Shown here in pieces: positions 1 through 37,902 of a DNA stretch of 37,902 bases. A program made the position numbers and the translations under genes. The notes beneath the pieces are model-generated. The model did no database searches and was not told where the DNA came from. It was given only the letters and a program-made list of their open reading frames with translations. Origin of the DNA: Hoeflea sp. (GTDB lineage Bacteria > Pseudomonadota > Alphaproteobacteria > Rhizobiales > Rhizobiaceae); NCBI RefSeq assembly GCF_014359905.1, contig NZ_JACIYP010000047.1, positions 1 to 37,902 of the forward strand, read 5' to 3'. Numbering within the stretch: the stretch's first letter is position 1; every line of letters starts with the position of its first letter.

Positions 1-1
1 G

Positions 2-502
2 ATTATCCAGGCGCGGGCCGACGTGCGGGAACTTCATTCCCAGTTCCCCGTCCTCCCATTCGCTGACGACGACGGGGTGCTTCATGACCACACCTTCGAT
101 TTCTACGTGGTGTTTGCCGACGGATATCGTGTCGCGATCGCGGTGAAACACGCCCGAAAGCGAAAGCTAATTCGCGACATGTTCGACAGGATTGCGAGGG
201 AAGGATTCTCTCATATCGCCGATGACCTGCGCCTAATGACCGAAGAGGAGGCGACATATGACGCGTTTTACAATGCTCATGAAATCCTGCGTTCGCGGGA
301 ACATTTCGATGAGACCGAATACAAAACGACTCGTTCGCTCGCTGAGCAACTCATTGGTCGTTTTCGGTTCGGCGAACTGCTCCGAGACTGCCCCGAACTC
401 GGAGCTCGCCGCAATGCGGTTTGGCAGCTCATTGATCACGGTTTGCTCGTTCCGCTTTCCACGGAACGCATTTCCGAACTGACCTGGCTCAAAGCATCTT
501 GA
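2..502 (+). CDS. tnsA: TnsA-like transposon endonuclease, 5' truncated by window
   Basis: This is the C-terminal part of a TnsA-type endonuclease, which cuts the 5' ends of the transposon while TnsB cuts the 3' ends. The reading frame is open to the window edge, so the start codon is missing; a GTG at 23 lies inside the conserved VRELHSQFPVLP segment and is not taken as the start. The nuclease core is visible as HTFDFYVVF followed by VAIAVKHARK, which fits the D and xK residues of the TnsA restriction-enzyme fold. The last about 60 residues are helical and fit the C-terminal winged-helix part that contacts TnsC in Tn7. The tnsB start follows 52 bases downstream. The catalytic Glu expected further upstream cannot be seen. 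Confidence 0.75.
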   Translation: MIQARADVRELHSQFPVLPFADDDGVLHDHTFDFYVVFADGYRVAIAVKHARKRKLIRDMFDRIAREGFSHIADDLRLMTEEEATYDAFYNAHEILRSREHFDETEYKTTRSLAEQLIGRFRFGELLRDCPELGARRNAVWQLIDHGLLVPLSTERISELTWLKAS

Positions 503-554
503 TAACGGCCCACACCGCAGAACCCATCTCATTTACAGAAAAGGCAAAGCTTCA

Positions 555-2726
555 ATGACACACTTCACTGTACCCACACGCGTCTATCACCACTCCATTG
601 TCGACATGAACCCGACCGACCGCTTCACGGTCAATGGCCTCGACTACATTCCGCTGAGGGCCGATAGGGACGGCTACATCATCCGCCACGAAAGCGATGG
701 GCAAGTGGTATTCATGTCCCATGCGGAAATCCACAGCAGTCTGTCGGAAAAGCGAGCATCCATTCGCTATGGATACAACAGCGTATCCGAACAAAAGCTT
801 CGCCTTGTCTGGGGTGATGAGAGGTTCGAGGACCTCGATACAGAGAAGCGATCCCTGCCAATTTTCCGCGAAAAACTCATTCTGCGCTACGAGGAAGAAT
901 GCCTCAAGGCTGGAGAGTCTCTTCCGCGATCTGAAGCTAAACTTCAGCCTCTGCTGGACGAGTGGGCGGAGGAAATCAACAAGGGGCCGCAAGACCCACG
1001 GCGCAAGCGTTCAAACAAAGCGAGGACATCATTTGATGCGCCTTCGGTGCGCCAGTTTAACCGCGACTATGCCAAATACATGGAATGTGGCCGAGAGACC
1101 CTTTCACTAGCCCATCGCCATCACGGCCCCGGCCAACGTCTTTTTGCAAGTTGCCCGGAGAGTATGTCAGTCGCACACCGTGGTGCACGCCGTTACCTCT
1201 CCCGGACCAGGCCCCGAAAATCAGACTGTTATCTGATGTATTGCGCGGAATTGTTCGAGCTTAACCAGACGCGAGCCAACAAGCTCCACAAGGTTTCGCG
1301 AACCAAATTTGAATCCATGATCAACCGCTTCGACGAGTTCGAAAAGGACGCAAGCCGCTACGGCGAGAAGTGGGCCATCGACAAGTACGCTAGAAACCTG
1401 CGGGCATACAACATTGCGGCCCCAGGGCAGCGCGTGGAGATCGATGAAGTTAAGTTCGATCTTATGACCCTTCTCGTGGAAACAGGAATCTACGAAGGAC
1501 TGCCAGAGCCTATTCGAAAAAACATTCCGAAAGTTCGCATCTGGTTCGTCGCGGCAATCGACGTAGCGACCAGGTATGTTCTTGCTTTGAAGGCGACCTT
1601 CAATCCGACCGCGGATGCCGCAGTCGCCGCACTGCGTATGATCATGACGGACAAACGGCAACTCTCTGCGGCAGTGAGTGCAAGAACGCCTTGGATCGGC
1701 ATGCTGAGGCCCGAGGAAGTCTACTCGGACAATGGTTCGGCATTCATTGCTGACCGGACACGATCAGTGCTGAAAGCCGCCAAGGTGAGTTATACCCACC
1801 CGCCTGCGGGTGACCCTGCGCGCCGCCCGTTCATCGAGTCGCTCTTTCATTCCGTTGGTCCGATGGTCGCACAGTTTTTTGACGGTCGCACCTTCGGCTC
1901 TGTTACTGAGAAAGAGAATTATGACCCGGAAGAGTTCGCCTCTGTGACCACGGACGAACTCGTTCGAATGTTCACCTACGCGATCTGCGACATCTATCAT
2001 AATAAGCCTCATGCCTCACTTGGCGGGCAGTCTCCCCATAATGCGTGGGTCCGGGCAACTCAGGAATTTGCCGTCAAACATGTCCCGTCAGACGAGGAAA
2101 TGCTTCACATCTTCGGCGTGCCGTCGAAACGGAGAATCTCCGACAACGGCATCACCTACGAAAACATTCCATACGGCAGTGACGAGCTCAACGCGCAACG
2201 CAGGCGGCACGGGAGGATGGAGTTTGAGATCAAGACTGATCCGCAAAATGTGCGTTGGATTGCGGTGAAGGGAGACCAAGGTTGGTTCACCGTGGAAAAC
2301 ACCATCGGTCTCAACGACGATGTCTCGCTCGTAGAATGGAACGCTTCACGAAAAGAAGAGCTTGCGCACAATGCCGCCGAGACCGAACAGGGGATGGCAG
2401 CGCGATACGAGGCTATCAACAGGATGCGACAGGCTGGTGAGGACGCAACTAGCCGCGCTCTCTTGAGTCCGACAATCCCCGGTCCCGAGGAAATCGAGCG
2501 CATGAACCGTGAGGTCTTGCGAGGTGAGAAGCCTGGTCAGCAACCACAGGCTTTCCTCCCTGCACCTGCTTACCCCGTTGATTCCCTCCGTGGTCCGTCA
2601 AACTACGCCCTGCCAATCAACAAAACGCAGTCCGTTTCTGCCGTTGGTGCATCCCCGACCGGAGAAGCAGGTTCTGCAAGGACAAACCCAACAATCTCGG
2701 CGCTCGATTACAATGAGGAAGACTGA
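555..2726 (+). CDS. tnsB: TnsB-like DDE transposase
   Basis: A 723-residue integrase-fold transposase that binds the element ends and performs 3' cleavage and strand transfer. The DDE triad is visible: D297 in VEIDEVK, D392 in YSDNGS and E428 in RPFIESLF, with an rve core from about 285 to 490. N-terminal residues 1-280 would carry the end-binding helix-turn-helix domains, and the C-terminal part the Mu-type beta barrel and the tail that contacts TnsC. The ATG at 555 has an AAGG motif about ten bases ahead; a second ATG at codon 18 is possible. The last codons are two bases from the tnsC start, so the genes are probably translationally coupled. Family membership is firm; the subfamily is not resolved. 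Confidence 0.9.
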   Translation: MTHFTVPTRVYHHSIVDMNPTDRFTVNGLDYIPLRADRDGYIIRHESDGQVVFMSHAEIHSSLSEKRASIRYGYNSVSEQKLRLVWGDERFEDLDTEKRSLPIFREKLILRYEEECLKAGESLPRSEAKLQPLLDEWAEEINKGPQDPRRKRSNKARTSFDAPSVRQFNRDYAKYMECGRETLSLAHRHHGPGQRLFASCPESMSVAHRGARRYLSRTRPRKSDCYLMYCAELFELNQTRANKLHKVSRTKFESMINRFDEFEKDASRYGEKWAIDKYARNLRAYNIAAPGQRVEIDEVKFDLMTLLVETGIYEGLPEPIRKNIPKVRIWFVAAIDVATRYVLALKATFNPTADAAVAALRMIMTDKRQLSAAVSARTPWIGMLRPEEVYSDNGSAFIADRTRSVLKAAKVSYTHPPAGDPARRPFIESLFHSVGPMVAQFFDGRTFGSVTEKENYDPEEFASVTTDELVRMFTYAICDIYHNKPHASLGGQSPHNAWVRATQEFAVKHVPSDEEMLHIFGVPSKRRISDNGITYENIPYGSDELNAQRRRHGRMEFEIKTDPQNVRWIAVKGDQGWFTVENTIGLNDDVSLVEWNASRKEELAHNAAETEQGMAARYEAINRMRQAGEDATSRALLSPTIPGPEEIERMNREVLRGEKPGQQPQAFLPAPAYPVDSLRGPSNYALPINKTQSVSAVGASPTGEAGSARTNPTISALDYNEED

Positions 2727-2727
2727 C

Positions 2728-3696
2728 ATGAATCAGAAAAATCACATCAACGATCAGGAGCTCGCCGCCATCAGAATGAGCGTTCGGGCTACCTATATCA
2801 GCACGGGACGGGACCAGCTGCTCGTTTCTTATCTCCGGGAGTTGGTAAAAAACGTTGCCGATTGGGAAAATAGCGGGTTCGGCTCTAAACGGCGCGCTCT
2901 CTTCCTCATCGGGGATTCGGGAAGCGGGAAAACCCGGTCACTCCAATACCACTTTGCCACAATGCCCGAATTCCAACCCTACCAAAACGAATATGGGGAG
3001 ACTGTCTCGCCCGTACTCAGCATTGATGCGCCTCGCCCCTGCAGTACAATGGGCTTGGCAGTTTCAGTTCTGAGGAAGATGGGATTGCCTACGAAGGGCC
3101 GCCGATACGAAGACGAGCTCTATGAAACCCTGAAGACCCAATTGCGCGAGCGTGGTGTGAAGTACCTTCACATCGATGAAATGCAACACGTGATCAGGCA
3201 CAACACCGCCCTCACGATCCGCCATGTGCAAGACACTCTGAAGAGCCTGATCCAGGGGACGGACTGGCCATTGCACACAATCTATTCAGGAGTGGCAGAA
3301 CTGGCAAAATTGCACACTGGTGACCGTCAGATGGCTAATCGCTCCTCGGTGTGCCGATATGGAGCCCTCAGTTGCCCTGCAGACGCTCATTGGATCGCAA
3401 ACATTCTCAACAATGTTGCCGTTGAAGGATGCGGATTGGAACTGGCCCCGGAATTGATTGAAGAGGATTTCATTGAGCGGCTTTGTCTCGCCGGCAGCGG
3501 GTCTTTCGGGTCGATTATCGCGATGGTTCAGGAGTCCTGTTTCCACGCACTAGAAAAGAAGCGGACAACAGTGACGATGAAGGAGTTCGCCCGAAACTAC
3601 GGCCGGGACACCGGATGTTTGCCCCGTGACAACGTCTTTACCGCTGACCGATGGCGCGATCTCGTCCCAGGTCACGCACTTGCTGACCTCGTCTGA
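2728..3696 (+). CDS. tnsC: TnsC/TniB-like AAA+ transposition regulator
   Basis: A 322-residue AAA+ ATPase that would link target choice by TniQ to activation of the TnsAB transposase. Walker A is GDSGSGKT at residues 62-69 and Walker B is YLHIDEMQH with D151 and E152. A candidate sensor I region follows in HTIYSGVAE. The length is closer to TniB of Tn5053 or the short TnsC of CRISPR-associated Tn7 elements than to the 555-residue TnsC of Tn7. The chosen ATG at 2728 lies one base after the tnsB stop and is preceded by GAGGAAG; the frame is open further upstream, but there it overlaps tnsB. The tniQ start follows about 40 bases downstream. Confidence 0.88.
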   Translation: MNQKNHINDQELAAIRMSVRATYISTGRDQLLVSYLRELVKNVADWENSGFGSKRRALFLIGDSGSGKTRSLQYHFATMPEFQPYQNEYGETVSPVLSIDAPRPCSTMGLAVSVLRKMGLPTKGRRYEDELYETLKTQLRERGVKYLHIDEMQHVIRHNTALTIRHVQDTLKSLIQGTDWPLHTIYSGVAELAKLHTGDRQMANRSSVCRYGALSCPADAHWIANILNNVAVEGCGLELAPELIEEDFIERLCLAGSGSFGSIIAMVQESCFHALEKKRTTVTMKEFARNYGRDTGCLPRDNVFTADRWRDLVPGHALADLV

Positions 3697-3735
3697 GGTC
3701 TTGGACCGGCCATATTCGCAACAAAGGAAGCACCA

Positions 3736-5580
3736 ATGAAGCTGCCTGTCTCGATCATGTTTCACAACGACGAAACGCCTCTCGGATTTACGTCACGCCT
3801 CGCTGCCGCCAATGGCTATCCTTCTCTGGACATCTTTCTGGGTTTCACCGATGCAACCACGTCATCCATCGCTCGCGGCGACCCAGAAGCTATCGCGTTG
3901 TTGGCGGCGTGGTCGGGATATGAGTGCGACAACCTCGCTCGCTACGCCGTGCGCACAGCCCATGGGACGCATGGTTTTCATCTTGGTGAAGCCTTGTTCA
4001 GCCGCGATAACCGCAGGGGCAGAATCCATCGCTTCTGTGTCAAATGTATTCACGACGATTATCGAAATGGCGAGGGTCGCCGAGTAGCCCGCCCATATGT
4101 TCGGGCATGGTGGGAGACAAGAGGTGTAAAGACATGTCCGGTTCATGGTTCGCGCATCACGGAAGTGGCTTGCGAAAGCGGGCAGGATGATTTCGCACGT
4201 TTTGTCGAAAGCAACCCGCATCTTTTCAACGATGACGCTGGGGAGTCCAAAACAGACTGTCCGAGGGAGCTGGACAGCTACTTGATCGCCCGCATCAGGG
4301 GAGCGAAGACCTGCCCCTTTCTCGACGAGTTGGAGGCTTATGTCGCCGCCGACCTTTGCAAATATCTCGGGCGCTTTCTTCATCGATATAGGAATGCCGC
4401 TCATGAGGAGCATAACGCACCTCATGAGCTTGATGTTGCTGAATACGGCTTCGGCTGCGCAAAACGCGGGCAGGATCATATGTCACAACAGGTCTCGGCG
4501 ATTTTGCGAGATAACGCTATGAAGTCGCGCCATGTGCGTTATCCCCTTGACCCAATCCCGCGATGGCTTCGGCGTCACCTCAATTCGCCAACGCACTCAA
4601 CGCTTGTTGAGCTTTTTCAAGACATCGGGGAAAGAAACACACCGTTGGGAGAGGGTCAGCTTGTCATCGTACCAGCCAGCAAGCGTTACCTTCACAACGT
4701 TCGGTCGGCCAGCGTTGAGTACGGTTTGATGGAAAACCGTGTGGTCGAGCTCCTGAAAGGTGCTGGAATTTTGGCGACTGGCGAAGTGTCAGGATATAAA
4801 TCCTGCTTCGATGCCGAGCTGGCGAAGCCCATTCTTCAGGCGGCGCAGGAAACTCTCTGTATCACCGAAGCAGAGAGTTTCCTGAAAATGACTAGCAAGA
4901 GGCTTCACGAGATGATCGAAGCTGGTTTTCTCCGGCAGGTGGAGGCTGATCGCGGAGACAAACGCGCCTACACGCGCATCAAGAAGGAGGATTTGTTGGA
5001 GTTTCAGCGCCGCCTTTTCGAAAGAGCTGAAATCCGAACCGATCTTGAAGGGTACCTACCTATCTGGAAGGCGACACAAAGGTGCAACTGCCGGCTACGC
5101 GACCTAGTCGAAATGATCTTTACCGGGCAACTGCACGACATCGCAAGGATTGACGGCCCCCTAATCTTTCCCAATCTTTACATTCATTGGAAGTCCGCAA
5201 AGGAAAAACGACGAAGTTTGATAAAGGAGGGAATCGACGATCAGCTTCTTACCATCGCTAAAGCCGCTGCCGTTTTAAAAACCACACAGTACAAAGTGTA
5301 CCCACTCGTCGCTAGCAAATTTCTACCGTCCATCACCAGATACAATCCTCATACTCGTCGGGATCAACCGTTTCTCGATCCCAAATCGCTTGAGGAATTC
5401 AAGCGTGTTCACATCTCAATCGCCGGGATCGCATCGCTTTATCGAACCCGAGCCGATGCGATTGCGCGTCGTCTGGAACTGCTGAACATCAAGCCAAGCT
5501 ATGACCCGGGCCATCGATCAGGTCGATACTATCGACGTAGCGATCTGAAGAATTTAACGTTCGATACTGCGTCTACATAA
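3736..5580 (+). CDS. tniQ: TniQ/TnsD-like target-selection protein
   Basis: A 614-residue protein with an N-terminal TniQ domain (about 1-170) that includes the LGFTSRLAAANG start motif and a zinc-binding set C101, C104, C134 and H137 in CVKC and TCPVHG. The long remainder is what separates TnsD-type selectors from short TniQ. It holds at least three recognisable helix-turn-helix segments: around 372-430 (ITEAESFLKMTSKRLHEMI), around 503-525 (LLTIAKAAAVLKTTQYK) and around 559-605 (ISIAGIASLYRTRADAIARRL). These probably read a fixed attachment site, as TnsD reads the 3' end of glmS for Tn7. AAGGAAG six bases before the ATG supports the start. A rho-independent terminator follows. The target site is not known from this window. 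Confidence 0.85.
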   Translation: MKLPVSIMFHNDETPLGFTSRLAAANGYPSLDIFLGFTDATTSSIARGDPEAIALLAAWSGYECDNLARYAVRTAHGTHGFHLGEALFSRDNRRGRIHRFCVKCIHDDYRNGEGRRVARPYVRAWWETRGVKTCPVHGSRITEVACESGQDDFARFVESNPHLFNDDAGESKTDCPRELDSYLIARIRGAKTCPFLDELEAYVAADLCKYLGRFLHRYRNAAHEEHNAPHELDVAEYGFGCAKRGQDHMSQQVSAILRDNAMKSRHVRYPLDPIPRWLRRHLNSPTHSTLVELFQDIGERNTPLGEGQLVIVPASKRYLHNVRSASVEYGLMENRVVELLKGAGILATGEVSGYKSCFDAELAKPILQAAQETLCITEAESFLKMTSKRLHEMIEAGFLRQVEADRGDKRAYTRIKKEDLLEFQRRLFERAEIRTDLEGYLPIWKATQRCNCRLRDLVEMIFTGQLHDIARIDGPLIFPNLYIHWKSAKEKRRSLIKEGIDDQLLTIAKAAAVLKTTQYKVYPLVASKFLPSITRYNPHTRRDQPFLDPKSLEEFKRVHISIAGIASLYRTRADAIARRLELLNIKPSYDPGHRSGRYYRRSDLKNLTFDTAST

Positions 5581-5605
5581 AACCCCTTCGTTTTAGAATT
5601 ATGCC

Positions 5606-5631
5606 AAGGCTCCGGTTTCGGGGCCTTTTTT
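5606..5631 (+). terminator. Rho-independent terminator after tniQ
   Basis: The arms AAGGCTCCG and CGGGGCCTT pair around a TTT loop with one G-T wobble and run into a T tract. It lies 25 bases after the tniQ stop and closes the transposition operon. Confidence 0.8.
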
Positions 5632-5654
5632 ATGCCTTGTTTTACGGACCTCGT

Positions 5655-5663
5655 TCTGGGACA
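5655..5663 (+). repeat. Transposon end repeat, internal copy
   Basis: TCTGGGACA, repeated at 5741. The similarity extends beyond the nine bases: both copies are preceded by TTTAC plus a C-rich stretch and followed by RACC. This is the pattern expected of TnsB binding sites at a Tn7-like end. Confidence 0.5.
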
Positions 5664-5740
5664 GACCAATTAAATCTTCAGAGACACAACAAATCGAGAA
5701 GCCACAAATTATATAATAAAATCAATAGTGATTTACCCGC

Positions 5741-5749
5741 TCTGGGACA
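5741..5749 (+). repeat. Transposon end repeat, probable terminal copy
   Basis: Second TCTGGGACA, 86 bases from the first. Read into the element it begins TGTCCCAGA, so 5749 is the best guess for the last transposon base; it lies 53 bases from the stop codon of the MFS gene. Confidence 0.5.
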
Positions 5750-5802
5750 AACCTATCGAACCGCTCCAGCATTTTGCGGAAACCTTGCCGCCCAGCGCCG
5801 GA

Positions 5803-7092
5803 TCAGGCCGCCACAGGTTCGCTGCGCCGCGCCCGCGACTTGAACAGCAAGAGCCCGATGATCGAGATGTTGAGCACGTTCCAGGCGATGCCGTTGAGGA
5901 AGGCTGCCTGGTAGGAGCCGGTCAGGTCGTAGATCCAGCCCGACATCCAGCCGCCCAGAGCCATGCCGAGAATCGTCGCCATGATGACGAAGCCGACCCT
6001 TGCGCCGGCTTCCCTTGCGGGCAGGTATTCGCGCACGATCAATGCGTAGCTCGGCACGATCCCGCCCTGCGACAGGCCAAAGACCAGGCTGACGATGTAG
6101 AGCGGCACGAGCGCGTCGAACGGCAGATAGAGAAACAGCGCGATACATTGCAGCGTCGAGCCGATGAGCAGCGTCTTGACCCCGCCCAGCCTGTCGGCGA
6201 CCAGGCCGGACACCAGCCGCGAGACCACACCGCCCATCAGCATCAGCGACAGCATTTCCGCGCCGACCGCGGGACCGTATCCCAGATCCGTGCAATAGGA
6301 GACAAGGTGGACCTGCGGCATCGCCATCGCGACGCAGCACCCGATCCCGGCAAGGCCCAGCAGCCATTGCAGCGCCCGGGGCGAGAAACTGACCGACTTG
6401 GCATTGGCCGCCGACATCCTGTTGGCATGGGCCGTCGCCTCATCGGGCACGCGGCGCCTGAGCAGCATCGACAGCGGAAGGATCAGCAGCACCGGGACAA
6501 TTGCCAGCACCAGGTAGACCGCCCTCCAGCCATGATCGTTCAGGATCCCGGCGAGCAGCATGGGCCAGATCGCGCCTGACAGATAGTTCCCGCTTGCGGC
6601 AATCGCCACCGCGATTCCGCGCCTTTTGTAGAACCAGTGGGAGATATCCGCGATCAGCGGTCCGAAACTCGCCGCCGTGCCAAATCCGATGATGAAATGC
6701 GTGACCGTAAGCGTCAGAACCGAGCCGCTGACGGCGGCCAGTCCGAAGCCTGCTGCGATGGTGAGCGCTGACCCGGCCAGGGCGACCGTGATACCCCATC
6801 TGTCCACAGCACGGCCGATCACGAGATTGCCGAGGCCGAAGCCGACCATCGTCAGGGTATAGGGGAGCGACGCATCGGCCCGGGCAATGGCAAATTCACT
6901 TTGCACCGCAGGCATGATCACAATGACCGCCCACATCCCGACATTGCCGATAACAGCAATCGCCAGGGTCGCGCCAAGCCGCATCCACGAATACCGGCTG
7001 TCAAGAATGTCGGACTCTGTCATGCCCGCCAACCTATTGAGGGTCGTCGGGCTTGTATAGCCGGAAGCCGCGGGGGAAACAGCAATTGTCAT
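5803..7092 (-). CDS. MFS transporter
   Basis: A major facilitator carrier of about 429 residues with twelve predicted membrane helices. The cytoplasmic loop between helices 2 and 3 carries GRAVDRWG, and the matching loop in the second half is GLVADRLGG, both close to the MFS signature A motif. The overall look is that of the oxalate/formate and monocarboxylate type carriers (MCT-like), but the substrate cannot be read from sequence. I take the ATG at 7092 as start; a GTG three codons earlier and the ATG at 7023 (MTESD) are alternatives, and the ribosome site is not decisive. The transposon ends about 50 bases behind the stop, so the gene itself is not interrupted. Confidence 0.8.
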   Translation of the reverse strand: MTIAVSPAASGYTSPTTLNRLAGMTESDILDSRYSWMRLGATLAIAVIGNVGMWAVIVIMPAVQSEFAIARADASLPYTLTMVGFGLGNLVIGRAVDRWGITVALAGSALTIAAGFGLAAVSGSVLTLTVTHFIIGFGTAASFGPLIADISHWFYKRRGIAVAIAASGNYLSGAIWPMLLAGILNDHGWRAVYLVLAIVPVLLILPLSMLLRRRVPDEATAHANRMSAANAKSVSFSPRALQWLLGLAGIGCCVAMAMPQVHLVSYCTDLGYGPAVGAEMLSLMLMGGVVSRLVSGLVADRLGGVKTLLIGSTLQCIALFLYLPFDALVPLYIVSLVFGLSQGGIVPSYALIVREYLPAREAGARVGFVIMATILGMALGGWMSGWIYDLTGSYQAAFLNGIAWNVLNISIIGLLLFKSRARRSEPVAA

Positions 7093-7639
7093 CGTCTCCA
7101 CCCACTTCCGATAGCTCTTGAATTACCATGCCATCCGCGCGAAAAGTCTCGCCCGAGGCAGACAACCATCCCGGGGGGAGAAGGGCAATGACCGGCAGCA
7201 AAGACAAGCAGGCAGACAGGCTTCCGCTGTTTTGCAGGGCACCCGAGGCACGCAGCCAGGAGCGGCATGGACGCAAGGCACCGGCCCTGGGCGACGATCC
7301 GGGCAATGCGGCCAACGCCATCGTCATCCCCCCGATGGCAGCGGCAATGCGGTCCCATCCGATCGCGTTTGCCGGATCTGATCACATGCCGATGGTCATC
7401 ACACGAATCAGCGACGCGGAGAACCTGTTCATTGATCCCTACGGCAAAGGGGTGGATCGGCATTGCGTGCCGGCCCATGTCAGGCCATATCCCGTCATCC
7501 CGGCCATGAGCGGCGGGGATTTTATCAGGCTGCGCAAGGCCAAAGCGCTGGCCACAGTTTGCCGCCATCTTGCCTCTGAACAGTCGGACCTCGCTGTTGC
7601 ATCAGGCAAGCCCTTGCAACACCTGAAGGTGCTCCGAAC
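7093..7639. other. Intergenic stretch without a confident gene
   Basis: A 547-base divergent region between the MFS gene and the GarR-type gene. Several frames are open on both strands, as expected in GC-rich DNA, but none gives a protein I recognise, and the plus-strand frame from 7128 has no clear ribosome site. It presumably holds the promoters of both flanking genes; I see no convincing operator or hairpin. Confidence 0.4.
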
Positions 7640-8533
7640 ATGACCGCAACGATTGCAATGCTTGGCACCGGTCTGATGGGCCTGCCCATGGCGCGGCGGC
7701 TGCTTGCCGCCGGATTTGACCTGACCGTCTGGAACAGGGATCCCTCCAAGGCCGCCCCCCTGGAGGCTGAGGGTGCGCGGATCGCTCCCGACCCGAACCA
7801 TGCGGTCCGGGACGCCACCCACATCATCACCATGCTGACCGATGGCGCGGTTGTTGAGCACGTCCTGTTCGGCGCCGGCGCGGCCGGTTCGATCCCCGCT
7901 GGCGCCACCGTCATCGACATGAGCTCGATCCGGCCGTCCCAGGCCCGCGATCACGCCGCACGGCTGGCCGAGCTTGGCGTCCATCACCTCGATGCGCCGG
8001 TGAGCGGCGGCACCAAGGGCGCCGAAGCCGGAACTTTGGCGATCATGGCCGGCGGAGAGCCGCCGGTGTTTGACGCCGCGTCCGATCTGTTCAAGGCCCT
8101 GGGTCGGGCGGTCCGGGTCGGCCCCTCGGGTGCGGGTCAGCTCGCCAAGCTCGCCAATCAGGCAATCGTCGGCATCACCATCGGCGCCGTCGCGGAAGCC
8201 ACGCTTCTGGTGTCGGAAGGCGGTGGCGATCTTGAGGCTTTCCGCGCCGCGCTTGCGGGCGGTTTCGCCGATTCCCCCATCCTGCAGTTGCATGGCGCGC
8301 GCATGCAGTCCGGCGGTTTCGAGCCCGGCGGCAGGGTGCTGGTCCAGATCAAGGATCTCGACAACGTACTGATGGAGGCCGGGGAGCTCGGGATCCGCCT
8401 CCCTCTGGTCGAGGCGGTTCGCGACCGTTTTGTGCGCCTGGCGAGGGATCTTGGCGGTGGCGATCTCGATCATTCCGCGCTTTTCCTCGAACTGCTTGAT
8501 CTGAATGATCTTTCCAAAACTCCTCGGGACTGA
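7640..8533 (+). CDS. GarR-type beta-hydroxyacid dehydrogenase
   Basis: A 297-residue NAD(P)-dependent dehydrogenase of the 3-hydroxyisobutyrate / tartronate-semialdehyde reductase family. The N-terminal Rossmann motif is MLGTGLMGLPMA, the substrate loop is DAPVSGGTKGAEAGTL, and the catalytic Lys lies in GQLAKLANQ, followed by the usual all-helical C-terminal half. The GGT form of the loop is that of GarR and HIBADH enzymes and differs from the sulfolactaldehyde reductase YihU, so I do not assign it to the sulfosugar island 12 kb away. A GAAGGTG motif precedes the ATG. The exact substrate is unknown; the upstream divergent MFS carrier might import it. Confidence 0.8.
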   Translation: MTATIAMLGTGLMGLPMARRLLAAGFDLTVWNRDPSKAAPLEAEGARIAPDPNHAVRDATHIITMLTDGAVVEHVLFGAGAAGSIPAGATVIDMSSIRPSQARDHAARLAELGVHHLDAPVSGGTKGAEAGTLAIMAGGEPPVFDAASDLFKALGRAVRVGPSGAGQLAKLANQAIVGITIGAVAEATLLVSEGGGDLEAFRAALAGGFADSPILQLHGARMQSGGFEPGGRVLVQIKDLDNVLMEAGELGIRLPLVEAVRDRFVRLARDLGGGDLDHSALFLELLDLNDLSKTPRD

Positions 8534-8635
8534 GAAGATCTGGGCGTTTCGCTCAAGGAAACCGGCCTGAATGCCGCAGGCATTATGCGGTGATCACGGC
8601 TTGACCGCTTGGCCGAAGCCCACGATGGTATTTCC

Positions 8636-9838
8636 ATGAACAATGCCGCCTTCGCAACAAAACGCCGCATCTCCATCCTCGGCTCAACCGGCTCCATCGG
8701 CCGCAACACGCTTGATGTCATGGACCATCTCGGCGGCCGCGATGCCTTCGAGGTCCCGGCCATCACCGGGATGGGCAATATCGACCTTCTGGTGCAGCAG
8801 GCCAGGCAGACAGGTGCAGGCTTCGCCGCAACCGCCGATCCGGATCGCTACACGGAACTCAAATCCGCGCTCGCCGGCTCGGGCATCGAGGCGGGCGCCG
8901 GACCTTCCGCGCTGATCGAAGCCGGCCATCGCGACACCGATCTTCTGCTGGCAGGCATTGTCGGTATCGCAGGGCTTGCACCGACGCTTGCCGCAGTCGC
9001 CGGCGGCGCCGACATCGCGCTCGCCAACAAGGAGTGCCTCGTCTCCGCCGGAGATCTGTTCACGGCAGCCATGAGCCGGGGCGGCGGCAGGCTCTTGCCG
9101 GTGGACAGCGAACACAACGCCATCTTCCAGGTGCTGGAGGAAAACCAGCGCCATGCGGTCGAGCGCATCATCCTGACCGCGTCCGGAGGACCGTTCCGCG
9201 ATTACACGCGCGACCAGATGGCCGCGGTAACGCCCGAAATCGCCGCGGCGCATCCCAACTGGTCGATGGGCCTCAAGATCTCCATCGACAGCGCCTCGAT
9301 GTTCAACAAGGCGCTCGAGATGATCGAGGCGCGGCATCTGTTCGGCCTGCGGCCGGATCAGATCGAGGTCATCGTCCACCCACAATCCATCATCCACTCC
9401 ATGGTCGGCTACTCGGACGGCTCCGTGCTGGCCCAGCTCGGCGCGCCCGACATGCGCCACGCCATCGGCTACGCCATCTCCCATCCCCGCCGCGCCAATC
9501 TCCCGGTGGAGCGGCTGGATTTCGCGCGGCTTGCGCGTCTCGATTTCACCGCCCCCGACGAGACCCGGTTTCCGGCGCTGGCGCTTGCCCGCACCGCCAT
9601 GCAGCGCGGCGGCTTGCAGGGCGCCATTCTCAACGGCGCAAAGGAGGCGGCACTCGAGGCCTTCATCGCCGGCAAGATCGGGTTCCTCGAGATGGCCGAC
9701 ATCGTCGCCGCCACCATGGACCGGCTCGACGACGGCCGCCAGGCCACAGGCATCGACGACGTCTATGCCGCCGACCGGGAGGCGCGCGCGGTGGCGATGT
9801 CGATCATCGCCGTGTGCGGCGCGCGGCAGACGACATGA
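8636..9838 (+). CDS. dxr: 1-deoxy-D-xylulose 5-phosphate reductoisomerase
   Basis: The second enzyme of the methylerythritol phosphate pathway, converting DXP to MEP with NADPH and a divalent metal. It is 400 residues, the normal size. Visible family motifs are the NADPH loop GSTGSIGRNTL, LANKECL, the metal ligands in VDSEHNAIFQ, the phosphate loop SGGPFR and the flap and active-site segment NWSMGLKISIDSASMFNKALEMIEA. I choose the ATG at 8636 because homologues begin shortly before RRISILGSTG; an upstream TTG at 8609 is open but adds no conserved residues. The gene stands alone, not in the usual frr-uppS-cdsA-dxr order. Confidence 0.97.
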   Translation: MNNAAFATKRRISILGSTGSIGRNTLDVMDHLGGRDAFEVPAITGMGNIDLLVQQARQTGAGFAATADPDRYTELKSALAGSGIEAGAGPSALIEAGHRDTDLLLAGIVGIAGLAPTLAAVAGGADIALANKECLVSAGDLFTAAMSRGGGRLLPVDSEHNAIFQVLEENQRHAVERIILTASGGPFRDYTRDQMAAVTPEIAAAHPNWSMGLKISIDSASMFNKALEMIEARHLFGLRPDQIEVIVHPQSIIHSMVGYSDGSVLAQLGAPDMRHAIGYAISHPRRANLPVERLDFARLARLDFTAPDETRFPALALARTAMQRGGLQGAILNGAKEAALEAFIAGKIGFLEMADIVAATMDRLDDGRQATGIDDVYAADREARAVAMSIIAVCGARQTT

Positions 9839-10047
9839 GGCCTGCGCCCGCCGCGCCGGGCCGCGTTGACGAATCACGCTGATCCGGCCATCCTCGGGAT
9901 GGCGTGGCCTGCGCCGAACCTCCAAGGACCTTCCCCGGCAAGGTCTTCGCCGGAGGCAAAGGGGCTTTTGTCTCGGGTCGTTTGTCTTGGTCTGACCGTT
10001 TCGGATGGGGTTGCCGGGGAACTCGCCGAAGCGCGAAAGGCTCGACG

Positions 10048-11040
10048 ATGACCAGAAATACGAACTTCAAACGCCGTGTCCGGGCGCGCGCCGCCAAAAC
10101 CGGCGAATCCTACACCGCCGCCCTGTCAAACCTCCGCTCCGGATTGCCGATCGCGCCGCAGCCCGTCGGCGCGGTGAGAGTGGCGGTGGCGCAAACCCCC
10201 TCCTGCGACGATCCGCGCGATGGTGATGCGCTGCGCCGGTGCGGCGCCGCGATGCGCCGGCTGATGCAGGAGGCGCGCAAGGCCGGCGCCAGGCTTGTAC
10301 ATTTTCCCGAAGGCGCCATCTCCTCCCCCGGCAAACGCGCCATGTCCTGCCTTGGCCGCGGCGAGATCGGAGCCTCCGACTGGAGCCGGATGGACTGGCA
10401 ATTGCTGCGCGCGGAGACAGACGCGGTCCGGCGGCTCGCGCAGGAGCTTGGGCTGTGGACCGCGTTCGGGTCGGTGCACCGGCTGTCGGAGCCGCATCGG
10501 CCGCACGCCAGTCTCTACGTGATCTCCGAGTCCGGCGAGCTTGTCACCCGCTATGACGAGCGCATGCTGTCCCACACCAAGATCTCGCACATGTACACGC
10601 CGGGCTCCACGCCGGTGACCTTCGTGGTCGACGGCGTCCGCTTCGGCTGCGCGCTCGGCATGGAAGTGCATTTCCCCGAGATCTTCATCGAATATGAGCG
10701 CTTGGAGGTCGATTGCGTGCTGTTCTCGACCACCGGCGGAACCTGCGCCGACACGGCCTTTGCCGCCGAGACTTTGGGTCACGCGGCAAGCAACAATCTC
10801 TGGGTCAGCTTCTCGGTCCATGCGCAGAACAGCCTCGCCGCCCCTTCAGGAATCGCCATGCCGTCCGGTCAGTGGGCGGCCCGGTGTCCGGCCGACGGGC
10901 GGCCGTCGATCGCTTTGGCCGACATCGGCGCCGATCCGGGGAACCTCGCCCGCCCCTGGCGGAGGCTTGCGCGCTCGGGCATCTACGATCCGCATCTGGC
11001 CGAGGAAGACCCGCGCAGCCGCGAGCGCAACAGCTTCTGA
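10048..11040 (+). CDS. Nitrilase-fold protein with degenerate catalytic triad
   Basis: A 330-residue carbon-nitrogen hydrolase fold. The core aligns well with nitrilase-superfamily amidohydrolases: E89 in HFPEGAISSP is the catalytic Glu. The Lys normally found in YxK/YDK reads E171 in RYDERML, and the nucleophilic Cys normally at six residues before FPE reads G204 in CALGMEVHFPE (a Cys is present three residues earlier). On this alignment two of three catalytic residues are lost, so it is probably not a functional amidase and may be a binding or regulatory protein. The first 30 residues are a basic helical extension (TNFKRRVRARAAKTGESYTAAL) that precedes the fold. It stands alone between dxr and the convergent cox operon, from which a strong hairpin separates it. 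Confidence 0.8.
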   Translation: MTRNTNFKRRVRARAAKTGESYTAALSNLRSGLPIAPQPVGAVRVAVAQTPSCDDPRDGDALRRCGAAMRRLMQEARKAGARLVHFPEGAISSPGKRAMSCLGRGEIGASDWSRMDWQLLRAETDAVRRLAQELGLWTAFGSVHRLSEPHRPHASLYVISESGELVTRYDERMLSHTKISHMYTPGSTPVTFVVDGVRFGCALGMEVHFPEIFIEYERLEVDCVLFSTTGGTCADTAFAAETLGHAASNNLWVSFSVHAQNSLAAPSGIAMPSGQWAARCPADGRPSIALADIGADPGNLARPWRRLARSGIYDPHLAEEDPRSRERNSF

Positions 11041-11084
11041 GTAGCGGCGCGCCGGATCGCGGCCGGGACTGCCCCGGACACGAG

Positions 11085-11119
11085 AAAGCCGCCCGCAACG
11101 GTCTGCTGCGGGCGGCTTT
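11085..11119. terminator. Bidirectional terminator between nitrilase-fold gene and coxM
   Basis: A perfect 12-base-pair stem, AAAGCCGCCCGC with GCGGGCGGCTTT, around an 11-base loop. It lies between two convergent genes, and its A and T ends suit both directions. Confidence 0.8.
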
Positions 11120-11144
11120 GATGGCGATGGCGGTCGATCGGGCC

Positions 11145-11945
11145 TTATCCCGCGGCGGCGACCGCCCGCTTGGCCATGACCTTGACCAGATTGGCGCGGT
11201 AAGCCGATGAGCCGTGAATATCCGCCATCAGGTCCGCATCATCGACCGTGACGCCGTCGAGCGCCGCGGCCGAGAAATCCGAGGCAAGCGCCTGCTCCAT
11301 CTCCGCCTGCCGGAACACGCCATCCGACCCTGCGCCGGTGACCGCCACCCGCACGGATCCATCGCCTTGCTTGGCGACGAAGACGCCGGTCAACGCATAG
11401 CGCGACGCCGGATTGGGGAATTTTGCGTAGCCGCATTTGGCGGGCGCCGTGATCTCCACCGCTACGATCAGTTCGCCCTCTTCCAGCGCGGTGTCGAACA
11501 TGCCGGTGAAATACTCATCCGCGGCAATCGAGCGCGTGTTGGTGACGATGGTCGCGTTGAGCGCGAGCAGGCCCGCCGGGTAATCCGCCGCCGGGTCGTT
11601 GTTGGCGATCGAGCCGCCGATGGTGCCCATGTGCCGGACATGCGGGTCGCCGATATGGGCTGCCAGATGCGCGAGCGCCGGGCAGGCTTTGGCGATCTCG
11701 GCGGAATTCGCCACCTCCGCATGGGTGGTGGCGGCGCCGATGCGGATTTTCCCGCCATTGACCGAGATGCCCTTCATCTCGCTCACATGCCTGAGATCAA
11801 CGAGATCCGAGGGGGCCGCGAGCCGCTGTTTCATGGTGGGCAGCAGGGTCTGCCCTCCCGACAGGAACTTGGCCTCATCCGAGGTTGAGACCAGCTTGAT
11901 TGCGTCCTCGACCGAGGAGGCGCGGTGATAATTGGTTGCATACAT
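11145..11945 (-). CDS. coxM: FAD subunit of a molybdenum hydroxylase (CoxM type)
   Basis: The 266-residue medium subunit that passes electrons from the iron-sulfur subunit to FAD. The two FAD-binding motifs are clear: SGGQTLLPTM near residue 30 and TIGGSIANNDPAADYP near residue 107. It is the last gene of the coxS-coxL-coxM set, starting 18 bases after coxL behind GGGAGG. The AYRGAGR active-site motif of the large subunit places the whole complex in form II, so carbon monoxide may not be the true substrate. Confidence 0.92.
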   Translation of the reverse strand: MYATNYHRASSVEDAIKLVSTSDEAKFLSGGQTLLPTMKQRLAAPSDLVDLRHVSEMKGISVNGGKIRIGAATTHAEVANSAEIAKACPALAHLAAHIGDPHVRHMGTIGGSIANNDPAADYPAGLLALNATIVTNTRSIAADEYFTGMFDTALEEGELIVAVEITAPAKCGYAKFPNPASRYALTGVFVAKQGDGSVRVAVTGAGSDGVFRQAEMEQALASDFSAAALDGVTVDDADLMADIHGSSAYRANLVKVMAKRAVAAAG

Positions 11946-11963
11946 GGTGTCTGCCTCCCTTTC

Positions 11964-14312
11964 CTACTGTGCCGACGCGAGCGCTGCCCAGACACGCGGA
12001 GCGGTGGCGGGCATTGTCAGGTCATTGTTGCCGATGGCATCCGTGATGGCGTTGATCAGCGCCGGCGGCGAGCCGATGGCGCCGGCCTCGCCGCAGCCCT
12101 TGATGCCAAGCGGGTTGGACGGGCAGACGGTTTCCGTGGTCGAGACCTGGAACGAGGGCAGATCGTCGGCGCGCGGCATGGTGTAATCCATGTAGCTCGC
12201 GGTCAGCAGCTGTCCGGTTTCCGGGTCGTAGTGGGTGCCTTCCAGCAGCGCCTGGCCGATGCCTTGCGCCAGACCGCCATGCACCTGGCCTTCAACGATC
12301 ATCGGGTTGATGATCTTGCCGAAATCGTCGGCTGCGACGAACTGCACGATTTCGGTCTTGCCGGTGTCCGGATCGACTTCGACCTCGCAGATGTAACAGC
12401 CGGCGGGGAAGGTGAAGTTGGACGGATCGTAGAACGCCCCCTCCTTCAGGCCCGGCTCCATGCCTTCGGGCAGATTGTGCGCGGTGTAGGCGGCGAGCGC
12501 CATCTGGAACCACGGCACGCTCTTGTCGGTGCCGGCCACCTTGAGCTCGCCGTTCTCGATGACGATGTCGCTCTCGTCGGCTTCCATCAGGTGCGCCGCG
12601 ATCTTCTTGGCCTTGGCTTCGACCTTGTCGAGCGCCTTGACCACGGCCGACATGCCGACCGCACCCGAGCGCGAGCCGTAGGTGCCCATGCCCATCTGCA
12701 CCTTGTCGGTGTCGCCGTGCACGATCGAGACGCTGTCGATGCCGACGCCGAAGCGGCCGGCCACCAGCTGGGCGAAGGTGGTCTCATGGCCCTGGCCATG
12801 GCTGTGCGAGCCGGTCAGCACCTCGACGGTACCCACCGCATTGACCCGCACCTCGGCCGATTCCCAAAGCCCCACGCCCGCGCCGAGCGAGCCCACCGCG
12901 GCCGACGGCGCGATGCCGCAGGCCTCGATGTAGCAGCTCATGCCGATGCCGCGGAGCTTGCCGCGGCTTTTAGCCTCCGCCTTGCGGGCGGCAAAGCCGT
13001 CATATTCGGACGCCTTCATCGCCGCCGAAAGCGAGGCTTCGTAGTCGCCCGCGTCGTAGCACATGATCACCGGCGTCTGGTGCGGGAACTCGCGGATGAA
13101 GTTGGTCCGCCGCAGTTCCGCCGGCGTCACGCCCAGTTCGCGCGCCGCCGTCTCCATGGTCCGTTCGAGCAGATAGGTCGCCTCCGGCCGGCCGGCGCCG
13201 CGATAGGCGTCCACCGGCACGGTGTTGGTGTAGACCGTGCGCACATTGGCGTGGATCGCCGGGATGTCGTACTGGCCCGACAGCAGCGTTGCGTAGAGAT
13301 AGGTCGGCACCGAGCTCGAAAACAGCGACATGTAGGCGCCGAGATTGGCGATCGTGTCGACCTTGAAGCCGGTGATCTTGTTGTTGGCGTCGAACGCCAT
13401 CTTCACTGTCGAGACGTGGTCGCGGCCATGGGCGTCGGTCAGGAAGGCCTCGGTCCGGTCGCAATTCCACTTCACCGGAACGCCGGTGCGCTTGGAGGCC
13501 CACAGGCAGACGATCTCCTCGGGATAGATGTAGATCTTCGACCCAAACCCGCCGCCCACGTCCGGCGCGATCACGCGCAGCTTGTTCTCGGGCGCCACAT
13601 TGTAGAAGGCGCTCAGCACCAGCCGCGCCACATGCGGATTCTGCGAGGTGGTCCACAGCGTGTAGTGATCCTCCCCCTCGTCATAGACGCCGAGCGCTGC
13701 CCGCGGCTCCATCGGGTTGGGGACAAGCCGGTTGTTGATGATCTTCATTTCGGTGACATGCGCCGCCGAAGCGATCGCCGCATCGGTTGCCGCACTGTCG
13801 CCGATTTCCCAGTCAAAAATCAGGTTGCCCTTGGCCTCGGGATGGATCTGCGGTGCGCCTTCCTTGAGCGCCTCGACGGCGCTGGTGACGACCGGCAGGG
13901 TTTCATACTCGACCACCACCGCTTCGGCCGCATCCCGCGCCTGGGCCTTGGTGTCGGCGACCACGATGGCGACGGCATCGCCGACATAGCGCACGGTGTC
14001 CTGGGCCAGCGGGCGCCAGACGCCCATGTTCATCGGCGAGCCGTCCTTGGAGTGGATCATCCAGCCGCAGATGATGTTGCCGATGGCGTCTTCGCTCAGT
14101 TGAGCGCCGTTGAGAATGCCGATCACGCCCGGCATCTTCTCGGCGGCCGAGGTGTCGATCGACTTGATCTTCGCATGGGCGTGCGGCGAGCGGACGAAAT
14201 GCGCCTGCTTCATGCCTGGCACCACCATGTCGTCGGTGTACTTGCCCTTGCCGGTGATGAACCGCTTGTCTTCCTTGCGCGCCACCCGGGCGCCGATACC
14301 TTCCATTCCCAT
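11964..14312 (-). CDS. coxL: Molybdopterin large subunit, form II CoxL / xanthine dehydrogenase family
   Basis: The 782-residue catalytic subunit, carrying the molybdenum cytosine dinucleotide cofactor. The active-site loop is AYRGAGR at 369-375, the form II signature; true CO dehydrogenases (form I) carry AYXCSFR there. The catalytic Glu is E742 in [12 protein letters not shown]. Further cofactor contacts include DVGGGFGSK near 251. The start at 14312 has GGAGGAG eight bases ahead. About 180 bases separate it from coxS. Known relatives hydroxylate purines, N-heteroaromatics or aldehydes, and the divergent flavin monooxygenase operon suggests an aromatic or heterocyclic substrate here. No cofactor-insertion gene (coxD or xdhC type) is adjacent. 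Confidence 0.93.
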
Positions 14313-14492
14313 GTCTCAAACTCCTCCGGTTGAGTGCTGGAGAAAAGCCGGTGCGGAATATCGGGGCAGGGTTGCCAGTAACCGGGATTTTGGAGAACCG
14401 GAACCTTATCCGGCCTTCCCGCGCCAAATCACTGTCGCACTGCCCATCCGTTCAAACCCGCAGCCTTTCGCCATTGCCTGTTCAGGCATTGC

Positions 14493-14984
14493 CTATTCGG
14501 CTGCAATCCGCGCGCCGTCGCCCATTTTGGAGGCGGCATCGAGAATGGCCTTGACGATGTTGTGGTAGCCCGTACAGCGGCAGATATTGCCCTCCAGCTC
14601 CGCGCGGACGGTCTTTTCATCCAACTGACCGCCGTGCCTCTTGATCATGTCGACAGCCGACATGATCATGCCCGGCGTGCAAAAGCCGCACTGCAAGCCG
14701 TGATGCTCGCGGAATGCCGCTTGCACCGGATGCAGCTCGCCGCCGGACGCCAGTCCCTCGATGGTCATGACCTCCGACCCGTCTGCTTGCGCAGCGAGCA
14801 TGGTGCAGGATTTGACCGCCTTGCCGTCCACATGCACCACGCAGGCGCCGCACTGGGATGTGTCGCACCCCACATGCGTTCCGGTAAGCCCTAGATTTTC
14901 ACGAATGAACTGGACCAGAAGCGTCCGGTCCTCGCATTGGCCGGAGACGGTTCGCCCGTTCACGGTCATTGATACAGTCGCCAT
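14493..14984 (-). CDS. coxS: [2Fe-2S] subunit of a molybdenum hydroxylase (CoxS type)
   Basis: The 163-residue small subunit with two [2Fe-2S] clusters. The plant-ferredoxin type cluster uses the cysteines of [13 protein letters not shown] and the Cys of KSC; the second uses CGFC and CRC in the helical C-terminal half. I start at the ATG at 14984, which has AGGGAGGA at a suitable distance; a TTG one codon earlier is also open. It is the first gene of the coxSLM set, and its upstream region faces the TRAP/monooxygenase operon across a 500-base gap. Confidence 0.95.
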
Positions 14985-15484
14985 CAATTTCCTCCCTAAT
15001 GCATGTCGCGTTCAAACGAATTCCTATGAGCGCTAACGTCTATGCATTATTTCAAAGCCCTACAGGTGCAAGTTCCTCCCTCACCCGTCACTCATCATTT
15101 TCCTTTTTTGCGAAAGGATCAACAGGGAAACTTGGAATAATGCGCGGGCACGTCAAGTCGCCGCACACGGCTCGCGAAACCGTGCTTGCTGTCGGTCCGG
15201 GCTGAGGCATTACACCTTTCGTCGCAACCCATAAAAAGCGCTTGCCGGTCAAACGCTTTCCATTTATAAACTGACCGAACGGTCGGTTAATTGCATGCTG
15301 ACCGGCCTGAGGAGTGTTTGGGAGGACAATCCGGAAGACATCACCCGCCGTTCCGGCGCGGCATATCCGCTGGCGACGGCATCCGCACGATGATATGCAA
15401 CACACCCTAGGCAGTTACAAAAAATAACCTTAGTTTCTGGGGAACTGCGGTTTTGGGACCGCACCATCAATCTGGGAGGATACA
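14985..15484. other. Divergent control region, coxS versus dctP operon
   Basis: No gene is seen in these 500 bases. The stretch contains a TetR-like palindrome at 15270-15287 and ends with the GGGAGGA ribosome site of dctP. It presumably holds the promoters of both divergent operons. Confidence 0.6.
15270..15287. promoter_or_regulatory. TetR-type operator palindrome
   Basis: The sequence ACTGACCGAACGGTCGGT is an 18-base near-palindrome with half-sites ACYGACCG. Sites of this ACCGACCG type are typical of TetR-family repressors. No TetR gene is in the window, so the regulator would be encoded elsewhere. Confidence 0.5.
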
Positions 15485-16534
15485 ATGAAAAAACGCACTT
15501 TCCTGAAATCGGCGGCCGTTGCGGCAATCGCCCTGTCTGCATTCGGCGCCTCGTCGCTCGGCGCCGCCGCGCAGGAAGTCACCCTGCGCATGCACCAGTT
15601 CCTGCCGGCCCAGGCCAATGTCCCGACCGGCGTTCTCATTCCCTGGGCCGAGAAGATCGGCAAAGACTCGGGCGGACGCATCAAGGTTGAGGTTTTCTCG
15701 GGCATGGCGCTCGGCGGCACGCCGCCGCAATTGATGGACCAGGCCCGAGACGGCGTGGTCGACATCGTTTGGACGCTTCCGGGCTACACGCCGGGCCGGT
15801 TCCCCCGCGTTGAAGTGTTTGAACTTCCCTTCATGATGACCAATGCGGAAGCCACATCGCGCGCCTACTGGGATCTGTTCAAGTCCGACATGGAAGCCCA
15901 GGAGTTCCAGGGCATCAAGATCCTCGCCACCTGGGTTCACGGCCCCGGCGTCATTCACGCCAAGGGCGAGGGCGTCCGCAAGCTTGAAGACATGCAGGGC
16001 AAGAAACTGCGCGGGCCCACGCGTGTCATCAACAACCTGCTCGCCGAAACCGGTGCCGAACCGATCGGCATGCCCGTGCCGGCAATCCCGGAAGCCTTGT
16101 CCAAGGGCGTGATCGACGCCACGGTGATCCCGTGGGAAGTCACGCCATCGCTCAAGATCGCCGAACTCGTCGACACCCACACCGAGTTCTCCGGCGATCA
16201 TGCGCTCTACACCGCGGCATTCGTGCTTGCCATGAACCAGGCCAAATACGACAGCCTCCCAGATGATCTCAAGAAGGTGATCGACGACAACACCGGTGCG
16301 GATTTCTCGGCCCATGCCGGAATGACGCAAGCCTCGTTCGATGCGCCCGGCCGCAAGATCGCCGAGGGCACGGACAACGAGATCGTTGTTCTCGACGAGG
16401 CCGAAGTGGCGCGCTGGAAGGAAGTCGGCGAAAAGGTGCGTGACAACTGGTTTACCGAAATGGAAGCCAAGGGCATAGATGGCGAGGCGCTTTACGCCAA
16501 GGCGCAGGAATTGATCGCCAGCTACACCAAGTAA
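15485..16534 (+). CDS. dctP: TRAP transporter solute-binding protein
   Basis: A 349-residue periplasmic binding protein of the DctP family. Residues 1-30 form a signal peptide (MKKRTFLKSAAVAAIALS to AAAQ). The fold-defining stretch with the carboxylate-binding Arg is KKLRGPTRVINNLL near 176-190, followed by PIGMPVPAIPEALSKGVIDATVIPWE. A strong GGGAGGA precedes the ATG. A stable hairpin follows the gene, and a flavin monooxygenase gene separates it from its membrane partners dctQ and dctM, an unusual order. The ligand is probably an organic acid that the monooxygenase or the divergent molybdenum hydroxylase then attacks. It is distinct from the second TRAP system at 30494-33573 and lacks that system's operator. 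Confidence 0.9.
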   Translation: MKKRTFLKSAAVAAIALSAFGASSLGAAAQEVTLRMHQFLPAQANVPTGVLIPWAEKIGKDSGGRIKVEVFSGMALGGTPPQLMDQARDGVVDIVWTLPGYTPGRFPRVEVFELPFMMTNAEATSRAYWDLFKSDMEAQEFQGIKILATWVHGPGVIHAKGEGVRKLEDMQGKKLRGPTRVINNLLAETGAEPIGMPVPAIPEALSKGVIDATVIPWEVTPSLKIAELVDTHTEFSGDHALYTAAFVLAMNQAKYDSLPDDLKKVIDDNTGADFSAHAGMTQASFDAPGRKIAEGTDNEIVVLDEAEVARWKEVGEKVRDNWFTEMEAKGIDGEALYAKAQELIASYTK

Positions 16535-16552
16535 GTCGACCGACGTCCCAGA

Positions 16553-16589
16553 TCCGGCGGGGCTTGCCTCACATGGCTGCTCCGCCGGA
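16553..16589 (+). terminator. Hairpin behind dctP, possible attenuator
   Basis: TCCGGCGG pairs with CCGCCGGA across a 21-base loop, between the dctP stop and the monooxygenase start, with no T tract. A hairpin here would fit partial termination or RNA protection giving more binding protein than membrane subunits. Confidence 0.45.
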
Positions 16590-16610
16590 CCGATATTGCG
16601 AGTATCGACG

Positions 16611-17891
16611 ATGACCATACTTGTTGCCGGCGCGGGCATTGCCGGATTGACCTTCGCGTTGACCTGCCGCCAGATCGGGGTTCCGGTCAGAGTGTTCGAG
16701 CAAGTCGACGAGATCCGCCCGCTCGGCGTGGGGATCAATCTGCAGCCGCATGCCATCCGCGAACTGATGGAACTCGGCCTTCAATCCTGGTTCGACGGCA
16801 TCGGCATCCGCACCCGCGAAGTCGCCTATTTTTCCAAGCACGGTCGCCCGATATGGTCCGAGCCGCGCGGCATTGAGGCGGGCTACAACTGGCCGCAATT
16901 GTCGGTTCACCGCGGCAAGTTGCAACTCATGCTGTTGCAGGCGGTCCGCGACCGGCTCGGGGCTGACGCCATCCAGACCGGTTGGAAAGCCACCGGCTAT
17001 TCCCAGGTCAAAAATGGCGTTACGCTCAATCTGGTGAACCGCGAGGGCGAAGCCAGGACCGAGCGCGGCAGCATCCTCGTGGCCGCGGATGGCATCCATT
17101 CCGCGATCCGCGCCCAGATGAACCCCGACCAGGGGCCTCCTGTCTGGGGCGGCGCCGTGCTGTGGCGCGCGACCAGCCGCGCCAAACCCTTCCTGACCGG
17201 CGCGACCATGGCCATGGTCGGGCACGAATGGCAAAAATTCGTGACCTACCCCATTTCCGCAACAGATCCCGAAACCGGTCTCGCCGACATCAACTGGGTG
17301 GCAGAGATCAAGAAGGCGCCCGATGCTTCGTGGAACCGGGAGGACTGGAACCGGCCGGGCAACATTGCCGACTTCCTGCCGGCCTTCGAAAGCTGGCACT
17401 TTGACTGGCTCGACATTCCTTCACTGATCAGAAGCGCCGATCAGATTTACGAGTATCCCATGGTCGACCGGGATCCGCTCGACAATTGGCGCGACGGCCG
17501 GGTCACGCTGATGGGCGACGCAGCCCACCCGATGTATCCTATCGGCTCGAATGGAGCATCCCAGGCCATTCTCGACGCCCGGATCCTGGGCAAATGCCTG
17601 GTCGACCACCAGGTGACGGAAGAGGCCTTGATCGCCTATGAGGACGAGCGGCGGCCGGCGACCACCAGGATTGTGCTGGCCAATCGCGGCAACGGGCCGG
17701 ACCAGATCATGCAGGTGGTCGAGGAAAAATGCCAGGGCCTGTTTGACACGATAGACGAGGTGATGAGCGCCGAGGAACTCGCCGGTCACGCCGCCCGCTA
17801 CAAGGCGCTGGCCGGGTTCGATCGTGAAACGCTCAATTCGCGCCCGCCGCTGATTGCAGGCCCGGTCGTTCGGGACACCGCCGATGCTTGA
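16611..17891 (+). CDS. FAD-dependent aromatic monooxygenase (group A flavoprotein)
   Basis: A 426-residue single-component flavoprotein hydroxylase. The three classical motifs are present: the dinucleotide loop VAGAGIAGL at the N-terminus, the DG motif in VAADGIHSAIRAQM and the GD motif in LMGDAAHPMYPIGSNGASQ. Members of this group (salicylate, 6-hydroxynicotinate and related hydroxylases) insert one oxygen atom into an activated ring using NAD(P)H. I start at the ATG at 16611; a GTG slightly upstream is open. The end overlaps the start of dctQ by eight bases (ATGCTTGA), so it is part of the TRAP operon and probably acts on the imported ligand. The substrate cannot be named. Confidence 0.85.
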   Translation: MTILVAGAGIAGLTFALTCRQIGVPVRVFEQVDEIRPLGVGINLQPHAIRELMELGLQSWFDGIGIRTREVAYFSKHGRPIWSEPRGIEAGYNWPQLSVHRGKLQLMLLQAVRDRLGADAIQTGWKATGYSQVKNGVTLNLVNREGEARTERGSILVAADGIHSAIRAQMNPDQGPPVWGGAVLWRATSRAKPFLTGATMAMVGHEWQKFVTYPISATDPETGLADINWVAEIKKAPDASWNREDWNRPGNIADFLPAFESWHFDWLDIPSLIRSADQIYEYPMVDRDPLDNWRDGRVTLMGDAAHPMYPIGSNGASQAILDARILGKCLVDHQVTEEALIAYEDERRPATTRIVLANRGNGPDQIMQVVEEKCQGLFDTIDEVMSAEELAGHAARYKALAGFDRETLNSRPPLIAGPVVRDTADA

Positions 17892-18414
17892 CCGGATCGA
17901 CCGCGGGATGCGGCTGTTGGCGGGCTTTCTCGCCATTCTGGGCGGCCTGGCGCTGATAGCGGTCATCCTGATCACCGTCCTCTCCGTGTCGGGCCGCGCA
18001 CTGCTCTTCATCGGCCTCGGTCCGATCCGTGGTGATTTCGAACTTGTGGAACTCGGCACCGGCTTCGCGGTCTTTGCCTTCCTGCCCTGGGTCCAGATCA
18101 ACCGCCAGCACGCCTCGGTGGAGATCCTCACCATGCAATTGAGCGGGCGCATCAACCGGATCATTGACATGGGCGCCGATCTCTTGATGTTTGCCATTGC
18201 CGTGCTGTTGACCTGGAAACACTGGGACGGGACGCTCGACAAGCTGGCCTATGGCGAAACAACCTTCATCATCCAGTATCCGATCTGGTGGGCCTATGCC
18301 TCCGGTCTCGCCGGCGCCATCGGCTTTGTGCTGACCAGCTTCTGGTGCGTGGTGCTGAGCGCCCGGGCGCTTCTGACCGGGCAGGACCAGACCCACGGGG
18401 AGATGCAGCATTGA
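17884..18414 (+). CDS. dctQ: TRAP transporter small membrane subunit
   Basis: A 176-residue DctQ-type protein with four predicted membrane helices (around 10-35, 50-70, 95-115 and 135-160). It bridges the binding protein and the large permease DctM. The ATG at 17884 overlaps the monooxygenase stop, and its own stop overlaps the TTG start of dctM, so all three are translationally coupled. Confidence 0.88.
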   Translation: MLDRIDRGMRLLAGFLAILGGLALIAVILITVLSVSGRALLFIGLGPIRGDFELVELGTGFAVFAFLPWVQINRQHASVEILTMQLSGRINRIIDMGADLLMFAIAVLLTWKHWDGTLDKLAYGETTFIIQYPIWWAYASGLAGAIGFVLTSFWCVVLSARALLTGQDQTHGEMQH

Positions 18415-19733
18415 GCCATATCGACATCGCGCTGCTCTCCTTTCCGGTCCTGTTGATCCTGATCTTTCTGCGGGTCCCGATCGGGCTGGCCATGCTCGTC
18501 ACCGGCATTGGCGGCAGCTATTTCATCAATGGCTCTTTCCTGATGATCTTCGCCCAGCTCAAGAACCTGACCTGGGGCACGTTTTCGAGCTATTCGCTGT
18601 CGATCATTCCGCTGTTTCTGCTGATGGGCCAGTTCGCCACGCTTGGCGGCATGTCGCAGGCGCTGTTCAAGGCGGCGGAAACCTGGATGGGCCACAAGAA
18701 GGGCGGCGTCGCCATGGCCGCCGTCGGCGCCTGCGCCGGCTTCGGTGCGATCTGCGGCTCGTCGCTCGCGACAGCAGCGACCATGGGCCAGGTCGCCCTG
18801 CCGGAATTGCGCCGCTACGGCTATTCCGGCGAACTGGCGACCGGCGCGCTTGCCGCGGGCGGCACGCTCGGCATTCTCATCCCGCCCTCGGTGATCCTGG
18901 TGATCTACGCCATCCTCACCGAGCAGAACATCGCCAAGCTGTTTGTCGCGGCCTTCATCCCGGGCATCCTGGCGGCTCTGGGCTACATGATCGCCATCGC
19001 CATCTATGTGAGGCTCAAGCCTCAGTCGGCAGGGTCCCGCGAGCGCGCGCCCTACTCCGAACGGTTCAGCAGCCTGATTGCGGTCTGGCCGGTGCTGATC
19101 GTCTTCATCGCCGTGGTCGGAGGCATCTATGGCGGCATCTTCACCCCCACCGAGGCGGCGGCCATCGGCGCCTTCGGCACCGGCGTGATTGCGCTGTTCA
19201 ACGGCGGGCTGAACCGCTCGACGCTGAAATCCTCCATCCTGACTACGGCCAGTGCCACCGGGATGATCTTTCTCATCGTCTTCGGCGCCGGCGTCTACAA
19301 TGCGTTCCTGGCTTTGAGCCAGTTGCCGCAAACGGCCGCCGCCTTTGTCGGCGAGCAGGGCTTCAATCCCTGGCTGGTGATGGTCGTGGTGCTGGTGCTC
19401 TATCTCGTCTTCGGCTGCGTCATGGATTCGCTGTCCATGATCCTTCTGACCGTGCCGATCTTCTTCCCGATCATGTCGGCGCTGGATTTCGGCCTGACGC
19501 CCGAGGAATTCGCGCTCTGGTTCGGCATCATCGTGCTCATCGTCGTGGAGGTGGGGCTGATAACGCCACCGGTCGGCATGAACCTGTTCGTCATCAATTC
19601 GATGGCCAGGGACACGCCGCTGTCGGCCACCTACCGCGGCGTGTTCCCCTTCGTGCTGACCGACATCATCCGCGTCGCCATCCTGACCATGTTCCCGGCC
19701 ATAACCCTGGTCGCGGTCAGGCTGCTTTACTGA
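18411..19733 (+). CDS. dctM: TRAP transporter large permease
   Basis: A 440-residue DctM permease with about twelve hydrophobic segments, which drives sodium-coupled uptake. Family motifs include PLFLLMGQFATLGGM, CGSSLATAATMG, GTLGILIPPSVILVIY, GGIFTPTEAAAIG and LITPPVGMNLFVI. I start at the TTG at 18411, which overlaps the dctQ stop (TTGA) and has GGGGAG eight bases ahead; no ATG gives a complete first helix. It is the last gene of the operon and converges with the sulfolactate operon 36 bases further on. Confidence 0.92.
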   Translation: MSHIDIALLSFPVLLILIFLRVPIGLAMLVTGIGGSYFINGSFLMIFAQLKNLTWGTFSSYSLSIIPLFLLMGQFATLGGMSQALFKAAETWMGHKKGGVAMAAVGACAGFGAICGSSLATAATMGQVALPELRRYGYSGELATGALAAGGTLGILIPPSVILVIYAILTEQNIAKLFVAAFIPGILAALGYMIAIAIYVRLKPQSAGSRERAPYSERFSSLIAVWPVLIVFIAVVGGIYGGIFTPTEAAAIGAFGTGVIALFNGGLNRSTLKSSILTTASATGMIFLIVFGAGVYNAFLALSQLPQTAAAFVGEQGFNPWLVMVVVLVLYLVFGCVMDSLSMILLTVPIFFPIMSALDFGLTPEEFALWFGIIVLIVVEVGLITPPVGMNLFVINSMARDTPLSATYRGVFPFVLTDIIRVAILTMFPAITLVAVRLLY

Positions 19734-19769
19734 GTATCGGGACCGCACAGGAGACCGCAACGCCCCGGA

Positions 19770-20774
19770 TCAAGCACCGATCGCGCGGATGGATTCAATC
19801 AACTCCCGATCCATGGGAATTCCGTTTTCGAGGAAATCCGCGCGGATCTGCTGACGCCGGCGTCCGGGCAGACGTGCGCCTTCCGTGCCCGCCACCATGT
19901 CGGCCATCACCGCCATGCGTTCGGCGCCGCCGGGTCCGAAGGCGTCCGGATCAATCGCGATGATCGCCTGCCCGGTTCCGGGCGGATCGCCCTTGTCGTC
20001 AAAGAAGGAACTCGCCTGCCAGGCATAGTTGGCCCCGGTCAGACCGGCGCACAACAGCTCCACCATCAAGGCCAATGCCGTGCCCTTGGCGTCGCCGAGC
20101 GGGATCATGGTCCCCGCCATCGCCGCCTTTGCGTCGGTGGTGGGATTGCCCTCCGGATCAAGCGCCCAGCCCTCGGGGATGGCCTCGCCCTTCTGGGCCG
20201 CCGCCATGATCTTGCCGCGCGCCACCTTGGACAGGGAGATATCGACCACCACCGGATCGCCGTCGGCGAGCGGCGCGGCAAAGGCGATCGGATCGGTGCC
20301 GAACAGCGGCCTGTTGCCGCCCCAGGGCGCCATCGCCGCCGGGGCATTGGCGACCATCAGCGCCGCCACGCCGCGCTCGGCGAGAGCTTCGACGATGACG
20401 CCAGCCACCCCGCAATGATGCGACCGGCGAATGCCGGCTATGGCGATGCCCTGGGTCTTCGCCGCCCCCGGCAGCCAGTCGAGCGCCAGGTCCATCGCCG
20501 GATAGGCAAACCCGTTGGCCGCATCGATTGCCAGCGCGCCCGGCCGAAGCTGCTCGCTTGTGGGCGCGGCGAAGCCATCGACCTTTCCTGCGCGCGCCTG
20601 GGCCGAATAGGCCTCCACCCGCCGCAATCCATGGCCGCCCTGACCCGCCAGTTCGGCCGCCAGCAGCGCGCGCGCCACCGAAGCCGCATTGTCTGCAGAC
20701 GTCCGGCTGCGCATCAGCGCACCGGTGATGAGTTCGGTAACTGCCCGGGGCGTCATCGTCAGCCTATCGGTCAT
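19770..20774 (-). CDS. comC: Ldh_2-family dehydrogenase, probable (R)-sulfolactate dehydrogenase
   Basis: A 334-residue NAD(P)-dependent 2-hydroxyacid dehydrogenase of the malate / L-lactate / sulfolactate family (Ldh_2 fold, unrelated to Rossmann lactate dehydrogenases). Typical segments are GGHGLRRVEAY, the catalytic His region IRRSHHCGVAG, NAPAAMAPWGG, and GTDPIAFAAP. It is the last gene of suyA-suyB-slcC-comC, overlapping slcC by four bases (ATGA). In Chromohalobacter salexigens the same pair, SlcC and ComC, interconverts (S)- and (R)-sulfolactate through sulfopyruvate before SuyAB acts. The assignment rests on this gene neighbourhood; the family alone would also allow malate or ureidoglycolate. 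Confidence 0.8.
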   Translation of the reverse strand: MTDRLTMTPRAVTELITGALMRSRTSADNAASVARALLAAELAGQGGHGLRRVEAYSAQARAGKVDGFAAPTSEQLRPGALAIDAANGFAYPAMDLALDWLPGAAKTQGIAIAGIRRSHHCGVAGVIVEALAERGVAALMVANAPAAMAPWGGNRPLFGTDPIAFAAPLADGDPVVVDISLSKVARGKIMAAAQKGEAIPEGWALDPEGNPTTDAKAAMAGTMIPLGDAKGTALALMVELLCAGLTGANYAWQASSFFDDKGDPPGTGQAIIAIDPDAFGPGGAERMAVMADMVAGTEGARLPGRRRQQIRADFLENGIPMDRELIESIRAIGA

Positions 20775-21703
20775 GCCTTGTTTCCCAGTACTTCCAGCAC
20801 CTTCTCGGCGATCAGACGGCTGACGCGTTCATTCGATTCATCCGTGACGCCGGCGATGTGGGGCGTCAGCACCAGATTGCCAAGATCCTTGAATTTCTCA
20901 CCGGCTTCGGCAGTCAGCGGTTCGGTCTCGAACACATCAAGCGCCGCGCCGCCAAGCTTGCCGGCCTTCAAGGCTTCTGCAAGAGCAGCTTCGTCGACGA
21001 TGCCGCCGCGCGCGGCATTGACGAGGATCGCATCCGGTTTCATCAGGGACAGCGCCTGGGCATCGATCATGTGCCGCGTCGCGTCGGTCAGTGGCGTATG
21101 CAGCGACACCACATCGGAGAGTTCCAGCACGGCATCAAGCGACACATTGCGGGCAATCTGCCAGCCGGGATGATCGGCCAACAGGTAAGGATCATAGGCC
21201 ACGACCTGCATGCCCATCATATGCGCCCGCCAGGCCACCTCGCGGGCAATCGAGCCATAACCGACAAGTCCGATGGTCTTGTCGGCAAGCTCCCGCCCCA
21301 TCATCGATTGCCGTGGCCAGCCGCCCGCGGCCACTTCCGCCGAGCGCAGGTAGGATCCGCGCAACAACATCAGCGCGGTCGTGATCACATATTCGGCGAC
21401 CGACAGATCATTGGCGCCCGTCGCCGGGATCACCTTGATCGACCGCGCCTTGCAGGCCGAGACATCGATGTTGTCGAGCCCGACACCGAGCCTCCCGACC
21501 ACGCGCAGCTTCGGTCCCATGCCGAGCAATGTTTCGCGCACCTGGGTGCGGTTGCGCACAATCAGCGCCCGCGCCGAGGTCAGATGCCCATGCAGCTTGG
21601 CCGGATCGTCGACCAGCGTGGGGTCATAAAGAGTGTCGTGAACCTGTGCGAGGCGGGCAACCGCCGCCTCGTCCATGAATTCGGTGATGACAATATCCGC
21701 CAT
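20771..21703 (-). CDS. slcC: D-2-hydroxyacid dehydrogenase, probable (S)-sulfolactate dehydrogenase
   Basis: A 310-residue dehydrogenase of the phosphoglycerate dehydrogenase family. The NAD-binding loop is GLVGYGSIA at 145-153, and the catalytic Arg, Glu and His are R232 (NAARGG), E261 (DVFETEP) and H282 (TPHIAG). It lacks the C-terminal ACT domain of serine-pathway SerA. Next to suyAB and a ComC-type enzyme, the expected reaction is oxidation of (S)-sulfolactate to sulfopyruvate, the first half of a two-enzyme racemisation. It starts 18 bases after suyB ends, in the same operon. Confidence 0.82.
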   Translation of the reverse strand: MADIVITEFMDEAAVARLAQVHDTLYDPTLVDDPAKLHGHLTSARALIVRNRTQVRETLLGMGPKLRVVGRLGVGLDNIDVSACKARSIKVIPATGANDLSVAEYVITTALMLLRGSYLRSAEVAAGGWPRQSMMGRELADKTIGLVGYGSIAREVAWRAHMMGMQVVAYDPYLLADHPGWQIARNVSLDAVLELSDVVSLHTPLTDATRHMIDAQALSLMKPDAILVNAARGGIVDEAALAEALKAGKLGGAALDVFETEPLTAEAGEKFKDLGNLVLTPHIAGVTDESNERVSRLIAEKVLEVLGNKA

Positions 21704-21721
21704 GGGAAACCCCTTGCCTGT

Positions 21722-22903
21722 TTACGCCGAGCGATAGAGCTTTGTCATGGAGAACTCGCGGTGACCGAGCGCCTCGGCGGCCGTGGCGCGGCCGTTCGAG
21801 GTGCGGATGATCATCTCGATCAGCGCATCGCCAGCCTCGTCGATGGTCATCTCGCGCCTCAGGATCCCGGAGACGTCGACATCGACATGCTCGCCCATGG
21901 TGCGGACCGTGCGCGGGTTGGCGGTGATCTTGATCACCGGCACGATCGGGTTGCCGATCACGTTGCCCTGGCCGGTGGGGAAGGTGTGCACCACATAGCC
22001 GCCGGCCGCCATCAGGGTGACGCATTCCGCAGCCGCGGAGGACGAGTCCATGAAGTAGAGGCCCTTGCCGGATTTCGGCTCTTCCGCAGGCTCGAGGATG
22101 TCGATGAACTGCGAGGTCCGGCCGATCTTCTCGAGATTGCCCAGCGCCTTCTCCTCGATCGTCGTCAGCCCGCCCTCGATATTGCCCTTGGTCGGCTGGC
22201 TGTCGGAAAGATCGTCGGTCTGGTGGGCGAAGATGACGTCGTCCTGGTAGGCCTTCCACATCGCGTACCAGCGCTCCCCCACCTCCTCGTTGATGGCGCG
22301 GGTCTTGCAGATGTGCTCGGCCCCGGTGATCTCCGAGGTCTCGCCGAAGCAGCCGTAGATGCCCTCGGGCAGGAGCTTGTCATACATGTTGCCCACCGTC
22401 GGGCAGGAGCCGAGCCCCGTGGTGGTGTCGCTCTCGCCGCATTTGGTCGAGATCCACAGTTCCGATATCGAGCACTCCTCGCGCTGCAGCTCGGAGGCGA
22501 AGTGGACATATTCCTTGGCCACCTTGGAAGCGTCCATGATGGTCTTGAGATCGCCGTTCTGCTCGATCGAGAAGCCGGTGACCGGCTTGCCGGTCGCGGC
22601 GATGCCGTCGACGATCTTCTTGGTCCAGCCCGGCTCGATGCCGATGACGACGACGGCGGCGACATTCGGGTTCGATCCGGTGCCGATCATGGTGCGGAAA
22701 TGCAGGTCGAGATCCTCGCCGAACTGCAGCCTTCCATAGGCATGCGGCAGCGCAAGCGTGCCCTTGATGTTGTTGGCCACCGCCTCGCAAGCCGCGTTGG
22801 AGATATCATCGACGGGCAGGATGACGACGAGATTGCGCACGCCGACCCGGCCGTTCTCGCGGCGGTAGCCGGAAAATGTCATGTTGGAATAGTTCGATGC
22901 CAT
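21722..22903 (-). CDS. suyB: (R)-sulfolactate sulfo-lyase, large subunit
   Basis: A 393-residue protein of the UxaA / galactarate dehydratase family, the size of SuyB (about 42 kDa) of Paracoccus pantotrophus. It begins with the family segment [19 protein letters not shown], contains [20 protein letters not shown], where Cys residues may hold an iron centre as in related hydro-lyases, and ends with [25 protein letters not shown]. With SuyA it splits (R)-3-sulfolactate into pyruvate and sulfite, releasing the sulfonate sulfur. I start at the ATG at 22903, which has AGGAG eight bases ahead, ten bases after suyA. Altronate dehydratase is the main alternative, but the sulfolactate dehydrogenase neighbours favour SuyB. 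Confidence 0.87.
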
Positions 22904-22913
22904 GATCGGGCTC

Positions 22914-23201
22914 CTACCAGCGCTTGGTTTTGAGATTGTGGGTGTGGACATGGGCGCCCTTCTCGACGTCGGCGACGAACTTGCCGATGTCCTCGCCATA
23001 TTTGATCGCCGTGTCGCCGGACTTGATGTCCTTGAGCGCGATCTTGTGGCCGATCGGCACGTCGGCCTTGGACGTGAGCTCGAAGCTCGAATTGTCGTGC
23101 GTGACCACGCACAGCATGTTTGTTCCGGCCGTCAGGCCTTCGACAACCACAACGCCGACATTGTCCGCGTGATCATGAACCAGCAAATGGGGGGTGCTCA
23201 A
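22914..23201 (-). CDS. suyA: (R)-sulfolactate sulfo-lyase, small subunit
   Basis: A 95-residue SAF-domain protein, the separate N-terminal module of the UxaA family. It shows the typical [15 protein letters not shown] start, the segment [23 protein letters not shown] and the end [12 protein letters not shown]. SuyA of about 8-10 kDa pairs with SuyB in sulfolactate sulfo-lyase. Translation must start at the TTG at 23201: no ATG or GTG is available ahead of the conserved residues, and a strong GGAGGA lies six bases upstream. The promoter (TTGACA at 23289-23294 on this strand, a TTATAT ten-box at 23265-23270) overlaps the palindromic operator of the neighbouring GntR regulator. Confidence 0.88.
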
Positions 23202-23252
23202 TTTTGTCCTCCAATCAGGATTTACTGCAATGATTCACTGTCCGGTGGACAG

Positions 23253-23273
23253 GTCTTATATAAGATATAAGAT
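23253..23273. promoter_or_regulatory. Operator site 1 and suyA promoter
   Basis: GTCTTATATAAGAT followed directly by a further ATAAGAT, so about one and a half copies of the palindrome TCTTATATAAGA overlap. For the suy operon a TTGACA box at 23289-23294 stands 18 bases from a TTATAT box that lies inside this site. The site is also about 35 bases ahead of the divergent GntR gene, which suggests autoregulation. The same palindrome recurs at 29272, 31609 and 33618. Confidence 0.8.
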
Positions 23274-23306
23274 GGGTCGGGACGGGAATGTCAACCGCGG
23301 CGAAGC

Positions 23307-24068
23307 ATGGAAAAGAAAATGACTGTGTCGGAGGAAGCCAAAAAACCAGTGCCCGAGACGATCGGTTTCAAGCCTCTCTATGCCCAGGTGCGTGAGCGGC
23401 TGATGCGCCGCCTGGTCGACGGGGAATGGTCGCCCGGCATGCTGCTGCCGAGCGAGATCGAGTTGGCGCGGCAACTCAGCGTCAGCCAGGGAACGGTGCG
23501 CAAGGCGCTCGATTCGATGACGGCCGACAACCTGCTGCTGCGTCGCCAGGGCCGCGGCACCTATGTCGCCGAGCCGGAGGAAAGCCGCATCCTGTTTCAA
23601 TTCTTCAGGCTGTCACCGGACATCGGAACCCCCAGTTTTCCCGATTCCAAGGTTCTGAGCACGGGCCATGCCAAACCCACGAAAACCGAGACGGACTCAC
23701 TGAAGCTGGAAGATGGGGAACAGGTCTTCCGCATCGAGCGCATCCGCTCGCTCGCCGGCCACCCGATCCTGATCGAAACGATCACGCTGCCGGTCAGGCG
23801 GTTTCCGGATTTCGATCATCTGACCATCATCCCCAACAATCTCTACCGGCTCTATTCCGAGCGCTGGGGCATCACCATCGGCAGCGCCGAGGAAAGGCTC
23901 AAGGCGATCTCGGCGAGTTCCAGGGACGCCGCCAAGCTTGGCTGCCACGTTCACGAGCCGCTGCTGCTGATCAGCCGCGTGGCGCGGGATCTGGAGGAAC
24001 GCCCGGTGGAACTGAGATGGTCGCGCTGCATCACCCGCGAGACCCATTACGCGGTCAATCTTCGCTAG
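23307..24068 (+). CDS. GntR-family regulator with UTRA domain (HutC type)
   Basis: A 253-residue regulator. Residues 24-92 form the GntR winged helix (PLYAQVRERLMRRLVDGEW, LPSEIELARQLSVSQGTVRKALDSM, RRQGRGTYVAEPEE) and residues about 95-250 a UTRA ligand domain (FRIERIRSLAGHPILIETITLP, then DLEERPVELRWSRCITRETHYAVNL). The HutC subfamily senses small metabolites, usually a sugar phosphate or pathway intermediate, which releases the repressor. The gene diverges from suyA, and the palindrome GTCTTATATAAGAC lies between them and before three more transcription units of the island, so this is the likely regulator of the whole sulfosugar regulon. A second ATG four codons in could be the real start. 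Confidence 0.88.
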   Translation: MEKKMTVSEEAKKPVPETIGFKPLYAQVRERLMRRLVDGEWSPGMLLPSEIELARQLSVSQGTVRKALDSMTADNLLLRRQGRGTYVAEPEESRILFQFFRLSPDIGTPSFPDSKVLSTGHAKPTKTETDSLKLEDGEQVFRIERIRSLAGHPILIETITLPVRRFPDFDHLTIIPNNLYRLYSERWGITIGSAEERLKAISASSRDAAKLGCHVHEPLLLISRVARDLEERPVELRWSRCITRETHYAVNLR

Positions 24069-24144
24069 GGCGGGGGCCTGACGGACGCCTCCCGTCTGTC
24101 CGACAGGATTCGCCCGGTCCGTTTACCTGGTACTGACGTGACCG

Positions 24145-25230
24145 TCACAACGGGATCGCCTGGCCGGTCTTGACCGATTGCTCTGCGGCAAGGCCGATCC
24201 GCACCGACTTCAATCCGTCCTCCAGCGTCACCTCCGCAACGCCGCCGTCACGGATCATGGCGTTAAACCTCAGGTGCTGGAAATAGGTCGAGCCGTGATG
24301 ATCGCCGGCGGCCAGGAACGCGGCGTCGACATCGACGATCTCGCGGCGCTCCTGCTTGCTCGCACGCGGCGAGAACACGAATTCCGAATGCCGCTGCTTG
24401 CCATCCTGCGAAAACCGCGACGGCCCGGGCACCAGCGCCTCGACCTTGGCGAGATCGCCGGTGACGGCGATCGCCTCCTGCCAGGTAGAGCCTTCGGCGA
24501 ACATGCACAGATCGAGCATGCCGCGCACGCCATTGGCGAAATCGATCACCACATAGGCATTGTCGAGAATGTCGGGCTTGCGGCCGGCGTAATCCTCATC
24601 GCGGAAATTGACGTCCGCACCGCCCGACGCATAGACGCGGACCGGCTCGGCTCCGGCGATCAGCCGCATCAGATCGAAGAAATGGCAGCATTTCTCGACC
24701 AGCGTGCCGCCGGTATTGGATTGGAACCGGTTCCAGTCGCCGACCTTCTTGAGGAACGGAAACCGGTGCTCGCGGATCGAGATCATCCGCACCTGCCCGG
24801 CATCTCCGCAGTTCACTGTCCTGAGCAGCCGCTCGACGGGGGGCATGTATCGGTATTCCATGGCGACCCAGACCTGCGACGAACGTCCTGCGGCGAGCGC
24901 CAGCACTTCCTCGCAATCCGCGAGCGTCGTACACAACGGCTTTTCCACCAGCACCGGAAGATCCGCGGGCAGCACGTCCTTGAGGATTGCGTGGTGGACA
25001 TGGTTGGGTGCCGCGATCACAAGCGCGTCGCACAGACCGGAGTGAAGCAGCGCTCGGTGATCCGTGAACACGCCACAGCCGCCGCCCGCCAGCGCCGCCG
25101 CGCTCGACCGCATGCCCTCGTCGGGATCGGCAACCGCGGTCACCCGCGCGCCCGCGATCAGGCCGATATTGCGGATATGCTCATGGCCCATCATGCCCGA
25201 GCCGATGATGCCGTATCTGATCCCTGTCAT
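24145..25230 (-). CDS. Gfo/Idh/MocA-fold protein, candidate NAD+-dependent sulfoquinovosidase
   Basis: A 361-residue oxidoreductase-fold protein. The NAD loop is GIIGSGMMG (7-15), followed by AAPNHVHH and the family motif EKP at 96-98; SNTGGTLVEKCCHFFDLMRLI carries the conserved His (H183) of the C-terminal sheet domain. A family of such proteins (GH188) was recently described as sulfoquinovosidases that use NAD+ for transient oxidation at C3, often encoded in sulfosugar gene clusters that lack a GH31 enzyme. No GH31 gene is visible here, and this gene sits ten bases behind the isomerase, so that role is attractive. A plain sugar or inositol dehydrogenase is the alternative. The ATG at 25230 is chosen because longer starts overlap the isomerase without added homology. 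Confidence 0.75.
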   Translation of the reverse strand: MTGIRYGIIGSGMMGHEHIRNIGLIAGARVTAVADPDEGMRSSAAALAGGGCGVFTDHRALLHSGLCDALVIAAPNHVHHAILKDVLPADLPVLVEKPLCTTLADCEEVLALAAGRSSQVWVAMEYRYMPPVERLLRTVNCGDAGQVRMISIREHRFPFLKKVGDWNRFQSNTGGTLVEKCCHFFDLMRLIAGAEPVRVYASGGADVNFRDEDYAGRKPDILDNAYVVIDFANGVRGMLDLCMFAEGSTWQEAIAVTGDLAKVEALVPGPSRFSQDGKQRHSEFVFSPRASKQERREIVDVDAAFLAAGDHHGSTYFQHLRFNAMIRDGGVAEVTLEDGLKSVRIGLAAEQSVKTGQAIPL

Positions 25231-25240
25231 GGATGGCGCC

Positions 25241-26629
25241 TCAGAGGTGGATGACCGGCAGGCCGGCGGCAACGGCAAAGCTCTCGAGCCTCGCGACGTG
25301 ATCGCCATAGGCCAGCGCCATATGGTGCTCGAGCCCGCTGTCGATGACGCGCATGAGTACCTCGCCCGCCGGGCGCTCGAACCGAACGACGCCGGACGTT
25401 CCGGTAAAGGCCATGGCGCGTTTGAGCATCTCGCCGCGCCCCAGGATCAGGCTATGGCTGCCGCGCGCCTGGCTCAGCCGTGCGAAGGTGACGACGCCCG
25501 GCTTGAGCGGGAATTCGAACAGCAGCGGCATTTTCCGGTTTGTGTGAATGGTTGCGCGGGCGACCGCATCGGGATCGGCCATCGAGACCGGCGCCTGGCC
25601 GCAATGCCAGACCACGCCCGTGTCATCGTCCGCGTCGAGGTCGACCAGATCGACCAGAAACACCGGCTGATCGCTCGCCCCCTGCAGCAGGAGCTGCGTC
25701 GCCGCGCCATAGACATCGGCCTCGCAGGCGCAGGGCACGCGTCCCTCGCCCATCATCGAGGCCGGACCGCAGACCGCGCCGCCATAGTCGGTGAAGGTTT
25801 CCGGCCAGCAGCGGATGGCGAAGGCATCGAATCCGCCCTCGGCCCTCATGGCGTCAAGCGCGAGTTTCAGCCTCAGCGATCGATCAAGCTCCGACTGGTC
25901 GACCGCGTCGAGATTTGTGAGGCTTTCGGCCGTTTTCGCGCGCAATGCATCCGCGTCCACATCCGGCGCCGCAAGCGCCCGGGAGAACAGCTCCGAAAGC
26001 TCATAGCCCGACACAGTGATGCCGGTCAGCGCGGCCAGTTGCGTGGCATCATAGGCGCAGGTGTCAAACCCGTCGGGATGCTGCCCGATGCGGGCGATGG
26101 CCTTGCCGCGCAAGCCCTCAAGCAACGCCCTGCCCGGTTCCGGATCGGCGTCTCCCGGGGCCGCCATCAAGGGAACACTCATCCGCGCTGCAGCGAACAG
26201 CGTCTCCAGCCCCGGCGCGCCTGGCGCGGCGTAGCGCCAGGAAAACAACCGTCCGCGCAGACCCAGGGCATGCGAGGCGAGATTGAGGCCGCAAAAGGCG
26301 TTGAGCCGCAGCCGGCCGCCGAGCCGCGGCTCGGGCACCGCCCATATGGCCAGGGGCTGGCCAAAGCTCTCGGCGATGCGGCAGGTCATCGCCGCATCGG
26401 TGAATGTGACCTGCAGGATCAGGATCCGGTCCGGCTTTTCGTCCGCGATCCCGGCCATCGCCGCCTGCGTCGACGCCGCATCCATCAGCAGAGTCTGCGG
26501 TCCGATCAGGCGGTGGCCGGTGGCCTTGAGATCGTCGAGCATGCCCGCGAGCATCTGCTCGGCATAGGCCACATCGAATGTCGGGCGACCCAGCGGCAAC
26601 ACCCCGATTGTCAGAACTTCACCGGACAT
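25241..26629 (-). CDS. FucI/AraA-fold sugar isomerase, candidate sulfoquinovose isomerase
   Basis: A 462-residue protein of the L-fucose / L-arabinose isomerase superfamily. The metal site can be traced: E303 in CACEADVYGA, D327 in FLVDLVDLD and H342 in WHCG; the 24-residue gap between Glu and Asp is the same as in E. coli FucI (E337, D361). The N-terminal part shows the family's ILILQVTFTD and LWAxPE-like (IWAVPEPRLGGRLRLN) segments. Placed with a sulfofructose kinase and aldolase, its likely reaction is sulfoquinovose to 6-deoxy-6-sulfofructose; classical sulfo-EMP uses an unrelated AGE-type isomerase (YihS). The ATG at 26629 is favoured since AAGGGGG lies seven bases ahead; the ATG at 26635 is too close to it. 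Confidence 0.78.
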   Translation of the reverse strand: MSGEVLTIGVLPLGRPTFDVAYAEQMLAGMLDDLKATGHRLIGPQTLLMDAASTQAAMAGIADEKPDRILILQVTFTDAAMTCRIAESFGQPLAIWAVPEPRLGGRLRLNAFCGLNLASHALGLRGRLFSWRYAAPGAPGLETLFAAARMSVPLMAAPGDADPEPGRALLEGLRGKAIARIGQHPDGFDTCAYDATQLAALTGITVSGYELSELFSRALAAPDVDADALRAKTAESLTNLDAVDQSELDRSLRLKLALDAMRAEGGFDAFAIRCWPETFTDYGGAVCGPASMMGEGRVPCACEADVYGAATQLLLQGASDQPVFLVDLVDLDADDDTGVVWHCGQAPVSMADPDAVARATIHTNRKMPLLFEFPLKPGVVTFARLSQARGSHSLILGRGEMLKRAMAFTGTSGVVRFERPAGEVLMRVIDSGLEHHMALAYGDHVARLESFAVAAGLPVIHL

Positions 26630-26675
26630 GCGCATGCCCCCTTACATCACCGGGTAAAACCACTAGATTGGAACC

Positions 26676-27266
26676 ATGAAAATGATCCCGAGACGCTGGC
26701 CCCTGGCCGTCCTCCTCGCCATGGCAATCGTCGTTGTCGCCATGCCTACCAGAAGCTTCGCCACCGAGGCGGCCTGGGCGCGGCTGGCGCAGGGCGGCTA
26801 CACGATCCTGCTCAGCTTTGCGCACACGCCGGGCGGGGGCGAGCCGCTGAGACCCGACCTTGGCGATTGCGAAGAGCGCAAGAGCCTGTCCGACAGGGGA
26901 ATCCAGGCGGCGCGCCGCCTCGGCATGCGCTTTGCCGCCCGCGCCGTCTCGATCAACGCAGTCTATTCCGGAGAGTTCTGCCGTGCGCTGAAGACGGCCG
27001 AACTCGCCTTTGGCAGCAGCGCGGTCGAGACCAGAGCCTATCTCAATTCGATCGTCGGCGGCGCCGACCCGAATGAAATTCCCGCCGAGCTGATCATGGC
27101 GGTCGAGGAATTCGACGGCGCCGGCAATCAGCTGATGATCACGCACCCGGTCCTGATCAACGCCATCTCCGGGACCACCCCCCGCGTCGGGGAGGCCATC
27201 ATCATCGCCCGCGGCGTCAACCCGGGCGACCCGCCGCGTGTCATCAACCGGTTGTTGCTCGACTGA
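26676..27266 (+). CDS. Exported histidine-phosphatase-like protein lacking the RH motif
   Basis: A 196-residue protein with an N-terminal signal peptide (about 1-30, ending near SFATEA) and a histidine phosphatase (phosphoglycerate mutase) fold. The GDCEERKSLSDRGIQAARRLG and YSGEFCRALKTAELAFG segments and the second catalytic His (H157 in MITHPVL) fit the family. Where relatives read LLRHAxTPGGG, this protein reads LLSFAHTPGGG, so the phospho-accepting His and its Arg are replaced by F48 and S47. It may be inactive or use H50. It lies on the plus strand inside the minus-strand sulfosugar genes, between the isomerase start and the aldolase stop, so its transcript would be antisense to any aldolase read-through. 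Confidence 0.75.
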   Translation: MKMIPRRWPLAVLLAMAIVVVAMPTRSFATEAAWARLAQGGYTILLSFAHTPGGGEPLRPDLGDCEERKSLSDRGIQAARRLGMRFAARAVSINAVYSGEFCRALKTAELAFGSSAVETRAYLNSIVGGADPNEIPAELIMAVEEFDGAGNQLMITHPVLINAISGTTPRVGEAIIIARGVNPGDPPRVINRLLLD

Positions 27267-27274
27267 TCCACGCA

Positions 27275-28309
27275 TCAGCCGAAATCCCCGTAGCTGTGGC
27301 GAAAACTCTGGTCCGCCGGGGAAAGCTGCGCGCCGCCTGCCCCATACGCCGGATGACTATTCCACGGCCTCGCCGCCTGGTCGGTCAGTAGGTTGATCTC
27401 CCGCATATAGCGCACAGAGTCGATTTCGAGCCCCTTTCGCATCCCATCCCAGTCCGGATAGAGCCCGAACGGCTCAAGCCAGATCGCCCGGCCGGCAAGA
27501 TAGCCCGAGGCGCCGGCGCGGTAGGCATGGCTCAGGATATTGCGGAACTCCGCCTTGCCGGCGCCGGCCGACAGCATCACCCAGGGTCTGCCAGCCAGCC
27601 GTCCCATTTCGTCGAACGCCGCCTGCACCGCGGCGTCTTCGCCCTCAGGCACATTCTTCGCCGCAACCGGACTTTCCAGCTTGAAGACATCGATGCCGAA
27701 TTCCGGGCCGGCAAAATCGGCCACCGATTGCAGCACGTGATCGGTGCGCTTGCCGGTCATCTCGACATAGTCGCTGGTCTGGTGCGCGTCATTGGCCAGG
27801 GGATAGACCAGCAGCTCGAACAGGAACGGGATGTCAAAGCGCGCGCAGGCCTCGCCGATCCGCTTGGTGAAATCCTTCTGTTGCTCACGGATATGCCTGG
27901 CCGCATCCGGCCGGTACCAGGCCAGCACCTTGACTGCGTCGCCGCCCATCCGCTTGATCTTGGCCACCGACCAGTCATCGATCTCGCGTGACAACCTTCC
28001 CTCCGGCGTCTCCTCGAACACCGAATCCTCCAGCGTCACGATCAGCCCCTTGGTGGGCGACAGCTTGCCGATGCCGCGCGGGATGGCGAAATGCGGATCG
28101 AGCAGCATCGCCGAGGATTGGTCCTGCAGGGTCTCGATCAGCAGGGCCTTGAAATCGGCCACCGCCTGCCAGGGCGCGTCATCTGCCCCGTGGTATCTGG
28201 CGATCGGCCCCTTGATCGGCGGCCGCTGATCCACCGCCGTCATCTTGAAAAGACCGCCCGCATCGGCCATCCGCCGCATGCCCCACAGTTTTCCCGCGCT
28301 CAGCTGCAT
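27275..28309 (-). CDS. LacD/YihT-type class I aldolase, probable sulfofructose-1-phosphate aldolase
   Basis: A 344-residue class I aldolase of the DeoC/LacD fold. The Schiff-base Lys is K210 in GIDVFKLESP; AVDQRPP (24-30), GGDAVKVLAWYRP (122-134), PFLFELLVYP and AGASGYLAGRAIW (266-277) are the matching barrel strands also seen in tagatose-bisphosphate aldolase and in YihT. Given the sulfofructose kinase directly upstream (ten-base overlap, so coupled translation), it should cleave 6-deoxy-6-sulfofructose 1-phosphate into dihydroxyacetone phosphate and sulfolactaldehyde. It is about 50 residues longer than YihT and closer in length to LacD, so it is a distinct branch; tagatose-type activity cannot be excluded from sequence alone. 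Confidence 0.83.
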   Translation of the reverse strand: MQLSAGKLWGMRRMADAGGLFKMTAVDQRPPIKGPIARYHGADDAPWQAVADFKALLIETLQDQSSAMLLDPHFAIPRGIGKLSPTKGLIVTLEDSVFEETPEGRLSREIDDWSVAKIKRMGGDAVKVLAWYRPDAARHIREQQKDFTKRIGEACARFDIPFLFELLVYPLANDAHQTSDYVEMTGKRTDHVLQSVADFAGPEFGIDVFKLESPVAAKNVPEGEDAAVQAAFDEMGRLAGRPWVMLSAGAGKAEFRNILSHAYRAGASGYLAGRAIWLEPFGLYPDWDGMRKGLEIDSVRYMREINLLTDQAARPWNSHPAYGAGGAQLSPADQSFRHSYGDFG

Positions 28310-29205
28310 GGTCGGGCCTCTTTCATGAAATGTCCGGTCTCATTGCGCGTCGGATAGCCGGCGCGGCCATCGGTTCTCGTGCACTTGATCGCCGCCACCG
28401 CATTGGCAAAACGGATCGCGTCAGCGGGCAGTGCGCCTTCGCCCAGCCGCAATGCGAAGGCACCGTGCCAGACGTCGCCCGCACCCAGCGTGTCGAGTGC
28501 CGTGATCCGATAGGCGGGCTCGAACCCGGATGCGGCGCCATGGCGCCAGCGCACGCCGTTTGCGCCATCGGTGACGCAGACAAAGCTGCCGGTCTCAGCT
28601 GCAACATCGGCGAGCGCCCGACCGAGATCCGCATGGCCGGCCCAATCGCGCAACCCTTGCGCCGAGAAGGCGACATGGCTCGCGAGATGGAGCGCTGCTT
28701 CCGCCTCGCGGATCGGCGCCTCCGCGTCGAGCACGCCGGGCAGGCCGCGAGCCCTTGCAACACGCATCAGAGCCTCGGCGCCGTCGGGCCAGCGCGTGTC
28801 GGCAAGTGCCGCGTCAAAGTCGGGGGGCAGGGCGGCCTCGAGCCAGCCCGCCTGCATCGGCAAGGCATGATCGCGGAAATTGACGATCTGGCGTTCGCCC
28901 GCTTGATCGATGAAGACGGAGGAGAAGGAGGATCGCCGGCCCTCGAAGCGGCGGACCATGCTGCAATCGACGCCTTCGGCTTCAAGCCCCGCGGCAATCA
29001 TGTCGGCGACCTGATCATCGCCCAGACGACTGGCAAGCATGGCCTGGCCTCCGAGCCTCGCAATGGCAGCCGCAGCATTGGCCGCGCCGCCGCCGCCGGT
29101 GATCCGGGCGTCGCGGGCCCGGTATTTCTCAGCCAGCCGCGGCATCTCGTCGAGGAAGAAGACGAAATCCACCACGGCGACCCCGGCAGTCACGATCCTC
29201 ACCAT
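28300..29205 (-). CDS. yihV: PfkB-family 6-deoxy-6-sulfofructose kinase
   Basis: A 301-residue ribokinase-family sugar kinase. It matches E. coli YihV, as I recall that sequence, over nearly the whole length without large gaps. The residues reported to hold the sulfonate in YihV (K27, N109, R138) fall at the same numbers here: K27 in AEKYRARD, N109 in RQIVNFRD, R138 in LADTRWPDG. The ATP and catalytic-base motif is DTLGAGDVWHGAFAL, with the catalytic Asp in GAGD, and the C-terminus reads KCTRTDGRAGYP. It phosphorylates sulfofructose at C1. An operator palindrome lies 66 bases upstream within a promoter-like stretch, and the aldolase overlaps its end. This is the strongest marker for sulfoquinovose use in the window. 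Confidence 0.9.
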   Translation of the reverse strand: MVRIVTAGVAVVDFVFFLDEMPRLAEKYRARDARITGGGGAANAAAAIARLGGQAMLASRLGDDQVADMIAAGLEAEGVDCSMVRRFEGRRSSFSSVFIDQAGERQIVNFRDHALPMQAGWLEAALPPDFDAALADTRWPDGAEALMRVARARGLPGVLDAEAPIREAEAALHLASHVAFSAQGLRDWAGHADLGRALADVAAETGSFVCVTDGANGVRWRHGAASGFEPAYRITALDTLGAGDVWHGAFALRLGEGALPADAIRFANAVAAIKCTRTDGRAGYPTRNETGHFMKEARPCS

Positions 29206-29270
29206 TGCAGAACGTCATCCCAGGCAGGTTTCCGGCCGGCGGAACGGATCCCGCCATCCGAACTGTATCA

Positions 29271-29286
29271 AGTCTTATATAAGACA
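29271..29286. promoter_or_regulatory. Operator site 2, before the sulfofructose kinase
   Basis: AGTCTTATATAAGACA, with a perfect 14-base palindrome GTCTTATATAAGAC at 29272-29285. On the minus strand a CCGACA box stands 18 bases before the TTATAT inside the site, so a bound repressor would cover the ten-box. Confidence 0.82.
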
Positions 29287-29350
29287 CAAGACTGAAATGG
29301 TGTCGGCCTTAAGCCCCTCGGCCCTCATCTGCGACAATTGATCAAGTGCG

Positions 29351-29374
29351 ATATGAATCACATATGGTTCATAT
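29351..29374. promoter_or_regulatory. Inverted repeat before the ParD-like gene
   Basis: ATATGAA at 29351-29357 and TTCATAT at 29368-29374 form an inverted repeat around a CACATATGG centre, 25 bases before the ParD-like start. This is a plausible autoregulatory site for an antitoxin-like DNA-binding protein. Confidence 0.5.
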
Positions 29375-29398
29375 GCATTTCAGCCACTGGAGACACCC

Positions 29399-29605
29399 AT
29401 GGGCATCGTGAAAATCGACGATGACCTGCACGAACAAGCCCGGCGGGCGAGCACCGTGATGTGCCGGTCCATCAATGCGCAGGCCGAGTACGGGATGAAG
29501 GTCGGCATGCTGGCCGAGGCCAATCCGACGTTCAGATTCAACGACATCGTCAAGCTGCAGTTCGCCGCGGCGCGGGTAAGCCCCGCCGACCTGGCGGCGG
29601 CCTGA
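29399..29605 (+). CDS. ParD-like antitoxin-family protein
   Basis: A 68-residue protein starting MGIVKIDDDLHEQARRASTVMCRSINAQAEYG, a ribbon-helix-helix type sequence of the ParD_like family. GGAG lies before the ATG. It ends one base before the start of the decayed methionine aminopeptidase gene. In many proteobacteria a ParD-like gene of this kind stands directly before a type I methionine aminopeptidase, so the pair is a known neighbourhood and not a classical ParDE module; no ParE toxin is seen. Whether it still has a function without an intact partner is unclear. Confidence 0.75.
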   Translation: MGIVKIDDDLHEQARRASTVMCRSINAQAEYGMKVGMLAEANPTFRFNDIVKLQFAAARVSPADLAAA

Positions 29606-29606
29606 C

Positions 29607-30433
29607 ATGGTCAAGTCCGCGGACGAACTGGCGCTCATGCGGGTCTCGGGCTCGCTGCTCGCATCCGTCGTCGAGATGCTGGACACACTGGATCTTGCCG
29701 GCATGTCGCCTTGCAGGTCAATGATCTGGTCGAGCGCTTTATCACCATCGACCTGGCCGCCCGCCCGGCCAGCAAGGGGCAGTATGGCTTCGAATAGGGT
29801 CTGAACTGCTCGATCAATGATGTCGTCTGCCACGGAAAGCCCGACCCGCAGGAGATCATCCGCGACGGCGACATCATCAACCTCGACATCACGCTGGAGA
29901 AGAACGGCTTCATTGCGGATTCGAGCAAGACCTATCTGGCCGCCAGGGCCTCGCCCGCCGCCGAGCGGCTGGTGCGGGACGCCCGGGAGGCAATGTGGAA
30001 GGGCATCAGGCAGGTGCGACCCGGCGCCTATCTCGGCGACATCGGCTTCGCCATCGAACGCCATGCCAGACGCAACGGCTACTCGGTGGTGCGGGAATAT
30101 TGCGGCCATGGCATCGGCCGCGCCATGCACGAGGAGCCGCAGGTCCCCAGTTTCGGACGTCCAGGAACGGGCTTGAAGCTGCGCCAAGGCATGGTCTTCA
30201 CCATCGAGCCGATGGTCAACCAGGGCACGCGCAGGGTCTCGACCAGGGATGACGGCTGGACGGTCGTCACCAACGACGGCAAGCTCTCCGCCCAGTTCGA
30301 GCATACGGTGGCTGTCACGAAAAAGGGTGTCGATGTCCTGACCCTAAGCCACGACGAGACGGTGATGGTGGAGCGCAGAGTCCAGTCATCGGTCGGCACC
30401 GATATGGGCAAAGTCCCGCCAAGACCGGCCTGA
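29607..30433 (+). pseudogene. map: Type I methionine aminopeptidase, broken by frameshift and stop
   Basis: The reading frame starts MVKSADELALMRVSGSLLASVVEMLDTLDLAGMS and then shifts near 29707-29711 into LQVNDLVERFITIDLAARPASKGQYGFE, which meets a TAG at 29795-29797 where homologues have a codon for Tyr or similar. The same frame then continues without interruption to 30433. All five metal ligands remain: the two Asp in NLDITLEKNGFIADSS, the His in YCGHGIGRAM, the Glu in FTIEPM and the Glu in SAQFEHT. Two separate lesions make a real pseudogene more likely than one sequencing error. The retained ligands suggest recent decay. A complete map gene is presumably present elsewhere. Confidence 0.85.
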
Positions 30434-30440
30434 TGACAGA

Positions 30441-30474
30441 GCCGCCCGGAACGAGCCCGGACGGCCTGGTTTTC
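30441..30474 (+). terminator. Possible terminator behind the map pseudogene
   Basis: GCCGCCCGG pairs with CCGGACGGC with one mismatch and is followed shortly by TTTT. It lies between the convergent map remnant and dctP. Confidence 0.4.
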
Positions 30475-30493
30475 AGCATTCCGGCTGGAGCTT

Positions 30494-31573
30494 CTACTGC
30501 ATGTCCTTCATGGCGCCGCCGTCGATCATGTCCGAGGCCTTGGCGGCTTCCGCAACCAGCAGATCGTAGAAGGTGGCTCCGCCCTCGACATTGGCCTGGA
30601 ACCAGTCGAACACCGGCGCTGCGGCTTCCTTGAACTGGGCCTTCTCCTCCATGGTCGGCACATAGACCGAGCCGCCGCCCTCGGTGAAGGCCTTGTAGGC
30701 CTCGATAGACTTGCGCTTGGGCGATGCGAAGGTCGCCTGCTGGAGCGCAGCAAACCCGTCGACGACGACCCGGCGCTGGCCTTCATCCAGGCCCATGAAG
30801 CGGTCATTGTTCATGTACCACAGTGCGCCCATGTAGGAATGACCGTCGAGCGTGAGATATTTCAGCCCCGCATCGGGGAACTTCATGCCCATGATGTCGG
30901 TGATGCCATTCTGCGTGCCCTCGACGACGCCGGTCTGGAACGAGGTGAACAGTTCCGGCCACGGAATCGGCGTCGGCGAGGCGCCCATCGCGCGCACCAG
31001 TTCCTGCGGCAGGTCGGCCACCACGGTGCGGATCTTCAGCCCCTCGAGATCGGCCGGCGAACGCACTTCGCGCTTGATGTTGGCGAAGTTGCGCCAGCCG
31101 CCGGTATTGCCGATGGTCATCAGGCGAATCATGCCGCCCGAATCGGCCAGCATCTGTTCACGCATGGCGCGCACGAAGGTCCCCTCGGTCAGCACCGCCT
31201 CGGCGATCCGGTCGTCGCGCAAGAGATAGGGCAGATCCAGAACCTGCACATAGGGGAAAATCCCCGAGGCGCCGCCCGAGGTGGAGATGTAGATGTCGAT
31301 CGAGCCGTCGGCGATGCCCTGCAGGCATTCGGCGCCGGTCGAGCAGAGCTGGGTGCCGATGAAGAGTTCCACCGCAATGGCGCCGTTCGATGCCTTTTCA
31401 ACATAGTCCTTGAACACAACAAGACCGTCGTAATCCTCATCGTTCTCGTTCGAATTCGCGGTGGCGCGCAGCGTGATGTCGGCCGCCTGCGCCGTAGTGA
31501 TGGCGCCACCAGCCAGAACCGCAAGACCGAGGGCAGCCGCGCTCAGTGTCTTCATTGCCTGTTTCAAGATCAT
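30494..31573 (-). CDS. dctP: TRAP solute-binding protein of the sulfosugar island
   Basis: A 359-residue periplasmic binding protein of the DctP family with a signal peptide (about 1-28, MILKQAMKTLSAAALGLAV to AQA). The ligand-binding Arg region is GLKIRTVVADLPQELVRAMGASP, followed by PIPWPELFTSFQTGVVEGTQNG. GGAGGT precedes the ATG at 31573. The operator palindrome GTCTTATATAAGAC lies 36 bases upstream of the start, so this gene has its own regulated promoter, separate from dctQM. TRAP systems import several C2 and C3 sulfonates, and the expected ligand here is sulfoquinovose, a sulfoquinovosyl glycoside or sulfolactate; the sequence does not decide between them. Confidence 0.9.
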   Translation of the reverse strand: MILKQAMKTLSAAALGLAVLAGGAITTAQAADITLRATANSNENDEDYDGLVVFKDYVEKASNGAIAVELFIGTQLCSTGAECLQGIADGSIDIYISTSGGASGIFPYVQVLDLPYLLRDDRIAEAVLTEGTFVRAMREQMLADSGGMIRLMTIGNTGGWRNFANIKREVRSPADLEGLKIRTVVADLPQELVRAMGASPTPIPWPELFTSFQTGVVEGTQNGITDIMGMKFPDAGLKYLTLDGHSYMGALWYMNNDRFMGLDEGQRRVVVDGFAALQQATFASPKRKSIEAYKAFTEGGGSVYVPTMEEKAQFKEAAAPVFDWFQANVEGGATFYDLLVAEAAKASDMIDGGAMKDMQ

Positions 31574-31608
31574 CGTTGAACCTCCCGTTTGATGACTGCT
31601 TCCCGGTA

Positions 31609-31622
31609 GTCTTATATAAGAC
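31609..31622. promoter_or_regulatory. Operator site 3, before dctP
   Basis: A perfect 14-base palindrome, GTCTTATATAAGAC, 36 bases before the dctP start and identical to sites 2 and 4. Confidence 0.82.
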
Positions 31623-31691
31623 ATACGATTGATGAGCGTCTGGCGCTTGTCAAGCTTTGACGCCCTTCCCGCCCCCTGACAGGCGGCGCCC

Positions 31692-32981
31692 TCATTTCGC
31701 GAACCCGAACAGTTGCGGCATGAACAGCGAGATCTGCGGCACATAGGTGATCAGGAAGATCACCAGGATCTCGACCGCCAGGAAGGGCAGGATTGCCCTG
31801 GCGATGGTCTCGACCTTTTCCCCCGAGACGCTGGACGTGACAAACAGCACCAGCCCCATCGGCGGGGTCGCCAGCCCGACGGTCAGGTTGACGCTCATGA
31901 TGATGGCGAAATGCACAGGATGGACGCCGAGCTCGGTGAAGATCGGCGCCAGGATCGGCGCCAGGATGATGATCGCCGGCCCCGCATCGAGAAACATGCC
32001 GACGACGAACAGCAGCAGATTGATCAGGAACAGCAGGATCAGAGGCTCGTCGGTCAGGCCCAGGATGAACGCAGCCATGATCTCGGGCGTGTGGCTCAGG
32101 CTGACCACGGTCTTGAATGCCATCGCCGCTCCGACGAGCAACAGCACCACCGACGTGGTCATGGCCGCCTTGGTCAGCACCTTCGGAAGATCCGACCACC
32201 CCATGGTCTTGAGAATGAACAGCGCCACGATGAAGGCATAGACCGCCGCCACGGCGGAGGCTTCCGTCGGGGTGAAGATGCCGCCCAGGATACCGCCGAG
32301 AATGATCACCGGGGTCATCAGCGGGAAGAACGCCTTGAGGCTTGCCTGCCCCTTTTCCGGCCAGGTCGATCGGCGGGAGGCGGGCGGAAAATCATTGCGC
32401 CTGGCGAGGAACGCCACCACCAGCATCAGGCCCACGCCAACCAGGACACCCGGCACGATCCCCGCCAGGAAAAGCGCGGCCACCGATTCCCCCATCACAT
32501 AGGCATAGATAATCATGATCCCCGACGGCGGGATGATCGGCCCGATGACCGAGGAGGCGGCGGTGACAGCGGCCGCGAATTTGCGCGTATAGCCGTTCTT
32601 CTCCATCGCCGGAATCAGCATCGAGCCCAGCGCCGACACATCCGCGACCGCCGAGCCCGAGAGGCCCGCAAACAGCATCGAGGACAGGATGTTGACATGG
32701 GCGAGGCCGCCCTTGAGGTGGCCGATCAGCGCCTGGCTGAACTCGACGATCCGCAGGGTGATGCCGCCGCGGTTCATCAGTTCCCCGGCCAGCATGAAGA
32801 ACGGGATCGCCATTAGCGGGAACGAATCCATGCCCGTGTAGACATTGCGATAGAGCAGCGCGATGTCGCGTTCCTGGCCGTTGAGCCACAGCAGGAAGCC
32901 CGGCGCGGCAAGCATCCCGAAAAACACCGGCAGACCGATCATCAGGAAGGTCAGGAACAGCGGCAGGAAGAAAAACAGCAT
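31692..32981 (-). CDS. dctM: TRAP large permease of the sulfosugar island
   Basis: A 429-residue DctM permease with about twelve hydrophobic segments. Family motifs are present, including PLMAIPFFMLAGELMNRGG, SGSAVADVSALGSMLIPAM, IGPIIPPSGIMIIYAYV, GGIFTPTEASAVA and GLATPPMGLVLFV. The ATG at 32981 is four bases after the dctQ stop. Together with DctQ and the separately transcribed DctP it forms a sodium-driven importer controlled by operator sites 3 and 4. Confidence 0.92.
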   Translation of the reverse strand: MLFFFLPLFLTFLMIGLPVFFGMLAAPGFLLWLNGQERDIALLYRNVYTGMDSFPLMAIPFFMLAGELMNRGGITLRIVEFSQALIGHLKGGLAHVNILSSMLFAGLSGSAVADVSALGSMLIPAMEKNGYTRKFAAAVTAASSVIGPIIPPSGIMIIYAYVMGESVAALFLAGIVPGVLVGVGLMLVVAFLARRNDFPPASRRSTWPEKGQASLKAFFPLMTPVIILGGILGGIFTPTEASAVAAVYAFIVALFILKTMGWSDLPKVLTKAAMTTSVVLLLVGAAMAFKTVVSLSHTPEIMAAFILGLTDEPLILLFLINLLLFVVGMFLDAGPAIIILAPILAPIFTELGVHPVHFAIIMSVNLTVGLATPPMGLVLFVTSSVSGEKVETIARAILPFLAVEILVIFLITYVPQISLFMPQLFGFAK

Positions 32982-32985
32982 CGCC

Positions 32986-33573
32986 CTACTCCACCGCCAC
33001 CAGCACGCGATCATGATCCTCGGGCAGGTCCGCCTCCGGATCGATGATATGGGCGATGGCCTTGAGGCAGAGCTCGACATTGACAAAGCTCATCAGCAGC
33101 AACCCGACCGGCAGCGACATGTACATCCAGGCCAGCTTGACGCGCACGAGCCCCAGGCCGAGAAAATCGAGCGGGAGTTTCAGCGAACTGGAATTGAACA
33201 GCCAGCCCGAACTGACATGGTTGAGGCCAAGCCGGAAGCCATAGACCAGTACCACCAGGGAAACGAACAGCAGCAAAAGGCCCAGAAGCGACCCGAGCCT
33301 CGGCGGCAACAGGTCCTTGAGCATGTCGATCGCCACGAACCCGCCCCAGCGATAGGCCGACGGCGCGATCAGCCCGGTCATCCACAGCATCAGGAAGCGG
33401 GAGGCTTCGTCCGGCCAGGCCAGCGCATTGTTGAAGACATAGCGGAAGATCACCTGCAGCATGATGATCACCACCATCAGCCCCATGGCCATCCAGGCGG
33501 CATTTCGCCCGATGCGCAGAAGCAAGGTGTTGAGCAGCGCGAGTGGCTTCAGCACCGTCAGAATCGCGGTCAT
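32986..33573 (-). CDS. dctQ: TRAP small membrane subunit of the sulfosugar island
   Basis: A 195-residue DctQ protein with four predicted membrane helices (about 20-45, 60-80, 95-120 and 145-170) and the family stretch QVIFRYVFNNALAWPDEASRFLMLW. GGAGGA stands nine bases before the ATG at 33573. The operator palindrome lies about 45 bases upstream. The C-terminal tail is acidic (DPEADLPEDHD) and longer than usual. Confidence 0.88.
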   Translation of the reverse strand: MTAILTVLKPLALLNTLLLRIGRNAAWMAMGLMVVIIMLQVIFRYVFNNALAWPDEASRFLMLWMTGLIAPSAYRWGGFVAIDMLKDLLPPRLGSLLGLLLLFVSLVVLVYGFRLGLNHVSSGWLFNSSSLKLPLDFLGLGLVRVKLAWMYMSLPVGLLLMSFVNVELCLKAIAHIIDPEADLPEDHDRVLVAVE

Positions 33574-33617
33574 GGTCTTGGTCCTCCCCAGAGCCAACAG
33601 CCAAAACACCCCATCAA

Positions 33618-33631
33618 GTCTTATATAAGAC
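33618..33631. promoter_or_regulatory. Operator site 4, before dctQM
   Basis: A perfect palindrome, GTCTTATATAAGAC, 44 bases before the dctQ start, between dctQ and the mutarotase stop. Confidence 0.82.
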
Positions 33632-33707
33632 CTGTGCCATGGGCTTCCATTTTGGGGCATCTGTCAATGCCGGTCGTGCCGATACAGAGCGGCACATCCC
33701 GCTTTGG

Positions 33708-34718
33708 TCAGCTGCGGATGAACACATGCTCTGTGTGCTGGACCCGCTTTTCGCCCGGCCGGAGCACAGCGCCGGCAAAGCCCGCGTGATTGGGACTGTC
33801 CGGCCAGCTCTGGGTTTCGAGGCAGAACCCGGCACAGGGGCCATAGGGCTTGCCGCCCAGGCCCGGAACCGACGGCTTGATCTTGAAGCCGGAATAGAAC
33901 TGCAGGCCCGCCTCGGTGGATCTGAGCTCCATGGCGATGCCCGAGCGCATCGACCGCGCCAGCGCGATGGTGCGCACCGGCTCCCGCCCGTCGGAAATGC
34001 AGAAATTGTGGTCGTAGGGCACCTGCTGCCCGTCAGGCCCGTCGCGGCGGATCGGCCGCAATTCGCGGAAATCGAAATCCGTGCCCGCGACAGCCTTGAT
34101 CTCGCCCGTGGGGATCTGGTCCGCGTCGACGGGGAGATAATGATCGGCGGCGATCATCAGCTCGTGGTCGAGGATGGTGTCGGATCCGTCGAGATTGAAA
34201 TAGCTGTGGTGGGCGATATTGGCGAGCGTCGGCCGGTCGGTGACGCTGGTATAGGTGATGGCCATGCAGCCGCCCGGGCGCAGCTCGTAGCGGGCTTCGA
34301 TTTTCATCGTGCCCGGATAGCCCGACTGCCCGTCCGGATCGACGATCGACAACACCGCGTGATCGGCGCCATGGCTGTCAATCGTCCAGATGCGCTTGGC
34401 AAGCCCGGCACTGCCTCCATGCAGATGCGTGATGCCGCGCTCGTTGCATTCCAGCTGATAGGCGACACCGTCCAATGTGAACCGGCCCCCCGCGATCCGG
34501 TTGGCATGCCGGCCAGCGGTCTGACCGAAATAGGGGGAAGCGGGATAGCCGGCAAAATCTGGAAAGCCGAGCGTCAGGGGTGCTGCATGTCCTTCCAGCC
34601 GCAGCTCCTGCAGGGCGGCGCCCCAGGTCATGATCCGTGCGGTCAGTCCGCCGCCTTCGAGAGTGACCCGATGCACCGTCTCGCCATCTGCTGTCTGGCC
34701 AAATTCCTCGATCGCCAT
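33708..34718 (-). CDS. Aldose 1-epimerase (mutarotase)
   Basis: A 336-residue mutarotase of the GalM family, which interconverts the alpha and beta anomers of an aldose. Visible features are GRHANRIAGGRFTLDG, THLHGG, the catalytic His in NIAHHSYFNLDG, the Asp in FDFREL and the catalytic Glu in FCLETQSWPDSPNH. Mutarotases of this fold accompany sulfoquinovose clusters (YihR in E. coli) because sulfoquinovosidases release one anomer while the isomerase may need the other. It is the most upstream gene of the minus-strand island; no operator palindrome precedes it, so its link to the regulon rests on position alone. GGGAG lies eight bases ahead of the ATG at 34718. Confidence 0.85.
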   Translation of the reverse strand: MAIEEFGQTADGETVHRVTLEGGGLTARIMTWGAALQELRLEGHAAPLTLGFPDFAGYPASPYFGQTAGRHANRIAGGRFTLDGVAYQLECNERGITHLHGGSAGLAKRIWTIDSHGADHAVLSIVDPDGQSGYPGTMKIEARYELRPGGCMAITYTSVTDRPTLANIAHHSYFNLDGSDTILDHELMIAADHYLPVDADQIPTGEIKAVAGTDFDFRELRPIRRDGPDGQQVPYDHNFCISDGREPVRTIALARSMRSGIAMELRSTEAGLQFYSGFKIKPSVPGLGGKPYGPCAGFCLETQSWPDSPNHAGFAGAVLRPGEKRVQHTEHVFIRS

Positions 34719-34795
34719 GGCATGTCTCCCGTGAAATGAACTCTTGTCTTGCTGGCTCAGGGGATGGCCTGAAAACCGGGGCGGCGCAAGGTGGC

Positions 34796-35980
34796 TTATC
34801 GTGTCAACTGGCGGGTGGCCGCCTCCAGTCCGGCCAGCGTCATGGGAAACATCCGGTCGCTGAACAATTGCCGGATGAGCGCCGTCGAATGGGTATGGGG
34901 CCAGTAGGCCTCCGGCGTGGGATTGAGCCACGCCGCCTTGTGAAAGTGATCAAGCACCCGCCTGAGCCAGACCTGGCCCGGTTCCTCGTTCCAGTGCTCC
35001 ACCGAACCGCCCGGGATGACGATCTCGTAGGGGCTCATGGCAGCATCGCCGACAAAGATCACCCGGTAGTCCGAGCCGTAGGTCCGCAACACCTCTTCCG
35101 TCGGCAGCAATTCCTGCCGGCGCCGGCGATTGTCGCGCCACACGCCCTCATAGAGGCAATTGTGGAAATAGAAATATTCCATGTGGCGGAATTCGCTGCG
35201 CGCCGCCGAAAACAGCTCCTCGACCACCTTGACGTGGTCGTCCATCGAACCGCCGATGTCGAAGAACATCAGGAGCTTCACCGCGTTGCGGCGCTCCGGC
35301 CTTGTCTTGACGTCAAGCCAGCCGTGCTCGGCCGTGGACTGGATCGTGCCGGCAAGGTCGAACTCCTCTGCCGCACCCTCGCGCACCCAGCGCCGCAGCC
35401 GTCTCAACGCAACCTTGATGTTGCGTGTGCCGAGCTCCACCGTGTCGTCGAGGTTCCTGAATTCCCGCTTGTCCCAGACCTTGACCGCGCGCCGGTGGCG
35501 GCTTTCGTCCTGTCCGATGCGCACACCTTCGGGATTGTAGCCATAGGCGCCGAAAGGCGACGTCCCAGCCGTCCCGATCCATTTCGACCCGCCCTGGTGA
35601 CGGGCCTTTTGCTCCTCAAGCCGCTGCTTGAGGGTTTCCATCAGCTTGTCGAAGCCGCCCAGGCTTTCGATCAGTTTCTTCTCCTCGGCACTGAGATGTT
35701 TCTCCGCCATCCGCCTGAGCCATTCTTCGGGCAGGTTGCGGGCATCCACCGGGCTTTCTCCCGCGATTGCCTCCACGCCCCGGAAATAATGGGAGAAGAC
35801 CTGGTCGAAGCGGTCTATGTGGCGCTCGTCCTTCACCAGGGCGGCGCGGGCGAGATAGTAGAAGCCCTCGACATCGTAGCGCGCCAAACCGGCCTCAAGC
35901 CCTTCGATCAGGGTGAGGTATTCGCGCAGCGAGACCGGTATCTTGGCGGCCTTGAGTTCCAGGAAAAACGGGAGAAACAT
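34796..35980 (-). CDS. VWA domain protein of the CoxE type
   Basis: A 394-residue protein with a helical N-terminal half and a von Willebrand A domain from about 230. The metal site reads FDIGGSM with D241, the variant DxGxS form common in this CoxE-like family. Such proteins usually work with a MoxR-type AAA ATPase as chaperones for metal or cofactor insertion, but no MoxR gene is in the window. It is 20 kb from coxSLM, so a direct link to that complex is not supported. It is transcribed toward the mutarotase; 77 bases separate its stop from the mutarotase start. Confidence 0.82.
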   Translation of the reverse strand: MFLPFFLELKAAKIPVSLREYLTLIEGLEAGLARYDVEGFYYLARAALVKDERHIDRFDQVFSHYFRGVEAIAGESPVDARNLPEEWLRRMAEKHLSAEEKKLIESLGGFDKLMETLKQRLEEQKARHQGGSKWIGTAGTSPFGAYGYNPEGVRIGQDESRHRRAVKVWDKREFRNLDDTVELGTRNIKVALRRLRRWVREGAAEEFDLAGTIQSTAEHGWLDVKTRPERRNAVKLLMFFDIGGSMDDHVKVVEELFSAARSEFRHMEYFYFHNCLYEGVWRDNRRRRQELLPTEEVLRTYGSDYRVIFVGDAAMSPYEIVIPGGSVEHWNEEPGQVWLRRVLDHFHKAAWLNPTPEAYWPHTHSTALIRQLFSDRMFPMTLAGLEAATRQLTR

Positions 35981-36022
35981 GCGCGCGACCTTAGCCGCAA
36001 TGACGATCGTTTGCCAACCGGT

Positions 36023-36526
36023 TTAGCCGCTGGTGAGCTCCGGATTCGGGAAATAGCCCGGGCCGATGGTCAACGGCTTCTCCGGCACGACGCTGTCATC
36101 GATCTGAGCGACGAATGTCTTCTCCCCCGACCAGATCAGTTTCGTGCGCGTATGGTCATAGACCCGGATGGACACATGATAGGGCTGTCCCGCCTTGACG
36201 CCGCGCACGCTGGGGGAATGAACGCCATAGCGGACACTGCGGGCATGCAGCCTTGTTTCGACCGTGAGCGGCGGCCCGCCCGCGGGATCCTCGAATTCGG
36301 CGATCATCCACGAACCGGACGGCAGCGGCTTGAGCACATTGGCGACGAAGCCGTAATACACATCCGCTTCGCGGTAATTGAAGATGAAGCCGCCGCCGGC
36401 GATGCCAATGTAGGGCTTCTCCGCCGGATCTTCGCGGGTCACCCAGCCGATTGCCATCAGCACCAGGACAAGCCCGATCATGACGGCCACGATTTTTTCA
36501 AAGGATCTGTCTTCACGCGCTATCAT
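36023..36526 (-). CDS. Membrane-anchored hypothetical protein
   Basis: A 167-residue protein with one membrane helix near the N-terminus (about 11-29, IVAVMIGLVLVLMAIGWV) and a periplasmic domain rich in beta strands. I do not recognise the family beyond a resemblance to conserved rhizobial hypotheticals. The globular part includes YIGIAGGGFIFNYREADVYYGFVANVLKP and HARSVRYGVHSPSVRGVKAGQPYHVSIRV; no catalytic motif is evident. It is transcribed toward the VWA gene, with 42 bases between its stop and the VWA start. Confidence 0.65.
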   Translation of the reverse strand: MIAREDRSFEKIVAVMIGLVLVLMAIGWVTREDPAEKPYIGIAGGGFIFNYREADVYYGFVANVLKPLPSGSWMIAEFEDPAGGPPLTVETRLHARSVRYGVHSPSVRGVKAGQPYHVSIRVYDHTRTKLIWSGEKTFVAQIDDSVVPEKPLTIGPGYFPNPELTSG

Positions 36527-36625
36527 GGTTGCCGCTCCCGAACCGGGTGGTCATGGATACGCTTTCAAAGGACGTCAGTATCTCACAGCTCGGGCCACCA
36601 GGCCAGCAGGGGATGCGGGGCGCGC

Positions 36626-37000
36626 CTAGGCAATGGGCGCGGTGTTGACCCGCAGCCAGGCATCGAGGGTGTCCTTGGTGAAGCTGCGCTGCTCCAGATG
36701 GTGGTAGATGAACCTGATCGTTTCATCTTCTCCGGCAGTCAGTTCAAACCCGTTGAGATCAAGATAGATATCCATGCACGCAAAGGCTATGCGTTTGTTG
36801 CCATCAACGAACCCATGGTTTATCGCGAGGCTTTCCCACAGGGCCGCAGCCTCTTCGAGCACATCGGCATAGTAGCCTGTCTGCGGCCGCAACAATGCTG
36901 CCTCAACCAGACCACGATCCCTGATCCCGGCGGCGCCTCCATGCGCCTTCAAAAGCGTATCGTGAACGTGAATGGCTTCATGAAGCGTAATGTACCGCAT
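36626..37000 (-). CDS. doc: Doc-type toxin (Fic fold)
   Basis: A 124-residue death-on-curing protein. The motif NHGFVDGNKRIAF at 61-73 is the Doc version of the Fic active-site loop, with H62, D66, N68, K69 and R70. Doc toxins phosphorylate elongation factor Tu and stop translation until neutralised by Phd. The start overlaps the stop of the upstream antitoxin by one base (TAATG), the usual arrangement of the pair. The length matches the family (about 125 residues), so it looks intact. Confidence 0.88.
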   Translation of the reverse strand: MRYITLHEAIHVHDTLLKAHGGAAGIRDRGLVEAALLRPQTGYYADVLEEAAALWESLAINHGFVDGNKRIAFACMDIYLDLNGFELTAGEDETIRFIYHHLEQRSFTKDTLDAWLRVNTAPIA

Positions 37001-37230
37001 TATTTTGCCAAGGCTTCATAGACCCGGTTCCACCGCTTCATGCTGCGCTCCAGCGAGGTCTGAACTTTCGGATCGATCGAAGTTGCGCCCGTGAGCCGCT
37101 CATATTCCTCGGTCGACAGAACGACACGAATATCACGGCCATTCTTGCGAATAGCGACGGGCTCGTTGCCTGACGCCTCCAGAAGTTCCCCGAAGCGGTT
37201 CTTGGCTTCGCTTGCCTGCATGACTTTCAT
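37000..37230 (-). CDS. phd: Phd-type antitoxin
   Basis: A 76-residue Phd/YefM-family antitoxin. The N-terminal DNA-binding half reads MKVMQASEAKNRFGELLEAS, then EPVAIRKNGRDIRVVLSTEEYERL; the C-terminal 25 residues would wrap the toxin. I start at the ATG at 37230, seven bases after AGGAG; a longer GTG start is open but less well placed. A 40-base palindrome 22 bases upstream is the likely autoregulatory operator for this protein and the Doc-Phd complex. Confidence 0.88.
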   Translation of the reverse strand: MKVMQASEAKNRFGELLEASGNEPVAIRKNGRDIRVVLSTEEYERLTGATSIDPKVQTSLERSMKRWNRVYEALAK

Positions 37231-37252
37231 GACCGCTCTCCTGTCCACACTC

Positions 37253-37292
37253 AGCCAAATTGGCTATTTGAGCTAAAATAGCCAATTTGGCT
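37253..37292. promoter_or_regulatory. Large palindromic operator of phd-doc
   Basis: Two perfect 17-base arms, AGCCAAATTGGCTATTT (37253-37269) and its exact reverse complement (37276-37292), flank a six-base spacer. Each arm contains its own near-palindrome AGCCAAATTGGCT, so the region offers two operator sites, as at the P1 phd-doc promoter. Confidence 0.8.
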
Positions 37293-37329
37293 AGAAAGTT
37301 CAAGCGAGATGTGCGGTGAGCGGGAGACG

Positions 37330-37794
37330 CTAGCGGCTGTACTTGATGAACGGCGTCAACGTGGCGATCCGGTCATAGAGCTTGCGAGCAGTCGCGTTGA
37401 ACTCCTGTGTCATCCAGTAGACGCGCGGGCATCCATCCGCGTCGGCTTCGCGGTAGACCGCCTCGATCAGCGCCCGCCCGACGCCGGTGCCGCGGATTTC
37501 GGGGACTGCGAAAAGGTCCTGCAGGTAGCATACATGCTCCACCTGCCAGCAATGGCGGTGATAGAAATAATGCACCAGCCCCACCGGCTTGCCTTCGCTG
37601 AGCGCCAGCAGCCCGCGCGGCTCATAGAATGCCGCATCGCTTGCCGTGTGGTCGGAGAGGATCCGGCCGAAGGTGGTGCGGTAGACCTCCTCCGGCACGC
37701 TGGATTCATAGAATTCCAGATACAGCGTCCAGAGCCTGCGCCATTCGGTCTCGTCGCCCGCCTCGATCGGCCGAATCTGCAATGCTCCCGTCAT
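37330..37794 (-). CDS. GNAT-family N-acetyltransferase
   Basis: A 154-residue GNAT acetyltransferase. The acetyl-CoA loop is EIRGTGVGRALIEAVY near residues 98-113, preceded by the VEHVCYLQDLFAVP strand and followed by VYWMTQEFNATARKLYDRI, where the Tyr is in the usual catalytic position. The substrate is unknown. Its ATG lies four bases after the stop of a metA-like gene, so the two are probably cotranscribed. Confidence 0.85.
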   Translation of the reverse strand: MTGALQIRPIEAGDETEWRRLWTLYLEFYESSVPEEVYRTTFGRILSDHTASDAAFYEPRGLLALSEGKPVGLVHYFYHRHCWQVEHVCYLQDLFAVPEIRGTGVGRALIEAVYREADADGCPRVYWMTQEFNATARKLYDRIATLTPFIKYSR

Positions 37795-37798
37795 CTGA

Positions 37799-37902
37799 TC
37801 AATCCCCCGCCTTCACCGCACCACGATCTGCGCCGATATCGTTCATGTCGAACGGTGTGGTCTGGTAGACCTGATTGATCCAGTTGCCGAACAGCAGGAA
37901 GG
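37799..37902 (-). CDS. metA: Homoserine O-acyltransferase (MetA family), C-terminal end only
   Basis: The last 34 codons of a gene that continues beyond the window. The visible residues [23 protein letters not shown] resemble the C-terminal NWxNxxVYQxTPYD motif of MetA-type homoserine O-succinyl- or acetyltransferases of methionine synthesis. The assignment rests on this one motif. Confidence 0.65.

What the first reader, a model, noticed from the sequence alone, without database searches (positions are those of the whole stretch)
19770..34718. Sulfosugar island joining sulfo-EMP glycolysis to sulfolactate cleavage
In one 15 kb block I see a mutarotase, TRAP importer, YihV-like sulfofructose kinase, LacD/YihT-like aldolase, FucI-fold isomerase, Gfo/Idh/MocA candidate glycosidase, and then suyAB, slcC and comC. 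Classical E. coli sulfo-EMP excretes dihydroxypropanesulfonate, and sulfolactate is usually degraded by a different organism. Here the upper and lower halves are adjacent and share an operator, which predicts that one bacterium takes plant sulfolipid sugar to pyruvate, DHAP and sulfite. The seen part is the genes and order; the route is inferred from named families.
Basis: partly seen in the sequence, partly recalled or inferred. Interest (0 to 1): 0.92.

Follow-up and report, generated by a model that had tools for sequence, protein, structure and literature searches.

The report
Sulfosugar-to-sulfite gene island in Hoeflea-like bacterium
A marine bacterium carries, under one shared DNA switch, the genes to take in and split the plant sulfolipid sugar sulfoquinovose and then the genes to cleave sulfite off the leftover three-carbon piece, although the enzyme for the step that joins the two halves is missing from the island.

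Summary
On the minus strand, 19770-34718 encodes a GalM-type mutarotase, TRAP importer, PfkB kinase closest to YihV, LacD-type class I aldolase, AraA/FucI-fold isomerase, GH188-type sulfoquinovosidase and suyA-suyB-slcC-comC; a divergent GntR/UTRA gene lies between the halves. A perfect palindrome, TCTTATATAAGA, precedes suyA/gntR, kinase, dctP and dctQ; the 6.86 Mb genome has no other exact copy. Among 80 relatives' loci, all 20 with this gntR have it and none of the other 60. Kinase-aldolase-isomerase-GH188 occur together in 62 of 80 loci; two Nitratireductor loci hold the whole enzyme set. GH188's sulfonate-binding residues are conserved, so sulfoquinovose is the likely substrate.

The weak point is sulfolactaldehyde to sulfolactate. 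No aldehyde dehydrogenase lies in the window or in ten Hoeflea loci as far as held, although 31 of 80 loci carry a GabD-type one. The genome's own GabDs fall in a sister clade. The "complete in one bacterium" idea and a near-identical actinobacterial gene set are already in print as predictions. I rate this a well-supported new variant of hybrid sulfo-EMP plus sulfolactate cleavage, not a new kind.

The parts
33708..34718 (-). galM-type aldose 1-epimerase (candidate sulfosugar mutarotase)
   Evidence: PF01263 E=2.2e-77; GalM model 240 bits, below its 398 cut-off; galM hit in 43 of 80 relatives' loci
33619..33630 (.). operator TCTTATATAAGA, 45 bases before dctQ
   Evidence: exact match
32986..33573 (-). 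TRAP transporter small permease DctQ (start chosen by eye)
   Evidence: PF04290 79 bits
31692..33014 (-). TRAP transporter large permease DctM (start uncertain)
   Evidence: PF06808 398 bits
31610..31621 (.). operator TCTTATATAAGA, 36 bases before dctP
   Evidence: exact match
30494..31573 (-). TRAP solute-binding protein DctP (start chosen by eye)
   Evidence: PF03480 177 bits
29273..29284 (.). operator TCTTATATAAGA, 67 bases before the kinase
   Evidence: exact match
28300..29205 (-). PfkB-family kinase, candidate sulfofructose kinase (YihV-like)
   Evidence: best PDB match 7ag6 sulfofructose kinase 207 bits, next 2rbc 162 bits, then ribokinase 84 bits; residues aligned to YihV K27, N109 and R138 kept (their role recalled)
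27275..28309 (-). class I aldolase, LacD/DeoC family, candidate sulfofructose-1-phosphate aldolase
   Evidence: PF01791; NF009498 331 bits over its cut-off 184; PDB 8tnf 308 bits, LacD 119-131, YihT 66-67
25241..26635 (-). AraA/FucI-fold isomerase, candidate sulfoquinovose isomerase (SqvD/SftI-like)
   Evidence: NF048012 sulfoquinovose isomerase E=3e-74, 250 bits, cut-off 700; AlphaFold model pLDDT 92.7 matches L-arabinose/L-fucose isomerases, TM-score to query 0.52-0.59
24145..25233 (-). GH188-type NAD+-dependent sulfoquinovosidase (SqgA-like)
   Evidence: 8qc3 420 bits, 8qc2 408 bits; sulfonate-binding R, L and K conserved (with PMC10755693, PMC11465081)
23307..24068 (+). GntR/UTRA transcriptional regulator, candidate repressor of the island
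   Evidence: PF00392 + PF07702; co-occurs with the operator in 20 of 20 loci
23254..23265 (.). operator TCTTATATAAGA between gntR (41 bases) and suyA (52 bases)
   Evidence: exact match
22914..23201 (-). suyA, small subunit of (R)-sulfolactate sulfolyase (TTG start)
   Evidence: N-terminal match to TIGR03248, 39.9 bits; 76% to the small UxaA protein beside suyB in P. seriniphilus
21722..22903 (-). suyB, large subunit of (R)-sulfolactate sulfolyase (start chosen by eye)
   Evidence: PF20629 + PF04295; 80-82% to UxaA-family/dehydratase proteins of four Paracoccus plasmids, 67.5% to one of Cupriavidus pinatubonensis
20771..21703 (-). slcC-like D-2-hydroxyacid dehydrogenase, candidate (S)-sulfolactate dehydrogenase
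   Evidence: best models PGDH/2-hydroxyacid dehydrogenase, below cut-off; 61% to the hydroxyacid dehydrogenase near suyAB in P. seriniphilus
19770..20774 (-). comC, candidate (R)-sulfolactate dehydrogenase
   Evidence: best model NF040650 L-sulfolactate dehydrogenase 178 bits, cut-off 500

Best explanation
The island is one regulon for full use of sulfoquinovose (SQ) and its glycosides. A TRAP importer brings in SQ or sulfoquinovosyl glycerol. The GH188 enzyme frees SQ, GalM equilibrates its anomers, and the AraA/FucI-fold isomerase makes sulfofructose. The YihV-like kinase makes sulfofructose-1-phosphate, and the LacD-type aldolase splits it into DHAP and (S)-sulfolactaldehyde. An aldehyde dehydrogenase outside the island oxidises this to (S)-sulfolactate; the enzyme is not identified, and a GabD paralogue is the default guess. 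SlcC and ComC convert (S)- to (R)-sulfolactate through sulfopyruvate, and SuyAB cleaves it to pyruvate and sulfite. The divergent GntR protein represses suyAB-slcC-comC, the kinase-aldolase-isomerase-GH188 run and the TRAP genes by binding TCTTATATAAGA, and is released by a pathway intermediate. Shown here: gene order, families, conserved residues, operator sites and conservation across genomes. Inferred: substrate, direction, regulator binding and flux.
For: The families match in order. GH188 carries the sulfonate triad and the catalytic motifs (roles from PMC10755693). The kinase is closest to sulfofructose kinase among solved structures. The isomerase's only NCBIfam match is sulfoquinovose isomerase, and its predicted fold is AraA/FucI. 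In L062 the isomerase homologue sits beside TRAP genes and a PRK10426 gene scoring 990 bits against a 553 cut-off (NCBI calls the model alpha-glucosidase, that it is YihQ's is recalled). Kinase+aldolase+isomerase+GH188 occur together in 62 of 80 loci, with suyB in 15 and with gabD in 25 of those. Nitratireductor L103 and L131 hold kinase to comC plus gabD and galM in one locus, without TRAP hits. The exact operator is in 20 of 20 gntR loci and 0 of 60 others, and at only four places in the home genome. suyB is present in 25 of 35 genomes with the cluster; 9 of the other 10 have xsc above its cut-off, but so do 19 of the 25 with suyB.
Against: No aldehyde dehydrogenase in the window, none in ten Hoeflea loci as far as held, no convincing further operator site in the genome, and no GabD of the island-linked clade among the home genome's matches. 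The isomerase scores 250 bits against a 700-bit equivalog cut-off, and ComC 178 against 500. The aldolase is closer to LacD, an enzyme of unsulfonated tagatose bisphosphate, than to YihT. No YeiH-type sulfite/sulfate exporter is in the island; the genome's one PF03601 match is on another contig (TauE-type exporters were not searched). In 10 of 35 genomes with the upper module no suyB was found, and 1 of those had neither suyB nor xsc over its cut-off (G430, whose suyA runs off a contig end), so the two halves are not obligatorily coupled. In the draw the same-family genomes shown, all of other genera, lacked the isomerase.
Confidence: 0.74

Rival explanations
1. The two halves work side by side rather than in series: the sugar module yields DHAP and a C3 sulfonate that is excreted, while suyAB-slcC-comC degrades sulfolactate taken up from outside. 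One regulator senses a shared C3 sulfonate.
For: The joining enzyme is absent from the window and from ten Hoeflea loci as far as held. The gntR-suyA-suyB-slcC-comC module exists without hits to this kinase, aldolase, isomerase or GH188 in 29 kb stretches of plasmids of Paracoccus seriniphilus and Sinorhizobium mexicanum, the latter with two exact operator copies, so the regulator plausibly came with the sulfolactate half.
Against: The operator also precedes the kinase and the TRAP genes; an organism that encodes SuyAB would gain nothing by excreting its substrate; loci that also hold gabD exist in Nitratireductor and a GabD fragment lies at the edge of the S. mexicanum stretch.
Confidence: 0.14
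2. The sugar is not sulfoquinovose but its C4 epimer sulfofucose (or another 6-sulfohexose), handled by an EMP-like route through sulfotagatose and its 1-phosphate, as was considered but not supported in Paracoccus wurundjeri.
For: Isomerase of the arabinose/fucose-isomerase fold and LacD/tagatose-type aldolase; PMC12421959 names a PF00294 kinase and a PF01791 aldolase in the same cluster as suyAB in a sulfofucose degrader.
Against: FlSqgA (GH188) cleaved SQ glycosides and not the glucosides or glucuronide tested, and its residues are kept here (PMC10755693; sulfofucosides were not mentioned in the parts read); SqvD, the SQ isomerase of sulfo-EMP2, is of the same family (PMC9594981); the P. 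wurundjeri kinase and aldolase were not raised on sulfofucose (PMC12421959 section 6); a relative pairs the isomerase with a PRK10426 gene.
Confidence: 0.09
3. A variant of the best explanation, not exclusive of it: sulfolactaldehyde is oxidised by the three-subunit molybdenum hydroxylase at 11145-14987, whose best NCBI models are glyceraldehyde dehydrogenase subunits; sulfolactaldehyde is a glyceraldehyde analogue.
For: Best NCBIfam matches are alpha/beta/gamma glyceraldehyde dehydrogenase, all below cut-off; small and large subunit hits lie behind comC and the second TRAP set in four Hoeflea loci.
Against: The large subunit is present in 18 of 18 genus genomes including the four without a kinase match, so it is not tied to the island; no operator in front of it; it is separated by a second TRAP set and a flavin monooxygenase.
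Confidence: 0.04
4. The upper half degrades an unsulfonated sugar (tagatose- or fuculose-like) and lies beside a sulfolactate module by chance.
For: LacD-type aldolase and GalM-type mutarotase are generic sugar enzymes.
Against: Shared operator, GH188 with sulfonate triad, YihV-like kinase, conservation of the block in 62 of 80 loci.
Confidence: 0.02

Closest known systems
GH188 'Y160' gene cluster of Actinobacteria bacterium IMCC26103 (PMC11465081, predicted only)
   Same: GH188, fucose isomerase, SF kinase, SFP aldolase, D-3-phosphoglycerate dehydrogenase (the SlcC type), both sulfolactate sulfolyase subunits and a regulator in one cluster
   Different: That cluster has ABC transporters, an SLA dehydrogenase and a Tyr in place of the sulfonate-contacting Leu; ComC is not listed. 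Here: TRAP importer, ComC present, Leu kept, no SLA dehydrogenase, operator-defined regulon, Alphaproteobacteria
Sulfo-EMP (E. coli YihSTVU; Arthrobacter AK01)
   Same: YihV-type PfkB kinase and a class I aldolase; GH188 as in Arthrobacter
   Different: AraA/FucI-fold isomerase instead of YihS; LacD-type aldolase; no SLA reductase (E. coli) or linked SLA dehydrogenase (Arthrobacter); product inferred to be cleaved instead of excreted
Sulfo-EMP2 (Bacillus urumqiensis, Megamonas)
   Same: FucI-family SQ isomerase (SqvD type)
   Different: PfkB kinase instead of PfkA-type SqiK; class I instead of class II aldolase SqiA. Hybrids of the two enzyme sets are in print for Proteobacteria (PMC10599462 section 12, PMC9594981 passages)
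Tandem sulfofucolytic ED - sulfolactate sulfolyase pathway, Paracoccus wurundjeri (PMC12421959, demonstrated)
   Same: SuyAB, SlcC and ComC downstream of a sulfosugar pathway in one bacterium; the SLA dehydrogenase is missing there too
   Different: Upper half is an Entner-Doudoroff route for sulfofucose; ABC importer; no operator described in the sections read
Extended sulfo-TAL clusters of Thermotogae/Chloroflexi with SuyAB (PMC9594981 section 11) and Ensifer HO-A22 (PMC10599462 section 12)
   Same: Sulfoglycolysis plus a sulfonate-degrading module in one genome
   Different: Transaldolase or ED upper halves; Ensifer pairs sulfo-ED with a DHPS degradation cluster

Membership tests
GH188 NAD+-dependent sulfoquinovosidase | full-length homology to SqgA | tested here: met
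   420 bits over residues 4-360 of 362 to 8qc3
GH188 NAD+-dependent sulfoquinovosidase | sulfonate triad R166, L170, K172 | tested here: met
   HRFPFLKK in the window aligns with HRFPFLHK (roles from PMC10755693, PMC11465081)
GH188 NAD+-dependent sulfoquinovosidase | catalytic motifs (Tyr136, Glu189, His193, His321) | tested here: met
   EYRYMPP, VEKCCHFF and HHGSTY blocks identical in the alignment (position numbers assigned by my count from the chain)
GH188 NAD+-dependent sulfoquinovosidase | NAD+-dependent cleavage of SQ glycosides | not testable with these tools
   needs enzyme assay
Sulfo-EMP | YihV-type sulfofructose kinase | tested here: met
   best PDB match 7ag6 207 bits; K27, N109, R138 kept while 2rbc lacks the Asn (residue roles recalled, paper not held)
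Sulfo-EMP | YihT-type class I aldolase | tested here: inconclusive
   same superfamily, but LacD subfamily scores far higher than YihT
Sulfo-EMP | YihS (AGE-family) isomerase | tested here: not met
   AraA/FucI fold instead; the rest of the genome was not searched for YihS
Sulfo-EMP | SLA reductase YihU or linked SLA dehydrogenase | tested here: not met
   no PF00171 match on this contig, none in ten Hoeflea loci as far as held; no reductase of that kind among the island genes; no dedicated YihU search was run
Sulfo-EMP2 | SqvD-type isomerase | tested here: inconclusive
   NF048012 250 bits, cut-off 700
Sulfo-EMP2 | SqiK (PF00365) and SqiA (PF01116) | tested here: not met
   PF00294 kinase and PF01791 aldolase instead
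SuyAB sulfolactate cleavage with SlcC/ComC | adjacent suyA and suyB | tested here: met
   same order in P. seriniphilus
SuyAB sulfolactate cleavage with SlcC/ComC | SlcC and ComC dehydrogenases | tested here: inconclusive
   ComC best model is L-sulfolactate dehydrogenase but below cut-off; SlcC matches PGDH-type models below cut-off; order conserved
Extended (tandem) sulfoglycolysis | every step from sugar to sulfite encoded in the cluster, SLA oxidation included | tested here: not met
   SLA dehydrogenase not linked; genome GabDs in sister clade. Met in Nitratireductor L103/L131 at family level

The most novel reading that the evidence does not exclude
A whole sulfoquinovose-to-sulfite pathway is run as one GntR regulon in Hoeflea-type bacteria, with a TRAP transporter as the sulfosugar importer and with sulfolactaldehyde oxidised by an enzyme that is not an orthologue of the island-linked SlaB/GabD-type dehydrogenases, which would also bear on the gap left open in Paracoccus wurundjeri.
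Probability: 0.3. Interest if true: 0.66.

Novelty: new variant of a known kind. Interest (0 to 1): 0.5.

Why it matters
Sulfoquinovose is made on the scale of billions of tons a year (PMC10755693), and its breakdown by C-C cleavage is usually described as two-tiered: one organism excretes C3 sulfonate and another cleaves it. A conserved, single-operator island that holds both tiers in marine Alphaproteobacteria with culturable members (Hoeflea, Nitratireductor) makes single-organism mineralisation directly testable. It nominates a TRAP sulfosugar importer and isolates one missing step, sulfolactaldehyde oxidation, for biochemical hunting. Surveys seeded with SLA dehydrogenase genes and their neighbours (as in PMC10599462 section 12) would miss Hoeflea-type clusters.

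Tried and rejected
Molybdenum hydroxylase as the SLA oxidase: attractive because its best models are glyceraldehyde dehydrogenase subunits, but its large subunit is in all 18 genus genomes, including four without a kinase match (G434, G436, G441, G443), and has no operator. Kept only as a weak variant.

Operator-guided search for the missing dehydrogenase: the only other near-match in the genome (C479:14508, one mismatch) lies near a dnaJ-like gene and a tRNA-Val gene; judged chance. That contig also holds an aldehyde dehydrogenase about 10 kb away.

GabD of the home genome: the two closest, one beside a class III aminotransferase (C112) and one beside an iron alcohol dehydrogenase (C523), sit in a sister clade of the island-linked GabDs, so they look like succinate-semialdehyde enzymes of other pathways. 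Not excluded as moonlighting.

Contamination or mis-binning (bin contamination 8.29): rejected, since 14 of 18 genus genomes (home genome included) have the kinase and Hoeflea loci are syntenic. The name Hoeflea is inferred from named relatives; the home genome itself is unnamed.

Rows dropped: 20 of the 31 isomerase-positive genomes (home genome among the 31) were taken for neighbourhoods; 39 of 80 loci plus the window went into alignment A2 (L139 left out for an internal stop). In the GabD tree, hits at or below 350 bits or with ORFs of 440 aa or fewer were dropped (L076; a short piece in L084). L048 and L110 are probably the same genome, so one GabD is counted twice there. L129 was not searched (not held). 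L090's 31% gntR hit was counted as 'without gntR'. The one search counts rest on bit-score thresholds I set.

Full report
What is there. The window is C412:1-37902 of a draft genome (6.86 Mb, 552 contigs, contamination 8.29). On the minus strand between 34718 and 19770 it reads galM, dctQ, dctM, dctP, kinase, aldolase, isomerase, GH188, suyA, suyB, slcC, comC; gntR lies divergently between GH188 and suyA. The kinase and aldolase overlap, slcC and comC overlap, and suyA, suyB and slcC are at most about 20 bases apart, so long transcription units are likely (inference from coordinates). A small gene (histidine-phosphatase-like by eye, no Pfam match) lies antisense between aldolase and isomerase. 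A ParD-like gene and a broken M24 peptidase lie antisense between dctP and the kinase.

Identity of the parts. The Gfo/Idh/MocA protein matches the GH188 sulfoquinovosidase structures 8qc3 and 8qc2 at 420 and 408 bits. The residues that contact the sulfonate in ArSqgA (Arg166, Leu170, Lys172) and the blocks around Tyr136, Glu189, His193 and His321 are kept; I read their roles in PMC10755693 (parts 1-3 of 4) and PMC11465081 (part 1 of 2, which holds the article body). The kinase's best solved relative is sulfofructose kinase YihV (207 bits), ahead of 2rbc (162) and ribokinase (84); the YihV positions K27, N109 and R138 are conserved (their role is recalled, the paper is not held). The isomerase has no sequence relative in the PDB up to E=1, but its only NCBIfam match is sulfoquinovose isomerase (250 bits, cut-off 700). 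Its AlphaFold model (mean pLDDT 92.7) matches L-arabinose and L-fucose isomerases (TM-score to query 0.52-0.59), the family of SqvD (PMC9594981, passages and section 11 read). The aldolase belongs to the PRK12858 tagatose-diphosphate subfamily (331 bits, cut-off 184) and is more distant from YihT (67 bits). SuyB is 80-82% identical to proteins on four Paracoccus plasmids, annotated UxaA family (three) or galactarate dehydratase (one). On the P. seriniphilus plasmid the order gntR, suyA, suyB, two tripartite tricarboxylate transporter genes, hydroxyacid dehydrogenase, Ldh-family oxidoreductase, putative sulfate exporter is annotated.

The operator. TCTTATATAAGA occurs exactly four times, 36 to 67 bases before dctP, dctQ, suyA (with gntR 41 bases away on the other side) and the kinase (starts of dctP and dctQ chosen by eye). 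There is none before galM, the isomerase or GH188. The chance expectation with two mismatches allowed is 0.08. The rest of the genome has no exact copy and one 1-mismatch copy; the reversed control word has 3 matches at up to one mismatch. Across 80 loci fetched with the isomerase alignment (330 relatives were found in all, best 80 kept), the exact word is in 20 of 20 loci with this gntR and 0 of 60 without; 5 of those 60 have a one-mismatch site. The S. mexicanum sulfolactate cluster, with no kinase, aldolase, isomerase or GH188 hit in the 29 kb fetched, carries a 55% identical GntR and two exact copies. This suggests that the regulator came with the sulfolactate half and later took over the sugar half (inference).

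Conservation. The nine best hits are named Hoeflea (74-87% isomerase identity), a tenth Hoeflea stands at 65%, and 14 of 18 genomes of the home genus, the home genome included, have the kinase. The window's genes and those of Hoeflea sp. M_23 differ mostly at third codon positions, with one 3-base gap in galM and no other gaps (14 genes). In the 80 loci, kinase is in 73, aldolase 72, GH188 70, dctP 60, dctM 58, slcC 52, galM 43, gabD 31, gntR 20, suyB 16, comC 12; kinase+aldolase+isomerase+GH188 in 62, of which 15 also have suyB and 25 gabD, three of them both. These counts rest on my bit-score thresholds and are limited by contig ends: 56 of 80 loci are 19 kb or longer. Nitratireductor alexandrii and N. 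arenosus (L103, L131) have kinase, aldolase, isomerase, GH188, gntR, suyAB, slcC, comC, gabD and galM in one run, without TRAP hits. In a separate draw of 397 genomes of the order, 31 had the isomerase, the home genome among them; the other same-family genomes shown, all of other genera, did not. Of 20 neighbourhoods fetched from those, L055, L056, L058 and L060 hold kinase through comC; L058 and L060 have a GabD next to comC, and L055, L058 and L060 a PF03601 exporter-like gene between suyB and slcC. Of 35 genomes searched, 25 have suyB. Of the 10 without, 9 have sulfoacetaldehyde acetyltransferase xsc above its cut-off, the end of a different known route from sulfopyruvate (recalled); but 19 of the 25 with suyB have xsc too, so this is weak evidence.

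The gap. Sulfolactaldehyde must be oxidised to sulfolactate before SlcC can act. None of the genome's 26 aldehyde dehydrogenase matches is on this contig. There is none in ten Hoeflea loci (L066-L075) or in L077, L101, L125 within the stretch held. In a tree of 49 GabD-type proteins the 34 island-linked ones and L156 form one clade (support 0.99). The home genome's two closest GabDs fall in its sister group (support 0.91) with those of other Hoeflea and one Nitratireductor. L156, from H. alexandrii, is the only Hoeflea protein with the island-linked ones, and it lies about 0.8 Mb from suyB on the same contig. The same step was reported missing in P. wurundjeri (PMC12421959 section 11). I therefore leave this step unassigned.

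Substrate. GH188 (FlSqgA) is active on sulfoquinovosides and inactive on the glucosides and glucuronide tested (PMC10755693). In L062 the isomerase sits with TRAP genes and a PRK10426-family GH31 gene (990 bits, cut-off 553; that this model is YihQ's is recalled); L061 and L064 have GH31 genes at similar places. Sulfofucose remains possible but is less supported.

Prior art. PMC11465081 (2024) lists an actinobacterial cluster with GH188, fucose isomerase, SF kinase, SFP aldolase, both sulfolyase subunits and an SLA dehydrogenase. PMC9594981 (2022) describes extended sulfo-TAL clusters with SuyAB. PMC10599462 (2023, section 12) suggests Ensifer HO-A22 as a complete mineraliser and says hybrid sulfo-EMP clusters occur in Proteobacteria. 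PMC12421959 (2025; abstract, sections 6, 10, 11 and part 1 of 12 read) demonstrates tandem sulfofucose degradation and calls coexistence of the two tiers in one bacterium unusual. I also read sections 8 and 12 of the review PMC12890257 and passages of PMC13372026 and PMC8873060. I found no paper joining sulfoquinovose with a TRAP importer (search listing: one paper holding both terms, a taurine-respirer study, not opened). For Hoeflea or Nitratireductor as sulfoquinovose degraders, the 12 of 19 papers listed hold no occurrence of sulfoquinovose; the other 7 were not seen. The library holds only openly licensed papers.

Verdict.

Noticed in passing
window 555-5580 (+): Tn7/Tn5053-like transposition genes: rve-domain transposase (just under its cut-off), TniB, TniQ, in DNA of 0.53-0.55 G+C against 0.60-0.67 in the other 2-kb blocks.
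   Followed up: no
window 29399-30433 (+): ParD-like antitoxin gene followed by an M24 peptidase (methionine-aminopeptidase-like) remnant with internal stops, between dctP and the kinase; an intact M24 ORF lies at the same place in L070:6253-7029.
   Followed up: partly
window 26676-27266 (+): Small protein with a signal-peptide-like start (by eye), weakly PRK06193-like (58 bits, cut-off 178), antisense between aldolase and isomerase; a homologue is found in 19 of 80 relatives' loci. Function in the pathway unknown.
   Followed up: partly
L192 (Zymomonas mobilis ZM4 plasmid pZZM402, 128-10448): Class II aldolase, aldose epimerase, isomerase 38% identical to the window's, GH188-like protein (49%), TonB receptor and succinate-semialdehyde dehydrogenase close together: looks like a sulfosugar cluster on a Zymomonas plasmid.
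   Followed up: partly
L190 (Paracoccus seriniphilus plasmid p420573): Around suyAB: mandelate racemase/muconate lactonising family protein, aldolase/citrate lyase family protein, SDR and succinate-semialdehyde dehydrogenase, reminiscent of the sulfofucolytic ED set of PMC12421959.
   Followed up: no
L062 9341-15897: Isomerase homologue + TRAP genes + PRK10426-family GH31 gene without kinase or aldolase hits nearby; L061 and L064 have isomerase, TRAP and GH31 genes likewise. The lower pathway there is unclear.
   Followed up: partly
L086, L088, L089, L093, L106, L114, L130, L143, L144: Rhodobacteraceae-type loci with the upper module (most with gabD and/or slcC) in genomes with xsc over its cut-off and no suyB found, which suggests a second kind of lower half.
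   Followed up: partly
window 36629-37000 (-): Death-on-curing family toxin-like protein (TIGR01550 54.8 bits, over its cut-off).
   Followed up: no
window 11145-19733: Molybdenum hydroxylase (three subunits) and a second TRAP set with a flavin monooxygenase; the large subunit is present in 18 of 18 genus genomes, substrate unknown.
   Followed up: partly
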